From Sediminibacterium goheungense (GTDB lineage Bacteria; Bacteroidota; Bacteroidia; Chitinophagales; Chitinophagaceae), in assembly GCF_004361915.1 (NCBI RefSeq), contig NZ_SNWP01000011.1, positions 868,001-932,000 on the forward strand: a DNA stretch of 64,000 nucleotides. Reading direction: 5' to 3'. The position numbers and the translations under genes are program-made. Numbering within the stretch: the first letter of the stretch is position 1; each line of letters starts with the position of its first letter. Below are positions 1 to 64,000 of this stretch, in pieces. The notes beneath the pieces were generated by a model, which was not told the origin of the DNA, searched no databases, and saw nothing but the letters and a program-made list of their open reading frames with translations.

Positions 1-1554
1 TCTCAACTGGGAGGGCTTTCCAATTTATCAGTAGCCAATACATTAGAAGCAGCAAGCCTTAAAGGAACTATTATACAATCAAATCAACCTAATATTACGA
101 GTATTGGTCAGTTAGGCAACCTGAGTGTAACAGGCACAGTACAGGCAGGTGTTTTGAGTGCTGCCACTTTGAATATATCTCAATTGGGAGGACTTTCCAA
201 TTTATCAGTAGCCAATACATTAGAAGCAGCAAGCCTTAAAGGAACTATTATACAATCAAATCAACCTAATATTACGAGTGTTGGTCAGTTAGGCAACCTG
301 AGTGTAACAGGTACAGTACAGGCTGGTGTTTTAAGTGCCACCACTTTGAATGTATCTCAACTGGGAGGACTTTCCAATTTATCAGTAGCCAATACATTAG
401 AAGCGGCAAGTCTTAAAGGAACTATTATACAAGCGAGCCAACCTAATATTACGGGTGTTGGTCAGTTAGGTAACCTGAGTGTAACAGGCACAGTACAGGC
501 AGGTGTTTTGAGTGCCACCACTTTGAATGTATCTCAACTGGGAGGACTTTCCAATTTATCAGTAGCCAATACATTAGAAGCGGCAAGTCTTAAAGGAACT
601 ATTATACAAGCGAGCCAACCTAATATTACGGGTGTTGGTCAGTTAGGTAACCTGAGTGTAACAGGCACAGTACAGGCAGGTGTTTTGAGTGCCACCACTT
701 TGAATGTATCTCAACTGGGAGGACTTTCCAATTTATCAGTAGCCAATACATTAGAAGCGGCAAGTCTTAAAGGAACTATTATACAAGCGAGCCAACCTAA
801 TATTACGGGTGTTGGTCAGTTATCAAACCTGAGTGTAACAGGCACAGTACAGGCAGGTGTTTTGAGTGCTGCCACTTTGAATATATCTCAACTGGGAGGG
901 CTTTCCAATTTATCAGTAGCCAATACATTAGAAGCGGCAAGTCTTAAAGGAACAATTACAGAAGCGAGTCAGCCTAATATTACGGGTATTGGTCAGTTAG
1001 GTAACCTGAGTGTAACAGGCACAGTACAGGCTGGTGTTTTAAGTGCCACCACTTTGAATGTATCTCAACTGGGAGGGCTTTCCAATTTATCAGTAGCCAA
1101 TACTTTAGAAGCGGCTAGTCTTAAAGGAACAATTACAGAAGCGAGTCAGCCGAATATTACGGGTGTAGGTCAGTTAGGTAACCTGAGTGTAACAGGCACA
1201 GTACAGGCAGGTGTTTTGAGTGCCACCACTTTGAATGTATCTCAACTGGGAGGGCTTTCCAATTTATCAGTAGCCAATACATTAGAAGCGGCAAGTCTTA
1301 AAGGAACTATTATACAAGCGAGCCAACCTAATATTACGAGTATTGGTCAGTTAGGCAACCTGAGTGTAACAGGCACAGTACAGGCAGGTGTTTTGAGTGC
1401 TGCCACTTTGAATGTATCTCAACTGGGAGGGCTTTCCAATTTATCAGTAGCCAATACATTAGAAGCAGCAAGTCTTAAAGGAACAATTACAGAAGCGAGT
1501 CAACCGAATATTACGAGTATTGGTCAGTTATCAAACTTGAGTGTAACAGGTACA
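1..1554 (+). repeat. Tandem 177-bp coding repeat, about nine copies
   Basis: Units begin with the codon for S in SQLGG at 1, 178, 355, 532, 709, 886, 1063, 1240 and 1417, an exact 177-bp period; the last copy is partial. The units at 355 and 532 are identical at every base, and the unit at 709 matches them until the QLG/QLS variant near 822. Variation is limited to a few alternative codons (IIQ/ITE, SNQ/ASQ, GV/SI, GN/SN). This indicates recent unequal recombination or gene conversion, and also a place where short-read assemblies could miscount copies. Confidence 0.95.
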
Positions 1555-2469
1555 GGTGTGGCAACTACCTTTAGCGCAACGAATGCTTCGTTTAGCAATA
1601 TCAGTGGCCTGAATCTTATAACAGGTACAGTATCGGATGATATTGTTACCATTTCAAATGGGGTGCTACGAAAAAAAGCGGCTGAAACCTTTGCTGCTGA
1701 TTTTGTGGTAACCGGAACCAGTTTTTTAAAATGGGCGGATGGCGAAACCGTTCCGGCAGCCGGAAAGACTGCGATACAGTTGTTACAGGAAGGGGCTGTG
1801 AAAGCAATACATCCTACATATAATAATCCATCTGTCTCTATCAATGCGACACCCTCAGGTGGGAATGTTGAAATAGGTTCCAATATCAGTGTTACACTGG
1901 GTTCTACATTTACGCAGAATGATGCTGGTGCTGCCACCACCACCACTTACAGGAAGAATGGAATCGGTATGGGTAGTAATACTGATAATGTTACCAATAT
2001 CACTTCAGCCATAAGTTATACTGTAAATGTAGCCTATGGTCAGGGTGCTTGTAAAAATGATAATTTGGGTAACCTTGACTGTACCGGAAGAATTAATGCA
2101 GGAAGTGTTACCAGTAGTGCTATTACCTATACCCCGATGGCAAGAAGATATTGGGGCTATGCTTCTTCAACATCTCCAATCGATGCTAATATTATTGCTG
2201 TCTTAGGTGGAGGCGCGGAATTTTCGAATTCAAAAGCTAAGTCTTCTTTTACCATCACTCCACCGGGTACAGCCAACTATATATTCTTTGCTTATCCTGC
2301 CTCTTTGGGGACTTTAACCTCCATTATAGCAGGTGGTTTTGAAAGTATTGGCGCCTTTACATTAACCACCCGAACATTTGTGAATGCTTCCGGGTACAGC
2401 CAGAGTTATCATATTTACGTATCAAATAATACCTTTTCTTCAGCTGTAACCGGTATTACAACAAACTAA
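1..2469 (+). CDS. Secreted-type beta-strand repeat protein, 5' end outside window
   Basis: The frame is open from base 1, so the N-terminus lies upstream; the TTG at 154 is an internal codon, not a start. Residues encoded by about 1-1554 are nine copies of a 59-residue unit. Each unit holds two half-repeats of the form QLGxLSNLSV / QLGNLSVTGTV with alternating hydrophobic and small residues, which suggests a beta-solenoid or beta-prism fibre. The last ~300 residues are non-repetitive. The end, with an RRYWGYAS segment and a YIFFAYPASLG segment, resembles C-terminal domains of phage tail-fibre-like proteins (family-level impression, no search run). The stop lies 2 bp before the next gene, which has a related repeat design, so the two are probably co-transcribed. 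Enzymatic motifs were not seen. A structural surface-fibre or adhesin role is inference. Confidence 0.8.
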   Translation, partial: SQLGGLSNLSVANTLEAASLKGTIIQSNQPNITSIGQLGNLSVTGTVQAGVLSAATLNISQLGGLSNLSVANTLEAASLKGTIIQSNQPNITSVGQLGNLSVTGTVQAGVLSATTLNVSQLGGLSNLSVANTLEAASLKGTIIQASQPNITGVGQLGNLSVTGTVQAGVLSATTLNVSQLGGLSNLSVANTLEAASLKGTIIQASQPNITGVGQLGNLSVTGTVQAGVLSATTLNVSQLGGLSNLSVANTLEAASLKGTIIQASQPNITGVGQLSNLSVTGTVQAGVLSAATLNISQLGGLSNLSVANTLEAASLKGTITEASQPNITGIGQLGNLSVTGTVQAGVLSATTLNVSQLGGLSNLSVANTLEAASLKGTITEASQPNITGVGQLGNLSVTGTVQAGVLSATTLNVSQLGGLSNLSVANTLEAASLKGTIIQASQPNITSIGQLGNLSVTGTVQAGVLSAATLNVSQLGGLSNLSVANTLEAASLKGTITEASQPNITSIGQLSNLSVTGTGVATTFSATNASFSNISGLNLITGTVSDDIVTISNGVLRKKAAETFAADFVVTGTSFLKWADGETVPAAGKTAIQLLQEGAVKAIHPTYNNPSVSINATPSGGNVEIGSNISVTLGSTFTQNDAGAATTTTYRKNGIGMGSNTDNVTNITSAISYTVNVAYGQGACKNDNLGNLDCTGRINAGSVTSSAITYTPMARRYWGYASSTSPIDANIIAVLGGGAEFSNSKAKSSFTITPPGTANYIFFAYPASLGTLTSIIAGGFESIGAFTLTTRTFVNASGYSQSYHIYVSNNTFSSAVTGITTN

Positions 2470-2471
2470 TT

Positions 2472-3854
2472 ATGAAAAAGATATTCATTCTGATTTTCGT
2501 ACTAAGTCTTTTCGGCTTTAAAGCATCGGGACAAATCAAAGTCTTGGGATACCTGACTACCAATGACGGCAACTCCGTGTATCCCACACATATGGATCAT
2601 CTGGGTTTTGGTGGTTATCGTGTAGTGGCAGACATAGCAGCCCGAAATGCCATCACTACCCAAAGAAGAAGTCTTGGAATGTTGGTGTATGTGCAGTCTG
2701 ATAATACAATGTATGTGTTAAGAGATGTTACACTCGGAAATGCCGACTGGAGAGATCTGGGTTCTATACTAACCGTTTCATCATTAGGTTTGTTATCTAA
2801 TCTTTCTGTTACAGGCGCCATACATACAGGTACCCTGAGTGGTCTTATCATAACAGCTGCACAGCCTAATATTACATCTCTTGGACAGTTAAATAATTTG
2901 TCGGTAAGTGGAACGATTGATGGGGGTTTTTTTAATGGTACATTGAGTGCAGCAACAGTAAATTCAATTACCAATCTTGCGAATGTGCAAAATCTTACCG
3001 TAATTAACCACCTGTCTGCAGGGACTATAGGAGGAACAATAAGTACTTCAGCTCAACCCAATATTACTTCTCTAGGGCAATTGACAAGCCTATCGGTAAG
3101 TGGAATGCTCCAGGCAGGAACCTTAAGCGGAACACTCAGTACTACCGCTATGAATTCAATAACTAGCTTGGCTAATGTTCAGCAGCTAACAGTAACTAAT
3201 CATGTTTCAGCTGCAACTATTTCTGGTGTAATGACCACAAATGCACAACCTAATATTACTTCATTGGGTCAGTTAACGAGTTTGGCTGTTACAGGAACAA
3301 TTCAGGGTGGTACAATCAGTGGTACACTGAGCAGTTCAGCGATGAATTCAATAACGAGTCTGGCAAATGTTCAAAACCTAACTGTATCAAGCAATTTATC
3401 AGCAGCTACTATTTCCGGAACCTTAACTACAGCCGCTCAGCCAAATATTACATCTGTCGGGCAACTAGGAAATTTATCTGTAAGTGGAACCGTTTCAGCA
3501 ACAACGCTGAGCAGTACTTCAACAAATGTTACCCGTTATTCAGCTACTATGAATACTGTAAGTGGATCTTCTGCAAGCTTAACCATCGACATGAGTTTGG
3601 GGAATATAATAACGATCCCGATAGCAACCAATATCACTACGCTCACTTTCAGTAATCCCACAACTGGTCCTTCGTCTTATGTGATTAAAATTGCTTACAG
3701 TTCAGGAACTGCTTATACAATTACCTGGCCGGCATCTGTGAAATGGGCTGGTGCTTCAGCGCCGGTTTTAACTTGCGCGGCAGGAAAGACCGATATAATA
3801 AGCCTCATATTCGATGGTACCAATTATTTTGGCACATATGCATTGAATTTTTAA
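2472..3854 (+). CDS. Secreted beta-strand repeat protein with tail-fibre-like ends
   Basis: The 460-residue product opens with a signal peptide (charged KK, hydrophobic core, cleavage near SGQ at ~21). Residues ~25-100 form a domain typical of Bacteroidota repeat proteins (YPTHMDHLGFGGYRVV, then a segment ending NADWRDLG). Residues ~105-345 are 64-residue repeats containing NITSLGQL, LSVSGTI and SITSLANVQNLTV. The C-terminal ~100 residues (FSNPTTGPSSY, ITWPASVKW, KTDIISLIFDGTNYFG) resemble the terminal domain common in phage tail and tail-fibre proteins. No T9SS sorting domain is visible. It starts 2 bp after the previous gene and shares its beta-repeat logic, so the two may form parts of one fibre. 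The function is not known. Confidence 0.82.
   Translation: MKKIFILIFVLSLFGFKASGQIKVLGYLTTNDGNSVYPTHMDHLGFGGYRVVADIAARNAITTQRRSLGMLVYVQSDNTMYVLRDVTLGNADWRDLGSILTVSSLGLLSNLSVTGAIHTGTLSGLIITAAQPNITSLGQLNNLSVSGTIDGGFFNGTLSAATVNSITNLANVQNLTVINHLSAGTIGGTISTSAQPNITSLGQLTSLSVSGMLQAGTLSGTLSTTAMNSITSLANVQQLTVTNHVSAATISGVMTTNAQPNITSLGQLTSLAVTGTIQGGTISGTLSSSAMNSITSLANVQNLTVSSNLSAATISGTLTTAAQPNITSVGQLGNLSVSGTVSATTLSSTSTNVTRYSATMNTVSGSSASLTIDMSLGNIITIPIATNITTLTFSNPTTGPSSYVIKIAYSSGTAYTITWPASVKWAGASAPVLTCAAGKTDIISLIFDGTNYFGTYALNF
2868..3500 (+). repeat. Tandem 192-bp coding repeat, three copies plus a partial fourth
   Basis: The codon for N in NITSLGQL recurs at 2868, 3060, 3252 and 3444, an exact 192-bp (64-residue) period. 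Copies are diverged at DNA level, unlike the near-identical 177-bp repeats in the gene upstream, so this array looks older or less subject to conversion. Confidence 0.9.
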
Positions 3855-3866
3855 CAAAGTGGTATA

Positions 3867-5462
3867 ATGAGAAATGCTTCAATACAGTATAAAAAGCCAA
3901 TTAACCTGAAGTATTTGCTTGCACTTTTTTCAATGTTCATGGTAATTGCATCAGGTGCACAACCGGTTATTAATTCATTTACACCTATAACCGGATCTAC
4001 TGGTACATTTGGAACAACCATTGTAACGATTAATGGTAGTGGTTTCAGTACCACACCTGGTAATAATATTGTTTTTTTTGGGGCAGCATATGCTGCTGCA
4101 ACAACTGCATCCTCTACCCAACTTACTGTAACTGCACCGGCAGGGGCTACTTGTAAATACCTGACTGTTGTAAATACCGAAACTGGTCTTTCTGGCACTG
4201 TCTATAGTCAAAATCCATTTATTTCAACATACTCCAATGAAGGGAGTATGAATTTTCCTTCCACCGCAGCTTTTACCTATACAGACGCTTTTGATATTCC
4301 TTATTTTAAGATGGCTGATATTGATGGTGATGGTAAAGTAGATATTGTGCATGTAGACTCATCGAAAGTGAAAATTTTGAGGAATTTATCTACTCCTGGA
4401 AACATAAATTTTGAAACTATAAATTTTTATGCAACACCAGACATTAATGCATCCAATGATATAAGTGGGTTAGCAATTGGGGATCTTACAGGTGATGGAA
4501 AACCCGAAATTGTGATTTCCAGTGATTCTGCCAATGGTCCTAATGTGAAAATTTATCCTAATCTCTCCACGCCTGGTGTTGTTAATCTGGGTGCATATTA
4601 CAATCATGTATTTGTTGGGTTGATTATTGGTAATGATATTGCTTTGGCGGATTTCGATAATGATGGGAAAGTTGATATTGTTGTGCCAGTTTTTAGAACA
4701 AGTGATGGGGCATTTAATGTTCTGAAAAATAACTATGATGCCGGAACTGGTTTCGCATTTAGTACAACCAGCTATACAGTACCCGTTTCAACAAACCTCA
4801 GGGATGGCGATGTAACCAATCTGATTATGGCAGATTTTGACAGCGACAACCTCGTTGATGTTGGCCTGGTATTTCATTATTATGGTTTTGACAGTAATTT
4901 TGTAAATATTGTTTACAATAGTTCAACTGTTGGTAATATCAGTTTTGCCAGTCATTCCGGGAAAATAACACTAGGTCTGGGAGAGGATGTAGAAATTTTA
5001 GGCGGAAAGATTTATTATGCTAAAGCTATTGATCTTGATGGAGATGGAAAACCTGATATGGCTTCTTCAAATTATCAGGGAAATAATATCACTACACTTT
5101 TAAATCTGGGTACGCGAGGCTCTGGTAATCTGGCAACAAGGGTGGGTGTTTCAATTGGAGTCGGCACAGGGCCCAGTGCACTAGCAATAGGGGATTTAGA
5201 CGGCGATGGGAAACCAGACTTGGTGGCTTCAGCTTCCTTATTTAATACTATTGTAGTACAACGTAATAATGCTGTTACTGGCAATATTCGTGTAGCTGCC
5301 AGGCGAACTTTTCCTGTACTCACAGCACCTATGTACTTAGAAATTTGTGATCTGGATGGTGACGGGTTGCCCGAAATCATTGTTTCGAGCAAAACAAATT
5401 TAAATGTGTATTCAAGTGGATTAAAAAAGGATAAAATGTTTCTACCAAAATTGCCATTTTAA
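3867..5462 (+). CDS. Secreted IPT/TIG plus FG-GAP/VCBS repeat protein (copy 1)
   Basis: A long signal peptide (residues ~1-32, ending ASGAQ) precedes an IPT/TIG-like Ig domain (~33-115: PVINSFTP, NGSGFSTTPGNNIVFFGA). Seven FG-GAP/VCBS calcium-loop motifs follow: DIDGDGKVDIV, DLTGDGKPEIV, DFDNDGKVDIV, DFDSDNLVDVG, DLDGDGKPDMA, DLDGDGKPDLV and DLDGDGLPEII. Such loops form a calcium-stabilised beta-propeller like that of integrin alpha chains, and usually mediate adhesion or carbohydrate binding outside the cell. The protein ends LPKLPF with no recognisable sorting domain. It begins 12 bp after the preceding gene. The gene at 5734 is a paralogue with the same architecture. The substrate is unknown. 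Confidence 0.85.
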   Translation: MRNASIQYKKPINLKYLLALFSMFMVIASGAQPVINSFTPITGSTGTFGTTIVTINGSGFSTTPGNNIVFFGAAYAAATTASSTQLTVTAPAGATCKYLTVVNTETGLSGTVYSQNPFISTYSNEGSMNFPSTAAFTYTDAFDIPYFKMADIDGDGKVDIVHVDSSKVKILRNLSTPGNINFETINFYATPDINASNDISGLAIGDLTGDGKPEIVISSDSANGPNVKIYPNLSTPGVVNLGAYYNHVFVGLIIGNDIALADFDNDGKVDIVVPVFRTSDGAFNVLKNNYDAGTGFAFSTTSYTVPVSTNLRDGDVTNLIMADFDSDNLVDVGLVFHYYGFDSNFVNIVYNSSTVGNISFASHSGKITLGLGEDVEILGGKIYYAKAIDLDGDGKPDMASSNYQGNNITTLLNLGTRGSGNLATRVGVSIGVGTGPSALAIGDLDGDGKPDLVASASLFNTIVVQRNNAVTGNIRVAARRTFPVLTAPMYLEICDLDGDGLPEIIVSSKTNLNVYSSGLKKDKMFLPKLPF

Positions 5463-5733
5463 AGAAAAGGTATTCGAAAAAATCAGAGAGAAGTGTTTTT
5501 AGGTTGGTAATTTCATGGTTATCTGGATGGGTAATATTTTTTGCAATGTCTGATTAGTAAATGAAAACAAAAAGTTGTTCTTTACCTTAAGCTTAAACAA
5601 GTCAGATAAAGGGTAATAATACTGGATGTTGATAGTTGTTGGTAGTAATGAAAAAGTAGAATTTGGCATTTTTCAATAGGATTAAATGATATTATGTAGT
5701 ATTATTTTAAAGCTTTAAAACAAGTTATTAGTA

Positions 5734-7317
5734 ATGAATAATGGAAACAAAGTTGCTACGATCATTTTCAGAATTGGAAGTATATTCCTGTTCCTTACTT
5801 TTACCTTTTTAGCAGGGGCACAGCCGGTCATTTCCTCCTTTACGCCTGCTTTGGGAAAAACTGGAAGCGCAGGCACAACATTGGTTACTATTAATGGATC
5901 GGGCTTCAGCACAACACCCGCAAATAATATCATTTTTTTTGGAGCAGTATCTGTAGCGGCTACAACAGCCAGCGCTACACAGCTTACTGTAAATGCACCA
6001 GCGGGTGCCACTTCTGAATACCTATCGGTTGTTAACCTTGAAACAGGGCTTAAAGGCTCTAATTATAGTCAGAATCCATTTATCCCTACATTTTACAATG
6101 AGGGTAGTATGTCCATTTCTTCATCAGCCAGTTTTAGTTACAGTGCTGCCATGAGGGCTCCGTATTTCAGAATGATGGATATGGATGGCGATGCGAAACC
6201 CGATATTGTTTTTGTATCCAGTAGTTCCACTATCTCTATTTTGCGAAATACATCTGGTATTGGTACAGTTAATTTTGATGCAGGTAATGTGTACACTGCC
6301 ATTGATTTTGGCGTTGGTTACACCATTTTAGCATTTGATCTGTCAGATATGAATGGTGATGCAAAACCTGATATTGTAGCTTATGTTAGAACATCAGGTA
6401 CAACTGATCAGCTAACGGTAGTACCCAATCTATCAACGTCAGGTACATTTATTATGGGAACTCCATTTGATAATAGTATAGCAACACGTTCTACTATATA
6501 TACATTGAGGTTAGTTGATATGGATGGTGATGGAAAACCAGATATTCTCTTTTCACCTAACAATGAATTAACCACAAAACTTGTTATTTGGCGAAACCTG
6601 TATACCACCGGGGCTGGCTTTTCATTTGATATAAGCGAACATAATTCTCCCACTGGTTCATCCTCCAGGGCACTAAAAATTATAGACGCGGATTTTAATG
6701 GTGATAACCTAGTAGATATAGGGGTTTCGTTTGTTTCAGCAGGCACCATAAACTCTGCTATGTTTAGAATTTTTTACAATAGTTCTACTCCCGGTAGCAT
6801 CAGTTTTAGCGGCAATGCAGGTATTTTCACCCTTGGTACAACCAGTAACACGGCTTTTACTGCTGGATTTTACTATTATGCAAATGCCCTTGATCTGGAT
6901 GGCGATAATAAACCTGATGTAGCATCTGCCAACTATGGTGGAAATAATATTGCTACATTGCTTAACCTCGGTACGCAGGGTATTGGAAATCTGGCAACCC
7001 GTGTAGGTGTCTCTTTGGGAGGAGGTTCTCTACCCGGTTCACTGGCTTTTGGAGATGTTGACGGTGATGGAAAAATTGACCTGACTGCTACAGGGTCTGG
7101 CAACATCTATATTCAACGCAATAACTCAACCCTTTCTTCCATAGCGGTAGCGGGAAGAATAGTGGTGCCGGCACTTAGCAGTCCACTATATCATGAAATA
7201 TGCGATATTGATCTTGATGGGTTACCCGATTTCATAGTTACCAATGCAAGTGTTATAGCCGTGTTTACGAATAACAAGAAAAATGCCCTGTTTCTATCTC
7301 CCCGGTTTCCGTTCTGA
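5734..7317 (+). CDS. Secreted IPT/TIG plus FG-GAP/VCBS repeat protein (copy 2)
   Basis: This is a tandem paralogue of the gene at 3867. It has a signal peptide (~1-29, ending LAGAQ), the same IPT/TIG-like domain (NGSGFSTTPANNIIFFGA) and the same YSQNPFI and NEGSM segments after it. FG-GAP loops follow (DMDGDAKPDIV, DMNGDAKPDIV, DMDGDGKPDIL, DFNGDNLVDIG, DLDGDNKPDVA, DVDGDGKIDLT, DIDLDGLPDFI). The C-terminus LSPRFPF echoes LPKLPF of copy 1. Several loop aspartates and glycines differ from copy 1 (for example GDA for GDG in the first two), so calcium affinity may differ. A 271-bp spacer without another gene separates the copies. Extracellular binding is inferred from the fold family. Confidence 0.85.
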   Translation: MNNGNKVATIIFRIGSIFLFLTFTFLAGAQPVISSFTPALGKTGSAGTTLVTINGSGFSTTPANNIIFFGAVSVAATTASATQLTVNAPAGATSEYLSVVNLETGLKGSNYSQNPFIPTFYNEGSMSISSSASFSYSAAMRAPYFRMMDMDGDAKPDIVFVSSSSTISILRNTSGIGTVNFDAGNVYTAIDFGVGYTILAFDLSDMNGDAKPDIVAYVRTSGTTDQLTVVPNLSTSGTFIMGTPFDNSIATRSTIYTLRLVDMDGDGKPDILFSPNNELTTKLVIWRNLYTTGAGFSFDISEHNSPTGSSSRALKIIDADFNGDNLVDIGVSFVSAGTINSAMFRIFYNSSTPGSISFSGNAGIFTLGTTSNTAFTAGFYYYANALDLDGDNKPDVASANYGGNNIATLLNLGTQGIGNLATRVGVSLGGGSLPGSLAFGDVDGDGKIDLTATGSGNIYIQRNNSTLSSIAVAGRIVVPALSSPLYHEICDIDLDGLPDFIVTNASVIAVFTNNKKNALFLSPRFPF

Positions 7318-7528
7318 GAGTTTATTTATTAGTTATATTAATAATATTACTTTCTCGCATCATTATATAGATATTGATTGTTAATATTTTGAGCATCATA
7401 TAATTTATAATAAGTAGTGCTTCAGCTAGGAAGCTGAGCCGAAAAACCATAAAAAGGAATAGGGAATAGCTAATAATGAGTGAGTAGTTATTTTTCAAAT
7501 TTGTTTATACGCCCAGATAATAGCAAAT

Positions 7529-8167
7529 ATGAAAAATTTTTTGTTTGTTGATGATCATTCAATGGTAAGAGCAGGATTAATGACCATTGTTGCTTCGGAG
7601 TTTCCTGAAGCAGATTTTTTTGAAGCAGAAAATGAACGGCAGGCAATAGCCTTGATTGATAAGCATATTTTTTCCCTTATTATCATGGATATTAACATGC
7701 CTGATTCAGATTCAACCAGACTGTTGCAATATGCATTACGCATTCGACCCGAAACACCTGTTTTGATTCTTTCCATGAATGATGAAAAGAATTTCGCTAT
7801 AAAATATTTTAAACTGGGTATTAAAGGGTTTGTACATAAGTCGGCCGGAGCCGGCGAAATCCTCAATGCGATGAATGCGCTATTGGAAGGAGGGATATAC
7901 ATTAGTGAATCACTTAAGAATGCCCTCTTGGAATCCTATGTTAGTCCACAAACAACCAATCCTTTCGAAACGCTTTCTGAAAGAGAGTTTCAGGTCATTC
8001 ATGGCTTACTGGCAGGTAAAAATATTGCGCTAATTGCAGAAGAACTTTCGATCAATGTTTCTACTGTTTCCACTTACAAAGGTAAAGCTTGTGAAAAACT
8101 CGGTATTCCCAGGTCTGGTTTTGTAGAACTCGTATCGTTGGCTAGGTTGCATAATGTTGGTATGTAA
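7529..8167 (+). CDS. LuxR/NarL-family response regulator
   Basis: The 212-residue protein has a receiver domain (~1-120) with the acidic pocket D8/D9, phosphoacceptor D54 in IIMDINMP, S82 and K104. A C-terminal LuxR-type helix-turn-helix (~145-210) carries LSEREFQV and INVSTVSTYKGKA, the recognition-helix region. It should be a DNA-binding regulator activated by a histidine kinase; the kinase gene 46 bp downstream on the same strand is the natural partner. It is strikingly similar to the regulator at 29360-29995, far more than either is to the one at 60049. This places two sister regulators on either side of the adhesin/T9SS-like locus. Control of that locus is inference. Confidence 0.93.
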   Translation: MKNFLFVDDHSMVRAGLMTIVASEFPEADFFEAENERQAIALIDKHIFSLIIMDINMPDSDSTRLLQYALRIRPETPVLILSMNDEKNFAIKYFKLGIKGFVHKSAGAGEILNAMNALLEGGIYISESLKNALLESYVSPQTTNPFETLSEREFQVIHGLLAGKNIALIAEELSINVSTVSTYKGKACEKLGIPRSGFVELVSLARLHNVGM

Positions 8168-8213
8168 TAGAGCATAATTAATCAGCGATACATTTCACCC
8201 CTATTATACCATT

Positions 8214-8921
8214 ATGACAGATAACTATTTGCTTGGATCGGCAGTAAGGGCGTTTTCCGGACACGAATTCAGAACGCCTATGACAGCTATTATTGGTCTG
8301 GCTAATATTATGCATGAAACAGCTGGTAAAATCAGTGTGGAAGAACAAAAAGAATTAACACATCATATTCTAACAAGTGCTCAGCACCTGATGAATGCAT
8401 CGTTACGCGTATCTACCTGGTATGAGCTGACTAATAACAGGATTGAAAATAAAGAAATGTTTACGGTAACCGCCGATCAATTGCTGCAAATGGTTAAGGA
8501 TAGCGGCGAAAGCCAACTTTGCACAGGCGAATTCTTTTCCTTTCATCAGGGAACAGAAAAACTATATATTTCCGGTAATGAAATGGTTTTGGTGATGGCC
8601 CTTAAAGAATTGTTTAATAATGCGTTTAAATTTGCCAAAAAAGGAACTGTTGTTAGCTTTTCTGTATTAGAAGAGAATAGGCATTACAAGATTATCATTA
8701 AAAATATCTCTGATAAAGTAAAATCATTCGACTTTGATAAATATACCGTGTTCACTCAGTTCGACAGACATTTTTATGAACAACAGGGTTTAGGTTTGGG
8801 ACTTGAAATTGCCCGTCTGGGTATAACACTTTGTCAGGGAACGTACACTATGTCTGCAACAGTAGCTAATGATGATAACTTCAATGTTCGTTGTGAAATC
8901 AATCTACCGGTACCTGAATAG
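8214..8921 (+). CDS. Short soluble histidine kinase-like protein
   Basis: This 235-residue protein has no sensor domain or membrane segment. An H-box (FSGHEFRTPMTAIIG, H17) starts almost at the N-terminus. An N-box-like segment (KELFNNAFKFAKKG) and a G2-like QQGLGLGLEIA follow. The usual G1 box DxGxG between them is not visible; that stretch reads KNISDKVKSFDFDKY. This could mean altered nucleotide handling or a phosphatase/phosphotransfer role. Being 46 bp downstream of a LuxR-type regulator, it probably acts on it. The signal would have to come from a partner protein. An alternative is that it is an adaptor kinase working with the membrane kinase encoded convergently at 8930. Confidence 0.85.
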   Translation: MTDNYLLGSAVRAFSGHEFRTPMTAIIGLANIMHETAGKISVEEQKELTHHILTSAQHLMNASLRVSTWYELTNNRIENKEMFTVTADQLLQMVKDSGESQLCTGEFFSFHQGTEKLYISGNEMVLVMALKELFNNAFKFAKKGTVVSFSVLEENRHYKIIIKNISDKVKSFDFDKYTVFTQFDRHFYEQQGLGLGLEIARLGITLCQGTYTMSATVANDDNFNVRCEINLPVPE

Positions 8922-8929
8922 ACAATCAT

Positions 8930-9826
8930 TTATTGTGCTGATGCAACTGATTTACCTATTGGCGGTGTTCCATGATTAGGTAGTTCAAGGGTTATACTGC
9001 TACCCCTGTTGGGTTCTGTTATTATTCTGATTTTTCCTTTGAGTAAAGTAGCCAGATCATGCACAATTCTGAATCCGATTTGTGTACTTTCATTTGTTTT
9101 TTTTGTGATTACACCAAACTCAAGCTCAGTGGCTTTATCTTTGCTCATGCCATTGCCAGTATCGGTAATGATAATATAATTTTTCCCATCTTTTGGGTAA
9201 CCAGTAATACTGATAGAGCCGGTATCGGTATTTTTTATAGCGTTATCGAGCAGGTTTCTGAGAATAATCTGTAGCAGATTAAAATCTGTTCTGATGTAAT
9301 AATCAGGTTTCAAATCAATCTTCATCTCTAATCCTTTTTTTTGAGCCATATCAATATATATAGCACATTTGGATCGAATAAATTCATGGAGTTGTCCAAT
9401 ACTGGAGGATTCAATAAAACCTTTGTTGTTATTTTTTAGCCATTCGAGTAAATCATTTACAAAACCTACTATCTGGTACGAAGAGAAACTCATTTCATCA
9501 GTAAGACGTTTCAGCATTTTTGGTGTTATGGCATCCGATGATTGATTTAAATGAACAAGTGTTTTGTGCAGAAAAGATAAGGGTGATCGCAAATCATGAA
9601 CTACAATACTGATGGCTCTTTCACGAAAAGTAATATTGTTTTTGAGATCTATTTCAACAGACTCCAGTTTAAGTTGGTAATGGGATAGGATAGCATTTTT
9701 TTCATCTATTTCACAAGTGAGTTTCCGGATTTTTGTACGGAAATGAAAAAAAAGATATATAATCAAAGCAATAGCCATCCCAAGTAAAATCAGTAGTATA
9801 GTAAAAGTGATTTTTTCTGAAAACAT
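8930..9826 (-). CDS. Membrane histidine kinase with minimal sensor region
   Basis: The product has one N-terminal transmembrane segment (IKFTILLI-type stretch reaching IALIIYLFF), a short coiled-coil linker, an H-box (IVVHDLRSPLSF), an N-box (LLDNAIKN) and a G1 box (DTGNGM), with a G2-like TQIGFRIV. No periplasmic domain is present, so it may sense membrane state or a partner. The reading frame extends upstream to a GTG at 9865; I chose the ATG at 9826 because it leaves a compact N-terminal anchor. The stop is 8 bp from that of the soluble kinase at 8214 and the genes converge. Two kinases beside one response regulator suggest branched input, which is inference. Confidence 0.87.
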   Translation of the reverse strand: MFSEKITFTILLILLGMAIALIIYLFFHFRTKIRKLTCEIDEKNAILSHYQLKLESVEIDLKNNITFRERAISIVVHDLRSPLSFLHKTLVHLNQSSDAITPKMLKRLTDEMSFSSYQIVGFVNDLLEWLKNNNKGFIESSSIGQLHEFIRSKCAIYIDMAQKKGLEMKIDLKPDYYIRTDFNLLQIILRNLLDNAIKNTDTGSISITGYPKDGKNYIIITDTGNGMSKDKATELEFGVITKKTNESTQIGFRIVHDLATLLKGKIRIITEPNRGSSITLELPNHGTPPIGKSVASAQ

Positions 9827-10717
9827 AATTATTAAATTTGAAATCCAGCTTATTTTAGTATTCACATAAACAAGCGTTTTTGTGGTTAGTCATGTCACTA
9901 TTTAAAAAAGTAATTTTTTCGATGCACATTCATCGATAACAGCCTCAAGCCGACCCTTTGAGTTGCAAATATCCATTTTTTAAACGACAACCCTATCCGG
10001 TTTTTAATTAAAGGCTGTGCCAATAGCAGCTTCAAAGCATAAATCCTGTCTTAAGGTTTTTTTAAGAATAAGATTTTTTAAAGTAATAGGTATAACGAAT
10101 CTGATTTTCGATGACTTTTTTCGATTTGATAAAATAGTCATATCACAACTCAAATTATAACAGTGTTATCTATTTGATAAAGCAATAGTGCGGGGTATAA
10201 AAAGAATGATTTGGTGTTGATTTTTTTAGAATAAGAAGGGGTTGGTATTCCTCCCATTTACAGCAATTATTTCAGGGGAGAGCTATTCAGCTATCAGTTT
10301 TCATTGTAAGGTTTTGGTTTATTTTAGATGGCGAATAGCTGAATAGCTATCCCCGGTAGATAACAATCCTCATATTTTCCAAAAAATCGGCTCTCTGTCA
10401 GACAGTTACTTCTGGTCATCTTTGTTATTGAGAGCAGAGAAGTTAGTTGAACCATATGTTCTTATAAGAAAGATTGTTGATTCTTCTACGATCGAACAGT
10501 AAGAATAATATCAGATATGCGTAGCCGAATTCTCAGCGGGTCATCAATATCCCTCGGACCTTGCTGAAGGCTTTTCTTTCTACCGGTACCGCTGATATTT
10601 AAAAGGTTACGTCTCCAATGCTTATACCAGTCAATTAAATATTTGTGAGATCAACTTACAAAATGGCTTTGAGTAGCATTTGTAGCGTATGATAACAAAA
10701 AATGAAAAGTAGTGTAT
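9827..10717. other. Noncoding interval upstream of the giant adhesin
   Basis: About 890 bp without a convincing gene. It holds an inverted repeat at 10275-10354 (listed separately), a small palindrome (CTGTC-A-GACAG near 10396) and a longer-range complementarity between a CAGCGG segment near 10535 and a CCGCTGAT segment near 10590. The last 150 bp could be a structured 5' leader of the adhesin mRNA. No clean TAnnTTTG box was found close to the adhesin start. Confidence 0.5.
10275..10354. repeat. Interrupted palindrome of octamer words
   Basis: Arms 10275-10294 and 10335-10354 are complementary over 20 bp with one mismatch, separated by 40 bp. The right arm contains GAATAGCT twice in tandem and the left arm its complement. 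It resembles the other word-built palindromes in this window but with period 8. No T-run follows, so a terminator role is doubtful. Confidence 0.75.
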
Positions 10718-13700
10718 ATGCAGATAGCTTATTTCCAAAACATTTTACTGCGAAAAAGATCTATTAGTATTTTTTACAAACATTGCTTTTTTGTGCTACT
10801 GCTTTTATGTAGTAGCTCGATGGTTGTGCAAAGTCAAACGGCTCCAGCCAATATCACTTACAATGGAGGTCTTCAGTGGGTTACACCCTTTGCGACTCGT
10901 ACTACGCCGTTGAACCTTGCGCCTTCAGCAGGTACGGGTGGTACGCCTACTTCTTACAGCATCAGTCCGGCCTTACCACCGGGTTTAAATTTTAATACCA
11001 CCACTGGTGTGATTTCTGGAACGAGATCGGCATTACATGTTGCTACCAGTCATACTATTACGGCTAGTAATGCCTTTGGTAGCACCACGATCGAATTTGC
11101 TATTGCTGTAGATGATGTACCGAATTTTACTGGTATCGGCATTGGCTCAGTAGTGCCCGCTGCATTGTATAGCGTACGCAAAATGAATAGTGGGTATAAT
11201 GGAATGGCTATGTTGGTTAGACGTAACAGCGATAATGCTATTAAACATATTGGATTTACAGCAGAAGGACATCTGGATACGACGGCTTTAAAAAACTTTG
11301 TAGGCACAAGCGCTAACGATTCGGGATTTGTGCAGGTCTGGTATAACCAGAGTGGTTATGGGATTGATTCTGCTCAGTTGAATCCCTCTCGTCAGCCGAT
11401 AATTGTAGGTGCAGGAAGGGTGCTTCGTGGTGGTGGAACTGCCAATAGACCTACATTGGTATTTAATGGAAGCCGCTGGTTAACCAGTAAAGCGAATGTG
11501 CCCATCAGTGGGTTGAGTACGTTTAGTGCCAATGCGGTGGCAGAAATGACAACTGCTGCATTTTATGGTCGGATTATATCTGTGCGTTCGAGTTCTGCAA
11601 GTAGTGATGAAAGTGGTATTGGAAATGCATCATTGCTGAATGTTCATGCATCTAATAATTATCTGGGTTCCATCAGAAATGGAAATTATTTAGGGGATGG
11701 ACCATCTACTTTTTCATTGAATACGCAGTTTACTGCTATGACAATGTTTTCTCCGAGTGGGGGAGGATTTACTGATTCAATAGTGAGTAATTTACGTCCT
11801 ATATCGCGTGTATTAACAACTACTACGGGAGGAAGTGCATTAGGTTCTAATATGATTTTGTCGATAGGATGGAGTAATGTAGCTAATTTCCCGACAAATG
11901 GAGGTAATCCTCTGAATGGTCGAATAGCTGAAGTTATTTTATTGCCATCAATTTTGCCTTTTACACCCAGTACTAATCCGAGAGTAGCATTAGCTAGTAA
12001 TCAAACCAATTATTATGGTATTACGGTTAGTGCGCCAGCAGGTATTGTTTATACATCTTTTAAACATCAACTTGGAAAGGGAATTCCTTTTTATTTACAA
12101 CCATCGAACAGCACTGCCGGTGCGGCTACTTCATTTAGTATTTCTCCGGCATTACCCGCAGGATTAACTTTTAACACTGCTACTGGTATCATCACGGGTA
12201 CACCTACCGTTACATCAGCATTAACAACTTATACGGTTACGGCTTCTAATGCCGCAGGAAATTTTAATACAACTTTTTCATTAACAGTAGCAGATACGCC
12301 CGATTTTGCGGCTATTGGATTATCGGGGGTAACTCCAACGGCCGCGTATAGTTTACGAAAACTGAATGCATCCTATAATGGTCCGGCAATCCATATTCAG
12401 GTAAGGGCTGCCGGTAGTGCATATAATTCTTCTGTATTAGCAAGTGGCGACATCGGCTTTGATGCAAATGGCACATTAGATACGGTTGCTATGAAAACCC
12501 TGGTAGCTTCGAGGGATGCCTACATCGCTTTTTGGTACGACCAGAGTGGTAATAACAGAACCATGCAGATTTACCCGGGAGGCGCCAATGAATACCCGAG
12601 AATTATGGCTGCTGGAGTCATTCATACTTTAAGGGGTCTACCTACACTTGATTTTAACTGGAGTGGTCGTACGGTATTATATACAAATGAGACAACTGTT
12701 ACGAATGCCTTATCTGCCCATGTAAATGGGGTGCTTTCTGCCGAACAATCTGCTGTCAATGCTGCCTTATTAAGTAGTATCAGCAGTACTACGACTGGGG
12801 ATGGAATGATTCTTAGAACGGGACTGAACTTTACAGGCTCTGGCTTTTTAAATAATCCGGGCGGTACAAATATAAACGGAGGTGCTTTTGCAAGTCCAGG
12901 TTCAATACCGGCATTAAATACGCCTTATATAGCTACATTTAAACGCGGAGGTACAACCTCAAGTGGTTATCAAGGTACTGGTGGTATGTGGATAGGGAGA
13001 CAGGCTGGGGGGGGGCATGGATCTATCAATGGGTTTCTGTCAGAACTATTCGTACTGCCTTCCATAACTGAAAATCAAAGAACTTCACTTGAATTAGGTC
13101 AGTCTGCATATTATTTTGGTCAGACCATTACAAGTGTAACTACTACTAATATTTGTAGTGGACAAGCGTTGTCATATACTGCTACGGCTACTGTACCAGG
13201 AACTTTTACATGGTCAAGGGCAGCCGTTGCAGGAATTAGTAATGTTGCCAGCCTGAACAACGTAACAGCCACCATTGCAGAAACGCTTGTGAATACCACC
13301 AATGCTCCTATCATAGTGCCCTATACTATTGCATTTACGGGTTCAGAAACGGGAATAACCAGTACTTATACTTTAGAAGTCACTGTCAATCCCAGACCTA
13401 GTATCAGTGCTGGTACCCTAACAACCTGTAGTGGCGTTGCTTTTAATTTTACACCCACAGGTTCCATTATACCCGTGGGTACCATCTATACCTGGACGAA
13501 TCCCACGATAACGGTTAGTTCAGGTTCAATAACAGGTGGTTCAGCACAGGCGGTTGGACAAGCAACAATAAGTCAACTGTTAACGAGTACTTCGAGCTCT
13601 AATGGAACTGCCAGGTATTTTATTACGCCGGTTGCGGCAAGTTGTGTAGGCACTGCTGTTACCCTTACCGTAACGGTTCAACCACCAGTTACCAATAACA

Positions 13701-16700
13701 CGATTAATAATACAACTGCCACTACCTGTAATGGTGTTACCCCACCCGCTTTTACGGCCAGCACACCCATTGGAGGAACAGGTGCGTACACGTTTTTATG
13801 GCAGAGTAGTACAGATGGAACAAATTTTGTTGCAGCTTCAGGAACAAATAATACGGCTACCTACGCACCAGGGGTACTTACGCAGGATATCTGGTACAGG
13901 CGTATAGTAAGCAGTGGTACCTGTAATGCAAATACATCAAATGCTTTTAAAATTACCGTAAGTGGTCTTCCATTATCTGTTGGAACGCAGCCGGTTGGAA
14001 TAACTGTTTGTAACAATACAAGCACTAATTTAATTGTAGGAGCTGCAGGTGGTTCAGGCAGTTATAATTATCAGTGGTATTTTAACAGTACCAATAGCAA
14101 TACAGGTGGTGTTAGTTTAGGGAATGCTCCTACGGCGCAAACTGCCAGTTATACGGTGCCCGCTTCTGCCACTGCCGGAGATCGGTTTTATTATGTGGTG
14201 ATTACGGATGCCATTTGTGGGATGAATGTTAGTAGTGATGTTGCCACGGTAACTACCCTCGCGGCCTTATCAGTGGGTAGCCATCCTTTAGCAACCCAAA
14301 CAGTTTGCAACAATGTAAGTACAACATTAACAGCAGCGGCTGCTGGAGCTACGGGTACTTATAGCTATCAATGGTTTAGTAATTCAACAAACAGTAATAC
14401 GGGAGGTACGAGTTTGGGAAGTGGTGCAGGTGCTCAAACGGCAACTTACACAGTTCCTGCCACAGCTACTGCAGGGAATCGGTTTTATTATGTAGTATTT
14501 ACAGATGAAACCTGTGGCGTAACCAGAAGCAGTAATACTGCTACGGTAACTACCCGGGCCGCCTTAACAGTGGGTACGCAACCAACCGGTAGAACAATAT
14601 GTAATAATATCAGTACTACTTTATCAACAGCAGGTGCGGGAGCTACTGGTAATTACAGTTTCCAGTGGTTCAGTAATACAACCGGAAGCAATGTGGGTGG
14701 TACAAACCTTGGCAGTGCAGCAGGGGCACAAACCGATACTTATACCGTACCTGCAACAGTTACGGTGGGTACTCGTTTTTATTATGTGGAGATAACAGAT
14801 GCCACATGCGGGGTAACTGTTAAAAGCTCAGCCGCACCTGTGATTACATTAGCTACAGTGGGTTTTACTACACAACCCATCGTTTCTCAGACAATCTGTA
14901 ATAATACCAGCATAGCGCTGACTGTGGGGGCGGTAACAGGTGGTTCTGGTAATTTTAGTATACGTTGGCACAGCAACAGCAGCAATAGTAATACAGGAGG
15001 TACACCAATTGCTCCGGGTAACGGTTCTGGTACGGTGACTTACACTGTTCCGGCTACCACTACAGCCGGTGACAGGTATTTTTATGCAGTGGTAACAGAT
15101 AATAACTGTTCGGTATCTTATAGTAGTGATGCTGCAACAGTAACTACCCGCAGCGCTTTAACGGTAGCAACCCAACCCGCTTCTATACAAACAATCTGTA
15201 ACAATGTGGGTACTACGTTAACAGTAGCGGCTAGTGGGGCATCGGGTAGTTACACCTACCAGTGGTTCAGCAACAGTAGTAACAGCAATACCGGTGGTAC
15301 CAGTTTGGGTAGTGGTTCAGGTGCTCAAACGGCAACTTATAGTGTGCCCGCTACAGCAACACCGGGTGATCGCTTTTATTATGTGGTGATAACAGATGTT
15401 ACTTGTGGAGTAAATATAAGTAGTAATGCTGCTACCATAACTACAAGAACCCCATTAACAGTGGGTACCCAACCACTGACCCAGCTATCTTGTAACAATG
15501 TTCCGGTAACTATTACTGCGGCTGGAGCAGGCGGATCGCTGAGTTATACCTATCAATGGTTTAGTAATAGCAGTTTAAGCAATACAGGCGGAACCTCCAT
15601 TTCAGGAGCCAATTCAGCTTCTTATATAATACCAGCCAGTGCTGTAGAAAGTGAACAACGTTATTTTTATGCAGTTATCACGGATGCAATTTGTATGGTG
15701 TCTGTTCCTACACAGGCTGCAAGGGTAACTACAGGTGGCGCATTGACTATTCTTTCTCAGCCCACCTCTCAAACACTCTGTAATAACACTGCGGTAGGAG
15801 TTACTGCATTGGTTACCGGAGGATCATTAAGTTATACCTATCAATGGTTTAGCAACAGTACGCTGAGTAATACCGGAGGAACTGTTATTGCAGGCGCAAA
15901 CGCAGCTAATTATACTATACCCGGTACAGCAACAGCAGGAGATCGTTACTACTATGCTGTTATCACTGAAAACAGTTGTGGTCAGCAATTAGTAACAAAT
16001 CCTTTTACCATCACAACACGTCCTTTATTGACTGTGGGTGTAACACCGGCTAACCAAATAATTTGTAATAATACAACCATTGATGTGCAAACAGCAGGTG
16101 CTGGAGGATCAGGAGTATATATCTATCAATGGTATAACAATACAAGTCTCAGCAATACAGGAGGTACAAATTTAGGTAGCGTACAAGGTGCCAATACTAA
16201 CACTTACAGTATACCTGCTACAACTGTTGCAGGCGAGCGATATTATTATGTAGAGATCAGGGATGCCGGTTGTGACCAGTTGGTTAGAACCAATGCCTTT
16301 AAGATTACTACAGGTCAGGTATTAAGTGTTCAAGCTCAACCTCAGTCTCAGGTAGTTTGTAATAATAGCACAGCAAATATTTCTGTATTACCATCAGGAG
16401 GTACAGGTCTTTATACTTACCAATGGTTCAGTAATACTGTTAACAGTAATACAGGCGGAATCAACCTCGGCAGCAGTTCTGGCGCGCAAACAAGCAATTA
16501 TACTGTGCCAGGTACGACCGTTTCCGGCGATCGCTTCTATTATGTAGTTATTACAGATGCGAGCTGCGGTGCAACCATTAGAAGTAATGCAACAAGAATA
16601 ACTACCGGAGTAGCTTTGTCTGTAGGCACACAGCCTGTTTCTCAAATAGTATGTAATAATACAAGCGTTGCAATTAATACAACAGGCGCTGGTGCTTCAT

Positions 16701-19700
16701 TAAGTTATACTTACCAGTGGTATAGCAATGCCTCTAACAGTAATACAGGGGGTACGCTGATTACTGGAGCCAACGCTTCCAGCTATACGGTACCTGCTAC
16801 ACTTACTGCAGGCGATCGTTTTTATTATGCAGTAATTACAGATGCAAGTTGTGGGTTACAGGTGACTACTACCGTGGCTACCATAAATACCCGTAGTGCA
16901 TTAGTGGTAAATACACATCCTTTATCACAAACAATATGTAACAATGTAACTATTGATTTACCTGTATCTGTATCTGGTGGATCAGGCACTTATACTTATC
17001 AGTGGTATAGTAATACTGTTAACAGTAATAGTGGAGGAACAAGTCTGGGTAGCCTATCAGGTGCCAATAGTTCCATTTACACCATTCCTGCTATTGCGGT
17101 ATCCGGCAATCGATATTATTATGCTGTAATTACAGATACAGAATGTGGAGTATCTGTTACGACCAATGCGGCAACTATTTTTACCAGAACTGCCTTGACT
17201 GTTGGTACGCAACCTCAATCAGTACAAACAATTATTAATAATACCACAACCAATATAACGGTAGCTGGTGGAGGTGCAACAGGGGCATATAATTATCAAT
17301 GGTACCAATCACTTTCCAGAACTAATACAGGTGGTTCTATCATTGGCGGTGCTACTGGAGCAACCTTTACTGTTCCGGCAACAGCAATAGCAGGCAGTAG
17401 GTATTTCTACGCAGTAATAACAGATGCAGGCTGTGGTACTAACATATCTTCAGACGTAGCAGAAGTTATTACGACGGGAACGCTAACTATTAGTTCACAA
17501 CCTCTTTCGCAAACTGTATGTAATAATACCTCCACTACTTTGTCTGTTTTGGCTGCTGGCGGTAGCACATCATTTATTTATCAATGGTATAGCAATATTA
17601 TCAACAGTACAACAGGGGCTACTTTAATCAATGGTGCAACAAATCAAAATTATACTGTACCTGCTTCTAATCTGGTAAATGACAGGTACTTCTATGTGGT
17701 AATTACAGATGCCAATTTAGGTAACACAATTACCAGCGATATAGCAAAAATTACTACACGTTCGGGTACACCGGTAATTGTAAATACCCAACCCGCTGCA
17801 GTTAGTGCCATATGTTTAAATGGTACGGTTAGTCTGCAAGTAGGTGCTATAGGCGGTGCCTCAGGTACTTTTGTTTACCAGTGGTATAGTAATAATGTAG
17901 CTTCCAATACGGGAGGTACACTGATACCAGGTCAAACAGGAACTAGTTTTTCAACTTCTCTGAATTCACTGGACACCCGTTTTTACTATGCAACGGTGGC
18001 AGACCCAACTTGTGGTACCGGGGTGCCAAGTAATGTTGCAACAGTAAATGTTAGAGCTCTACCTTCGGTATCTGTTGTACCACTGCAGCAAACAGTTTGT
18101 TTAAATGCAGGTGCTCTAACTGCAGACGCAACGGTTGCCGGTGGAGCCGGATCTGTATCTTATCAATGGTATTCAAATACCACTAATTCAACAGTTGGTG
18201 GTACAAGTCTGGGAACAGATAATGGCGCAAGAACCTTATCGTTTACACCATCAGCTTCTTCACTGGGTACTATGTATTACTATGTGGAAGCCAATTTTTC
18301 TGGTAATGGTTGCGGTGTGGTAAAAAGTAATACTCATCAGGTTACAGTTAATTATGTTGCGTTGCCTTCTGATATTGTAATAACAACCCCTAACTTAAAT
18401 CTGTGTAAAGGACTCTCTACTAGTCTTAAAGCTTCACTATCTGCTACCAGTACTATTCAGGATCCTGTATTTAACTGGTATGCCGATGCGAATTTTACGA
18501 TATTACTGGGTACCGGAACCGATTTTGTTACACCGGTTTTAAATAATACAACTACTTACTATGTAAAAGTAAGTGGTAGTAATGCCTGTGAAAACCTGCC
18601 GGGCAATGGTCAGTCTCAAACAATTGCAGTAACTGAACAGGCTCCGGAGGTGATTCTGCCAGCTAACCTTACAGTTTGTGCCGGAGTAAACACTTCACAG
18701 ATAGCTTTTTCTTCTACTGTTTCAGGAACTACTTATACCTGGACAAATAATAATACATCTATAGGGCTTGCAGCATCAGGTAATGGAAATATTCCTTCTT
18801 TTCTAACAGTAAACAGCAATCTTACAAACAGGGTAGCTGGTATTTCTGTAACACCTTTTGCAAACGGATGTGTAGGAGTAACTAAAACTTTTACCATAAC
18901 GGTGGTGCCGAATGCATTGGTGAATGATACTTCATTTATTGTTTGTAGTGCAGCGCCATTGAATTATACACCTGTAAATGTTCCCTCAGGAAAGAAATAC
19001 AGCTGGGTAGTGTCATCAGTACCTCCAACTATAACAGGTGCTTCCGATAACCTTATACCAGTTTCTTCATTTTCGCAAACACTTTCAAGCACCAGCGCAA
19101 CACCTGTGAACGTAGTATATGCGGTAACACCGGATGGCTGTAGCGACAGAACTTTTACAGTAACAATAACAGTTAATCCTGTTCCGCAGATTAATAATCA
19201 ATCTCTGACCAGCGCTATCTGTAATGGTGCCGGATTTACTACATCAAATTTTGCAGGTATTGTACCAGAAGGAACTTTATATACCTGGACTATACCTACA
19301 TCAAATCCTTTGGGAGCCGTAACCGGAGGCAATGGCCAGTCAATAAAACAATCTGTGGTGAATGAAAATAACTTATTTCACAGCAGGTCAGATATTGCCA
19401 ATGCAATTTACCTTATTACACCGTTTAGTTCTGCTGTATTGGGAGGATGTGTGGGTCAGTCATTTACTTTAACGGTACCTGTAAATCCTAAACCGGTTTT
19501 AGTAACAACGAGCGCAGGTTCTATTTGTAATCGTACTGCAGCCGTTTACACTCCTTCTTCTCTTACTGCAGGCGTTTCTTATACATGGAGAAGACTGGTA
19601 CAACCCAATATTTCAAATGAAGCGGCCAGTGGTGTGAATGGTTTTTCAGAAGTACTTCACAATACCGCAGCATTCCCTGTGCTGGTTGATTATGAATATA

Positions 19701-22700
19701 CACTCACAGCCAATGGCTGTAGTAATACACAAATTGTTCAGGTATTGGTAAATCCAGATCCATTATTGAGTTCACCTACCAGCTTAAATGTGTGTTCAGG
19801 CGCATTGCTGAATTATACTCCTTCCAGCTTAACAACCGGTACTTCCTTTACCTGGTCAAGAGCAGTAGTTGCAGGCATTAGAAACCTTTCAAATGCAGGT
19901 ACAAGTGACATATTTGAAGCATTGGTGAATACTTCAAATGACCCTGTTGAAGTAACATACCGATTTACGCTTACAGCCAATGGTTGTACACATAATGAAG
20001 AGGTTCGTGTAACAGTAAATCCAATACCTGCTATTGCTGATATAACTCAACAGGCTGTTTGTAGTGGAACGCCGGTACAGGTTAACTTTACAGGTTCTCA
20101 GGTTGCTGGTACTGTATACAACTGGACAAATGGGAATAGTAATATTGGATTAGCTTCTTCTGGAACCGGAAATATTTTGTTTACCACTGCCAATACATCC
20201 AATCAGTTACAAACAGCTTCAATTTCAGTTGTACCCGTAGCAAACGGCTGTTCTGGGTCGGCTAAGAATTTCAATATACTGGTTCAATCCCCGTTGACGC
20301 TGAGCAGCAGTACAACACCATCAGCAATTTGTACGAATACTGCATTTGTTTATACGCCGGAAAGTAATGCGCCAAATGTATCATTTAGCTGGTCTAGAGC
20401 TTTTGTGAACGGGATAAGCAATGGAGCCGCAACCGGAAATGGAATCATTCGTGAAATATTGGTCAATAACTCAACTGTACCTGTTAAGGTTACTTACGAA
20501 ATGACACTCACAGCTAATGGCTGTAACAGTACGCAATTGATTTCAGTTACCGTAAATCCAATACCAGCTGTTTCAAATATTACAGATAAGGTTGTATGTA
20601 ATGGATCTTCTGTAGAAATAAACTTTACTGGTTCTCCAGTTGCAGGTACTGCATATAATTGGACCAATACCAATAGTAATATTGGATTGGCATCTTCCGG
20701 AACTGGAAATATTTTATTTACAGCTACGAATATATCAACCAGGGTGCTAACAGGTTCTCTTTCAGTTACACCTGTAGCCAATGGCTGTTCTGGGCCGGCT
20801 AAGAGTTTTGCTATTCAGGTTCAGCCAACATTGGTTCTAACTAGCAGTACAGCACCACTTCCAATTTGTACCAACACTGAGTTTATTTATGTGCCAGAAA
20901 GTAATGCAGAAAATGTATCATTTAGCTGGTCTAGAGCTTTGGTGAATGGTATTAGTAATGGAGCGGCAACCGGAACTGGAACAATTCGTGAAACATTGAT
21001 CAATGATTCGAATGTGCCTGTTAAGGTTAGCTATGAAATAACCATCACGGCGAATGGCTGTACCAGTATCCAATTGATTTCAGTTACTGTAAATCCAATG
21101 CCAACGATGAATGATATAGCAGAGAATACGGTATGTAACGGGGCTGCTGTTGAAATAAGTTTTAATGGTTCTCCTGTTGCCGGTACTCTGTATAACTGGA
21201 CAAACAGCAATAGCAATATAGGGCTACCTTCTTCCGGAACTGGGAATATTTTGTTTACAGCTACCAATTTATCAACCCAGTTACTCACAGGTTCCCTTTC
21301 GGTTGTGCCTGTGGTAAATGGTTGCTCCGGAGCAGCAAAAACTTTCAACATAAAAGTTCAGCCAACATTGTCCTTGAGTAGCAGCGCAACACCACCTGCA
21401 ATCTGTAGTAATACTGTATTTAGCTATCAGCCGCAAAGCGTTACAACAGGTGTTTCATTTAGCTGGTCAAGAGCTATTGTAAATGGCATCAGCAATACAG
21501 TGGCCTCCGGAACTGGAAAAATAGAAGAAACGCTGATTAATAATACGAATACAGCTATTCAGGTTCCTTATGAAATTACGATAACTTCTACCAACGGTTG
21601 CTCCGCCAAAAAAATGATAGTAGTAACTGTGAATCCAACACCATCTGTGGCCAATGTATCAAATAGGATACTTTGTAATAACAGTGTAGCTGTCATTAAT
21701 TTCTCAGGTTCTTCTGTGAATAATACTAATTACAGGTGGACAAATGACAACACCGATCTGGGTATTTTGTCTGAAGGACTAAATGATATCTTCTTTGTTG
21801 CAACGAATACAACCAATAAACCGATTGTATCTAACCTGGTAGTAACACCTGAAGCCGGTTTTTGTAAAGGATCGCCTATCACATTTACTATAACGATTAA
21901 TCCTTCATTAAAACTGAAAACAGCTACCAGCTTACCAGCTGTATGTAGTAATCAATTACTAACCTATGAACCATTGGTTGAAGGTAATTCGAATGCTGTC
22001 ATTTCCTGGACAAGACCATCTGTTTTTGGAATCTCAAACAGAGCTGCTAGTGGTACCGGTCTTATTAGTGAAAGATTGGTGAATACAACATCATTGCCAG
22101 TTTTAGTGACATATGTTATCACCATTGCAAGTGAAGGATGTAGCTCTACAGAGAATGTATCTGTACTGATCAATCCTGCCATAAACATTACGAATGCGGG
22201 ATCGGGCTTTAGTATTTGCAGTAAAGAGGCATTTCTCTTCTCTCCAGTTTTATCTGTTTCGGGTGCACAACTTACATGGGCAAGAGAAGCTGTGCCAGGT
22301 ATATCCAACGCAGCAGGAACAGGAGTAGGAGATATTGCAGAAGTATTGGTAAATACTACTTCTGTACCTGTAGATGTATTATACAAATACACCATTTCAC
22401 AAAGCTCGGCATGCGTTGCTGATCAGTTTGTGAAAGTTACTGTACAGCCACAACCGCAACTAATCAGTAGTAAGGTTCTGGAAGTGTGTAGTAATGTATC
22501 TGTTGGATACAGTCCGGAAAGTAATCTCACGGGGACCAACTTTACCTGGAATCGACCTGCTATAACTGGCATAGCCAATAGTGCTTCCGGTGGCATAGGT
22601 ATCATTGGAGAAAGTTTGGTTAATAGAACAAACCAGTCAATAGTCGTAACCTATCAAATCAATATGAATAACATAAATGCTTGTTCTAATACAGATTCGA

Positions 22701-23791
22701 TTAAGGTAACAGTTAAACCCAGTCCAACAGTAAATATAATGTCTGATCAGTTGGTTTGTAAAGATGCAAGAACACAGGTAATTCAGTTTACAGGGGTTCA
22801 ACCCAATACTATTTTTAACTGGACAAATACGGAAACTGGTATTGGTTTGGCAGCATCCGGAACTGGTAATATTCCTTCATTCATTGCTACAAACAGAGGT
22901 TCATTGCCATTATCAGCTACTATTGATGTAGTACCTGAGTTGAATGGCTGTAAAGGAGCTTCTGCCAGTGTATTAAGATTCACAGTAAATCCAGGTATTA
23001 GCTCACAGTTTATCGAATCAGCTCCTCTCGCAGCTTGTCCTAATGAATTAGTGGGTCCTTTGATTGCCAGTTATCCAAATGGCGGTGATGGAGTTAATTA
23101 TGCTTTTCAATGGATGGTTTCTACTGACAGACTTAACTATACACCCATTACAACCAGTGGCGCAAATAACCGGCGATTCTTTGCCCAGGCACAAACAAAA
23201 GATACCTGGTATAAAATGATGGTAAGCTCAGGTGGATGTACTGCATATACTGATTCTGTTAAAGTAAGAATGGGTGTTGCTCCAGTAGTAACGGTAAGTA
23301 ATAAGGATAACTACACAATAAGTATCGGAAATGCTACACAGTTGGTAGCCGAAGGAGCTACTTCGTATATATGGACTCCACGTTCGTATATAAGTGATGC
23401 CTTTATATCGAATCCTTTGGTGAGCCCGTTAACTGATAATTTCCGTTATGTTGTAACGGGTATAAATAGTGATGGATGTACAGATACAGCTAGTGTTATC
23501 ATTAAGGTTACCGAAGGGTATTCTATTACACCAAATAATATTCTTACGCCTAATAACGATGGATATAATGATTTGTGGGTTATTAAGAATATTCAACATT
23601 ACTCCACTCACAGAATTTCTATCTACAATGCAAACGGCAGCTTAATTAAAACACCGTGGGTTAATAATTATGTGAGTTGGGATGGTAAAAATGATGCTGG
23701 CGTAACTGTGCCTGCAGGCACCTACTATTATGTAATTGATTTGGGTAGTGGTAAGGCTCTTATTAAAGGCTCTCTTACCATTATCTACTAA
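10718..23791 (+). CDS. Giant multidomain T9SS adhesin (about 4357 residues)
   Basis: The ATG at 10718 is preferred over an in-frame GTG at 10712. A long signal peptide (~1-40, ending VQSQ) leads. Residues ~42-140 and ~450-530 are putative Ig (He_PIG-like: ISPALPPGLNFN, GVISGT). Each precedes a domain like the arabinofuranosidase-B catalytic/LamG-type fold (AYSLRKLNASYNG, DIGFDANG, WYDQSG). About 15 Ig-like repeats of ~97 residues occupy ~1085-2548 (CNN ... YQWYSN ... RFYYVVITDA-C). About 17 PKD-like domains fill ~2550-4250. The end (~4269-4357) is a type-B T9SS sorting domain (SITPNNILTPNNDGYND, DGKNDAGVTVPAGTYYY). It should be a surface-exposed adhesin or gliding-type filament, comparable in layout to SprB-class proteins. 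A PorP/SprF gene follows after 32 bp, the usual partner for type-B cargo. Substrate and catalytic activity of the arabinofuranosidase-like domains are unproven. Confidence 0.93.
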   Translation: MQIAYFQNILLRKRSISIFYKHCFFVLLLLCSSSMVVQSQTAPANITYNGGLQWVTPFATRTTPLNLAPSAGTGGTPTSYSISPALPPGLNFNTTTGVISGTRSALHVATSHTITASNAFGSTTIEFAIAVDDVPNFTGIGIGSVVPAALYSVRKMNSGYNGMAMLVRRNSDNAIKHIGFTAEGHLDTTALKNFVGTSANDSGFVQVWYNQSGYGIDSAQLNPSRQPIIVGAGRVLRGGGTANRPTLVFNGSRWLTSKANVPISGLSTFSANAVAEMTTAAFYGRIISVRSSSASSDESGIGNASLLNVHASNNYLGSIRNGNYLGDGPSTFSLNTQFTAMTMFSPSGGGFTDSIVSNLRPISRVLTTTTGGSALGSNMILSIGWSNVANFPTNGGNPLNGRIAEVILLPSILPFTPSTNPRVALASNQTNYYGITVSAPAGIVYTSFKHQLGKGIPFYLQPSNSTAGAATSFSISPALPAGLTFNTATGIITGTPTVTSALTTYTVTASNAAGNFNTTFSLTVADTPDFAAIGLSGVTPTAAYSLRKLNASYNGPAIHIQVRAAGSAYNSSVLASGDIGFDANGTLDTVAMKTLVASRDAYIAFWYDQSGNNRTMQIYPGGANEYPRIMAAGVIHTLRGLPTLDFNWSGRTVLYTNETTVTNALSAHVNGVLSAEQSAVNAALLSSISSTTTGDGMILRTGLNFTGSGFLNNPGGTNINGGAFASPGSIPALNTPYIATFKRGGTTSSGYQGTGGMWIGRQAGGGHGSINGFLSELFVLPSITENQRTSLELGQSAYYFGQTITSVTTTNICSGQALSYTATATVPGTFTWSRAAVAGISNVASLNNVTATIAETLVNTTNAPIIVPYTIAFTGSETGITSTYTLEVTVNPRPSISAGTLTTCSGVAFNFTPTGSIIPVGTIYTWTNPTITVSSGSITGGSAQAVGQATISQLLTSTSSSNGTARYFITPVAASCVGTAVTLTVTVQPPVTNNTINNTTATTCNGVTPPAFTASTPIGGTGAYTFLWQSSTDGTNFVAASGTNNTATYAPGVLTQDIWYRRIVSSGTCNANTSNAFKITVSGLPLSVGTQPVGITVCNNTSTNLIVGAAGGSGSYNYQWYFNSTNSNTGGVSLGNAPTAQTASYTVPASATAGDRFYYVVITDAICGMNVSSDVATVTTLAALSVGSHPLATQTVCNNVSTTLTAAAAGATGTYSYQWFSNSTNSNTGGTSLGSGAGAQTATYTVPATATAGNRFYYVVFTDETCGVTRSSNTATVTTRAALTVGTQPTGRTICNNISTTLSTAGAGATGNYSFQWFSNTTGSNVGGTNLGSAAGAQTDTYTVPATVTVGTRFYYVEITDATCGVTVKSSAAPVITLATVGFTTQPIVSQTICNNTSIALTVGAVTGGSGNFSIRWHSNSSNSNTGGTPIAPGNGSGTVTYTVPATTTAGDRYFYAVVTDNNCSVSYSSDAATVTTRSALTVATQPASIQTICNNVGTTLTVAASGASGSYTYQWFSNSSNSNTGGTSLGSGSGAQTATYSVPATATPGDRFYYVVITDVTCGVNISSNAATITTRTPLTVGTQPLTQLSCNNVPVTITAAGAGGSLSYTYQWFSNSSLSNTGGTSISGANSASYIIPASAVESEQRYFYAVITDAICMVSVPTQAARVTTGGALTILSQPTSQTLCNNTAVGVTALVTGGSLSYTYQWFSNSTLSNTGGTVIAGANAANYTIPGTATAGDRYYYAVITENSCGQQLVTNPFTITTRPLLTVGVTPANQIICNNTTIDVQTAGAGGSGVYIYQWYNNTSLSNTGGTNLGSVQGANTNTYSIPATTVAGERYYYVEIRDAGCDQLVRTNAFKITTGQVLSVQAQPQSQVVCNNSTANISVLPSGGTGLYTYQWFSNTVNSNTGGINLGSSSGAQTSNYTVPGTTVSGDRFYYVVITDASCGATIRSNATRITTGVALSVGTQPVSQIVCNNTSVAINTTGAGASLSYTYQWYSNASNSNTGGTLITGANASSYTVPATLTAGDRFYYAVITDASCGLQVTTTVATINTRSALVVNTHPLSQTICNNVTIDLPVSVSGGSGTYTYQWYSNTVNSNSGGTSLGSLSGANSSIYTIPAIAVSGNRYYYAVITDTECGVSVTTNAATIFTRTALTVGTQPQSVQTIINNTTTNITVAGGGATGAYNYQWYQSLSRTNTGGSIIGGATGATFTVPATAIAGSRYFYAVITDAGCGTNISSDVAEVITTGTLTISSQPLSQTVCNNTSTTLSVLAAGGSTSFIYQWYSNIINSTTGATLINGATNQNYTVPASNLVNDRYFYVVITDANLGNTITSDIAKITTRSGTPVIVNTQPAAVSAICLNGTVSLQVGAIGGASGTFVYQWYSNNVASNTGGTLIPGQTGTSFSTSLNSLDTRFYYATVADPTCGTGVPSNVATVNVRALPSVSVVPLQQTVCLNAGALTADATVAGGAGSVSYQWYSNTTNSTVGGTSLGTDNGARTLSFTPSASSLGTMYYYVEANFSGNGCGVVKSNTHQVTVNYVALPSDIVITTPNLNLCKGLSTSLKASLSATSTIQDPVFNWYADANFTILLGTGTDFVTPVLNNTTTYYVKVSGSNACENLPGNGQSQTIAVTEQAPEVILPANLTVCAGVNTSQIAFSSTVSGTTYTWTNNNTSIGLAASGNGNIPSFLTVNSNLTNRVAGISVTPFANGCVGVTKTFTITVVPNALVNDTSFIVCSAAPLNYTPVNVPSGKKYSWVVSSVPPTITGASDNLIPVSSFSQTLSSTSATPVNVVYAVTPDGCSDRTFTVTITVNPVPQINNQSLTSAICNGAGFTTSNFAGIVPEGTLYTWTIPTSNPLGAVTGGNGQSIKQSVVNENNLFHSRSDIANAIYLITPFSSAVLGGCVGQSFTLTVPVNPKPVLVTTSAGSICNRTAAVYTPSSLTAGVSYTWRRLVQPNISNEAASGVNGFSEVLHNTAAFPVLVDYEYTLTANGCSNTQIVQVLVNPDPLLSSPTSLNVCSGALLNYTPSSLTTGTSFTWSRAVVAGIRNLSNAGTSDIFEALVNTSNDPVEVTYRFTLTANGCTHNEEVRVTVNPIPAIADITQQAVCSGTPVQVNFTGSQVAGTVYNWTNGNSNIGLASSGTGNILFTTANTSNQLQTASISVVPVANGCSGSAKNFNILVQSPLTLSSSTTPSAICTNTAFVYTPESNAPNVSFSWSRAFVNGISNGAATGNGIIREILVNNSTVPVKVTYEMTLTANGCNSTQLISVTVNPIPAVSNITDKVVCNGSSVEINFTGSPVAGTAYNWTNTNSNIGLASSGTGNILFTATNISTRVLTGSLSVTPVANGCSGPAKSFAIQVQPTLVLTSSTAPLPICTNTEFIYVPESNAENVSFSWSRALVNGISNGAATGTGTIRETLINDSNVPVKVSYEITITANGCTSIQLISVTVNPMPTMNDIAENTVCNGAAVEISFNGSPVAGTLYNWTNSNSNIGLPSSGTGNILFTATNLSTQLLTGSLSVVPVVNGCSGAAKTFNIKVQPTLSLSSSATPPAICSNTVFSYQPQSVTTGVSFSWSRAIVNGISNTVASGTGKIEETLINNTNTAIQVPYEITITSTNGCSAKKMIVVTVNPTPSVANVSNRILCNNSVAVINFSGSSVNNTNYRWTNDNTDLGILSEGLNDIFFVATNTTNKPIVSNLVVTPEAGFCKGSPITFTITINPSLKLKTATSLPAVCSNQLLTYEPLVEGNSNAVISWTRPSVFGISNRAASGTGLISERLVNTTSLPVLVTYVITIASEGCSSTENVSVLINPAINITNAGSGFSICSKEAFLFSPVLSVSGAQLTWAREAVPGISNAAGTGVGDIAEVLVNTTSVPVDVLYKYTISQSSACVADQFVKVTVQPQPQLISSKVLEVCSNVSVGYSPESNLTGTNFTWNRPAITGIANSASGGIGIIGESLVNRTNQSIVVTYQINMNNINACSNTDSIKVTVKPSPTVNIMSDQLVCKDARTQVIQFTGVQPNTIFNWTNTETGIGLAASGTGNIPSFIATNRGSLPLSATIDVVPELNGCKGASASVLRFTVNPGISSQFIESAPLAACPNELVGPLIASYPNGGDGVNYAFQWMVSTDRLNYTPITTSGANNRRFFAQAQTKDTWYKMMVSSGGCTAYTDSVKVRMGVAPVVTVSNKDNYTISIGNATQLVAEGATSYIWTPRSYISDAFISNPLVSPLTDNFRYVVTGINSDGCTDTASVIIKVTEGYSITPNNILTPNNDGYNDLWVIKNIQHYSTHRISIYNANGSLIKTPWVNNYVSWDGKNDAGVTVPAGTYYYVIDLGSGKALIKGSLTIIY
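13970..18360 (+). repeat. About 15 Ig-like repeats within the adhesin
   Basis: Each ~290-bp unit begins with LxVGTQPxSQT(V/I)CNN, has YQWYSN and SNTGGT in the middle, and ends RFYYVVITDAxCG followed by a short strand. The two conserved cysteines per unit probably form an intradomain disulfide. Units at about 17190 and 17480 break the rule in opposite ways (see findings). DNA identity between units is moderate, so the array is older than the 177-bp array at the start of the window. Confidence 0.9.
20030..21660 (+). repeat. Higher-order repeat of a two-domain PKD-like unit (~540 bp)
   Basis: Two PKD-like domain types alternate: one with NFTGSPVAGTxYNWTN and NIGLxSSGTGNI, the other with CTNTxFxYxPES and FSWSRAxVNGISN. 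The pair recurs at about 20030, 20570, 21110 and 21650, showing duplication of domain pairs rather than single domains. The first three pairs are closely similar and the fourth is more diverged. Confidence 0.8.
23524..23791 (+). other. Type-B T9SS C-terminal sorting domain of the adhesin
   Basis: The last ~88 residues carry the gliding-motility-associated C-terminal pattern: PNNILTPNNDGYNDLWVI, then ISIYNANGSLI, SWDGKNDAG, VPAGTYYYVI and a final beta-strand. Domains of this class direct cargo through the type IX translocon and are typically handled with a PorP/SprF-like protein, which is the next gene. Confidence 0.9.
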
Positions 23792-23823
23792 ATAACAATT
23801 TTGAAATAACCAAAACTAAGTGT

Positions 23824-24744
23824 ATGAAATGCAGAAATACATATTTACTAATTGCCTCGCTAGTCATTATGAATAGCGTTGTTACTGGTCAGACTGGCTA
23901 TTTTGTATCCGGTATTTTTTCCAATAAAATGTTATTTAATCCATCTCAGGCTGGATTAAGGGGCGCGGGTGATATTCATGTCATTTTTAAAACGGCAATG
24001 GATAACTCGCAATCAGGCTTAGCACGTGAAATGGTAGTTACTGGAGATATTCCTGTATCTCAGTCGGCAGGAGTAGGATTTGTTTTGCAAAATCAGTCTG
24101 CAGGTTTATTGAAACAGACTGTGTTTAATTTTTGTTACGCTTATGGTATCAAGTTTCGGGAAGATTTTAAACTTCGCTTTGGTATTGGTGCAGGTTTTAA
24201 AAATATAAGGGCACAAACTAATAGTTCATCACTTGAAAGTATTGTTGGCGATCCAAACGATCCGGCGCTTACTGCGTACAATAGTATACCTCCTTCGTTT
24301 TACAACGTATTTAGTGTCAGCGCAAATATGAAAAATATAGAGTTGCAACTCGTAGCTCCTAATCTGACAGCAGCCATACAGAATAAAAGTTTGCAAAGAC
24401 TTGATTATGTACAGTTTCAGGGTGGGATAAGTTATGCAAAACAAATCGGGGGCGGAAATTTATTGAATAATGAGTCGAGCCTACGTGTATTCGGTGGTGC
24501 AATGATGTATAAACAATCAGGTACATTGATTATGGGTGGTATTGAGTTAAATGCAAACGGCTATTTAACTGCAAATGCAATGTATAATAGCACAGGCGTA
24601 ATGACTGGTGGATTGGGCGTTGTGTTAGATAAGTCGGTGCGAATAGGTATCAATTATTCGATTGGCGGTTTGTATTCAAGAACCATTTATGGTGGTGCTG
24701 GAGTAGCAGAATTGCATGTTGGGTATTTATTTAAAAAGAAATAA
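23824..24744 (+). CDS. PorP/SprF family type IX secretion membrane protein
   Basis: The 306-residue protein has an N-terminal signal peptide (ending VTGQ) and the family hallmark after it: YFVSGIFSNKMLFNPSQAGLRG. Alternating hydrophobic segments and a terminal aromatic strand (AELHVGYLF) fit an outer-membrane barrel of the PorP/SprF type. Members usually sit directly downstream of a large type-B sorting-domain protein and are needed for its secretion or surface attachment. That is the arrangement here, with 32 bp between stop and start. It is followed after 14 bp by a GldL-like gene, so adhesin, barrel and motor genes probably form one operon. Confidence 0.92.
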   Translation: MKCRNTYLLIASLVIMNSVVTGQTGYFVSGIFSNKMLFNPSQAGLRGAGDIHVIFKTAMDNSQSGLAREMVVTGDIPVSQSAGVGFVLQNQSAGLLKQTVFNFCYAYGIKFREDFKLRFGIGAGFKNIRAQTNSSSLESIVGDPNDPALTAYNSIPPSFYNVFSVSANMKNIELQLVAPNLTAAIQNKSLQRLDYVQFQGGISYAKQIGGGNLLNNESSLRVFGGAMMYKQSGTLIMGGIELNANGYLTANAMYNSTGVMTGGLGVVLDKSVRIGINYSIGGLYSRTIYGGAGVAELHVGYLFKKK

Positions 24745-24758
24745 GTAAAAGTAAAATT

Positions 24759-25412
24759 ATGAAAAGGAAAGAGTTAGATATTTTCAATTTTTTCTACAGT
24801 ATAGGTGCTGTAGTAATCCTGATAGGAGTAATAGCAAAATTTATGGAATGGAAATTACAGGATGAATTATTATTATCAGGTTTAGGTGTTGAGATATTGG
24901 TATTTGCTATGTCGTCTATACAGTTTAAAAGAGAAGAGAAAAAATACAGCTGGGAGCGATTATTTCCTGAGTTGGTTGATAATGCATCTGCACCATCTAG
25001 CTTACAAGGTATACAAAAAAGCGTAGAGGAGTTGGCGGGTCGTTATTATAAAGGCATGAATGAGTATGTAGAACGATTTGAATCATTGAATACAGATATG
25101 ATCAAGGGAAGTGGACAGTATCAGGAATCATTAAACAGTATATCACTGCACCTGGCTGAGTCCGCACATGCATTCAGCGCTTTTAAAGATAATGTATCGA
25201 TGGTAACAGCTTCATTTGTAGAACTACATGCTATTAGTACCGATATTCATGAGTTGCAGGTAAATCTTCAGAAGATGGCAGCCATATCTATTATCTCGGG
25301 TGATAAGCTGAGCCTGTTTCAGGAACAGATGGATGCACTGAATGATGCGATATACCGATTTAATGCATTGTCTTCAGGAATTATTCATCAGTTCAAACAG
25401 ATAGGAGATTAA
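24759..25412 (+). CDS. gldL: GldL-like T9SS inner-membrane motor protein
   Basis: The 217-residue protein has two N-terminal membrane helices (~8-29 and ~38-55) and a cytoplasmic, largely helical tail, as in GldL/PorL. Within helix 1, Y13 and K27 fall at the positions discussed for the GldL proton-motive motor. Helix 2 has a membrane glutamate (E45 in GVEILVFAMSS), slightly earlier because the loop is short. GldL with GldM converts proton-motive force into motion for T9SS and gliding. Here it is not next to gldK or gldN but follows a PorP/SprF gene, so it is probably a paralogue of a core copy elsewhere in the genome. The GldM-like gene starts 3 bp after its stop. Confidence 0.85.
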   Translation: MKRKELDIFNFFYSIGAVVILIGVIAKFMEWKLQDELLLSGLGVEILVFAMSSIQFKREEKKYSWERLFPELVDNASAPSSLQGIQKSVEELAGRYYKGMNEYVERFESLNTDMIKGSGQYQESLNSISLHLAESAHAFSAFKDNVSMVTASFVELHAISTDIHELQVNLQKMAAISIISGDKLSLFQEQMDALNDAIYRFNALSSGIIHQFKQIGD

Positions 25413-25415
25413 AGC

Positions 25416-26879
25416 ATGGCGGGAAAAATTAACCATAACCGATATCGGTTGATCACCTTGTTGTATGTAATATTCGTCTGTTTATCAGTATTAAATATTC
25501 CATTTAGTTTACTGGATTCTAATTTGTACCTCATCCGTACAATGGAGCAACAGGAACAGGACCGTTTATTGCAGGTAAATTTTGCCAACAGGGTAATATC
25601 AACACACAGAGAACAATTAAACGGTGATACCACACAGTCATATCTACGAATTAAAGACCGCATAAATGACAGCTACAAATGGGCAGATAGTTTAGACCAA
25701 TTAATACTTAATGGCTTGAAGAAGGAGGGCAGCAGCATAGAATCTGAGTTCAGCAGTAAACGTAAGATTGGAGATCTGATGCAGAAAGATTCATTGATAT
25801 ATAGATTCAGGGAAGAATTGTTTGATTTGAATAAATACATATTAGCCCAACCATTTTTTCTGGATAGTTCTTATTCCAGATTGTTGCCGGCACGGGAAAA
25901 CCTGGTTGCACAGTCGGGTAAGGCAATTCGTTGGGAGTCGTACTTTTTTTTACATAAACCAACAGCGATCAACTATACGCAGGTAAAGCGTATTAAGTTA
26001 CTGTTGCTGGATTTGGTATATAATTATCAGTTGGCGGCACTGAGGTCAATAGACTATTACCCTGCCTTTTATTCCAGAAAGGAAAACCGCGTATTTATAG
26101 ATAAGCGTGAGGGTGCGATGGAATTCAGTGAAAATAAGCAATTAAAGGAGCAGACCATAACACAGCGGGTTAGCACCCCATCATCAGCTGTAAATGAATT
26201 TGGACAAGCGGCCGAAGAAAAAAGAAAAGAGTCAGAAACAAATCTGAAAGAGTCATCATCAAAAGAGAATCTTGAACAGATATATCAGGCAATATTTTCT
26301 TCTTTGCAAACTGAAAATCTGTTTGTAGGCATACGTAATGTGGTTTTAAAAAATATGTCACCCCTATTACAGAGTCAGGTCTCAGTTAGTATGAGTCCAC
26401 AGACTGATTTACAGCAATCCGGCGATGACTATATAGTACTGTTCAGTCGTTCCGGAGACTATCGACTATCATTTATAGACAAACGTGAAGGAGCAACTAA
26501 TGGGAAAGTGTTATTTGAGAAACGGATTCATGCGTCCTTATTACCCAGCCCGATCATCCGGTTGAATACAGAGAGCAGTACAAAAGATATATTAAGTGTA
26601 CGTGATTTGTTTTCATTGAATCGTTTGGTGGCTACAATGGATATTGCCGGCCAGTCATCTTTTCCCGGTAGAATAAATGGATTCAGGTTGACACGAATAG
26701 CAAAAAGCGGCGAGCAGCAGACAGCATACAATTATGGAGAAGTATTCAGAGGGCAGGTGCAGGAAATGCTGAGCAGCCTTAAGAAAGGAGATATAGTATT
26801 TTTTGACAACATTACAATATCACTGGCCGACGGTACAACCCGCACGCCCAACCCGATTTTGTATAAAATAGTGGAATGA
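25416..26879 (+). CDS. gldM: GldM-like T9SS motor/periplasmic shaft protein, D2 domain not seen
   Basis: The N-terminus (MAGKINHNRYRLITLLYVIF) has the GldM look: a short cytoplasmic lead and one membrane helix (~13-33). Residues ~35-220 are helical (D1-like). Residues ~225-300 are a charged, low-complexity linker (EEKRKESETNLKES) where D2 would be expected. Residues ~300-380 resemble D3 (FVGIRNVVLKNMSP, GDYRLSFIDKREG). Residues ~385-487 resemble D4, with GFRLTRIAKSG, KKGDIVFFDNI and a closing PILYKIVE. The total of 487 is shorter than the ~515 usual for GldM. It is translationally packed between the GldL-like gene (3 bp) and the next gene (1 bp). Assignment rests on termini, size and context; the middle is too diverged to be sure by eye. 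Confidence 0.78.
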   Translation: MAGKINHNRYRLITLLYVIFVCLSVLNIPFSLLDSNLYLIRTMEQQEQDRLLQVNFANRVISTHREQLNGDTTQSYLRIKDRINDSYKWADSLDQLILNGLKKEGSSIESEFSSKRKIGDLMQKDSLIYRFREELFDLNKYILAQPFFLDSSYSRLLPARENLVAQSGKAIRWESYFFLHKPTAINYTQVKRIKLLLLDLVYNYQLAALRSIDYYPAFYSRKENRVFIDKREGAMEFSENKQLKEQTITQRVSTPSSAVNEFGQAAEEKRKESETNLKESSSKENLEQIYQAIFSSLQTENLFVGIRNVVLKNMSPLLQSQVSVSMSPQTDLQQSGDDYIVLFSRSGDYRLSFIDKREGATNGKVLFEKRIHASLLPSPIIRLNTESSTKDILSVRDLFSLNRLVATMDIAGQSSFPGRINGFRLTRIAKSGEQQTAYNYGEVFRGQVQEMLSSLKKGDIVFFDNITISLADGTTRTPNPILYKIVE

Positions 26880-26880
26880 T

Positions 26881-29082
26881 ATGCGATTAATACGATTATA
26901 CTTGTTAGTAGCCATAGCTATGCTGTATGTATCAGACATAGTAGGTCAGGATACCTTGCGGGGAAGTTATAATGTGCTGCGTTTACGGCCTGGTGTATTT
27001 TATGCAACAGGAACTGTAACGGTTCGTGATAGTCTGATTATAGAACCCGGAACGCGTATATATCTTGGCTCAGGTGTCTCTGTTCTTGCAGAAGGAGCAG
27101 TTCATATGGAAGGGAAAGCAGGTAGCGTGATAGAGTTGTTGAGTATTCCCGAACAAAGTGGTCAGGGACTAGTGATTATTGGTCAGCATAAAGGTGATGT
27201 GATTATAAGGAATTGTAGTTTTAGTAATCTGATGCTACCACTTGATTTCGAATTTGGATGGAGCAGGGGCAAAGCAGAAGTTACAAACAATGAGTTTGTT
27301 CGTAATGCTGGTCCGGTAGCCGTACTGCAGGTATTGAATGCGGGAAACCCTTTAGCCGGAGATATAACAGGCACCGAGATGTTAATCCGTGGTAATCTGT
27401 TTGCAGAAAACAGATCGGCTGTATATATTCAGGATTTTATGAATGAGCAATTACGCTTGAGGATAGAAGATAATGCATTTGTGAGTAACCGTATACAAGA
27501 GTATGGTAAATACACATTCTCAAGTAATATACTATTTGGCCGGATGGATAAGTTGTATCGGAAGAATCCGCCTGTCATTAATGGGAATAGTTTTGTAAAT
27601 AATTATTTGTGGGATAATGCTTCAGACAGCATGGTTCATCATGCGAATATAGGGGTGTATGGAAGTATGGATAGTGTCCGGATAACCGATAACTACCTGG
27701 GCGGAAAAGATGAAAATAAGAATCGACAGGGGATTTATGATTATCTGGTCAATTACACATCGCCTAAACTCCTGACTGAGTCAAATGCATTATTTCCCTC
27801 CGATCGTGTTCCACCACACATATATAACAGTTATCGTTTGCCAGCTCGTGAACAACAAAGAGTAAATTACCTGATACGAGACGGTCAATGGCGCATAGTA
27901 ATCGATAGTATAGGAACAGATATCGATGATAATTTTGATTTGAGTAAAGGAATGCAGGTATTGAAATTGTTGGTTAACCGAAAAGTAGATATATCTCAGG
28001 CAAAAGTAATCTACACCTATATGTCAGATTCGCTCAAGGCAATAGATACTCTATTCAATTGTAAAGTGGAACTTGAGCGGGATAGAGATGTACTGGTGGA
28101 GTTTAGCTATCGTCAGGATAGTATGTTAAGGCGCCATAATGGTTACTTATTAATAAAAGGAGTAACTGGTGAAAATGGAGAATATGTTCCAGAATTGAGT
28201 ATCGGTTACTTGCATTACCTCGCATTATATCGTGAAGCAAAAGCAATGGCAGAGTTGCGGAAAAAGCGAACTGAACTAAAGGACAGCGTAAATCAGGTAA
28301 AAATAAAACCTGAATTGAAACTAAGCCAGGAACGATATAAAAAATCCTATGAGATTGGCTTTATGGGTGGGTATGCTTTATACTATGGAACATTGTCGAA
28401 CAGATCCTTATTTAAAAACGACTTTAATGGAGGTCTTGGTGTAGAATTTCGTTATGCAATGAAGAATAATATTTCTGTAAGCTTAGGGATGATGCGAATT
28501 AAGTTGACGGGTTCAGACCTGCGTTCAGATGATCCGCTGAAGATTGCGCGGGGAATGTCATTTATAACACCTGTAACAGCTATTAGTGCTCAGGTAGAAT
28601 ATAGTTTATATGATACTCGCTATTACTATCGGCATGGACGTAAGCTGAATGCGTCAATCGGATTTGGAATTGATTATATCAGTTTTAATCCAAAGGGAGA
28701 ATATTTAGGAAAACTCTATGATTTACAACCATTGGGTACCGGTGGTCAGCGGTTAAGTGGCGCTACCAATGCCCCTTATGCTTTAAAAAGTTTCGGAGCA
28801 CCTATTACAGCAAAATTGCGTTATACGATTAATAGAAAGGTAGTCTATTCTGTTTTCGCCAGTTACCACATGACATTCACAGATTATCTGGATGACGTTG
28901 GTGCTGATGCTTATCCCGACCCCATCGCTATTGCCGCCGCCAATCCATCAAATCCTGACGCAGCTGCTTATTTCAGTAATCCAACCAAAAGGATAGTGAA
29001 TAAAGGACAGTTACGCTCAGGTTCCAGCGGAGGGTCAGATGGCTTTTTTACAGTTGGGTTCGTATTGGCGTATCATTTTTGA
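26881..29082 (+). CDS. Beta-helix plus outer-membrane barrel protein of the T9SS-like locus
   Basis: The 733-residue product has a signal peptide (ending IVGQ). Residues ~30-300 look like a right-handed parallel beta-helix (RPGVFYATGTVTVRDSLIIEPGTRIYLGSG, IRNCSFSN, VTNNEFVRNAG, IRGNLFAENRSA). A linker with helical charged residues (~440-480) follows. Residues ~485-733 form a barrel-like region (YEIGFMGGYALYYGTLSN, GLGVEFRYAMKNN, ending FFTVGFVLAYHF) resembling DUF6089-type outer-membrane proteins. It starts 1 bp after the GldM-like gene, where GldN stands in the canonical operon. It may anchor the motor or the adhesin at the outer membrane. No homology to GldN is visible. The exact role is unknown. 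Confidence 0.8.
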   Translation: MRLIRLYLLVAIAMLYVSDIVGQDTLRGSYNVLRLRPGVFYATGTVTVRDSLIIEPGTRIYLGSGVSVLAEGAVHMEGKAGSVIELLSIPEQSGQGLVIIGQHKGDVIIRNCSFSNLMLPLDFEFGWSRGKAEVTNNEFVRNAGPVAVLQVLNAGNPLAGDITGTEMLIRGNLFAENRSAVYIQDFMNEQLRLRIEDNAFVSNRIQEYGKYTFSSNILFGRMDKLYRKNPPVINGNSFVNNYLWDNASDSMVHHANIGVYGSMDSVRITDNYLGGKDENKNRQGIYDYLVNYTSPKLLTESNALFPSDRVPPHIYNSYRLPAREQQRVNYLIRDGQWRIVIDSIGTDIDDNFDLSKGMQVLKLLVNRKVDISQAKVIYTYMSDSLKAIDTLFNCKVELERDRDVLVEFSYRQDSMLRRHNGYLLIKGVTGENGEYVPELSIGYLHYLALYREAKAMAELRKKRTELKDSVNQVKIKPELKLSQERYKKSYEIGFMGGYALYYGTLSNRSLFKNDFNGGLGVEFRYAMKNNISVSLGMMRIKLTGSDLRSDDPLKIARGMSFITPVTAISAQVEYSLYDTRYYYRHGRKLNASIGFGIDYISFNPKGEYLGKLYDLQPLGTGGQRLSGATNAPYALKSFGAPITAKLRYTINRKVVYSVFASYHMTFTDYLDDVGADAYPDPIAIAAANPSNPDAAAYFSNPTKRIVNKGQLRSGSSGGSDGFFTVGFVLAYHF

Positions 29083-29359
29083 AGTATGTTATCCCAAAGC
29101 CTTAATAGAAATGTAATGCTTTCAGCTCATTATCTTTTATTAGTAAAACCGGTAAGGTATTGTACAGGAAACAATAATGCTTATAACCATCGAAATTTAC
29201 AAGATCATATATGGGGTGAATAAGTTAGATTAGATCTATTAATGGCTGAAATAAGGGGTACTTACACGCTAACACAAACTTTATCTGAATAGTAGGTATG
29301 TATAATGTAGAAACGGACCGAATCCATATATCAATTCGATTGATATACAAAAAAGTGAA

Positions 29360-29995
29360 TTAAATTATTCCATACACTTTGGCGAGAGAAACCAGTTCCA
29401 CAACACTGCTTTTGGTGATACCCAGCTTTTCATAGGCTTTGCCTTTATAAGTAGATACAGTAGAGACATTAATACCAAGCGACTCAGCAATTTCAGCAAT
29501 TGTTTGCCCTTTCAGCAGCTCTCTGACAACCTGAAATTCTCTTTCACTGAGTTCTTCAAATGGATTTGCTACTTTATTGGTAATAAATGTGGTCAATAAT
29601 GACTCTTTGAGGGCATCACTCATATAAATGCCTTTTGCCATAACGGTTCTTACAGCTTTAATAATAATGGCATTATCAGCCGACTTATTCACATATCCAT
29701 TGATTCCTAATTTGAACATTCTGCCCGCAAAACTTAATTCATCATTCATCGTAAGTACCAGAACAGGAGTATCAGGCTGATTTTTTTTGATGAATTGTAA
29801 TAATCTGAAAGGATCAGTATCAGGCATATTAATATCCATCAGAATCAGATGATATTTTTTATTTATAAGGAATTTATAAGATTGCTTTTCATTTGAGGCT
29901 TCATCAAATGAACAATTGGAGTACTCTGCACGTAATAGCACTTCCATTCCTGCCCTTATCATACTGTGATCATCAATGAGTAAGAAACTATACAT
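29360..29995 (-). CDS. LuxR/NarL-family response regulator, sister of the one at 7529
   Basis: The 211-residue protein has a receiver (D8/D9, phosphoacceptor D54 in ILMDINMP, T82, K104) and a LuxR-type helix-turn-helix (~145-208). It shares long runs with the regulator at 7529: DDHSMxRAG, DINMPDxD, MNDE, FKLGIxG, ANPFE/TNPFE, LSEREFQV and INVSTVSTYKGKA. No kinase lies beside it, so it may be served by the kinases at 8214 or 8930 or be an orphan. It is encoded convergently with the T9SS-like operon, 277 bp from its end. Regulation of the adhesin locus is a reasonable inference but unproven. Confidence 0.93.
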   Translation of the reverse strand: MYSFLLIDDHSMIRAGMEVLLRAEYSNCSFDEASNEKQSYKFLINKKYHLILMDINMPDTDPFRLLQFIKKNQPDTPVLVLTMNDELSFAGRMFKLGINGYVNKSADNAIIIKAVRTVMAKGIYMSDALKESLLTTFITNKVANPFEELSEREFQVVRELLKGQTIAEIAESLGINVSTVSTYKGKAYEKLGITKSSVVELVSLAKVYGII

Positions 29996-31026
29996 TAGGC
30001 TGATAAGATGAAATTTAAGTACAAATAATAATGAAGATAAATAAAATTTGATAAGAAAAGTAAAATGAAGATTCCTAAAATCCTTTTCATTCTTTTAAGA
30101 AAAGCAAGTAAAAAAGTTCCTGTATTACATGGTAGATAAGTAACTTGTCATATTAGTTGAAATGGTCATATGTGCGTAAAGACTCTGATCATCCTTCTCG
30201 CAGGTATTTTAACACAGCAACGGTTTAATTTTTTTTTTAAGGTGATGCATAATTTTTTTTATGCGAAAAGTTATTTCAAATCTGATGATCACGACAATGT
30301 TGAATCAAAAAAGCCTGAACAAATAACGATTCATCAAACTATTCGTATGTGTTACAATGGGTGATGATACCTGAGTAGTTCATTGATACATACTGGCTTA
30401 CAACAGTTGTAACACTCATAATTAAAAGGTACTCTTTTGAGAAATATAGAAATAGCGATTGCTGCAGTTAAGGTGATATTAATCTTTTCTGCAAATTATC
30501 TTTAACCATCTTCACCATTCTACTGCATTTATAAGGTCTTTGGTATGGTATTTTGACTTTAAGATTTACATATATTATCTGATAATCTCACTTTAATATA
30601 TTTTATTTCTTAATGAGTTTGATTCTATTCCTCTGGTTGCGATCCAATCCTTCATTTATTCTTTATGATTGCTATATGAGCCATTTTATGGTGTAATGCT
30701 TCAGTTGGCATTAGCTTTTATGTATGCATATAAATCAGGTATGCCTTCAACCCTTTGGCATGTATCCAATACCTGCCTGAGAACTTTAATAGTCTTTAAA
30801 TAAACACAAGAAAATACGTAAGTACAGGATGATTGAGACTATATACTAATTAATGTATTACCTCACTTAGGTTATTCTAGATGAAGAGATTTTAAAAGGA
30901 TCAATCTTTCAAGTTTGTTTTGAATTTCTAATCATTCACTTCACTACTTACCATTATTTGATGATTTTGGTAGGGCCTGATTTTATAGGCATGCGTTTTA
31001 ACAGATGAATTACCGTGTAGGGGTAC
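29996..31026. other. AT-rich noncoding interval between regulator and tRNA-Ala
   Basis: About 1 kb with no supported gene. A 64-codon frame at 30170-30364 lacks a family match or coding character. The only structure I see is a nested pair of inverted repeats: GTGTTACAA at 30349-30357 with TTGTAACAC at 30407-30415, the latter overlapping a 15-bp palindrome at 30398-30412. A hairpin GCATAA/TTATGC around a T-run lies near 30246-30264. Confidence 0.5.
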
Positions 31027-31053
31027 ATAAAAAAGGTTGCTATTACGCAACCT
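31027..31053 (-). terminator. Intrinsic terminator of tRNA-Ala
   Basis: On the minus strand, stem AGGTTGC/GCAACCT (31034-31040 with 31047-31053) with a 6-nt loop is followed directly by a run of T (31027-31033 read in reverse). It lies 7 bp past the CCA end of tRNA-Ala. Confidence 0.8.
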
Positions 31054-31060
31054 GATGTTT

Positions 31061-31137
<77 letters not shown>

Positions 31138-31146
31138 GAAAGATTG

Positions 31147-31177
31147 CAAATGTAATGGCTCCTTTAGTTCCTGCAAA
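31147..31177 (-). promoter_or_regulatory. Promoter of tRNA-Ala
   Basis: On the minus strand, TTTG (31174-31177) and TACATTTG (31147-31154) are spaced by 19 bp, an exact fit to the Bacteroidota -33/-7 consensus. The -7 box ends 9 bp before the mature tRNA 5' end. Confidence 0.85.
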
Positions 31178-31345
31178 AAAAATAATGCCTTGTAAATTAA
31201 GGAGTTAAGCTAGCGGGCTCATTTTTATGGTATAGATATCTACTAAATCTTCATTTGTTAAAATTATGTTAATGCCTCAAGCCTTACCCAACGCTTTTGA
31301 ATTACCCTGGGGTATTACTCATATCAAGTCAATTAAAAGCAAGCA

Positions 31346-32491
31346 ATGAAACAGAAATTCAGCATGACCGTATCGATGATCATTATGATGATCTCTTTAC
31401 TTATTTCCTGTACCAAAAAAGATGTACCTGTACCGGTGAGCCAGCCCAATACGCCTCAGCAACCCAATCCCCCTCACCAAGGTGGAGGGCAACCCCAGCA
31501 GCAGCCACTGAAAATTAAAGTACAGGCCATTATCAAAATCGGAGACATTGTGTACGATCAAATTCCGGCAAGTTTCACCCTTACCAGTTACGACAGCAGT
31601 ATGCAGCCCCATATGCTTTCTGTAAGTCTGAAACCCGGTATTAATGAAGTAACCATACCTTCCAATCACCTGCGCTATCGTTTATTCGTAAAACAATGGA
31701 ACCAGACAGATGAAATGACATTGGATCGTAGTAATATTCAGGAAGATGTGATTTATACCCTGGGTGGTGCCAGAGAAGCTAAAAAACTGAAATATGAAAT
31801 CAGTGCAGTACTGGTGAATGGTCTTTACCGTGCAGATAGTAAAACAGAATACCAATATGATGTAAATGGTAAACTGTTACAAGTACTGTTGCTGAAAAAA
31901 AGAAGCAATGGCAATATCTATACAGCCCTTTCGGAAACGCTATCTTATCAGGACGGTAAAGCAACTGTGATTACCCGCAAAGATGAAACCGGAGCAGTAA
32001 TCAATACAACCTATATCAGTTATGATCAGCAGGGAAAAATAAAATCCCTGAAACAATCCGCTCCTTCAGGTGAAATCAATGCAGCTATCAGTTATACCAT
32101 TACCGGTGCAGGTGTTGAAACCAGGATCAAACACATCAATAGTATCAATGGTGTCACTACAGATTATTATATGCTCTCTGATAAAGGAAACCCCATAAAA
32201 AGATCTTATCTGGCATCCAATAATATCAGTGAATGGTCTGATTATGGATATGATAAAAATATCAACCCTTATATCCATATGAACTGGCCCGATATACTGA
32301 TGTCGCGAAGTGCAAAGAACAATATCAGTTGGACAGGGAAAGAGTATTTTTCGGGAAATATGACACTCGATCCGGTAACCTATAACTATACCTATGATGC
32401 AGAAGGGTACCCGGTAAGCCTTGTAAAAGAGTTTCGTTCTGCCCGCAATGGCGACATTGTAAACACCACAAAAACCACTTATCACTATTAA
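31346..32491 (+). CDS. Lipoprotein with YD-like repeat segments
   Basis: The 381-residue protein has a lipoprotein signal peptide with lipobox LLIS-C22, followed by a Pro/Gln/Gly-rich tether (~30-55: QPNTPQQPNPPHQGGGQPQQQ-type stretch). The body contains strand-turn repeats such as EYQYDVNGKLLQV, ISYDQQGKIKSL, DYGYDKNINPYI and YTYDAEGYPVSLVKEF. These resemble RHS/YD-type beta motifs found in many Bacteroidota lipoproteins. It is probably attached to the outer membrane. The function is unknown. The next gene is another lipoprotein, separated by a strong hairpin, so they are not necessarily one transcript. Confidence 0.85.
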   Translation: MKQKFSMTVSMIIMMISLLISCTKKDVPVPVSQPNTPQQPNPPHQGGGQPQQQPLKIKVQAIIKIGDIVYDQIPASFTLTSYDSSMQPHMLSVSLKPGINEVTIPSNHLRYRLFVKQWNQTDEMTLDRSNIQEDVIYTLGGAREAKKLKYEISAVLVNGLYRADSKTEYQYDVNGKLLQVLLLKKRSNGNIYTALSETLSYQDGKATVITRKDETGAVINTTYISYDQQGKIKSLKQSAPSGEINAAISYTITGAGVETRIKHINSINGVTTDYYMLSDKGNPIKRSYLASNNISEWSDYGYDKNINPYIHMNWPDILMSRSAKNNISWTGKEYFSGNMTLDPVTYNYTYDAEGYPVSLVKEFRSARNGDIVNTTKTTYHY

Positions 32492-32497
32492 TTACCC

Positions 32498-32525
32498 ATG
32501 AACAGGGAAGCACTTCCCTGTTCAT
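32498..32525 (+). terminator. Perfect hairpin after the lipoprotein gene
   Basis: Thirteen-bp arms 32498-32510 and 32513-32525 (ATGAACAGGGAAG and its complement) with a 2-nt spacer lie 6 bp after the stop at 32491. There is no T-run, so termination would be factor-aided, or the hairpin stabilises the mRNA end. The ATG inside the hairpin is in frame with the next gene but is unlikely to be its start. Confidence 0.6.
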
Positions 32526-32557
32526 ATCCTTCCAGATACTTTTGCAAATTCAAAAAA

Positions 32558-33409
32558 ATGAAAACATATATATACATCATCGCAATCCTGGTTTCAATGG
32601 CTTCCTGTACCGCAGTGAAAATAGCGGTGCCAGAACAATTCAGTGCTCAGGCAACCGCCATGAAAGTACAAGGACTGAATGGCTGGAAATTCAATGAACA
32701 GCTGAGTTTCGGAACCTATTTTACTTCTTCTGTAAAACGAGGATGGGATTTTTCGAATGGGAGTCGCTTCAGCCGCTTTAGTCTCAAAGGAGAAGATGTC
32801 CTGCTGAGTGCATTTAATATTTATTCCGACAGAGAAAAATATACAGAGAAAAACCGTTTTCAATATTCCATACAGGATGCAAGTCTTGTAACAGAAGTAC
32901 TCGCACAGGAAAAATTTTCAGAAAATCAGTTGGTGTATAAATCGAATATGGACTGGTTGAATAACCTGAAAAGAACAGATAAATATGAATATGCATTTTC
33001 TGCAACAATCGTTCCGCTGAACTTTAATAAAGGTGAAGTATGGTCGCTCACCATGCTGAATGAATTTGATGCAAAAAAAACAAAGCAGAATCTGTTTGAA
33101 CGTCCGCAGACAAAAGACCTGGGTTATGTAACCAATGGAAAGGAACAAATTGAAATCAAACCCCTCTTTCTTAGCAAACGTGAAACGGCTTCGGGTAAAG
33201 AAGGCAAAGTGTGGGGCGGTCCGCTGCTCACTGGTTATGAACTGCGTTGGGATGATGGTGTAGTAGGACTGGTTGATATCATGGATAATAAAGTATGGAT
33301 CGTAAATGACCTTGACCCTAAGGAAAAAATGATTCTCTCAGCAATAGCTTCCGCTATCCTATTAAAAAGAAAACAGGATGTATATACGGAGAGGGCTGAT
33401 GGGTTATAG
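32558..33409 (+). CDS. Lipoprotein of unknown function
   Basis: I place the start at the ATG at 32558, after an A-rich stretch, because it gives a classic lipoprotein signal (MKTYIYIIAILVSMAS-C17). The frame extends upstream through a hairpin to 32498, which would spoil the signal peptide. The 283-residue mature protein has no motif I recognise. It contains blocks such as SSVKRGWDFSNGSRFSRFSL and GYELRWDDGVVGLVDIMDNKVWI, suggesting a beta-rich fold. Context gives little: a lipoprotein upstream and an ECF sigma factor downstream. Confidence 0.8.
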   Translation: MKTYIYIIAILVSMASCTAVKIAVPEQFSAQATAMKVQGLNGWKFNEQLSFGTYFTSSVKRGWDFSNGSRFSRFSLKGEDVLLSAFNIYSDREKYTEKNRFQYSIQDASLVTEVLAQEKFSENQLVYKSNMDWLNNLKRTDKYEYAFSATIVPLNFNKGEVWSLTMLNEFDAKKTKQNLFERPQTKDLGYVTNGKEQIEIKPLFLSKRETASGKEGKVWGGPLLTGYELRWDDGVVGLVDIMDNKVWIVNDLDPKEKMILSAIASAILLKRKQDVYTERADGL

Positions 33410-33421
33410 CAAATGGTGTAT

Positions 33422-33449
33422 GGCTAATAGCTAATGGCTAAAAGCTAAG
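33422..33449. repeat. Heptamer array GGCTAAT/AGCTAA type
   Basis: Four successive 7-bp words sharing GCTAA (GGCTAAT, AGCTAAT, GGCTAAA, AGCTAAG) lie in the 53-bp gap before the sigma factor gene. The period matches the other heptamer elements at 37121, 50405 and 52834. Confidence 0.75.
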
Positions 33450-33462
33450 TACTTAATTTACA

Positions 33463-34002
33463 ATGGTAGAAACGAGCTACGATATAGAACTACTGATACA
33501 AGATTGTATCGCCAACAAACGTAAGGCGCAGGAAATACTTTACAGGGAGTTTTATGCTTTTACCATGCAGGTAGCTTTACGCTACTCAAGAGATGAGTCT
33601 GATGCTGCAGATATTTTGAGCAATGCCTTTATTAGAATCTTTAAATATATCCACCAGTTTGATCTGCAAAAAGGAAACCTTCACGGATGGATCAAACGCA
33701 TTGTAGTAAATGAAGGCCTCGATCATATCAAATCGCGTGAACGTTTCAGTGAAAATGTAGAACTGGAAACCGTTGAAGAACCTTCTATTGATAACAAGGT
33801 GCTGGATAAGATGGGTGCAGATGAACTCATGGAACTGATCCAGAAACTACCACCCGCCACACACGCTGTTTTTGTATTGTATGCAGTTGATGGATATACC
33901 CACAAAGAAATTGCTGAACAACTAAATATCAGCGAGGGTACATCGAAATGGCATCTGAGTGAAGCCAGAAAAAAATTACAACAAGCACTATTAAAAACAT
34001 GA
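33463..34002 (+). CDS. ECF-type RNA polymerase sigma factor
   Basis: The 179-residue protein has sigma region 2 (~20-90: YREFYAFTMQVALRYSRDESDAADILSNAFIRIFKYIHQFD) and region 4 (~125-175: LPPATHAVFVLYAVDGYTHKEIAEQLNISEGTSKWHLSEARKKLQ-type helix-turn-helix). The size is typical of an ECF sigma. The downstream gene overlaps it by 4 bp (ATGA) and encodes a single-pass membrane protein, the usual place for an anti-sigma factor. The target regulon cannot be read from the sequence. Confidence 0.94.
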   Translation: MVETSYDIELLIQDCIANKRKAQEILYREFYAFTMQVALRYSRDESDAADILSNAFIRIFKYIHQFDLQKGNLHGWIKRIVVNEGLDHIKSRERFSENVELETVEEPSIDNKVLDKMGADELMELIQKLPPATHAVFVLYAVDGYTHKEIAEQLNISEGTSKWHLSEARKKLQQALLKT

Positions 34003-34622
34003 ATCAATTAACCACATACGAGCAACTGATCGCAGATAAACTGCAACAATTGCCTGTGCCCGATATGGCCGATGCCATCTGGGCCAGCATTGAGCAGCGG
34101 CTCGATGTGGAAATGCCTGAAGACCCATCAGGCCCTTCGTCCGGTGGAAACCATTCATTGCCTGGTTTTCAATTTCCTGGTCGTATTATGCTTTACTGCT
34201 TTTTAGCCGCTTTTATCAGTGTTGTTTTTTACCTAAATCGTCCCGGTAGGGCCAGTAAAGAGCTGTCATTATCTTCATCAGATGGTATTGCTCCTTCAAC
34301 AATTGTTGTTGATGATCAAAAGAAACCAACACCACCCGAAAGGCAACAGGAAACCATTTTTAAAGAAAGAGCGGATCTACCTGTCGATAAGTTTAAAGAG
34401 GATAAGCTTGTAGAAAAAGAATGGCCTGTATCCGAAAATCCAATAACAGAAATAAAGACAACAGAAATACCTGCAAAACAGGAAACTTCACCTATCAGTG
34501 AAACCATACTTGCCAAAAAAGTGATAACACAACAGGATACCATACCTAAGAAAAAAAGAGGTGTAATAGGGATTACTTCAAGTGACTATCGTATTGCCCC
34601 TGTAAGAAAAGATAGCTTATAA
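33999..34622 (+). CDS. Probable anti-sigma factor, single-pass membrane protein
   Basis: Translation is coupled to the sigma factor gene through an ATGA overlap. The N-terminal ~60 residues (MADAIWASIEQRLDVEMPED) are cytoplasmic and would bind the sigma factor. A membrane helix follows at ~62-82 (IMLYCFLAAFISVVFYL), and then a ~125-residue periplasmic tail rich in Pro, Glu, Lys and Thr. No zinc-type HxxxCxxC anti-sigma motif is present. This architecture is common for anti-sigma factors in Chitinophagaceae. The assignment rests mainly on gene order and topology. Confidence 0.8.
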   Translation: MNQLTTYEQLIADKLQQLPVPDMADAIWASIEQRLDVEMPEDPSGPSSGGNHSLPGFQFPGRIMLYCFLAAFISVVFYLNRPGRASKELSLSSSDGIAPSTIVVDDQKKPTPPERQQETIFKERADLPVDKFKEDKLVEKEWPVSENPITEIKTTEIPAKQETSPISETILAKKVITQQDTIPKKKRGVIGITSSDYRIAPVRKDSL

Positions 34623-34658
34623 GAAAGTATCATAAAATCAGATAATATATTATCTTAG

Positions 34659-35189
34659 ATGATAATGTATTCTGATCTGTCCTTTTTTTTCAACAGCTTT
34701 TATCTTGATTACTGGAGCCCGAAATGTGATCCTGTAATCAGACCCCTGATTGAGGAATACCTGCCTTCTTTTTTAATCCCTGACAATAAATGGACTGCAT
34801 TTGTAACAAATGAACCTGATGCGTCTTCTGTTGTACAAAGGGCCGTTTCTATTCGATTTAAGGAGCATCCGGTCTGGAAACATGCATATGAGGAAGTTTA
34901 TTTTTCATTATTATTGAAATTTTCAGGAGAAGAATGTATCGGAATTGTTTCTGCGCAATTGATGTTTTCTTTTCCTGATAAAAATATACTCGAAACAGCC
35001 ATTACGAACTTAATTGATAGCTGTAAAGAGATAGAAAAAGGAGTTGAAATCAGGACGACAGAAGATATGATCTGCATACATGGGGTGGCAACTGGTACAA
35101 ATGGCTATCTGAAACCAGTAGATAATTTACAGCAACAGCAGGCTCAGCTTTTCTTTTGCACAGTTCCATATTTTTTTCAGCATGAATAA
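34659..35189 (+). CDS. Conserved-looking protein of unknown function
   Basis: The 176-residue product has no signal peptide, membrane helix or motif that I recognise. It is compact and mixed in composition, with segments IRPLIEEYLPSFLIP, KHAYEEVYFSLLLKF and CKEIEKGVEIRTTEDM. A second in-frame ATG two codons downstream (34665) is an alternative start. It lies 36 bp after the putative anti-sigma gene on the same strand and could belong to its transcript. Coding character is supported by length and good spacing, not by similarity. Confidence 0.65.
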   Translation: MIMYSDLSFFFNSFYLDYWSPKCDPVIRPLIEEYLPSFLIPDNKWTAFVTNEPDASSVVQRAVSIRFKEHPVWKHAYEEVYFSLLLKFSGEECIGIVSAQLMFSFPDKNILETAITNLIDSCKEIEKGVEIRTTEDMICIHGVATGTNGYLKPVDNLQQQQAQLFFCTVPYFFQHE

Positions 35190-35243
35190 GGGTTTCTAAA
35201 TAAATCAGGATATAAGCTATATCTTTCTCTTTTAATATATCGT

Positions 35244-36083
35244 ATGAAAAGAAAATATTTATTACTCATTGTTTTCATGAGTCAATTGATTGGTACAAGT
35301 GCGCAGACAATCATTGCAGGTACTTTTAATGTACGTCTTGAAACGGCTGGCGATGTGGGTAATCTCTGGACAGACAGAAAGTTATATGTAGCCAACCTCA
35401 TTCGTTTTCATGGTTTCGATGTATTTGGAACGCAGGAAGGGTTTAAAAATCAGTTAGATGATATCCAAACACAATTACCTGAATATGCCCGTTACGGAAT
35501 TGGAAGAGACGATGGTATTACGAAAGGCGAACATTCGGCAATCTTCTATAAAAAAGATCGTTTTGAATTGTTGAAATCGGGTGATTTCTGGTTGTCTGAA
35601 ACACCAGAAAAACCTGGCTTTGGGTGGGATGCCAAAATCAACCGTATCTGCTCATGGGTACAGTTGAAAGAAAAGAAGTCTGGCCGTAAATTTTATTGCT
35701 TCAATGTGCATTACGATCATCAGGGAATGGTAGCAAGGAGAGAAAGTAGTAAGCTGCTACTCGCAAAAATAAAACTGATCGCCGGAGACGCACCTGTACT
35801 GTTAACCGGTGATTTCAATGGTAATCATAGTACAGAATGGTATCGGTTGATAGCTGATTCAGGTTTGCTGCGTGATACCTTTAAAGAAGTGAAGTATCCC
35901 TATGTAAACAATGGAACATTCCAAAACTTTGGGAGGAACTACTCTGTAGCCGATATCATTGACCATATTTTTGTTACCCGGCATTTTTCGGTGAAAAGAT
36001 GGGGCGTTTTAACCGATTCCTACAATGGAAAGTTTCCTTCTGATCATTTCCCGGTACTGGCAGAAGTTCAGCTGGGCAGATAA
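35244..36083 (+). CDS. Secreted endonuclease/exonuclease/phosphatase family hydrolase
   Basis: The 279-residue protein has a signal peptide (ending TSAQ) and the EEP fold signatures in order: FNVR (N29), TQEG (E65), NVHYDHQG (catalytic His/Asp), LTGDFNGN (Asp/Asn), DIIDHIF and the terminal SDHFPVLAEV. All metal and catalytic positions appear intact. Family members cleave phosphodiester or phosphomonoester bonds in nucleic acids, phospholipids or sugar phosphates. A secreted Bacteroidota member of this type may be a phosphatase or a sphingomyelinase-like enzyme. The substrate is unknown. It stands alone between an unknown protein and an SPFH gene. Confidence 0.9.
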   Translation: MKRKYLLLIVFMSQLIGTSAQTIIAGTFNVRLETAGDVGNLWTDRKLYVANLIRFHGFDVFGTQEGFKNQLDDIQTQLPEYARYGIGRDDGITKGEHSAIFYKKDRFELLKSGDFWLSETPEKPGFGWDAKINRICSWVQLKEKKSGRKFYCFNVHYDHQGMVARRESSKLLLAKIKLIAGDAPVLLTGDFNGNHSTEWYRLIADSGLLRDTFKEVKYPYVNNGTFQNFGRNYSVADIIDHIFVTRHFSVKRWGVLTDSYNGKFPSDHFPVLAEVQLGR

Positions 36084-36182
36084 TTCCTATCTTTTTCTGT
36101 AAGAAATCACCCAATCCTCCTACTTATAAGTAAATTAGAAGCAGGTATCTTTTGGTGCCTGTTCAAACCTAAAACTGCAACC

Positions 36183-37112
36183 ATGAACTTTTTATTACAA
36201 TATGGCTGGATAATAGTAGTCATACTAATCCTTTTTCTTTCCCTGGTAACGGTAAACCAGGGTACCATTGATGTGATTACCATGTTTGGTAAATACAGAA
36301 GAATCCTGCGTCCGGGTCTGAATTTCAAAATACCATTACTGGAACAGGTCTTTAAAACAGTAAGTATACAGAACAGGTCAGTTGAACTGGAATTTCAGGC
36401 TGTCACCATTGATCAGGCTAATGTGAATTTTAAAAGTATGCTGCTGTATTCTGTGATAAATCAGGATGAAGAGACCATCAAAAATGTTGCTTTTAAGTTT
36501 ATCAGTGATAAAGACCTGATGCAGGCATTGATCAGAACCGTAGAAGGTAGTATTCGTTCATATGTAGCTACCAAGCGTCAGGCAGAAATTTTATTGCTGC
36601 GAAGGGAAATTGTAGAATTTGTAAAAGAGCAGATTGATATTTCACTCGAAGACTGGGGCTATCATTTACAGGATCTTCAGATCAATGATATTACATTCGA
36701 TGCCCGTATTATGGAGAGTATGAGTAAAGTGGTGGCAAGTAATAACCTGAAAGCGGCAGCTGAAAACGAGGGACAGGCCTTATTAATCACCAAGACCAAA
36801 GCTGCAGAAGCTGAAGGTAATGCCATTAAAATTGCAGCAGAGGCAGAACGTGAAGCGGCAAGATTGCGTGGTCAGGGTGTGGCCCTCTTCCGGGAAGAAG
36901 TAGCCAGGGGTATGAGTCAGGCAGCCGAGCAGATGAAACAAGCCAACCTCGATACCAACGTAATACTTTTCAGTATGTGGACGGAAGCCGTGAAAAACTT
37001 TGCCGAATATGGAAAGGGTAATGTGATATTTCTCGATGGTAGTGCACAGGGTATGGACAGAACCATGCAACAGATCATGGCTATGATGAAGGCGAAAGAG
37101 ATGGGAGCTTAG
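36183..37112 (+). CDS. SPFH/Band 7 (stomatin-like, QmcA-type) membrane protein
   Basis: The 309-residue protein has one N-terminal membrane helix (~7-24) and an SPFH domain (~25-190: VNQGTIDVITMFGKYRRILRPGLNF, IQNRSVELEFQAVTID, VNFKSMLLYSVI). A helical Ala/Glu-rich region follows (~195-260: AAENEGQALLITKTKAAEAEG, IKIAAEAEREAARLRGQG). Such proteins oligomerise into membrane-microdomain cages and often modulate membrane proteases. No partner NfeD or protease gene is adjacent. A perfect 25-bp inverted repeat follows 8 bp after the stop. Confidence 0.92.
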   Translation: MNFLLQYGWIIVVILILFLSLVTVNQGTIDVITMFGKYRRILRPGLNFKIPLLEQVFKTVSIQNRSVELEFQAVTIDQANVNFKSMLLYSVINQDEETIKNVAFKFISDKDLMQALIRTVEGSIRSYVATKRQAEILLLRREIVEFVKEQIDISLEDWGYHLQDLQINDITFDARIMESMSKVVASNNLKAAAENEGQALLITKTKAAEAEGNAIKIAAEAEREAARLRGQGVALFREEVARGMSQAAEQMKQANLDTNVILFSMWTEAVKNFAEYGKGNVIFLDGSAQGMDRTMQQIMAMMKAKEMGA

Positions 37113-37120
37113 ATCAACGC

Positions 37121-37232
37121 GAATGGTGAATGGTGAATGGTCAATAAAGGATATATGCTACTTAATTGGTTAATATGATCTACTTATTATCCAATTGGCT
37201 ATTGACAATTGACCATTCACCATTCACCATTC
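37121..37232. repeat. Heptamer-built interrupted palindrome
   Basis: The left arm 37121-37145 holds GAATGGT three times in tandem plus CAAT. The right arm 37208-37232 is its perfect 25-bp complement, and further ATTCAAC/ATTCACG words continue to ~37243. The 62-bp middle contains an inner AATTGG/CCAATT pair. It could fold as a long cruciform or RNA stem between the SPFH gene and exbB. Confidence 0.9.
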
Positions 37233-37388
37233 AACATTCACGATTGTTAACGTCCCGTGAAATCGGGGGATTAAACGGTGCTTATGTGCAAAAGCTTTCC
37301 TAAAAAGCCTTACCGGTATAATTTTATTCACATGCAGGTCTTTCTTTTGTGTTAGGGTCTAATTTTAACCTAACCCAAATTACCCGGT

Positions 37389-38072
37389 ATGTTTCAATTA
37401 CTGCAGACAGATACTTTACAACAGGCAGCAGGTACGGTTGCTGCCGCAGCCGAAAAAATATCCATGTGGAACCTTTTACAGAAAGGCGGCTGGATCATGT
37501 ATCCTTTGTATGCGCTGCTGGTAGCGGCTATTTTTGTTTTTGTGGAACGACTGATGGCCATTCGTAAAGCTTCCCGTATTGAGCCTAATTTCATGAATAT
37601 CATCCGGGATAATATCATGTCGGGCAATGTGCAGGCTGCACGTAACCTCGCAAGAAATACCAATAATCCTGTAGCGCGTATGATTGACAAAGGGATTCAG
37701 CGTATTGGCAAGCCACTGGATGCTATTGAAAAGAGTATGGAAAATGTAGGCAAACTTGAAATGTACAGCATGGAAAGAAACCTGAATATACTCTCACTCA
37801 TTGCGGGTATTGCACCCATGTTTGGTTTTTTGGGTACCATTGTGGGTATGGTACAATTGTTTTATGGTATTGCATCTACCGGCGAATATACACTGAACAC
37901 TATTGCAGGAGGTATTTATACAAAAATGATTACTTCGGCAACCGGTCTGATCATTGGTTTGATCGCTTATGTAGGACATAACTTCCTGAGTACGCAGATT
38001 GATAAAACAGCCAATAAAATGGAAGCTGCCAGCTCCGAATTTATTGATATTCTTCAGGAACCCACCCGCTAA
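37389..38072 (+). CDS. exbB: ExbB/MotA/TolQ-family proton channel
   Basis: The 227-residue protein has three membrane helices: ~33-52 (PLYALLVAAIFVFVERL), ~130-155 (APMFGFLGTIVGMVQLFYGI) and ~170-195 (MITSATGLIIGLIAYVGHNFL). The latter two carry the ExbB GFLGTVxGM and TATGLxxxI signatures. With ExbD it forms the proton-driven motor that powers TonB-dependent outer-membrane transport. exbD follows after 27 bp. A short stem-forming sequence (GTTAGG at 37351 and CCTAAC at 37369) lies in the leader, close to the start. Confidence 0.93.
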   Translation: MFQLLQTDTLQQAAGTVAAAAEKISMWNLLQKGGWIMYPLYALLVAAIFVFVERLMAIRKASRIEPNFMNIIRDNIMSGNVQAARNLARNTNNPVARMIDKGIQRIGKPLDAIEKSMENVGKLEMYSMERNLNILSLIAGIAPMFGFLGTIVGMVQLFYGIASTGEYTLNTIAGGIYTKMITSATGLIIGLIAYVGHNFLSTQIDKTANKMEAASSEFIDILQEPTR

Positions 38073-38099
38073 TCTCTTTCACTACCGAAAAAAGATTCT

Positions 38100-38501
38100 A
38101 TGAACATCAGAAAGCGATTAAGAACACACCCGGAAATGCATACCGGCGCATTGAATGATATTCTGTTCATTCTTTTATTGTTCTTTCTGATTGTTTCAAC
38201 ATTGGCCAATCCCAATGTGATTAAAGTGTCGAACCCTAAGGCAAAAAGCGATACAAGAGCCAAGCAAACCGTAGTAGTGACGGTTGATAAGGATCAGAAT
38301 CTCTATATAGGCTCGCAAAGAACAACACTTGAACAATTAGAGCCAGAATTGAAAGCTTTTCTCTCTAAAGAAACAGAAAAACCATCTGTTGTCATCAATG
38401 GTGATAGTACTTCTCATCTAGGTACCGCCATTAAAGTAATGCAGATTATTAAAAAACTAGGGGCTACACCTGTAATGGCAGTTGATAATTCAGGACAGTA
38501 G
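38100..38501 (+). CDS. exbD: ExbD/TolR-family biopolymer transport protein
   Basis: The 133-residue protein has a short cytoplasmic lead, one membrane helix (LNDILFILLLFFLIVSTLANP) with the functionally important membrane aspartate (D20), and a periplasmic domain (VVVTVDKDQNLYIG, VVINGDSTSHLGTAIKVMQIIKKLG) of ExbD type. It pairs with ExbB in the TonB energising complex. The 3' end overlaps the convergent prmC gene by 12 bp. No tonB gene is visible nearby. Confidence 0.93.
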   Translation: MNIRKRLRTHPEMHTGALNDILFILLLFFLIVSTLANPNVIKVSNPKAKSDTRAKQTVVVTVDKDQNLYIGSQRTTLEQLEPELKAFLSKETEKPSVVINGDSTSHLGTAIKVMQIIKKLGATPVMAVDNSGQ

Positions 38502-39356
38502 GGTAGTAAAAAGGTATTCCGCTTTTGCCATACGATCATTTCCGTGTATATCTTTTTTTATTTCAGCAGCGTATTGTTGAGCTGAAAATGTATCTACTAC
38601 AGCATCACCCATCAACTGGTTGATTTCAAGAAAAACAAGTCCGGGGTTATTCAAATGGGATTGGCCAAAAGCAGCAATTTTCTTATAAAAAATCAAGGCA
38701 TCTTCGTCCGGTACAAATAAGGCTAGGTGTGGTTCATGATCTAGCACATGTTTGGCCATGCTCAAACCTTCTGAAACTTTGATGTAGGGGGGATTGCTAA
38801 CAATGATATCGAATGTTGGGAGTGTTTTCCAGTTCTCTTCATTTAGAAAATCCATTTGTATAAAATCAATCTCAGTACCCTGTATTCTGGCATTTTCACG
38901 CGCAATTGCAACTGCTTCTTCACTAATATCAATAGCCTGAATATGCCAGTCCGGAAACATTTTTTTGAGTGTGATGGGAATACAGCCCGATCCGGTACCA
39001 ATCTCAAGTATAGAAATAGAGCCGTTATGGGCAACTTCTTTTATCCATTCAATCAGTTCTTCTGTTTCAGGTCTTGGAATCAAAGTATGTTCATTCACGA
39101 TAAAATGTAAACCTGCAAACCAGGCTTCTCCCAGTACATATTGAACAGGTTTACCTGCTGCAAGTGCAACATTGTAGTCTTGAAGCTTTGCCAACTGCTC
39201 ATCAGATAAAAGCTTGTTTTTATAAAGGAGCCTGTCGGTACGTGTTAAGCCCGTAAGATGTTCCAGTACCATATGTGCTATTTGCACTGCTTCCCGTCTT
39301 TCATATAATGGAAGAAGGGTGGCTAATAATACATCTTTGGCCTCCGAAAACGTCAT
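38490..39356 (-). CDS. prmC: Release factor glutamine N5-methyltransferase PrmC
   Basis: PrmC (HemK) methylates the glutamine of the GGQ motif in release factors RF1 and RF2. The 288-residue length is usual. An N-terminal helical domain (~1-85) precedes the Rossmann methyltransferase with ILEIGTGSGCIPI (SAM loop), IQAIDISEEAV and the diagnostic NPPYI substrate-binding motif. It converges with exbD (12-bp overlap) and is divergent from ribD, with 42 bp between the start codons. Confidence 0.95.
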   Translation of the reverse strand: MTFSEAKDVLLATLLPLYERREAVQIAHMVLEHLTGLTRTDRLLYKNKLLSDEQLAKLQDYNVALAAGKPVQYVLGEAWFAGLHFIVNEHTLIPRPETEELIEWIKEVAHNGSISILEIGTGSGCIPITLKKMFPDWHIQAIDISEEAVAIARENARIQGTEIDFIQMDFLNEENWKTLPTFDIIVSNPPYIKVSEGLSMAKHVLDHEPHLALFVPDEDALIFYKKIAAFGQSHLNNPGLVFLEINQLMGDAVVDTFSAQQYAAEIKKDIHGNDRMAKAEYLFTTLLS

Positions 39357-39381
39357 GCTGCAATGTTAAGCAGCATTTGGC

Positions 39382-39389
39382 TATTTTTG
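39382..39389 (+). promoter_or_regulatory. -7 box upstream of ribD
   Basis: TATTTTTG fits TAnnTTTG and lies 9 bp before the ATG at 39399. An upstream in-frame ATG (39363) would fall before this box, which supports 39399 as the real start. A clear -33 TTG is not seen; CTG sits near 39358. Confidence 0.5.
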
Positions 39390-39398
39390 TCTATTCAC

Positions 39399-40457
39399 AT
39401 GGTGAATCTTCATGAAGTATATATGCAGCGTTGTATAGAACTGGCTCTTTTGGGGTCCGGTTTTGTGGCGCCCAATCCGATGGTGGGCTCTGTGCTAGTG
39501 CATGAAGGCCGCATCATCGGAGAAGGTTGGCACAAGCAATATGGCGGCCCGCATGCGGAAGTAAATTGTATCAATAGTGTATCAGCAACGGATCAGGAAC
39601 TGATTCCTTTTTCAACCCTGTATGTTTCACTGGAACCCTGTGCACATTATGGTAAAACACCACCCTGTACCAGTTTAATCATTGAAAAGAAAATCAAAAG
39701 AGTAGTCATAGGATGCAGAGACCCTTTTGATGCCGTGAATGGAAAAGGAATTGCATTATTAAAACAATCAGGGGTTGAAGTAATAGAACCTGTTCTTGAG
39801 GAGGAAGCAAAAGCGCTTAACAGGCGGTTCTTTTGCTTTCATCGTTTGAAAAGGCCCTATATCATATTGAAATGGGCCCATACAGCTGATGGTTTTATAG
39901 CGGCAGATAACGATGAACGGTTATTGATTACAGATGAAGCTACTAATCGATTGGTGCATCAATGGCGAGCCGAAGAAGCATCCATTCTGGTTGGAACAGC
40001 CACCGTTCGAAAAGACAACCCTTCGCTCACTAACCGCTTATGGTATGGTAAACATCCATTACGGATGATGATTGACAGACAACTAAAACTGCCCACTACC
40101 TTACATATCTTCCATGATGGGCATCCTTTAATTGTATTCAATGAAATAAAGGAAGGAAAGGAGAATGCGGTACAATATGTAAAATTCGATCGTCAGCCTT
40201 CATTGATTCCACAGATACTGAACTATTGTTATCAGCATCAGATACAGAGTGTTCTGGTAGAAGGGGGTGCTGCATTACTAAGCTCTTTCTTAGATTCAGG
40301 GTGCTGGGATGAAATACGTACGCTAACCAATCAAAAATTATACATTGAAAAGGGGTTGAAAGCACCGGCTTTGCCCTCAGTAGTACCCGTAAAAAAAATT
40401 AGTATGGGAAATTATGAAATCAATTTTTATGATCAGCATCAAATGGTAAAGCTATGA
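39399..40457 (+). CDS. ribD: Bifunctional riboflavin biosynthesis protein RibD
   Basis: RibD deaminates diaminohydroxyphosphoribosylaminopyrimidine and reduces the ribose side chain in riboflavin synthesis. The N-terminal deaminase has PNPMVGSVLV, the zinc motif HAEVNC and PCAHYGKTPPC. The C-terminal reductase has LKWAHTADGFIA and a GGAALLSSFL motif near the end. I start at 39399 (a second in-frame ATG), because the first 12 codons from 39363 are hydrophobic and precede a -7 promoter box. It overlaps the transporter gene by 4 bp. Other rib genes are not in the window. Confidence 0.93.
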   Translation: MVNLHEVYMQRCIELALLGSGFVAPNPMVGSVLVHEGRIIGEGWHKQYGGPHAEVNCINSVSATDQELIPFSTLYVSLEPCAHYGKTPPCTSLIIEKKIKRVVIGCRDPFDAVNGKGIALLKQSGVEVIEPVLEEEAKALNRRFFCFHRLKRPYIILKWAHTADGFIAADNDERLLITDEATNRLVHQWRAEEASILVGTATVRKDNPSLTNRLWYGKHPLRMMIDRQLKLPTTLHIFHDGHPLIVFNEIKEGKENAVQYVKFDRQPSLIPQILNYCYQHQIQSVLVEGGAALLSSFLDSGCWDEIRTLTNQKLYIEKGLKAPALPSVVPVKKISMGNYEINFYDQHQMVKL

Positions 40458-41344
40458 TGTTGTATTTAATAGGTAGTATTGTGTTAACCAGCTACCTCAC
40501 ATTGTCGTTTAAGGCCTGTCAAAAATTTGGTGTCAACGTATTTCAGGCAATTGTATTCAATTATATCACCTGCGTAATTACCGGGTCTTTTGTAAACGGA
40601 TCATTTCCGATACATCAGAGTAATATTGCCAAACCCTGGTTTATATGGGCTTGTATTATGGGTGCCATGTTTGTAAGTATTTTTAATGTGGTGGCGCTAA
40701 CTGCACAAAAAAATGGAATAGCTGTAGCATCTGTAGCCAATAAGCTTTCCCTGATTATTCCCGTAATATTATCCGTTTATCTTTACCGGGAATCGGTAGC
40801 AGGCTGGAAAGCAGCAGGAGTGGCGCTTGCCCTTGCCGCTGTTATTTTTACCTGCTATACAAGAAAGAAAGTGGATGCCGATAAGACCGTGAAGGGATTT
40901 ATGGTATATATATGGCCCCTTGTTTTGTTTCTGAGCAGTGGACTACTTGATGCGCTGATTAATCATGTTCAGATCACTTATGTTACGGAAGAAAATAATA
41001 ACGATTACCTGGTGAGTTCTTTTTTTTCAGCCGCAACCATAGGATCATCTGTATTGTTGATTCAGTACCTGAGAAGAAAACAAAAATTTCAGTGGAAAAA
41101 TCTGTTGGCAGGTATACTGATTGGTATACCCAATTATTTTTCTATCTGGTGCCTGGTACATTTCCTTAAACAAAGTCCTTGGCAAACAAGTGCCAGTATT
41201 CCGGTAAATAATATGGGGATTGTTTTGTTTAGTGCAGTAGCAGCAGGTATTTTATTTAAAGAACGTTTATCAAAAATCAATTGGTTGGGTATTGTCTTAT
41301 CGATAATAGCTATTTACCTGATTGCATTTGGAGATCAGTTATGA
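40454..41344 (+). CDS. DMT-superfamily (EamA-like) transporter
   Basis: The 296-residue protein is highly hydrophobic, with about ten membrane helices in two halves, each containing a small-residue-rich helix (VASVANKLSLIIPVILSVYLYRE-type and SIPVNNMGIVLFSAVAAGILFKERL-type). The latter is the recurring EamA pattern of drug/metabolite transporters. Start and stop overlap both neighbours by 4 bp, so ribD, this gene and yigZ are one coupled operon. Riboflavin or precursor transport would fit the context, but nothing in the sequence fixes the substrate. Confidence 0.85.
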   Translation: MMLYLIGSIVLTSYLTLSFKACQKFGVNVFQAIVFNYITCVITGSFVNGSFPIHQSNIAKPWFIWACIMGAMFVSIFNVVALTAQKNGIAVASVANKLSLIIPVILSVYLYRESVAGWKAAGVALALAAVIFTCYTRKKVDADKTVKGFMVYIWPLVLFLSSGLLDALINHVQITYVTEENNNDYLVSSFFSAATIGSSVLLIQYLRRKQKFQWKNLLAGILIGIPNYFSIWCLVHFLKQSPWQTSASIPVNNMGIVLFSAVAAGILFKERLSKINWLGIVLSIIAIYLIAFGDQL

Positions 41345-41958
41345 GTGAACAGGATTATTATCAAACCATCGATAAAGCCGGCTTTGCAGAATTCAAAGAC
41401 AGGGGAAGCAGGTTTCTGGCTTTTGCTTTTCCCATGGCAACGGTGGAGGAATTCAAACAACAATTACAACAGCTCAAAAAAGAACATCCCAAAGCAGTAC
41501 ATCATTGTTTCGCGTACAGAATAGGTCTCGATGGTAACCTCTTTCGTGTGAGTGATGATGGTGAACCTTCCGGATCTGCTGGCAGGCCTATATTAGGACA
41601 GATTGACAGTAAAGAGTTAATCAATCTGGGTATTATTGTGGTTCGTTATTTTGGTGGAACATTACTGGGTGTTCCCGGTTTGATCAATGCATATAAGTCT
41701 GCTGCGTCTATGGCATTACAACTCATCCCGGTTGTACAGAAACCTGTGGAAGTGGTGTATGACTTGCAGTTTGATTATACACGAATGAATGATGTAATGG
41801 TGATTGTAAAGCAATATAATTGTACGATTATCATGCAGGAAATACAACTTTTCTGTCACCTACGGATCGGTATCCCTAAAGCGAGGTTAGTAGATGTGTT
41901 ATACAAATTAAATGATCTGCATACGATTGAAGTGAAGAAGGTTAAACTTTTCCCGTAA
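41341..41958 (+). CDS. yigZ: YigZ/IMPACT family protein
   Basis: The frame is open upstream, but the ATG at 41341 overlapping the transporter stop (ATGA) is the natural start, giving 205 residues. The UPF0029 N-terminal domain is clear: FKDRGSRFLAFAFP, HHCFAYRIG, SDDGEPSGSAGRPIL and VVRYFGGTLLGVPGLINAY. A C-terminal ferredoxin-like domain follows. The family is widely conserved and linked by its eukaryotic IMPACT relative to translation control, but its bacterial function is not settled. The 3' end overlaps the convergent ElyC-like gene by 17 bp. Confidence 0.92.
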   Translation: MSEQDYYQTIDKAGFAEFKDRGSRFLAFAFPMATVEEFKQQLQQLKKEHPKAVHHCFAYRIGLDGNLFRVSDDGEPSGSAGRPILGQIDSKELINLGIIVVRYFGGTLLGVPGLINAYKSAASMALQLIPVVQKPVEVVYDLQFDYTRMNDVMVIVKQYNCTIIMQEIQLFCHLRIGIPKARLVDVLYKLNDLHTIEVKKVKLFP

Positions 41959-42700
41959 GTTTATATGTCATTAAGCCGATAATTTCCTTTAAAAAAACAG
42001 ACCAGTTTTTCAAAAGTATAGGGTCTGGAAAAAGGGTATTATAAAATGTGAAATCTTCTTCTATTACTTTATAATCAGTAGGATAACTTACGAATACTAT
42101 TCCTGCTTTCCTGAATACGGCATTAGATCTTGGCATATGCAGCGCAGAAGTGATCAACAAAAAAGGGGGCTTCAATTGCAGAGAGTCGATGATTTTTTTA
42201 CTGAAAATGGCATTTTCGTAAGTATTTCTGGATAGAGGTTCTATGATAATATCTTTCTCTGGAACGGCATTAGCGATAAAAGCTTTTTTGAGATATTCGG
42301 CCTCTGAGAGATAGGTGCGAAATAGAGAACCACTTCCTCCGGTAACCAATATCTTTTTAATCTTTCCGGAATGATACAAAGCCGCAGTTTGTATAAACCT
42401 GTCTGCTGTACTACCAAAATATCCCTCATTGTATTTATCGAATTGCACCATGCCGGTTAATAAAATACCGGTTTCATATTGTTCTAAAGGCAGTAAATTT
42501 CTTTTAGGTGTTTGCCATGCGAGGTTCACTTTTTTATACAACCATGGATTGGTAAAAACAATGGCTATACAGATGGTAAGTATGGCGAGTCTTCTTTTGA
42601 GTCTGGGTGATTTGGTAAAACAGATCCATACCAATAAACCCATGATCCATGTAAAAGGGACCAACAGGAAGAGCAATAGTTTTGAAAGAATAAAAAACAT
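41942..42700 (-). CDS. YdcF/ElyC/SanA-like (DUF218) envelope protein
   Basis: The 252-residue protein has two N-terminal membrane helices (~4-24 and ~36-54) and a DUF218 domain: GILLTGMVQFDKYNEG, DRFIQTAALYHSGKIKKILVTGGSG, IIIEPLSRNTYENA and LLITSALHMPRSNAVFRKAG. Relatives such as ElyC affect lipid-carrier use and peptidoglycan assembly. The metal- or phosphate-binding glycine loop is intact. It is convergent with yigZ and lies downstream of the dehydrogenase gene on the same strand, separated by a palindromic element. Confidence 0.87.
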   Translation of the reverse strand: MFFILSKLLLFLLVPFTWIMGLLVWICFTKSPRLKRRLAILTICIAIVFTNPWLYKKVNLAWQTPKRNLLPLEQYETGILLTGMVQFDKYNEGYFGSTADRFIQTAALYHSGKIKKILVTGGSGSLFRTYLSEAEYLKKAFIANAVPEKDIIIEPLSRNTYENAIFSKKIIDSLQLKPPFLLITSALHMPRSNAVFRKAGIVFVSYPTDYKVIEEDFTFYNTLFPDPILLKNWSVFLKEIIGLMTYKLTGKV

Positions 42701-42736
42701 ACCGGCAAATTACATGATCTGCCTTAGAAATATCTT

Positions 42737-42820
42737 CCTTTCTCCCTGCAAAATCACTTATCCATTCGGTAAACCAGAAATAGTGTTTTTTTCGCAGGGA
42801 GAAAGGGAGAAGGGAAGGGT
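42737..42820. repeat. Interrupted palindrome of GGGAGAA-type words
   Basis: Arms 42737-42749 and 42794-42806 (CCTTTCTCCCTGC and its complement) are perfect over 13 bp with a 44-bp loop. The right arm continues as purine words GGGAGA/AGGGAA to about 42819. A closely matching block on the other strand occurs at 50468-50493. It lies between two minus-strand genes and may act as a terminator or mRNA-end structure. Confidence 0.75.
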
Positions 42821-42824
42821 GCCT

Positions 42825-43721
42825 TTATTTTTTAAAACGGCTGCTTACTACTAGTTCTTTACTGCCTGGTGTATAAGTGTAAAAACCTTCACCAGATTTA
42901 ACACCCAGCTTTCCTGCCGTAACCATATTTACCAACAATGGGCAAGGCGCATATTTAGGATTACCAAAACCATCATGCAATACCTGTAAAATACTCAGGC
43001 ATACATCTAATCCAATAAAATCTGCCAGTTGAAGCGGTCCCATCGGGTGAGCCATACCCAGTTTCATAATGGTGTCAATGGCTTCCACATCTGCAATGCC
43101 TTCATATAAGCTACATATGGCTTCATTGATCATGGGCATCAATATTTTATTGGCAATAAATCCGGGATAGTCATTCACCACACAGGGCACTTTGCCCAAT
43201 GTTTTACTAAGTGTTACAATGGTTTCACTCACGGTTGCATCAGTTGCATAACCATTAATGATTTCTACCAGTTTCATAACCGGTACCGGATTCATAAAAT
43301 GCATGCCGATTACTTTTTCAGGTCTTTTCGTAACAGCCGCTATTTTGGTGATCGATATGGAAGATGTATTGGAAGCAAGAATGGTATGTGCCGGAGCTGC
43401 GGCATCTAACTGTCGGAATATATTCAGTTTCAGTTCTGCATTTTCAGTGGCAGCTTCTACCACCAGATCAGCGTTGGCAACGCCTTTTGCGATATCTGTT
43501 TCGGTTGTAAGGCGTGCGAGTGTTTCAGCTTTCTGTTCCTCAGTGATGGCGGCCTTGGCTACCTGACGATCGAGGTTTTTACTGATGGTCTGAAGCGCTT
43601 TTTCAAGCTGAGCAGCATTTACATCAATCAGTTGAACTGAAAATCCGTATTGTGCAAATACATGTGCAATACCATTACCCATGGTACCGGCACCGATCAC
43701 ACTTACATTGTTTATTGGCAT
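42825..43721 (-). CDS. 3-hydroxybutyryl-CoA/3-hydroxyacyl-CoA dehydrogenase
   Basis: The 298-residue protein oxidises 3-hydroxyacyl-CoA to 3-ketoacyl-CoA with NAD(P). The N-terminal Rossmann domain has VIGAGTMGNGIAHVFAQYG and a catalytic GMHFMNPVPVMKLVEII motif. The C-terminal dimerisation domain has DYPGFIANKILMPMINEA and GMAHPMGPLQLADFIGLD. The length matches single-function enzymes such as Hbd/PaaH rather than the fused FadB type. A TACATTTG promoter box lies just upstream. It may serve butyrate-type, fatty-acid or aromatic catabolism; the context does not decide. Confidence 0.93.
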   Translation of the reverse strand: MPINNVSVIGAGTMGNGIAHVFAQYGFSVQLIDVNAAQLEKALQTISKNLDRQVAKAAITEEQKAETLARLTTETDIAKGVANADLVVEAATENAELKLNIFRQLDAAAPAHTILASNTSSISITKIAAVTKRPEKVIGMHFMNPVPVMKLVEIINGYATDATVSETIVTLSKTLGKVPCVVNDYPGFIANKILMPMINEAICSLYEGIADVEAIDTIMKLGMAHPMGPLQLADFIGLDVCLSILQVLHDGFGNPKYAPCPLLVNMVTAGKLGVKSGEGFYTYTPGSKELVVSSRFKK

Positions 43722-43742
43722 ATATCAATCGTTTATTAGGCG

Positions 43743-43750
43743 CAAATGTA
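43743..43750 (-). promoter_or_regulatory. -7 box of the 3-hydroxyacyl-CoA dehydrogenase gene
   Basis: On the minus strand, TACATTTG lies 21 bp before the start codon at 43721. The -33 TTG is not well matched at the expected distance. Confidence 0.55.
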
Positions 43751-43811
43751 AAACTGTGCCTTGTAACACCATGAGCCTGATCAGCTAAATTCAGGAAATA
43801 AATACAGAAAC

Positions 43812-44465
43812 CTAATCTTTTCGCTTGAAATCGCCCCTTTTCCAGGCTTTGATGAAATCTGCCCAGGCGGCAGGGTTCAGGATATTCATGGGTGGTAATT
43901 GCCCTGAATAATAGTATTTATTGGCCTGTTGGCGAAGCTGATAATTGATGGCTTCCCGGCCGTCAGCAGGTAAACTATTGATCAATATTCTACGCTGTGC
44001 CTCATCTGTGTTTTTACGGGCGATTTCGTAGGCATCATCAGAAACCTTGTTATTCACAAAATCACGCTCAAATTGCTCCCTGGTGGGCCTAGGCTTTAAA
44101 ATAGTGGCAGGAAGATAGGCCGTATCACTCACCAATAGCTGAATTACACTATATTGGTTCTCAGACAGGTTTAAGGGAATTTCAATGCTTCTGTTTTTGA
44201 AGCCGACACAGGAAAAAGTGATCCTGTCGCCTTTTAAAACCGCAATGGAGAAAACACCATCCGGATTGGTGATGGTTCCACGTCCTTTTCCCTCAACAAT
44301 AATGCTGGCAGAGGGAATGGCTCTCAGGCTATCAGCTGTCATGACTACGCCATATAACTGCACCACAGAATCTCTGTATACATTCGGGGTTTGCTGGGCA
44401 GTTGCTTTAGAACCGGCCAACAAAACGATGAAGCAGAAAAGAGAAATACGTAGAAATAATTTCAT
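43812..44465 (-). CDS. Secreted carboxypeptidase-regulatory-like domain protein
   Basis: The 217-residue protein has a signal peptide (ending ATAQ). A CarboxypepD_reg-like beta-sandwich follows (~35-115: VQLYGVVMTADSLRAIPSASIIVEGKGRGTITNPDGVFSIAVLKGDRITFSCVGFKNR-type pattern). This fold often forms the N-terminal plug-side extension of TonB-dependent receptors, but here it stands alone. The C-terminal ~100 residues are helical and charged (REQFERDFVNNKVSDDAYEIARKN) and end in a basic GDFKRKD. It is probably periplasmic. The role is unknown. Confidence 0.85.
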   Translation of the reverse strand: MKLFLRISLFCFIVLLAGSKATAQQTPNVYRDSVVQLYGVVMTADSLRAIPSASIIVEGKGRGTITNPDGVFSIAVLKGDRITFSCVGFKNRSIEIPLNLSENQYSVIQLLVSDTAYLPATILKPRPTREQFERDFVNNKVSDDAYEIARKNTDEAQRRILINSLPADGREAINYQLRQQANKYYYSGQLPPMNILNPAAWADFIKAWKRGDFKRKD

Positions 44466-44470
44466 TGCTG

Positions 44471-44478
44471 CAAAAATA
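44471..44478 (-). promoter_or_regulatory. -7 box only 5 bp from the start codon at 44465
   Basis: On the minus strand, TATTTTTG ends 5 bp before the ATG of the carboxypeptidase-regulatory-like gene. A TTG (44501-44503) lies 22 bp upstream of the box. If used, the transcript would be leaderless or nearly so. Confidence 0.5.
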
Positions 44479-44566
44479 CAAATGGTTTTCCCAAAATCGA
44501 CAACAACCAGCTATGCAGATTGTTGTAAAACAGTATGAATTCTAACAAAGTAAGGCTGTGAGCGGT

Positions 44567-44574
44567 TAACTTTG
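44567..44574 (+). promoter_or_regulatory. -7 box upstream of mrp
   Basis: TAACTTTG fits TAnnTTTG exactly and lies 35 bp before the ATG at 44610. The -33 element is unclear. Confidence 0.5.
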
Positions 44575-44609
44575 CACCCTGATTCACTTTTTTAACAAAA
44601 ACTTGCGTG

Positions 44610-45704
44610 ATGACTGAAGCTGCAATACTGAATGCCCTGAGCAATGTTCAGGAGCCTGATCTGGGAAAAGATCTTGTTACACTGAATATGGTAAAAGATA
44701 TTCAGATCAAGGATAATGATGTCAGTTTTACCATTGTACTTACCACACCCGCCTGCCCCATGAAAGATATGATGCGGACAGCCAGTGAAAATGCAGTAAA
44801 ACTGTTGGTGAATAAAGAGGCAAAAGTAACCGTGAATTTTACTTCGAATACTTCCACTACCCGAAAAGATAATCAACAGGTTCTCTCTGGTGTGAAGAAT
44901 ATTATTGCGGTGGTGAGTGGAAAAGGTGGTGTTGGGAAAAGCACCGTATCTGCCAACCTTGCATTGGCATTGGCAGAAGGAGGTGCTTCTGTAGGATTAA
45001 TGGATGCCGATATTTATGGTCCGAGTATACCCATTATGTTTGGTGTAAGAGGTGAGCGACCGCTTATGAAAGAAGTGAATGGTAAAGGCATGATTGTACC
45101 GCTGGAAAAATTCGGAATCAAACTCATGAGTATCGGACTGCTGGTGGATGAAAAGAATGCTGTAGTCTGGAGAGGCCCGATGGCAAGTAGTGCCATCAGA
45201 CAATTTGTAACGGATGTAGACTGGGGTGAACTGGATTACCTGGTTATTGATATGCCACCAGGCACCGGCGATATTCATCTTACCCTGATGCAAACAGTGC
45301 CTGTTACAGGTGTTGTGATTGTAACCACTCCTCAAAATGTAGCACTTGCAGACGCTAAAAAGGGCATCGCTATGTTTGGTCAGGCCCAGATCAATGTACC
45401 GATTATTGGACTCGTTGAGAACATGGCTTATTTTACACCGGCTGAATTGCCTAATAATAAATATTATCTTTTCGGTAAAGACGGTGGTAAAAATCTGGCA
45501 GAAGAATATGAACTGCCTTTCCTGGGTCAGGTGCCATTGGTACAGGATATCAGAGAGGGCGGTGATATGGGTATTCCTGCGATGGCCGGTACAGATGATG
45601 TAAGTAAAACTGCGCTGCGTCAATTTGCAGCAAATGCAGTAAGAAATATTGCTATCCGTAATGCCAGTATTCCACAAACCAGGCCGGTACACGTAACATC
45701 ATAA
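44610..45704 (+). CDS. mrp: Mrp/ApbC-family iron-sulfur cluster carrier ATPase
   Basis: The ATG at 44610 is chosen over an adjoining GTG. Residues ~1-95 form a MIP18/DUF59 domain (AILNALSNVQEPDLGKDLV, TTPACPMKDMM). A P-loop ATPase follows with VVSGKGGVGKSTVSANLA (deviant Walker A), DADIYGPSIPIMFG and DYLVIDMPPGTGDIHLT. The usual CxxC cluster-binding pair of bacterial Mrp (before the VENM region) is not obvious; that stretch reads VENMAYFTPAELPNN, as in several Bacteroidota members. The protein should load or carry Fe-S clusters to apoproteins. It is monocistronic, with a TAACTTTG box upstream. Confidence 0.92.
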   Translation: MTEAAILNALSNVQEPDLGKDLVTLNMVKDIQIKDNDVSFTIVLTTPACPMKDMMRTASENAVKLLVNKEAKVTVNFTSNTSTTRKDNQQVLSGVKNIIAVVSGKGGVGKSTVSANLALALAEGGASVGLMDADIYGPSIPIMFGVRGERPLMKEVNGKGMIVPLEKFGIKLMSIGLLVDEKNAVVWRGPMASSAIRQFVTDVDWGELDYLVIDMPPGTGDIHLTLMQTVPVTGVVIVTTPQNVALADAKKGIAMFGQAQINVPIIGLVENMAYFTPAELPNNKYYLFGKDGGKNLAEEYELPFLGQVPLVQDIREGGDMGIPAMAGTDDVSKTALRQFAANAVRNIAIRNASIPQTRPVHVTS

Positions 45705-45735
45705 AAACGTCAGCAGGTAATTGGTATAAACGGTG

Positions 45736-45765
45736 TTGGTATAAGTTGATACTTTAATAGTTTTG
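45736..45765 (+). promoter_or_regulatory. Promoter of the PaiB-like gene
   Basis: TTG (45736-45738) and TAGTTTTG (45758-45765) are separated by 19 bp, a good Bacteroidota -33/-7 match, 22 bp before the ATG at 45788. Confidence 0.7.
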
Positions 45766-45787
45766 ATCATTCAAAACAAGTATCTGA

Positions 45788-46405
45788 ATGTATCATCTGC
45801 CCGTTTACCAGGAAAAGGATCAACAGAAAATTATTGCATTTATACAGCAATATCCCTTTGCTACCTTAACAGGAGTTTCTCCTCAGCAACAACCTGTTGC
45901 TACACAGATACCTTTATTGGTGAAGGAGAAAAATGGAAAACTATTCCTGACCGGTCACCTGATGAAGCAAACGGATCATCACAAAGCTTTTCTGGAAAAC
46001 AAACAGGCACTGGTATTATTTCATGGACCTCATACTTATGTAAGTGCCAGCTGGTACGAGAATAAACAGCAGGCTTCTACCTGGAACTATATGACGGTTC
46101 ATGTGAGGGGAACGGTGCAGTATTTGCCGGATGAGGCTTTGCCGGACATGCTGGACGAACTCACTTCTCATTTCGAAAACAATCCGGATTCACCCTCACT
46201 GTACAAAGAATTGCCGGTAGAATACCTGCAAAGACTGATGAAAGCCATTGTAGCTTTTGAGATAGCAGTAGAAAGTACAGACGCCATATTTAAATTAAGT
46301 CAAAACAGGGATGAAAAAAGTTTCAGACAAATCATACAGCAACTGGAAAAGGGCGATTTTGATGCGCAGCGCGTTGCTGTTGAAATGAAAAAAATACAAT
46401 CATAG
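45788..46405 (+). CDS. PaiB-family FMN-binding protein
   Basis: The 205-residue protein matches the PaiB family along its length: MYHLPVYQEKD start, PFATLTGV, ATQIPLLV, GHLMKQTDHHKAF, LVLFHGPHTYVSASWYENKQQASTWNY and the VHVRGTVQYL strand. The fold is a split-barrel flavin-binding domain. PaiB was first described as a negative regulator of sporulation and degradative enzymes in Bacillus, but the biochemical role elsewhere is unclear. It has its own promoter and no operon partner. Confidence 0.92.
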   Translation: MYHLPVYQEKDQQKIIAFIQQYPFATLTGVSPQQQPVATQIPLLVKEKNGKLFLTGHLMKQTDHHKAFLENKQALVLFHGPHTYVSASWYENKQQASTWNYMTVHVRGTVQYLPDEALPDMLDELTSHFENNPDSPSLYKELPVEYLQRLMKAIVAFEIAVESTDAIFKLSQNRDEKSFRQIIQQLEKGDFDAQRVAVEMKKIQS

Positions 46406-46479
46406 ATTCATAAATACTGATTTTTTGGTAGGATATGGCAACTGCTTTTTTTCTACATTAGGTTCATAAAAACCTAACC

Positions 46480-47061
46480 ATGAGAAAAATAATATTTGCC
46501 CTGATTCTTTTGTTCTCCTTTCTGAACAGTCAGGCTCAAGTGGTAGCTATAATCGGTGAAGGTAGAAATGCAAGAGAAGTCAAAATCAATTCAGGCGGGC
46601 CTTCCATGTCGCCCCAGAAAAACATAGTTGAAAACACCGCATCTTCTCCTGAATTTTCTGCTTTATTGATGTTATTACAGTCTGCGGGTTTGATAGAAAC
46701 ACTGACTGCATCGGGGCCATATACATTGTTTGCACCCGCCAACAATGCATTCGCTAAAATTTCTCCCTCTGTCCTGACTTCATTGTCTGATGATGAGCAT
46801 AAAACAGCTTTAAAGAAAACACTTGGTTTTCATGTAGTATCAGGAAGATATGACCAAAGTACTTTATTAAAAATGATCAAAGATGCAAATGGAACTGCTA
46901 CACTTACCACTCTTGACGGGTTGCCGCTTAAGGTTACGAGAAAGGGTAAGAAAATAATTATTTCAGATGGTAAAAAATTACAGGCAGCTGTTCAAGTGGC
47001 AGACATTGAACAATCGAATGGTATGATTCATGTAATTGATAAAGTTTTGATGGATCAATAG
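46480..47061 (+). CDS. Secreted fasciclin-domain protein (copy 1)
   Basis: The 193-residue protein has a signal peptide (ending SQAQ) and a single FAS1 domain (~50-190): NIVENTASSPEFSALLMLLQSAGLIETL, GPYTLFAPANNAFAKI, LGFHVVSGRYD and SNGMIHVIDKVLM. FAS1 domains mediate extracellular adhesion. The gene downstream is a paralogue. An inverted repeat TTAGGTT (46458-46464) / AACCTAA (46471-46477) ends 2 bp before the ATG and could hinder ribosome access. Confidence 0.93.
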   Translation: MRKIIFALILLFSFLNSQAQVVAIIGEGRNAREVKINSGGPSMSPQKNIVENTASSPEFSALLMLLQSAGLIETLTASGPYTLFAPANNAFAKISPSVLTSLSDDEHKTALKKTLGFHVVSGRYDQSTLLKMIKDANGTATLTTLDGLPLKVTRKGKKIIISDGKKLQAAVQVADIEQSNGMIHVIDKVLMDQ

Positions 47062-47204
47062 TATTGTTTATTAATCCCTGCTTATACAAATCACGGTAAA
47101 GCTGCCGGTTTTTTTTGGTAATAATCAAATTCATAAAACCATCCTTGTTCTGCTTTCGTATATGTACGGGTAAACAAATCAATTACAACAATAAAACGTA
47201 CACT

Positions 47205-47750
47205 ATGAAGAAATTATTTTTTATGATCTGCGCTGTTGCATCTATGAATATCGTAACCGCACAGGAGAAAACAGTAGAAGTGGGTGGTGCTCCGATGTAT
47301 CCATCTAAAAACATTGTAGAGAATGCAGTAAATTCCAAAGATCATACGACGCTGGTAGCAGCGGTAAAAGCAGCGGGGCTGGTTGAAACATTACAGAGTG
47401 CCGGACCTTTTACGGTGTTTGCACCTACCAATGCTGCATTTGGTAAGCTTCCAGCAGGCACAGTAGAAACACTGGTAAAACCTGAAAACAAATCAACACT
47501 CACAAAAATTCTTACCTATCATGTGGTGTCAGGTAAATATGATGCAGCTGCTATTGCACAACTGATTAAAGAGGGTGGTGGAACCGCTGTTTTAAAAACC
47601 GTTTCTGGTGGCACACTAAAAGCTTCTATGAAAGGTAAAAAGCTGGTGCTTATCGATGAAAAAGGAGCCAGTGCAACGGTTACCATCAGTAATGTATACC
47701 AAAGTAATGGCGTGATTCATGTAATAGACAGCGTGGTATTACCAGAATAA
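47205..47750 (+). CDS. Secreted fasciclin-domain protein (copy 2)
   Basis: I start at the ATG at 47205, which gives a signal peptide (MKKLFFMICAVASMNIVTAQ); the frame is open further upstream to 47115 but without signal character. The FAS1 domain carries NIVENAVNSKDHTTLVAAVKAAGLVETL-type, GPFTVFAPTNAAFGKL, YHVVSGKYD and SNGVIHVIDSVVLP. It is a tandem paralogue of the preceding gene, 143 bp away, and shares the odd sequence before the domain (GGAPMYPSKNIVEN / GGPSMSPQKNIVEN). A strong terminator follows. An adhesion or matrix role is inferred. Confidence 0.94.
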   Translation: MKKLFFMICAVASMNIVTAQEKTVEVGGAPMYPSKNIVENAVNSKDHTTLVAAVKAAGLVETLQSAGPFTVFAPTNAAFGKLPAGTVETLVKPENKSTLTKILTYHVVSGKYDAAAIAQLIKEGGGTAVLKTVSGGTLKASMKGKKLVLIDEKGASATVTISNVYQSNGVIHVIDSVVLPE

Positions 47751-47768
47751 AAATTAGTTTGTACAGTT

Positions 47769-47800
47769 CATAAAAGCCGGCAAAATTGCCGGCTTTTATG
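47769..47800. terminator. Strong terminator after the fasciclin genes
   Basis: A perfect 15-bp stem (47769-47783 with 47786-47800, core AAAAGCCGGCAA) with a 2-nt loop has an A-run on one side and a T-run on the other, so it could work in both directions. It lies 19 bp after the fasciclin stop. Confidence 0.9.
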
Positions 47801-47831
47801 TTTGTAAGTCAGCAAAATTAGTGCAACTTTG
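47801..47831 (+). promoter_or_regulatory. Promoter of cmk
   Basis: TTTG (47801-47804) and CAACTTTG (47824-47831) are spaced by 19 bp. The -7 box departs from TAnnTTTG at its first base only. It ends 14 bp before the cmk start and directly abuts the terminator of the preceding gene. Confidence 0.6.
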
Positions 47832-47845
47832 CCGCTGGTAACTTT

Positions 47846-48526
47846 ATGAAAAAAATTATTATCACATTAGATGGCTTTTCTTCCTGCGGTAAAAGCACTT
47901 TGGCAAGACAACTTGCCAAAGAATTGAATTATGTTTTTATCGATAGCGGTGCTATGTACAGAGCCATCACCTTGTATTTTATCAGGGAGCATATCGACTG
48001 TAATAATACGGAGCAGGTGAAAAGAGCATTGTCTGAAGTCAATCTTTCTTTTGAATACAATCCACTTACCGGGCAGAGTGATATGTACCTGAATGATGAA
48101 AATGTGGAACTGTTGATTCGTGAAATGGTGGTAAGTGAGAGGGTGAGTGAAGTGGCTGCCTTAAAAGAAGTACGTGAATTTGGTGTAGCGCAGCAGCAGC
48201 AGATGGGCATTAAAAAAGGAATTGTAATGGATGGCCGTGATATTGGTACCACCGTTTTTCCAGATGCAGAACTGAAAATATTTGTAACAGCCGACCCTGC
48301 GGTAAGGGTAGAAAGAAGATTTAAAGAATTGTATGAGAAAAATCCAGCAATTACCATTGAAGAAGTGAAGCGAAACCTTGAGATGCGCGATTATGTAGAC
48401 AGTAACCGTGAATTTAGCCCGCTCAGGCAGGCTGCGGATGCTGTGGTGCTGGATAACAGTGATTTAACGAAGGCGGAACAGTTACAGATTGCCTTACAAT
48501 GGGCCAGGGAAAAGATGTTAGGGTAG
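47846..48526 (+). CDS. cmk: Cytidylate kinase
   Basis: The enzyme phosphorylates CMP and dCMP with ATP. The 226-residue protein has the P-loop GFSSCGKST, the FIDSGAMYRAIT motif, the CMP-binding VMDGRDIGTTVFPDAELKIFVTA region, and the lid arginines (RVERRFKEL, MRDYVDSNRE, FSPLRQAADAVVLDNS). All are intact and the length is typical. It has its own promoter after the fasciclin terminator. Confidence 0.96.
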   Translation: MKKIIITLDGFSSCGKSTLARQLAKELNYVFIDSGAMYRAITLYFIREHIDCNNTEQVKRALSEVNLSFEYNPLTGQSDMYLNDENVELLIREMVVSERVSEVAALKEVREFGVAQQQQMGIKKGIVMDGRDIGTTVFPDAELKIFVTADPAVRVERRFKELYEKNPAITIEEVKRNLEMRDYVDSNREFSPLRQAADAVVLDNSDLTKAEQLQIALQWAREKMLG

Positions 48527-48852
48527 TAGAAAAAGGTTTTTATCTTTTAATTGACTATATTGCAAAAAAAAAGGGTCCCTCCGTGGAAACGGAACGACCT
48601 CTACGATTGCTTGCCATACGAAAATTCTTAAGGGGTTTTATCCCTGATATCTTGAACGCTAAATGCGTAAGTTGCGATTGTTTGTTGTCTTTCTTCGATT
48701 GCCTTGCCGTATGAATTACGATTGCTTTCTATTGTAAAAGTACATCGCAGAATAAATGTAAAAAAGACAAGTTTAACCGCTTTTTTTTATGCTAAAAACG
48801 GATTTTCTTGTCTGGAAGCCCTTATTTTATTGGCTTTTCGGTTAAAATTGAT
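48527..48852. other. Noncoding interval with recurring CGATTG words
   Basis: About 325 bp between cmk and the next gene. CGATTG occurs at 48604, 48675, 48696 and 48719, and two of these lie in 19-20-bp imperfect direct repeats (GATTGCTTGCCATACGAA and GATTGCCTTGCCGTATGAA). A small stem is possible in CCGTGGAAACGG near 48581. It may be a regulator-binding region or hold a small RNA; I cannot assign it to a known family. A 71-codon frame overlapping cmk here is a shadow. Confidence 0.5.
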
Positions 48853-50406
48853 ATGATGCCCAACCGTACGCAGGACCCCTTATTCCAATTGATAAAGTCG
48901 CTCCAGAAATCGGAAAAACGACATTTTAAACTATATATCAAGCGAAATTCAGCAAAAGACGACCTCAAAATCATACAGTTGTTCGATGCCATGGAAAAAA
49001 TGGTTGATTTTGATGAGAAGACCCTTCTGAAGAAGCTTTCCGGCATCGAAAAACCCCAGCTGGCTAATCTCAAAACCCATTTATATAAACAGCTTTTATC
49101 AAGTCTGCGTTTGTTGAAAAGTACAGAAAGTATTGATATGCAATTGCATGAACAACTGGATCATGCACGGATACTTTACAATAAAGGCTTATATCACCAG
49201 AGTCTTAAAATTTTAGACAGGGCAAAAGATATTGCACATCAGTACCACCAGGATAGTTTTTTGATACAGATTATTTCATTAGAAAAGAAAATTGAAACCC
49301 TGCATATTACCCGAAGTATGCAGGACAGGGCTGAACAGCTAACAGCAGAAGCCAATCATGTAAATGAAAAGCGAAGGGTAATTACACAGCTTTCTAACCT
49401 GGCACTTCAGTTGTACAGCTGGTATGTGAAAAATGGGCATGCAAGGAATGAAGCAGATGAAAAAGGAATCAAAACCTTTTTTAAAGCAGAACTACCCGAA
49501 GGTGCCGGTCGGTTGCAGGGTTTTTATGAGCGTCTTTATCTGTACCAGAGTTATTGCTGGTATGCATTCATCCGGCAGGATTTTTTAATGTACTATCGTT
49601 ACAGTCAGCAATGGTTAAATCTTTTTGAAGAAGAGCCGGGCATGATTGAAGTGGAGACAGGACATTATATCAAAGGTCTGCATAATTTATTGAATGCCCA
49701 TTTTGATCTGCGTAATTACAGAAAGTTTGGCGAAACACTTACTAAGTTTGAATCCTTTGCCGCAACTGAATTACCCAATCGTCATGATATTTTCAGGGTA
49801 CATAGTTTTATCTATATTACCAGTGCCAAACTGAATCAGCATCTCATGCAGGGAACATTTCAGGAAGGATTGAAGATGGTGCCTTATATAGAGCAACAAA
49901 TAGCAGAGAATGCTTTGTATATTGATCAGCACCGAATACTTGTTTTCAATTATAAAATTGCTACCCTCTATTTTGGCAGTGGCGATTATAATACCTGTAT
50001 TGATTACCTGCGAAGAATTATCAACGATCATGTAGACCTGCGAAACGATCTTCAATGTTATGCACGTTTGTTGCACCTGATTGCGCATTATGAATTGGGT
50101 AATGCGGAATTAATTGAAACTTCGCTGATAAAATCAGTCTACCGTTTTATGGCAAAAATGGATAACCTCACAGTTGTGGAAGAAGAAATGTTCCGTTTCC
50201 TTCGCAACTCATTTCAGATGCCTGCTAAAGAGGTGAAAACAGCACTGAAAGAGTTTCTCCAGAAAATTAAGCTTTATGAAAAGAGCCGGTTTGAAACCAG
50301 GGCCTTCGCCTACCTCGATGTGATTTCATGGGTGGAAAGCAAAGTCTATGGTAAAACCATGAGTACCATCATCCATGATAAATACCTGGCGAGTAAGCGG
50401 AAATGA
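48853..50406 (+). CDS. Helical-repeat protein of unknown function
   Basis: The start is one of two adjacent ATGs (48853 or 48856); the frame runs up to a TTG at 48808. The ~517-residue protein is soluble, with no signal peptide. It is almost entirely helical, with TPR-like pairs such as HARILYNKGLYHQSLKILDRAKDIAHQYHQ, and SGDYNTCIDYLRRIINDH. The N-terminal segment DPLFQLIKSLQKSEKRHFKLYIKR is basic. Such proteins are common in Bacteroidota without known function; a scaffold role is likely. It stands alone on the strand, with an unexplained 325-bp region upstream. Confidence 0.82.
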   Translation: MMPNRTQDPLFQLIKSLQKSEKRHFKLYIKRNSAKDDLKIIQLFDAMEKMVDFDEKTLLKKLSGIEKPQLANLKTHLYKQLLSSLRLLKSTESIDMQLHEQLDHARILYNKGLYHQSLKILDRAKDIAHQYHQDSFLIQIISLEKKIETLHITRSMQDRAEQLTAEANHVNEKRRVITQLSNLALQLYSWYVKNGHARNEADEKGIKTFFKAELPEGAGRLQGFYERLYLYQSYCWYAFIRQDFLMYYRYSQQWLNLFEEEPGMIEVETGHYIKGLHNLLNAHFDLRNYRKFGETLTKFESFAATELPNRHDIFRVHSFIYITSAKLNQHLMQGTFQEGLKMVPYIEQQIAENALYIDQHRILVFNYKIATLYFGSGDYNTCIDYLRRIINDHVDLRNDLQCYARLLHLIAHYELGNAELIETSLIKSVYRFMAKMDNLTVVEEEMFRFLRNSFQMPAKEVKTALKEFLQKIKLYEKSRFETRAFAYLDVISWVESKVYGKTMSTIIHDKYLASKRK

Positions 50407-50493
50407 TGTTAGATGGCAGATATCAGATTTGATGTAAGATGTCTGATTTCATTTTGTATTCCGTATCCTCCCTTTCTTCCCTTCTCCCTGCTA
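50405..50493. repeat. Heptamer block GATnnnA plus purine/pyrimidine block
   Basis: From 50405 the words GATGTTA, GATGGCA, GATATCA and GATTTGA follow at a 7-bp period. The first ~25 bp match the element at 52834 with about four differences, in the same orientation. At 50468-50493 a CT-rich block (TTCCCTTCTCCCTGC) matches the complement of the 42794-42820 element. Both lie between the stop of the helical-repeat gene and the convergent ATP-grasp gene. Confidence 0.75.
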
Positions 50494-50679
50494 AAAAAAT
50501 CTTGCAAAATGGCGTAAAAGAAGAAACAGTAACGTTTACGTACAATGAACGTAGATACACCACCAAAATCTATTCTATATTTTATAATCCCTGCGTAACC
50601 CCGCGTTCTCAGGTTCCCTGCGGTGAATATTCGCTTAGTTCTTTAAAGGGGGGGCGCAAAACTTATGAAGAAGCAAATC

Positions 50680-51879
50680 TTATTCTTCAAAATATACAAG
50701 GCTTCCGCCTACCCATTCTTTGTCTTTATTATAACGTACGCCAATCATTTTTCCTTTGCTGAGTCTTGCGAGGTTATTGGTTGCGATGGGTCTGGGCTCA
50801 CCATCTTTCCAGAAATAAAAAATCCGGATTTCTACTTTGGCAGGTATGTCAGGGGTTTCTATCACATCCGCATATTTTACTTTTCGCTGTAGTATCCAGT
50901 TTTGAGGATCGTTGACTTTTTCAATGTCTTCTTTCGTTACATCAATCACCACACCCTGCCCTGCAAAAGAAAACAAGGGTTTCAGCACATATTGATCAAG
51001 ATCATCGGGAATAGTATCCAGTTCATTCAGGAAAAAGGTTTTGGGAACATAAGGATGGTCTATAAAAGGCAAAGTGTATTTGCTGATGCGATAAAACCAG
51101 TTTGGATGGGGTACCCATTCTACATCGAGGTCTTCGAGTAGCAGCTTACCTTTTTCCTGTATCGCTGCTGATTGCTGTTGCAGATCATCGAAAATAATAC
51201 GGTTGTAAATCCGTTTCACCTGAATTTTTTTGCCTGCTGAATTATAATAGAACAATAATTTTCCTTCCTGTACCAATTCCGTAAGGCAAACCACAGGTAT
51301 ACCGGTATACATGCTGGTGCAGTAAAAATCAATTTTTGTTTTTTGCTGGTGTGGTAGTATTTCAAGCAGGATCACATTTTCAGCTTCCTGTTCGCCCAAT
51401 AATATTTCTCTTAATAATGAGAGGTAGCTATCACGTGTAAGGCCATTCAGGTAAGTGCTATAACCTGCAGGAACATCATAATGTCTGCGTGTAACTTCGT
51501 CCTGCCACACCTGATAACCAAACAGGGTAGGGAAGCCCTGCATTTCGATGAGTTGAGGTTCGTATTCGCCATGTTCATTTTCACAGATACCGAAATCGAA
51601 AGCGATAAAATGTGTGTGTTTATTTTCATTCGGAACTTTCACATCTGGTGGAATAGCATGTGAAGTAAGTGAGCTGAAATTAAATTGAGTGATAACATCT
51701 ACAATGCTTTCACAGGCATTCAACACTTTTTCCTTGAATGAGCGCTCGATAAATACAGGTGTTTCTGCTACACGGAACTCAATAGCGCCCGGAAACAGAC
51801 TATTCAGGTCTGTTAAATACGACTGATATTTTTCAGGTGTAAATTGGTTGTTAAATACCTTTCTGACTGATGGAACCAT
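50680..51879 (-). CDS. ATP-grasp-type ligase of unknown product
   Basis: The 399-residue protein has no signal peptide. A pre-ATP-grasp half contains DFGICENEHGEYEPQLIEMQG. The C-terminal half has ATP-grasp hallmarks: YVLKPLFSFAGQGVVID (nucleotide lysine and glycine loop), NWILQRKV (adenine-side strand) and KVEIRIFYFWKDGEPRPIATNNLARL (metal and phosphate acidic/Asn residues). ATP-grasp enzymes make amide or peptide bonds through acyl phosphates. The gene lies 79 bp downstream of a class I glutamine amidotransferase on the same strand, so the two may act together in making an amidated or ligated metabolite. The substrate is unknown. Confidence 0.75.
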   Translation of the reverse strand: MVPSVRKVFNNQFTPEKYQSYLTDLNSLFPGAIEFRVAETPVFIERSFKEKVLNACESIVDVITQFNFSSLTSHAIPPDVKVPNENKHTHFIAFDFGICENEHGEYEPQLIEMQGFPTLFGYQVWQDEVTRRHYDVPAGYSTYLNGLTRDSYLSLLREILLGEQEAENVILLEILPHQQKTKIDFYCTSMYTGIPVVCLTELVQEGKLLFYYNSAGKKIQVKRIYNRIIFDDLQQQSAAIQEKGKLLLEDLDVEWVPHPNWFYRISKYTLPFIDHPYVPKTFFLNELDTIPDDLDQYVLKPLFSFAGQGVVIDVTKEDIEKVNDPQNWILQRKVKYADVIETPDIPAKVEIRIFYFWKDGEPRPIATNNLARLSKGKMIGVRYNKDKEWVGGSLVYFEE

Positions 51880-51958
51880 AATACTTCTTTAAGGTCTTTG
51901 AAAATATAAAAAACCTTTTGAAAAGTAGAAGATAATTACAGCTAATACCGATAAATTA

Positions 51959-52804
51959 TCACCGGGCCATAACTGGTTCCCGTGTAGCAAGCTGAAGAAA
52001 ATTGGGTAATACAGTCTTGTAAGTGGCAAGAATTTTGCCCGGGTCCTGTAATTGTTCTACCATGCTTTGCCATTTTGCAGCACCGTGGTTTTCAATCACC
52101 GTCTGTTTTTTGTCTTCACGCATCAGGTACATATGCATACCTGATGCATCAGCTTCAGGGTGAAATTGTGTGCCGATAAAATAGTCTGTAAACCGGATGG
52201 CCATAACGGCTCTTTCATAGGGCACATGTGGCCTGTTTTTTTCGATGGCAAGAATCGAAGCACCCATTTTTCGAAGCTTGCTGATATCCGGTTCAATAAC
52301 CTGGTAATCGCGGCTGTCTACCGTATAAAACGGATCATGCAAACCCTCGAAAACAGGTTCATCGATGCCATCATCCAGCATATGTACAGGAAATACACCA
52401 AAAGCTGTTGATTTACGTTTGCAGACATTCCCAATGGCATAATGACGGCAAATGAGTTGAAAACTATGGCAGATAAAGAAAACATGTTTTTTGGAGGGTT
52501 CCTCACTATTGGCATTCCAGTCTTCTATTTCACCCAGCCATTTGAAATAAGCTGCCTCCCATTCACTGCCTTCCGATTCGAGCGGGGAGCCAGGGCCTCC
52601 ACTGGAAATATAAAGATCGAAAGAAGTATCCGGAACAGACAAATGCTGTCGCACATCAAACTCCTTATAAAAAAGATCCAGTTCCCTTTCCCTGCACCAG
52701 TCATGAATAATCTCCCTGATACAACGCATACCCTGGTTGGCCTGACCTTCATACAGATCAAGAACAGCGATACGTATTTTTCTTTGCTCACGCCAGCTAT
52801 TCAT
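51959..52804 (-). CDS. Class I glutamine amidotransferase-like protein
   Basis: The 281-residue protein has a GATase1 fold: IRIAVLDLYEGQANQGMRCIREII, an oxyanion SSGGPGSPLE, the nucleophile region FFICHSFQLICRHYA (C112) and the catalytic TQFHPEADASGM. The nucleophile elbow reads CHSFQ rather than the usual CxGxQ, so hydrolase activity may be altered, but Cys and His are present. Only one candidate ATG exists near the N-terminus. It is the first gene of a pair with the ATP-grasp protein. A TAAGTTTG box lies just 4 bp before the start. Supply of ammonia to the ligase is inference. Confidence 0.82.
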   Translation of the reverse strand: MNSWREQRKIRIAVLDLYEGQANQGMRCIREIIHDWCRERELDLFYKEFDVRQHLSVPDTSFDLYISSGGPGSPLESEGSEWEAAYFKWLGEIEDWNANSEEPSKKHVFFICHSFQLICRHYAIGNVCKRKSTAFGVFPVHMLDDGIDEPVFEGLHDPFYTVDSRDYQVIEPDISKLRKMGASILAIEKNRPHVPYERAVMAIRFTDYFIGTQFHPEADASGMHMYLMREDKKQTVIENHGAAKWQSMVEQLQDPGKILATYKTVLPNFLQLATREPVMAR

Positions 52805-52808
52805 CGGG

Positions 52809-52816
52809 CAAACTTA
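52809..52816 (-). promoter_or_regulatory. -7 box 4 bp before the amidotransferase start
   Basis: On the minus strand, TAAGTTTG ends 4 bp before the ATG at 52804, implying a leaderless or very short-leader mRNA. No clear -33 TTG is seen; the heptamer element begins 18 bp further upstream. Confidence 0.4.
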
Positions 52817-52833
52817 ACATTCTTTAGTGAATG

Positions 52834-52915
52834 GCAGATGTTAGATAGCAGATGTCAAATTTTAATTTGGATCCAATACATTAAAAACATCTGATATCTG
52901 CGATCTGATATCTGA
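52834..52915. repeat. Heptamer-built interrupted palindrome (CAGATnn words)
   Basis: The left part has GCAGATG, TTAGATA, GCAGATG at a 7-bp period. The right part, read on the other strand, has CAGATAT, CAGATCG, CAGATAT, CAGATGT. The arms pair imperfectly, with a small perfect stem (CAAATT/AATTTG, 52855-52868) inside. It separates the M42 peptidase stop from the amidotransferase start. Confidence 0.8.
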
Positions 52916-52922
52916 AATTTTA

Positions 52923-54044
52923 TCAGAGATAACTCAGGTTGGTTTTAGGTGTCAGTGCCAGCAAACTATGGTACATCAGTTTAATGGTTTCCTCTATATC
53001 GCTTTTATGCAACATTTCTACTGTGGTATGCATATAACGTAGCGGAATGGAAATTAATACAGATGGGCAACCATCATTGGCATAAGCAAAGCTGTCTGTG
53101 TCGGTACCTGTGCTTCTGCTCAAGGTTCTGAACTGAACGGGTATTTTATTTTTTTCAGCTACCTCTTCTACCAGTTTCAGGAGTTTATTGTGAATAGCAG
53201 GTGCATAGGCGAGTGAAGGGCCCTTCCCACACTGAATATCTCCTTCGATGATTTTGTTGATCATGGGTGTGCTGGTATCATGTGTAACATCGGTAATAAA
53301 AGCTACATCTGGTTTTATCCTTCTGGCAATCATTTCAGCACCTCTCAACCCGATTTCTTCCTGTACAGCATTCACCACATAAAGGGCAAAGGGCAGTTTC
53401 TTTTTATTTTCTTTGAGCAGTCTGGCTACTTCTGCAATCATAAAGCCTCCTACGCGGTTATCAAAAGCGCGGCCGATATAAAAATCGTTGGCGAGTTCAT
53501 CAAAGCCCTCCTGATAAGTGACCACGGAACCGATATGGATACCCAATGCCTCTACCTCTTTACGGCTCCGTGCACCACAATCGAGGCATAGATTATCTAC
53601 TTTTGGTTGCGGTTCTTTTGCATCCGGATTACTGAGGCGGGTATGAATAGCGGGCCAGCCAAAAACAGCTTTTACCGGGCCTTTTTTGCCATGGATCCAT
53701 ACACGCATGGCCGGTGCAATCTGATGATCGACACCTCCATTTCTTTTCAGGTAAATCAAACCCTGGTCAGTGATATAATTTACAAACCAGCTGATTTCAT
53801 CTGCATGGGCCTCAATCACTACTTTGAATGGGGCTGTTGGGTTGATAACACCTACTGCTGTTCCGTATGGGTCTGTAAAAAAACTGTCGGTATAGGGCTT
53901 CACATAATCCAGCCATACTTTCTGGCCACTGCTTTCAAACCCTACCGGAGAAGGTGTATTGATATAATTTTTGAGAAAATTCAGCGATTGATCCGTGAGA
54001 ATGGATTTAGCTTTTGTTTTTGTAACTGTCTTAGACTTAGCCAT
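52923..54044 (-). CDS. M42-family metallo-aminopeptidase
   Basis: I start at the ATG at 54044, because the longer frame to 54116 adds a non-conserved lead that overlaps the upstream gene. The 373-residue protein has M42 motifs: TPSPVGFE, IEAHADEI (zinc His and Asp), DCGARSRKEVEALG, IGRAFDNRVGG (bridging Asp), VVNAVQEEIGLRG (catalytic Glu pair), FITDVTHDTSTP, and the late STGTDTDSF and MHTTVEMLHKSD segments (zinc His). It should be a cytosolic dodecameric aminopeptidase that trims peptides. The N-terminus carries a basic KSKTVTKTKAKS stretch. It follows the UbiA-like gene by 35 bp. Confidence 0.92.
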   Translation of the reverse strand: MAKSKTVTKTKAKSILTDQSLNFLKNYINTPSPVGFESSGQKVWLDYVKPYTDSFFTDPYGTAVGVINPTAPFKVVIEAHADEISWFVNYITDQGLIYLKRNGGVDHQIAPAMRVWIHGKKGPVKAVFGWPAIHTRLSNPDAKEPQPKVDNLCLDCGARSRKEVEALGIHIGSVVTYQEGFDELANDFYIGRAFDNRVGGFMIAEVARLLKENKKKLPFALYVVNAVQEEIGLRGAEMIARRIKPDVAFITDVTHDTSTPMINKIIEGDIQCGKGPSLAYAPAIHNKLLKLVEEVAEKNKIPVQFRTLSRSTGTDTDSFAYANDGCPSVLISIPLRYMHTTVEMLHKSDIEETIKLMYHSLLALTPKTNLSYL

Positions 54045-54079
54045 ACGAAAAGTGTTGAATTGATATATGAATGAACTGA

Positions 54080-54997
54080 TTACCTGATGCCGATAAAACT
54101 GCCTATGATGCCACAAAGTGCTTTTATCAGCATTAATCCGTCAATGATTGCAAGATAATAGAGAATGCTTTTACGGCGGTGCATATAATAGGTTACAATT
54201 ATCAACAAAATAAAAGGAATAGTGTTGATGACCATCCGTAAAGGAGGAAATGAATGGGTAATGCCATACACCAGAAATACGCCCAACCCTATCAGTGTTA
54301 AAGGGATGATGATAAAAAACAAGGTCTTTCTCAGTCCATAACGAACTACAAAAGTTTTTAATTCTTCATTGTGATCGGCAGCGTAGTCCTTGATATCGAA
54401 AAGAATACATAACATGGTAATGTACATACCATTTTTAATAAAAAGCAGCAGGTGAAATATGTCGGGTTGGTAAGGCTGATTATTTTCCAGAGCGGCAAAA
54501 AAAGCAGGGTATACGGTAACAACACCTGCCCAGATAAAACCGATTACAAAAGGTTTGATCCAGCCATGGGAGCGAAGGCTGCTACCTTTGATAAAAGGAA
54601 GACGGTTGCCATAATACCAGCCTGCCATCAGTGGGAAAAAAGCCAGTATCAACCATTGCCAGATATGTATGCCAGTAAGTTTATCGATCCAGTCTATACC
54701 GAGATAAATGCTGATAAATAGAACGATACCCGTGAGTATCGATTGTGAACGATATACTTGTTTTTTATACTGTTTGTACCAAAGACTTCTTGGATGGATA
54801 TTCAATTGCTGGCTTTCATTCAGGTAGGCATGGGTATAATACAGAACGGTAACAGCAAACAGGAGGGTATAAAATAACAGGCTGTTTAAAGGATAGCCCT
54901 GCTGAATGTTGGCTTCAAGGGCAAGTGCTACCACACAGCAGCCATAGAAATAGTTGCCAAAAAAGAAATGCTGGAAAAAGCGTTCCGCAGATTTCAA
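54080..54997 (-). CDS. UbiA-like polytopic membrane protein
   Basis: The 305-residue protein has about eight membrane helices. It has one UbiA-family aspartate motif, DIKDYAADHNEELKTFVVRYG, which corresponds to the second DxxD region that binds prenyl diphosphate through magnesium. The first NDxxDxxxD motif is not seen; the equivalent loop reads YYTHAYLNESQQL. Such partial members are frequent in Bacteroidota and their activity is uncertain. It could be an aromatic prenyltransferase with an unusual site or a non-catalytic relative. It is followed on the same strand by the M42 peptidase. Confidence 0.72.
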   Translation of the reverse strand: MKSAERFFQHFFFGNYFYGCCVVALALEANIQQGYPLNSLLFYTLLFAVTVLYYTHAYLNESQQLNIHPRSLWYKQYKKQVYRSQSILTGIVLFISIYLGIDWIDKLTGIHIWQWLILAFFPLMAGWYYGNRLPFIKGSSLRSHGWIKPFVIGFIWAGVVTVYPAFFAALENNQPYQPDIFHLLLFIKNGMYITMLCILFDIKDYAADHNEELKTFVVRYGLRKTLFFIIIPLTLIGLGVFLVYGITHSFPPLRMVINTIPFILLIIVTYYMHRRKSILYYLAIIDGLMLIKALCGIIGSFIGIR

Positions 54998-55034
54998 TAA
55001 CAGCTTTTTAATGCCTTATTGCCGGGTTTAAAAA

Positions 55035-55478
55035 CTATTTTATGATAATAATATCCGGCGATACAACTGTATCGCTTTGGTTTTTTGCTTTATCACGGGT
55101 CCAGAAACGAAAGTAACAGGTATCGTTCTTAGAACAGGTTGGAATCACTGTATAATTAGAGCCGGGTACAAAGCCTACACTGTAACCAACTTCAAATACA
55201 CCTTTCAGGTTACTGGTGGCAGTAAAAGAAGGAATTTTTGCACGGTCGCTGAAGTTATTACAGCCATTTACCTTTGATATTTTCTGTACCCAGATACTGT
55301 CCTGTACATCGCCTTCCTTGTCTGTAAACTCTATGGAGAACAGTATGGCAGAATTGCTGCCAAAGACTTTCCCGTTTACACTTTTAAAAGTGAGTTGAGG
55401 GCGGGTCGTGTAAGTATCTTTTTTACAGGCTGAAATGCCTAGTATAATTGCGCTTAATATCAATAATTTTGCCTTCAT
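55035..55478 (-). CDS. Small lipoprotein of unknown function
   Basis: I choose the ATG at 55478, giving MKAKLLILSAIILGISA-C lipobox and a 147-residue precursor. An in-frame ATG at 55493 is possible, but a TAAATTTG promoter box ends only 2 bp from it. The mature protein begins KKDTYTTRPQLTFKSV and has beta-strand segments (ILFSIEFTDKEGDVQDSIWVQK, GVFEVGYSVGF) and four cysteines, two of them in TCSKNDTCYF, possibly disulfide-bonded. It is divergent from the acyl-protein synthetase gene, 43 bp apart. Function is unknown. Confidence 0.82.
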   Translation of the reverse strand: MKAKLLILSAIILGISACKKDTYTTRPQLTFKSVNGKVFGSNSAILFSIEFTDKEGDVQDSIWVQKISKVNGCNNFSDRAKIPSFTATSNLKGVFEVGYSVGFVPGSNYTVIPTCSKNDTCYFRFWTRDKAKNQSDTVVSPDIIIIK

Positions 55479-55495
55479 TCGTTCTGCTTTCATAT

Positions 55496-55503
55496 CAAAT
55501 TTA
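55496..55503 (-). promoter_or_regulatory. -7 box of the lipoprotein gene
   Basis: On the minus strand, TAAATTTG lies 17 bp before the ATG at 55478 and only 2 bp before the alternative ATG at 55493, which favours the shorter start. It lies within the divergent gap shared with the gene at 55522. Confidence 0.5.
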
Positions 55504-55521
55504 GTTAAAACATTACAATAC

Positions 55522-56505
55522 ATGACCGGGTTGCCGTTTGATGTTAACAATATTTTCTCTCTTTCTGCCGCTCAGTTCGATGCAACCTGCATGGCCGTTT
55601 TTCAATACCAGTACCAATCCAATCCAATTTACCGGAAATGGTGCACTATGATTGGTAAAACGCCCCTTCAGGTTCAGACACCTGTCGGTATTCCAACGTT
55701 GCCTGTATCTTTTTTTAAACAGGAAACCATTCTGAGTGCTTTTCCAGCTACCCATTACTTTGAAAGCAGTGGTACTACACATACGCAGAATAGCCGGCAT
55801 TGGGTGTATGATCTGGATCTGTACCGCAAAAGTTTTAACAGGGCTTTTGAACTGTTCTATGGGCCTGTCAACGAATGGTGTGTCTTGGCATTGCTTCCTG
55901 CTTATCTGGAACGACAACATTCGTCGCTGGTTATGATGGCTGATGAATTGATACGTGATAGCGGGCATCCTTTAAGTGGTTTTTATCTGTATGACCACGA
56001 CCAGCTCAATCATACACTGGCTCAATTGGAACAGCGTGGGCAAAAAACACTCCTGCTCGGCGTAACCTTTGCCTTGCTTGATTTTGCAGAAGCGTATCCT
56101 CAGCAGCTCAGGCATACCATTGTGATGGAAACCGGCGGTATGAAGGGCCGTAGAAAAGAAATGACAAGGGCTGAAGTACATGATGTGCTTACCCGCCAAT
56201 TGGGTATCAAATCCGTTCATTCTGAATACGGTATGACAGAATTGCTGAGTCAGGCCTATTCAAGGGGAGAAGGTATTTTTGAATGTCCGCCGTGGATGAA
56301 AGTGCGGGTTCGGGATGAGGAAGATCCGTTTGGTCAGGCTTTCAATGGGAGGGGTGTAATTGAGGTGATTGATCTGGCCAATCTGTATAGTTGTTCCTTT
56401 ATTGCTACAGAAGACCTGGGACGGGTATATGAGGATGGCAGTTTTGAGGTATGGGGGCGCCTGGATAACAGTGATATCAGGGGTTGTAGCCTGTTGGTAA
56501 TATAG
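55522..56505 (+). CDS. LuxE/PaaK-like acyl-protein synthetase
   Basis: The frame opens at 55435, but the ATG at 55522 is preferred since the earlier part overlaps the divergent lipoprotein. The 327-residue protein has LuxE-type features: SNPIYRKWC, PTLPVSFFKQ, ESSGTTHTQNSRH (adenylate-forming P-loop), VMETGGMKGRRKEMTRAEVHD, VHSEYGMTELLSQAYS and the late FIATEDLGRVYEDGSFEVWGRLDNSDIRGCSLLV-type hinge. It probably activates a fatty or other carboxylic acid as adenylate and transfers it to a thiol. No luciferase or reductase genes are nearby, so the pathway is open. Confidence 0.87.
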   Translation: MTGLPFDVNNIFSLSAAQFDATCMAVFQYQYQSNPIYRKWCTMIGKTPLQVQTPVGIPTLPVSFFKQETILSAFPATHYFESSGTTHTQNSRHWVYDLDLYRKSFNRAFELFYGPVNEWCVLALLPAYLERQHSSLVMMADELIRDSGHPLSGFYLYDHDQLNHTLAQLEQRGQKTLLLGVTFALLDFAEAYPQQLRHTIVMETGGMKGRRKEMTRAEVHDVLTRQLGIKSVHSEYGMTELLSQAYSRGEGIFECPPWMKVRVRDEEDPFGQAFNGRGVIEVIDLANLYSCSFIATEDLGRVYEDGSFEVWGRLDNSDIRGCSLLVI

Positions 56506-56528
56506 AAAAAGAATGAATTAAAATTTAC

Positions 56529-56561
56529 TTTGGCAGATAGGAGGGTTTGCCATTATATTTG
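56529..56561 (+). promoter_or_regulatory. Promoter of tRNA-Leu
   Basis: TTTG (56529-56532) and TATATTTG (56554-56561) are spaced by 21 bp. The leader then contains a 7-bp palindrome AATAACC/GGTTATT (56574-56590) immediately before the tRNA. Confidence 0.8.
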
Positions 56562-56595
56562 CAGCCCTGAATCAATAACCTTAGGTTATTCACCT

Positions 56596-56682
56596 GCCCA
56601 GGTGGCGAAATTGGTAGACGCACTGTGTTCAGGTCGCAGCGCCTTCACGGGTGTGCTGGTTCGAATCCAGTCCTGGGCACCA
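56596..56682 (+). tRNA. tRNA-Leu (anticodon CAG)
   Basis: Class II tRNA with acceptor GCCCAGG/CCTGGGC, D-arm with TTGGTAGA, anticodon stem CTGTG/CGCAG around loop TTCAGGT (anticodon CAG), a long variable arm (CGCCTTCACGGGTGT), T-arm GGTTCGAATCC, discriminator A and encoded CCA (56680-56682). Confidence 0.97.
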
Positions 56683-56683
56683 G

Positions 56684-56712
56684 AAAGAGACGTTAACCCG
56701 TCTCTTTTTTTA
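56684..56712 (+). terminator. Intrinsic terminator of tRNA-Leu
   Basis: A 9-bp stem AAAGAGACG/CGTCTCTTT (56684-56692 with 56699-56707) with a 6-nt loop runs into a T-tract, starting 2 bp after the CCA end. Confidence 0.88.
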
Positions 56713-56806
56713 TATCTACCGGGAAAATCTCCCCATAAACTGATGACGCAGACAAGTAAAAAAACTATCTTGTATGTAGCTACACCATACAAGCTGTAAC
56801 GGGTCC

Positions 56807-59035
56807 ATGAGAACAGTCAGATATCTTTTTACCATCCTTTTGTTAACCGGTATGTGCCGTTTATCGTATGCTGCCAGCGATACGATACATGTTCAGCTAA
56901 AATGGTGGCATCAGTTTCAGTTTGCGGGTTATTATGCAGCAGAACTCAAAGGGTTCTATCAGCAGGCAGGATTGAAGGTAAAACTCATTCCCGGAGATCC
57001 TTCTCACGCTGCTGTTCCCGAAGTGTTAGCCGGCAATGCCGATTTTGGTATAACCGGATCTGATCTGGTGGTGAATTATGCCAAAGGCGACCCATTGATA
57101 GCTCTGGGTGCAATTTTTCAGCATTCGCCCTATACCATTCTTTCACTGAAAGAAAAAAAGATCCATATACCTTCTGATCTGATCGGAAAAAGATTGATGG
57201 CTTCTCCTGATCAGGGCTGGACAGAATTGAAAGCGGTATTTCTTAAAGAAGGGATCAATCCGGATTCACTGAAATTGCTTTCGCATAGCTGGAAAAATAC
57301 CGATCTGATAGAAGATAAGGCGGATGCTATTACAGCTTACATATCCGTTGAAATAAACCAGTTTAGGAAAGCAGGTGTGGAACCCTCTTTTATACTACCG
57401 ATTAATTATGGAATCGATTTCTATGGTGATATTTTATTTACCAGAAAAAAAATTGCAGACTCGGATCCTGTCACCATTTCAAAATTTCGTAAAGCCAGTT
57501 TTGAAGGTTGGGAATATGCTATGTCGCATACCGGAGAAATAGCAGATTACATATTAACCCTTCCTGGGGTAAAAGAACGAGGTGTAACAAAAGATGATCT
57601 GCTGGTAGAAGCAGAAGCCATGCGTAAGTTGATTTTACCAGATCTGGTTGAAATTGGTCACATGAATGAAGGCAGATGGCGGCATATTGCTGATGTGCAC
57701 CAAAAACTGGGCATCATTACAAAACAGCCCGACCTGAGCGGTTTTTTGTATGACGGTACAAAAAAAGTATCGTCAAAATTCCTCCGAAATACGGCTTATG
57801 TACTCATCGGGGTATTGTTACTGTTGTTGCTTTCAGTTTTATATGGGTTCTCTCTACGTAAAGCGGTGAGAAAACGTACCGAAGATCTTGAAAAAGAAAT
57901 CATTGAACGGGCCAATGCACAGCAGTTGCTTTTGATCAGTGAGCAACGTCTGGAAATGGCAACGGTTGCCGCAGGGTTGGGTATTTGGGACTGGGATATT
58001 AAATCGGGTGAAGTTTACTTTAATGATCAGTGGAAGTTGATGCTGGGATATGCCCCTGATGAACTGCCGAACCTCTTTGCTACTTTCGAAAAGTTATTGC
58101 ATCCGAATGAAAAGGAAACCTTGTTGCACTTGTTACACGAACACCTGGAGGGACGCAGTTCGGTGTATCAGGCAATGATCAGGATGCGGACAAAAGACAA
58201 AAGATGGAAATGGATATTAACCATGAGCAAGGCTAGTTTGCGTGATGAAAAGGGTCAGGCAATACGGTTATCAGGCATACATCTCGATATAGATGATATC
58301 AAACAAAAAGAAATAGAACTGAAAGAGCTCACACAGGAACTTATGCATAGTAATAATGAGTTGCAACAGTTTGCTTATATCACATCGCACAACCTGCGTG
58401 CCCCTGTAGCCAACCTGATAAGTCTGTTGGGACTTTTCGATCGAAGCAATCTTTCAGAGAGAAACAACGTGTTTCTTGAAAAGATGGAGATTAGTGTTGA
58501 ACGTTTACATGCCACACTCAATGATCTGAATGAAATACTGTCTTCCAGAATTAACAAGGCCGACCGGGAAGATAGATTGGTATTTGCTGAAGAACTATCC
58601 AAAGTGAAAGACCTGATTTCAGAAGAAATTAGGTTGAGAGAGGTAACTATACAATCAGATTTCTCAAAAGCACCTGAAATCTTTTTTTCCAGAAAAGTGA
58701 TACACAGTATTTTATTAAATCTTCTCACCAATGCTATTAAATACAGAAGACCGGGTGTTCCTCCTATTATTCAGGTGTTTACAGAGGAGGATGGCGATTA
58801 TATAATACTATATGTAAAAGATAATGGGCTTGGAATTGATATGGAAAAATATGGCAACAAAATATTTGGTCTGTATCAGCGTTTCCATGATAATAAAGAC
58901 GGTAAGGGACTTGGTTTGTATATTATTAAAAATCAGGTAGAAGCATTGGATGGGAAAATTGCGGTAGAGAGCATGTTAAACAGCGGAACAATGTTTCATG
59001 TATTTCTGAAGAAAAAAAAGAGTTTCTATGAGTAA
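56807..59035 (+). CDS. Sensor kinase fused to NMT1/THI5-like binding domain
   Basis: The 742-residue protein has a signal peptide (~1-22). A periplasmic NMT1/THI5-type substrate-binding domain follows (~25-310: VQLKWWHQFQFAGYYAAELKGFYQQAGLKV, ADFGITGSDLVVNYAKG, YGIDFYGDILFTRKK). Next come one membrane helix (~332-352), a PAS domain (~385-500: LGIWDWDIKSGEVYFNDQW, GIHLDIDD), a HisKA-type H-box (YITSHNLRAPVANL, H528) and HATPase (LLTNAIKYRR, VKDNGLGIDM, GKGLGLYIIK). The binding domain implies sensing of a thiamine-precursor-like or other small molecule. The next gene, a receiver-only protein, overlaps it by 8 bp and is the likely partner. A palindrome (56769-56793) lies just upstream. Confidence 0.92.
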   Translation: MRTVRYLFTILLLTGMCRLSYAASDTIHVQLKWWHQFQFAGYYAAELKGFYQQAGLKVKLIPGDPSHAAVPEVLAGNADFGITGSDLVVNYAKGDPLIALGAIFQHSPYTILSLKEKKIHIPSDLIGKRLMASPDQGWTELKAVFLKEGINPDSLKLLSHSWKNTDLIEDKADAITAYISVEINQFRKAGVEPSFILPINYGIDFYGDILFTRKKIADSDPVTISKFRKASFEGWEYAMSHTGEIADYILTLPGVKERGVTKDDLLVEAEAMRKLILPDLVEIGHMNEGRWRHIADVHQKLGIITKQPDLSGFLYDGTKKVSSKFLRNTAYVLIGVLLLLLLSVLYGFSLRKAVRKRTEDLEKEIIERANAQQLLLISEQRLEMATVAAGLGIWDWDIKSGEVYFNDQWKLMLGYAPDELPNLFATFEKLLHPNEKETLLHLLHEHLEGRSSVYQAMIRMRTKDKRWKWILTMSKASLRDEKGQAIRLSGIHLDIDDIKQKEIELKELTQELMHSNNELQQFAYITSHNLRAPVANLISLLGLFDRSNLSERNNVFLEKMEISVERLHATLNDLNEILSSRINKADREDRLVFAEELSKVKDLISEEIRLREVTIQSDFSKAPEIFFSRKVIHSILLNLLTNAIKYRRPGVPPIIQVFTEEDGDYIILYVKDNGLGIDMEKYGNKIFGLYQRFHDNKDGKGLGLYIIKNQVEALDGKIAVESMLNSGTMFHVFLKKKKSFYE

Positions 59036-59432
59036 TGAGCCATATCATATTTTGTTGGTAGATGATGATGATGTTACCAATTTCCTCAGTAGGGAAATGC
59101 TGCGTATATATATGACTGCTCCCAAAATTGATATTGCCTTGAATGGTCAGGAAGCCATTGCTTTCCTGCTTGCTCATGCCAATGAACCTGATAAGCTTCC
59201 TGATCTCATACTGCTGGATATTAATATGCCTATTATGGATGGCTGGGAATTCCTTTCGGAATTTGAAAAAATACGTACATCGGGGTTCGAAAAAATTAAT
59301 GTCATCATGTTTACTTCCTCGGTTTATTATGAAGATATTGACCGGGCCCGCGGATCTGCCATAGTAAAGAATATTTACTCGAAACCCCTCGATGAGCAGA
59401 AGATCAGAGAAATTATTGCCTCATGCCGGTAA
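59028..59432 (+). CDS. Receiver-only response regulator (Rcp1/CheY-like)
   Basis: The 134-residue protein is a single receiver domain with the acidic cluster D12-D15, phosphoacceptor D64 in LLDINMP, a serine pair in FTSSVYYEDI and K119 in YSKPLDEQ. The insert in the first helix region and the spacing resemble the Rcp1-type receivers that often follow PAS-containing kinases. It overlaps the kinase gene by 8 bp, so the two are translationally coupled. With no output domain it must act by protein contact or feed a phosphorelay. Confidence 0.93.
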   Translation: MSNEPYHILLVDDDDVTNFLSREMLRIYMTAPKIDIALNGQEAIAFLLAHANEPDKLPDLILLDINMPIMDGWEFLSEFEKIRTSGFEKINVIMFTSSVYYEDIDRARGSAIVKNIYSKPLDEQKIREIIASCR

Positions 59433-59461
59433 AATCGGGCAAGCATTATATGTAGAATAAT

Positions 59462-59513
59462 ATATATTTAATATAAAAAAATCTGTAATGCATTTATATT
59501 AAATATATTTTTA
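59462..59513 (+). terminator. AT-rich hairpin after the kinase/receiver operon
   Basis: A 15- to 16-bp stem (TATATTTAATATAAA at 59463-59477 with its complement at 59493-59507) is followed by TTTTTATTC. It lies 30 bp after the receiver stop. Confidence 0.55.
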
Positions 59514-59674
59514 TTCATTTTCAAAAATAATCTTGAATAGCCTTTTTAAAAATTCGGTGTTTTCCCCGGCATAATTCAGTGAATAAAACAGTAGCCAGAC
59601 CCATCATCTGATGTATTTTGCACTCAGTAAATAATTCGTAAGAGTTGTTTCGCCATTATCCTGAAAACCAAAGA

Positions 59675-59704
59675 AAAATGTAATAATCCGTTATTACATT
59701 TTTT
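59675..59704 (+). terminator. Terminator-like hairpin
   Basis: A 12-bp perfect stem AAAATGTAATAA/TTATTACATTTT (59675-59686 with 59691-59702) with loop TCCG is followed by further T. No annotated gene ends immediately upstream. Confidence 0.65.
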
Positions 59705-59759
59705 CCCTCGATCCAATTTCCTTTAGTATAAAGAATCCTATATTCTACTGTAAAAGCCA

Positions 59760-59795
59760 AGAGAATGGAGCAACTAGTTGCTCCATTCTCTTTTT
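59760..59795 (+). terminator. Strong palindromic terminator
   Basis: A 30-bp perfect palindrome (arms GAGAATGGAGCAACT and complement, 59761-59790) extends by one A-T pair and runs into TTTTT. It lies 56 bp after the previous hairpin, with no gene between. Confidence 0.8.
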
Positions 59796-60048
59796 CAACA
59801 CCATCCAAACGTAAAATTTCGCGGATACTTTATCATAAAAATTGAGTAACTTTCCTTTAACAGTTGGTAACTGTCAATAATTGTATTCACTGGTTTTTAC
59901 CTATGCTGTTTTCAGGTTCTTTCATTTCGAGAAAATATATCTTTTGGGCAGAACAATAAAGCGGCATATAATTGCGTGTATAGCATATATTAGTAGCGTA
60001 TTTTGTATAACTGTTTTTTATATCCATTGACTGACTAAAGGGAACTTC

Positions 60049-60675
60049 ATGAGAATATTGATTGCAGATGATCATAGCCTAATCAGAGAGGGTTTGCGTA
60101 AGATTTTATTGGAATCGCTTCCCTTTGCTGAAGTGCATGATGTGGCAGATTCAGCCGATCTTTTTAAAAAAGCGATCAGTGAAAAATGGGATATCATTAT
60201 TTCCGATATCAGTATGCCTGGGTATTCAGGTATTGAAATTCTCAAACAAATAAAGGAACACGCTCCCAGTACACCTGTATTAATGCTTAGCATGCATACA
60301 CCGGAACAATATGCGGTACGCGCCATTAAAGCAGGTGCATCCGGTTATCTCACCAAAGAAAGCGCACCTTATGAACTGGTGAAAGCCGTACAACAAATAC
60401 TGAGTGGGCGTAAATATATTACCAGTGAAGTAGCAGAAGTTCTGGCGGGATCACTTGAACAGAAAGACCAACGGGCGCCTCATGAACAATTATCTGACCG
60501 TGAGTTTGAAGTATTCAAGATGATTGTAATGGGTAAAAGTATCTCAGAAATAGGAGAGATACTATCGCTGAATGTGAATACGATCAGTACTTACAGAGCC
60601 CGTATTATGGACAAAATGAAATTACATAATAACGCCGACCTCGTTAAATATGCCATCCAGAATAACCTGGTTTAA
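60049..60675 (+). CDS. LuxR/NarL-family response regulator (third copy)
   Basis: The 208-residue protein has a receiver (D7/D8, phosphoacceptor D53 in IISDISMPGYSG, S80-region LMLSMH, K104-region YLTKESAP) and a LuxR helix-turn-helix (LSDREFEVFKMIVMGKSISEIGEILSLNVNTISTYRARIMDKM). It is a different subgroup from the two regulators at 7529 and 29360: closer to classical NarL/UvrY-type proteins. No kinase overlaps it. The substrate-binding kinase at 56807 and the LytS-like kinase at 62200 are the nearest candidates. The target genes are unknown. Confidence 0.93.
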   Translation: MRILIADDHSLIREGLRKILLESLPFAEVHDVADSADLFKKAISEKWDIIISDISMPGYSGIEILKQIKEHAPSTPVLMLSMHTPEQYAVRAIKAGASGYLTKESAPYELVKAVQQILSGRKYITSEVAEVLAGSLEQKDQRAPHEQLSDREFEVFKMIVMGKSISEIGEILSLNVNTISTYRARIMDKMKLHNNADLVKYAIQNNLV

Positions 60676-60914
60676 CCGTTTCTGCGAAAAATAAGGGTTA
60701 ATGTGTAGTGAAATAACTACATTGATTTCACAGATTGTGTTATTCATGATTTCAGAAATAGGAGGGTTCTTTGTATAACAAACCGAGCCTTCCCCCCATA
60801 ATGCCGGTTTACCATTTAAATTCCACTGTCCTTATTGAAATCCATTATAGATTGGTAGTATTACCAGGTTTGAACGTATTTATCCTTGAAAAACCTTACA
60901 GCCTATGGCTGCAT

Positions 60915-60950
60915 GAGCTTTGTAGGGATTAACCCTGCAAAGCTCTTTTA
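60915..60950 (+). terminator. Hairpin terminator just before a receiver gene
   Basis: A 13-bp stem (60915-60927 with 60933-60945, GAGCTTTG..CAAAGCTC core, one G-U pair) with loop ATTAA is followed by TTTTAAAC. It ends 14 bp before the ATG at 60964. A second small hairpin (CAGCC/GGCTG, 60899-60911) lies in front of it. It may end the upstream LuxR transcript or a small RNA, or attenuate the following gene. Confidence 0.7.
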
Positions 60951-60963
60951 AACTAATGTTCTA

Positions 60964-61383
60964 ATGATGCCATTGCCTGTTATGGTTAATAGTGCGCTGA
61001 AAATATTATTGATAGATGATTCTGAATTCATACTTCAACGTATCCAACACATGTTGGAAGGAATGAATCATGTGAAGGAAGTACGTACCGCCACCAGTGC
61101 TGAGGAAGCGGATGTATGGCTCGAATCTTTCAATCCTTCCCTGATATTTCTTGATATCAATCTCCCCGGCAAAAACGGTTTGCAAATGCTTAAAGATATC
61201 AGAAGTAAAACAACCATTGATCCAACGATTGTTATCCTAACGAATAATACATTGTCGGGTTACAGGGTAGAATGTATGCAGGCTGGTGCTGATTATTTTC
61301 TGGATAAGGCAAAAGATTTTTCGGCTATCCCTGATATCGTTCTTCAAACAGTCGAAAAAGTAATTTCCAGTTCCGGTCATTGA
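60964..61383 (+). CDS. Receiver-only response regulator
   Basis: The 139-residue protein is a single receiver domain: LLIDDSEF (D18/D19), phosphoacceptor D64 in IFLDINLPGKNG, a TNN segment at the Thr position and K115 in YFLDKAKDF. The first residues (MMPLPVMVNSALK) are not conserved; a start at the second ATG (60967) is equally possible. It has no output domain. It ends 9 bp from the convergent LytTR regulator. A partner kinase is not evident. Confidence 0.9.
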   Translation: MMPLPVMVNSALKILLIDDSEFILQRIQHMLEGMNHVKEVRTATSAEEADVWLESFNPSLIFLDINLPGKNGLQMLKDIRSKTTIDPTIVILTNNTLSGYRVECMQAGADYFLDKAKDFSAIPDIVLQTVEKVISSSGH

Positions 61384-61392
61384 TGCTGTTAC

Positions 61393-62130
61393 TTATATCC
61401 CAAGTGCCGTTTTTAATCTTGCATAACCCGATTTGCTAACGGGTAACCTTATACCAATACTGAGAATCGCAAGATGACCTTCTTTTTCATACGGATCGAT
61501 TCTGCTGATCAGGTTTACATTTACCAGGTAGGATCTGTGTATTCTTATAAACAGCGAAGGATCCATTTTCTGTTCAAAAAACTGCATGGTTTTGTTCTTG
61601 AGAAATACCCCTTCAGCAGTATGAATTTTTACATAATCATCAGCCGATTCAAAATACTGTACCTGTGATGTGGGAATAATTTTAATCTTGCCATTATCTT
61701 TTAAAACAATTCTGTTTTGCTGCTGTGCAGTACCAGAAACAGCATTCAGTAATTCGTGGGTTCTGTTGTGTTGCAATTGTTGCTCTGTGGCCTTCCATTT
61801 CTCTATTGCTTTGATAAAACGCTCTTTGCTGAATGGTTTTAGCAGGTAGTCGATAGCATGTGCCTCAAAAGCCTTAATAGCGAATTCTTCAAATGCTGTT
61901 GCGAAAATAACAGCCGGTGGATTTTCAATCAATTCAAGCATTTCAAATCCGTTGATCTTGGGCATTTGAATATCTAGTATTACCAGATCGGGCTGATGTT
62001 GTTGAATGGCTTTTACGCCCTCGAAACCATCACCACACTCCTCAACGAGTTCAATATCAGGATAGGCCTGTAAATATTCTTTTACAATACTTCTGGCAAG
62101 TGGTTCGTCGTCTATAATGATTAGTTTCAT
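61393..62130 (-). CDS. LytTR-family response regulator
   Basis: The 245-residue protein has a receiver (D7/D8, phosphoacceptor D53 in VILDIQMPKINGFEML, T78, K98 in DYLLKPFS) and a LytTR DNA-binding domain (~145-240: RIVLKDNGKIKIIPTSQVQYFESADDYVKIHT-type strands and FIRIHRSYLVNVNLI). It is the partner of the LytS-like kinase whose gene precedes it by 69 bp on the same strand. LytTR systems in Bacteroidota commonly control envelope or secretion functions. The LiaF-like gene in this cluster supports an envelope-stress role. Confidence 0.95.
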   Translation of the reverse strand: MKLIIIDDEPLARSIVKEYLQAYPDIELVEECGDGFEGVKAIQQHQPDLVILDIQMPKINGFEMLELIENPPAVIFATAFEEFAIKAFEAHAIDYLLKPFSKERFIKAIEKWKATEQQLQHNRTHELLNAVSGTAQQQNRIVLKDNGKIKIIPTSQVQYFESADDYVKIHTAEGVFLKNKTMQFFEQKMDPSLFIRIHRSYLVNVNLISRIDPYEKEGHLAILSIGIRLPVSKSGYARLKTALGI

Positions 62131-62199
62131 GGCTTCGTTTTATGGGTATTCGTCATTACTGATTTCGTAAAGTGTGATAGCAATCACTACGTCCTTGTA

Positions 62200-63267
62200 T
62201 TACATTTTATGATGCATTATTTCAGGGTTGTATTGAGGTATAAGAATATGTGTTGTAAATAAGCTGTCTGTTTTAGATGTGCGTATCAGATCCTGTCTGG
62301 CATACAATAAGTATAGTCTTCGCGAAATCGAAGCCAGTCCAAATCCTGTACCCTGTGTAGTTATTGTAGTAGAGGGGTCAAAGGGATTTTGGATCACGAT
62401 TTCCAGCATATCCGGCCTTTCACCCTTTGCCAGAATACTGATCAATACCTCATCTGTTGTATCATACAAGCCGAATTTAATGGCATTTTCAACCACGGGT
62501 TGCAAAAGCAAAACAGGTATCTGCATTTTGGATGCCTGCTCATCTATTAACAGACTGGTTTGCAGACGATGTCCGAATCTCACTTTTTCAATATCAAGGT
62601 ACAATTGTAAATGATGGATCTCTTCCTGCAGGCTTACCTGTTGGTGCTCTTCTTTTTTTAAAGTGCCCCGGAGGAAGTCAGATAATTGCTGAATCATATG
62701 TCTTGCCTTCTCAGGCTGAGAACCGGCGAGTGCACTGATAGAGTTCAGACTGTTGAATAAGAAATGGGGCTGCAACTGTTGCCGCAATTTGAGTAATTCT
62801 GCATCTTTTGAAATCTTTTCTGCCTCTTCTTTTCTTTGCTCATTTTCCTGCTGCTCCAATAATGTGTACCACAATAAACTGATCATTGACATACAGCCAA
62901 TCATCAGGAATCCGGTAATGTAGCGTATATAAAAAGATTGCCTCAAAAGACTCAGGTAAACATCATCTTCTTTAAACCAAAACTTTAAAATAGTACGGGC
63001 CAGAAAAAGATACAGACTGCTTAATACCAGACTTATAATAAGAATATACCAGTATCGCTCTTTTCTAGGCAGATAATACTTCATATTATTAACCACCAGC
63101 AAACAAAATGATGCCAATAAAAAGTTGGAAGTGAACGCATCAGTTACAGATTGTATAAAACTGATCTGATATTCTCTTAATACCCATACATGTATAATCG
63201 TCCATACCAGCCACCAGGTAAAGAATGCTACATAAAAATTACGGCCTTTTGTAATGGGTGTTACCAT
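62200..63267 (-). CDS. LytS-type sensor histidine kinase
   Basis: The 355-residue protein has about four membrane helices in the first 135 residues, a coiled-coil linker, and the His_kinase (PF06580-type) motif LRQQLQPHFLFNSLNSISAL with H168. An HATPase region follows (QPVVENAIKFGLYD, a late GTGFGLASISRRLYLLY). It should phosphorylate the adjacent LytTR regulator. It starts 3 bp from the preceding DUF4288-like gene stop, so the LiaF-like, DUF4288-like, kinase and regulator genes look like one operon. Confidence 0.94.
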   Translation of the reverse strand: MVTPITKGRNFYVAFFTWWLVWTIIHVWVLREYQISFIQSVTDAFTSNFLLASFCLLVVNNMKYYLPRKERYWYILIISLVLSSLYLFLARTILKFWFKEDDVYLSLLRQSFYIRYITGFLMIGCMSMISLLWYTLLEQQENEQRKEEAEKISKDAELLKLRQQLQPHFLFNSLNSISALAGSQPEKARHMIQQLSDFLRGTLKKEEHQQVSLQEEIHHLQLYLDIEKVRFGHRLQTSLLIDEQASKMQIPVLLLQPVVENAIKFGLYDTTDEVLISILAKGERPDMLEIVIQNPFDPSTTITTQGTGFGLASISRRLYLLYARQDLIRTSKTDSLFTTHILIPQYNPEIMHHKM

Positions 63268-63270
63268 AAG

Positions 63271-63630
63271 CTATAGTGCCTGCAGAAACTGATCTGTACA
63301 GTTCGATAACAAATATCCTGCTTTTAGACGAACTTCCTGCTGGTAACGCATACTGTCTGCCGGTAAACAAATCTGCGATAATACTTCTGCTCCGTCAATC
63401 ATATTATTGAGTTTGTATAATTCCGTTACGTCAATAAAATGCCAATTGATCTGATGAATGGTCTGCGCATCGGCAATAAGTTGTTCCTGATGCCCTATCT
63501 GCTGTGCTTTATGAAAAGCATGCAGTGCATCATCCGCCTGAACCAGTCGCAACTGCTCATCAAATTGTACAGGGTCAGGTTCAGAAGGTGACTGAAACCT
63601 GTAAATAAGTTTTGCCAGAAACCATTCCAT
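63271..63630 (-). CDS. DUF4288-like small protein
   Basis: I choose the ATG at 63630; the frame runs up to 63696, but the start MEWFLAKLIYRFQS fits the DUF4288 family (W-F-L-A-K-L-I-Y-R then FDEQLRLVQADDALHAFHKAQQIGHQEQ). The 119-residue protein is soluble, without signal peptide or catalytic motif. Family function is unknown. It lies 22 bp after the LiaF-like gene and 3 bp before the LytS-like kinase, so it is part of that operon. Confidence 0.85.
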   Translation of the reverse strand: MEWFLAKLIYRFQSPSEPDPVQFDEQLRLVQADDALHAFHKAQQIGHQEQLIADAQTIHQINWHFIDVTELYKLNNMIDGAEVLSQICLPADSMRYQQEVRLKAGYLLSNCTDQFLQAL

Positions 63631-63652
63631 ACAATTGGGTTGAAAGTGTAGA

Positions 63653-64000
63653 TTAATAACTCTTGATTTCAATGCCGCCAAATACAGATGTGCCACTCAG
63701 GATCAGTACTTTATCCGGATCAAATTTACTTCCGGGTAACAGGTTGCGTTTGTCTTCAATACCTGCAAATACGGCAACCGTTTCAGATCGTACTTCCCAG
63801 TTAGGAGGCACTACGAGCTTTGCACCACCAAAAACAATGGTTACTTCCAGAAAAACAGGCCCTTGTATATCTGCCTGTGTCAGGTTAATCTGAGAACCAC
63901 CCATAAAGCAAACAATTTCTCCTCCTTTGAAATTTTTCGAGGTCACCATTTTCTTTACTTCACCAAACACAGAAGTGCTGTCAATCCTGTCTTCCGACGA
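63653..64000 (-). CDS. LiaF-like (DUF2154-type) protein, 5' end outside window
   Basis: The frame is open to the window edge, so the N-terminus (probably membrane helices) is missing; the internal ATG at 63970 is not the start. The visible 115 residues form the repetitive beta-helix of the YvqF/LiaF C-terminal domain: SVFGEVKKM, FKGGEIVCFMGGSQINLTQADI, VTIVFGGAKLVVPPNWEV, AGIEDKRN and a final VFGGIEIKSY. Proteins of this group modulate envelope-stress two-component systems, and the downstream LytS/LytTR pair would be the natural target here. Confidence 0.85.
   Translation of the reverse strand, partial: SSEDRIDSTSVFGEVKKMVTSKNFKGGEIVCFMGGSQINLTQADIQGPVFLEVTIVFGGAKLVVPPNWEVRSETVAVFAGIEDKRNLLPGSKFDPDKVLILSGTSVFGGIEIKSY

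Follow-up and report, generated by a model that had tools for sequence, protein, structure and literature searches.

The window analysed here, a stretch of 64,000 nucleotides from Sediminibacterium goheungense, encodes a second GldL/GldM motor in addition to the core one: the genome has a complete core gldKLMN at another site, and its standard PorG and its one SprA also lie outside this locus. What defines the system is its fifth protein, here called BHG, which is predicted to combine a beta-helix with a PorG-like barrel and which the argument of the initial annotation of this DNA had not used. We put at about 0.5 the probability that the accessory proteins GldL' and GldM' make up a GldLM-family motor powered by protons, with BHG as their own partner in the outer membrane, and that this motor bypasses the GldK/GldN track and is joined here to a giant adhesin.

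Five open reading frames follow one another on the + strand with gaps of 32, 14, 3 and 1 bp, confirming the gene run, sizes and spacing initially described. The first (10712-23791) encodes a giant type B cargo/adhesin of the type IX secretion system (T9SS) with PKD_5 and Ig_7 domains, 4359 residues long from a GTG start or 4357 from the ATG at 10718, whose C-terminal sorting domain (residues 4275-4357; 23534-23782) scores above cut-off with both CHU_C (PF13585, E 3.3e-17) and TIGR04131 (51.4 bits). Next comes a PorP/SprF-family protein of 306 residues (23824-24744), which lies above the Pfam cut-off for PorP_SprF (PF11751, E 6.1e-21) and below that of TIGR03519 (65.2 bits vs 90.55), and whose C-tail ends in GYLFKKK without a cysteine; with its sorting domain and this neighbour, the first protein is a type B T9SS cargo with an adjacent PorP/SprF carrier. 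GldL' (217 residues, 24759-25412), GldM' (487 residues, 25416-26879) and BHG (733 residues, 26881-29082) complete the run. Between 23600 and 29500, promoter-like sites occur at chance level (19 vs 22.4 in shuffles) and no terminator-like sites were found (shuffles 3.4).

The identity of GldL' and GldM' as a motor of the GldLM type is nearly certain. GldL' passes the Pfam family GldL_N (PF22827, E 2.7e-17, 63.1 bits against a cut-off of 24), and a single-sequence search matched five solved GldL/PorL structures (best E 1.4e-8). GldM' comprises a transmembrane helix with Arg9 (25440-25442), a helical region, a low-confidence linker and C-terminal beta domains, one of which (residues 377-485) is above the Pfam cut-off for GldM_4th (PF12080, E 2.1e-7). 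The GldM' sequence on its own did not match solved GldM significantly (E 0.25), and a profile built from five accessory GldM sequences matched solved PorM/GldM at nearly full length (7cmg, E 6.2e-29; 6ys8, E 9.7e-20); PorM/GldM were also the best Foldseek matches of the GldM' model, which is a poor one (pLDDT 56.3). Both proteins of the window fall below the NCBIfam equivalog cut-offs, GldL' with 62.1 bits vs 68.3 (TIGR03513) and GldM' with 14.9 bits vs 180 (TIGR03517), while their relatives at locus L190 of family f21 reach 108.9 bits, which passes TIGR03513, and 173.8 bits, also under 180. The motor glutamate in the second transmembrane helix (Glu45, 24891-24893), equivalent to F. johnsoniae GldL E49, is present in 13 of 13 accessory GldL', and the N-terminal arginine in 14 of 14 accessory GldM'. 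In F. johnsoniae, E49 is a required residue and E59 one needed for movement only (PMC8986121). At the E59 position, the alignments as we read them place K or Q in GldL' of the window and L in the core GldL of the same genome, and the residue was rejected as diagnostic.

The core gldKLMN lies at a separate locus (L063), where all four genes score above their NCBIfam equivalog cut-offs; the genome further contains one standard PorG (NF052316, 140 bits, 284 aa) and one SprA, and GldL_N and GldM_4th each match just twice across it. The initial annotation had itself set two readings against its proposal, namely that the pair is merely the core relocated and that the proteins belong to unrelated families. 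Both fail because this separate core exists with all four genes above the cut-offs, and unrelated families are further rejected by the Pfam matches, the full-length profile match to solved GldM/PorM and the match of GldL' to solved GldL/PorL. A recent duplication of the core was likewise rejected, as the accessory proteins share only 19% (L) and 14% (M) identity with their core counterparts, and as accessory and core GldM stand on opposite sides of one branch both in a tree of 12 accessory and 28 core rows (support 99/98, 99% of 200 bootstraps) and in a larger one of 14 and 36 rows (support 98/96, bootstrap 97%), some accessory branches in both being long and of odd composition.

Across genomes, the conserved unit is GldL'-GldM'-BHG, found in families f1, f13 and f21. 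It is complete in 12 of the 15 genomes with BHG; two of the remaining three are cut by contig ends and the third (G075) has two genes inserted. All 11 complete loci that were measured keep this order on one strand with gaps of -1 to 65 bp, and therefore the arrangement is more than chance. Full-length BHG occurs in 12 of 396 genomes of the order, the other matches listed being barrel only (E 1.2e-57 or weaker), and BHG is present in 7 of 7 sampled f21 genomes; the searches scored two to three candidates per genome, such that members may be missed, and the 15 BHGs are not independent, those of L186-L188 and L190 being close copies. When 395 genomes from across the phylum were searched with the BHG N-terminal half, the genome of the window alone gave a full-length match, and 61 others matched by fragments only (E 1.9e-15 or weaker). 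L and M stand without K or N, as had been noted for the window: GldN was not matched in any of 16 stretches around the module, and no true GldK was found in them, the sole GldK-profile match being an FGE-sulfatase protein (L064; 71.6 bits vs a cut-off of 350) about 6 kb away from the module on the opposite strand.

The adhesin and PorP genes are less constant. In the stretches around the module of the 15 genomes, the five-gene order was seen only in the window, and a five-gene system conserved as such was rejected. A PorP lies inside the block in two of the 15 (the window and G075), and two (the window and G208) have a type B adhesin next to the module; in G208, from another family, an SprB-repeat type B protein with a split frame follows BHG on the same strand. 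Besides, another six genomes have type A-like tails in the vicinity of the module (raw count). The initial proposal of a motor dedicated to one cargo therefore holds only in part: it is consistent with the adhesin in G208 and with the absence of GldL/GldM alongside the genome's five further type B-PorP pairs (L233-L237), whereas as a rule it does not stand, because among the 15 genomes the five-gene order was seen only in the window and GldL'-GldM'-BHG recurs in three families.

BHG is predicted to comprise a signal peptide, a beta-helix, a beta-rich domain, a long helix and a C-terminal barrel. In the AF2 model, residues about 23-300 (26947-27780) form the beta-helix, which is probably periplasmic, and residues about 22-292 gave VIA matches to beta-helix proteins with Z up to 19.5, although such matches are generic to the fold. 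The Pfam family Beta_helix did not recognise it, matching 2 of 12 BHG members with a best E of 0.27. The extra N-terminal region is present in 12 of 12 aligned BHGs. Residues 489-732 (28345-29076) are predicted by the model, profile and PDB matches to form an 8-stranded outer-membrane barrel; BHG is above the cut-off for DUF6089 (PF19573, 26.5 bits vs 23.2), and its C-terminal half is below that for PorG (NF052316, 69.4 bits vs 130).

Recent work ascribes the transmission of GldM movement to the outer membrane to a GldK/GldN(/GldJ) track, with PorG and SprF linked to it through disulfides between their tail cysteines and GldK, mobile SprF-type carriers having a C-tail Cys-Xaa-Cys (PMC12635249); open points of this coupling are discussed in PMC13104615. 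In the core system, the tip of the GldM arm is presumed to push on GldN of this track. We suggest that proton flow through GldL', by homology a pentamer, and a GldM' dimer (a putative 5:2 proton motor) would move the periplasmic arm of GldM', the outer end of which would act on the beta-helix of BHG and bypass the track. With the beta-helix built onto a PorG-like barrel, the force would reach the outer membrane directly. In the lineage of the window, the module would be joined to the PorP/SprF carrier and the giant adhesin, which would probably be moved, or helped in its placement, by the module, while secretion would continue to depend on the core motor and on the only SprA translocon of the genome.

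The tail cysteines bear on this proposal and on its strongest rival. Barrel-only relatives have a cysteine within the last 25 residues in 75 of 89 cases, as does the C-tail of the genome's own PorG, whereas just two of the 15 BHGs, encoded by G251 and with the cysteine in repeat tails, have one within the last 40 residues; BHG of the window has no PorG-type C-tail cysteine. Neither module PorP (the window, G075) has a tail cysteine or Cys-Xaa-Cys, while a tail cysteine is present in 5 of the genome's 6 other PorPs. Absence of this cysteine is compatible with contact with the track, as SprF and PorG also keep disulfide-independent interactions (PMC12635249), and as 14 of the 89 barrel-only relatives and the PorP of the genome's other giant adhesin (L233) lack it as well. 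GldM' might still push core GldK/GldN under some conditions, BHG being a PorG paralogue that couples the translocon to the second motor for particular carriers. The PF12080 domain retained by GldM', which contacts PorKN in PorM (PMC8986121), the PorG-type barrel and the single SprA would all suit this alternative. We nonetheless regard it as rather unlikely, given the module stretches without GldN or true GldK, the 14% identity of GldM' to core GldM, the cysteine-free tails and the N-terminal region constantly added to BHG.

Less probable still is that the module serves an unrelated outer-membrane process, such as envelope or glycan handling in the manner of Tol or Ton systems, in which the beta-helix would serve for binding and the adhesin would be an accidental neighbour. 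The fold does resemble polysaccharide lyases, epimerases and tailspikes, and adhesin and PorP each accompany the module in so few genomes; against this stand the generic nature of the fold matches, the short gaps linking five genes in the window, the adhesin after BHG in G208 and the type A-like tails elsewhere. Despite the sub-equivalog scores, a degenerate, functionless duplicate of the core motor has next to no chance of being correct, as it is already contradicted by the intact frames, the motor residues, the gene order kept across several families and the presence of BHG throughout the f21 sample.

Returning to the accessory motor with BHG as its outer-membrane partner, a second GldLM that in the related genomes covered has BHG in place of GldK/GldN suggests an undescribed route of motor force to the outer membrane. 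In searches of the open-licence PMC literature, we found no prior report of an accessory GldLM without K/N or of a beta-helix PorG. More tentatively, and at somewhat less than even odds, the module may represent a trackless Bacteroidota motor running from GldLM through BHG to the outer membrane instead of GldKN, an old side branch of the energy chain of gliding/T9SS, which moves or displays its own adhesin in some lineages. If true, GldLM would have uses beyond the core T9SS, and a natural GldLM with its motor residues and own barrel partner, free of K, N and cysteine tethers, would make the coupling of motor to membrane testable without the track.

Compared with core GldLM/PorLM of T9SS and gliding (6ys8, 7sat, 7sau, 7sax, 7saz), the accessory pair shares the adjacent genes, a GldL with the conserved Glu, and a GldM with N-terminal Arg, transmembrane helix, periplasmic arm and D4-type end, but has no gldN or true gldK alongside, has BHG as a fixed partner, groups apart in the GldM trees and, in the window, scores under the equivalog cut-offs. 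Extra motor genes are also known from the same bacterial order, as a second gldKLMN cluster (G050, L075) and as additional L/M/N genes at core operons (L068, L071); those, however, come with K and/or N and group with core GldM. PorG (NF052316, DUF6089) is an 8-stranded outer-membrane barrel to which the BHG C-terminal half is homologous, but stands alone with a cysteine C-tail bonded to GldK/PorK, whereas BHG has a large N-terminal beta-helix region and no such tail. Type B cargo-PorP pairs such as SprB-SprF likewise place a sorting-domain protein next to its carrier, and the other giant pair of this genome (L233) includes a TPR-PD40-OmpA protein of the PorE type; unlike these, the carrier in the window has neither a tail cysteine nor a PorE-like neighbour, but is accompanied by a GldLM pair and BHG.

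Profile searches identified the five genes at 10712-29082 (forward strand; gaps of 32, 14, 3 and 1 bp) as encoding a type B T9SS cargo (4359 residues; 4357 if counted from the ATG at 10718), a carrier of the PorP/SprF family, an accessory GldL (GldL'), an accessory GldM (GldM') and a fifth protein, termed BHG for its predicted beta-helix and PorG-like barrel, whose C-terminal half matches PorG/DUF6089. The GldL and GldM assignments of the initial annotation were upheld by Pfam, where both proteins exceed the GldL_N and GldM_4th cut-offs, but not at the level of NCBIfam equivalogs, whose cut-offs are missed narrowly by GldL' and widely by GldM'. The single GldL' sequence matched five solved GldL/PorL chains, while the single GldM' sequence gave no significant match to solved GldM (E 0.25). 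A profile built from five accessory GldM matched solved PorM and GldM over almost their full length, and PorM/GldM were the top Foldseek matches of a poor GldM' model. Genes for response regulators of the LuxR type lie on either side of the block, at 7529-8167 (+) and 29360-29995 (-); kinase genes (8214-8921, +; 8930-9865, -) and two genes for proteins with TIG and FG-GAP repeats (3867-5462 and 5734-7317) are located upstream.

The separate gldKLMN operon that the initial annotation proposed to look for was found on the same contig, with K, L, M and N each above its own NCBIfam cut-off. It contains the second of the two GldL_N and two GldM_4th matches of the genome (3.86 Mb, 18 contigs, completeness 99.91% as given by the tool), which also encodes a single SprA (one frame, in two pieces), a separate PorG above cut-off, seven PorP/SprF proteins and 14 CHU_C matches, 13 of them above cut-off. 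Of the six PorPs outside the block, five have a type B partner gene (L233-L237) and one has none (L238); by the genome-wide GldL_N and GldM_4th matches, none of the six has a GldL or GldM beside it. Behind the second giant adhesin (4086 aa, L233) come a PorP and then a TPR-PD40-OmpA protein of the PorE type.

A BHG profile, with two candidates scored per genome, matched 392 of the 396 genomes of the order. Among the matches listed, full-length BHG (E below 1e-200) was present in 12 genomes, one with two copies, and the rest matched for the most part within the barrel, at E 1.2e-57 or weaker. Family f21 contributes all seven of its sampled genomes to these 12, f13 (G206) and f15 (G208) their one sampled member each, and f1 three; BHG was found in 4 of 394 f1 genomes, the fourth being G075. 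Two further loci (L076 and L077) among 80 of 545 relatives in GTDB contigs bring the carriers to 15 genomes. Across 395 genomes of the phylum, a full-length N-terminal half of BHG occurred only in the window's own, and the GldL'-GldM'-BHG module was thus detected, in these samples, only within this order and in two unplaced Bacteroidetes MAGs. It is complete in 12 genomes (that of the window, G401, G362, G251, G227, G261, G214, G277, G239, G206 and those of L076 and L077), and the 11 loci measured all lie on one strand with gaps of -1 to 65 bp. Contig ends after GldM' interrupt the module in G271 and G208, and in G075 a 255-aa gene and a PorP are inserted between GldL' and GldM', with BHG in pieces on two contigs. 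In G251 (L069:3989-10056), two tandem BHG genes follow GldL'-GldM', both with a DxDxDG-type repeat tail past the barrel. Three related modules encode a GldL' of 504-517 aa (L065:12702-14255, L076:2348-3895, L077:7053-8567), whose C-terminal extension far exceeds that of normal GldL and, in L065, the one tested, has no further Pfam match. The extension might provide the anchoring that has been proposed for GldL; GldLM has been discussed among 5:2 motors, with the anchoring of GldL unknown (PMC9389320).

For a first GldM tree, truncated copies, near-copies and some further rows were set aside, leaving 40 of 62 rows, of which 12 are accessory and 28 core or core-like; one branch parts accessory from core proteins (support 99/98, and in 99% of 200 bootstrap trees). 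The branch persisted (98/96, 97%) when the omitted rows were added (14 versus 36, including the stray GldM-like L049, L062 and L073), some accessory branches being long and several rows of unusual composition. Accessory and core proteins of this genome share 19% identity for GldL (197 columns) and 14% for GldM (465 columns). The conserved GldM arginine, which we take to be a motor residue, is retained in all 14 GldM', as is the Glu equivalent to Flavobacterium johnsoniae E49 in 13 of 13 GldL'. E49 of GldL is essential to the core motor in F. johnsoniae (PMC8986121).

Other arrangements of these families were also observed. G050 carries, besides its core gldKLMN (L074), a second gldKLMN with a short GldL (163 aa), followed by a 228-aa barrel-looking protein (L075:4701-9570). 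Elsewhere, core gldKLMN is directly adjoined by an extra GldL/GldM (L068:8783-17552) or GldM/GldN (L071:8404-15942). GldM C-terminal-type domains end a 552-aa protein that by eye resembles an M56/BlaR1-type membrane peptidase (L073:8630-11040) and occur in adjoining proteins of 223-242 aa (L072:4114-5524). Residues 41-215 of GldL' also match internal parts of three frames, each about 1200 aa long (G031:C1:544771, G125:C6:656183, G192:C4:40306; E about 1e-4 to 5e-4), possibly by coiled-coil similarity.

To identify neighbours of the module, profiles for GldK, GldN, PorP and the type B tail were built and run against the window and 16 module stretches of 2.5-19.9 kb. GldN had no match in any of them. 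The one GldK match (71.6 bits against a GldK cut-off of 350) is an FGE-sulfatase protein of L064, encoded on the strand opposite to GldL' at a distance of about 6 kb. PorP was found only in the window and G075, and the type B tail only in the window and G208, which provides one parallel for the adhesin link, in another family and at another position. The G208 protein (L192:627-4196; CHU_C, five SprB-repeat stretches, TIGR04131 at 56.0 bits) follows BHG on the same strand, and its frame is split from a 779-aa upstream piece with a secreted-protein-like start (L192:4769-7108); in this 57% complete genome, the two or more pieces (L192:627-7108) may therefore be a single gene interrupted by assembly error or real decay. 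The remainder of that contig contains no PorP. The five-gene order had no parallel in the sampled module genomes, and the proposal of a motor for one cargo survives at most for some lineages. In raw counts, Pfam places type A tails close to the module in L076, L077, L186 and L190, and a profile made for this analysis adds L187 and, weakly, L065. Long secreted-looking proteins lie downstream in L076 (10220-15556, no Pfam match) and L077 (14470-18588, DUF5907 repeats).

BHG was modelled with AF2 from an alignment of the window, L076 and L077 proteins with 29 barrel-only relatives (mean pLDDT 75.2, pTM 0.46). The model begins with a helix resembling a signal peptide, followed by a beta-helix (about 23-300; structure matches to beta-helix proteins, Z up to 19.5), a weak stretch (302-350), a beta-rich domain (360-442), a long helix (443-470) and eight long strands (489-732) that match OmpA/OmpW/OmpX-type barrels. 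As the strand number is even and the C-tail of PorG is periplasmic (PMC12635249), both BHG ends, and hence the beta-helix, would be in the periplasm.

C-tail cysteines of PorG and SprF are disulfide-bonded to GldK of the moving track, and the PorM tip has been modelled on PorN (PMC12635249). Among 89 barrel-only relatives of BHG, 75 have a cysteine within the last 25 residues, as has the genome's own PorG; the 89 were collected by profile without the PorG identity of each being established. Thirteen of 15 complete BHGs (four close copies, L186-L188 and L190, included) have none in the last 40 residues, both exceptions being in the repeat tails of G251, and the C-terminal piece from G075 has none in its last 45. 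The PorPs of the window and of the G075 module likewise lack a tail cysteine, which is present in five of the genome's remaining six PorPs, the exception being the PorP beside a PorE-like gene. Core GldK contains a cysteine in KKGCLL, taken to correspond, unaligned, to the published RGCF motif.

The module provides a conserved second GldLM whose outer-membrane partner is fixed, and it lacks both the genes and the tethers of the track. The alternative motor proposed in the initial annotation stands. The most economical mechanism, to which we give about an even chance, is that GldM' acts on the BHG beta-helix directly, in which case BHG would stand in for the track plus PorG. In the lineage of the window, and perhaps that of G208, the module became linked to a type B adhesin; it probably moves this protein or helps to position it.

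Searches of open-access PMC full text listed no recognisable report of accessory GldLM without K/N or of a beta-helix PorG; an earlier description in subscription papers or preprints is possible. F. johnsoniae is described as having GldO, a paralogue of GldN, as well as multiple homologues of PorE and of SprF (PMC9127263), and type B cargo as tied to PorP-like carriers, of which the PorE-linked ones are postulated to be immobile (PMC9143113). In contrast to PorG and SprF as characterized in PMC12635249, which are held to GldK through their C-tail cysteines, BHG and PorP of the window carry no such tail cysteine.
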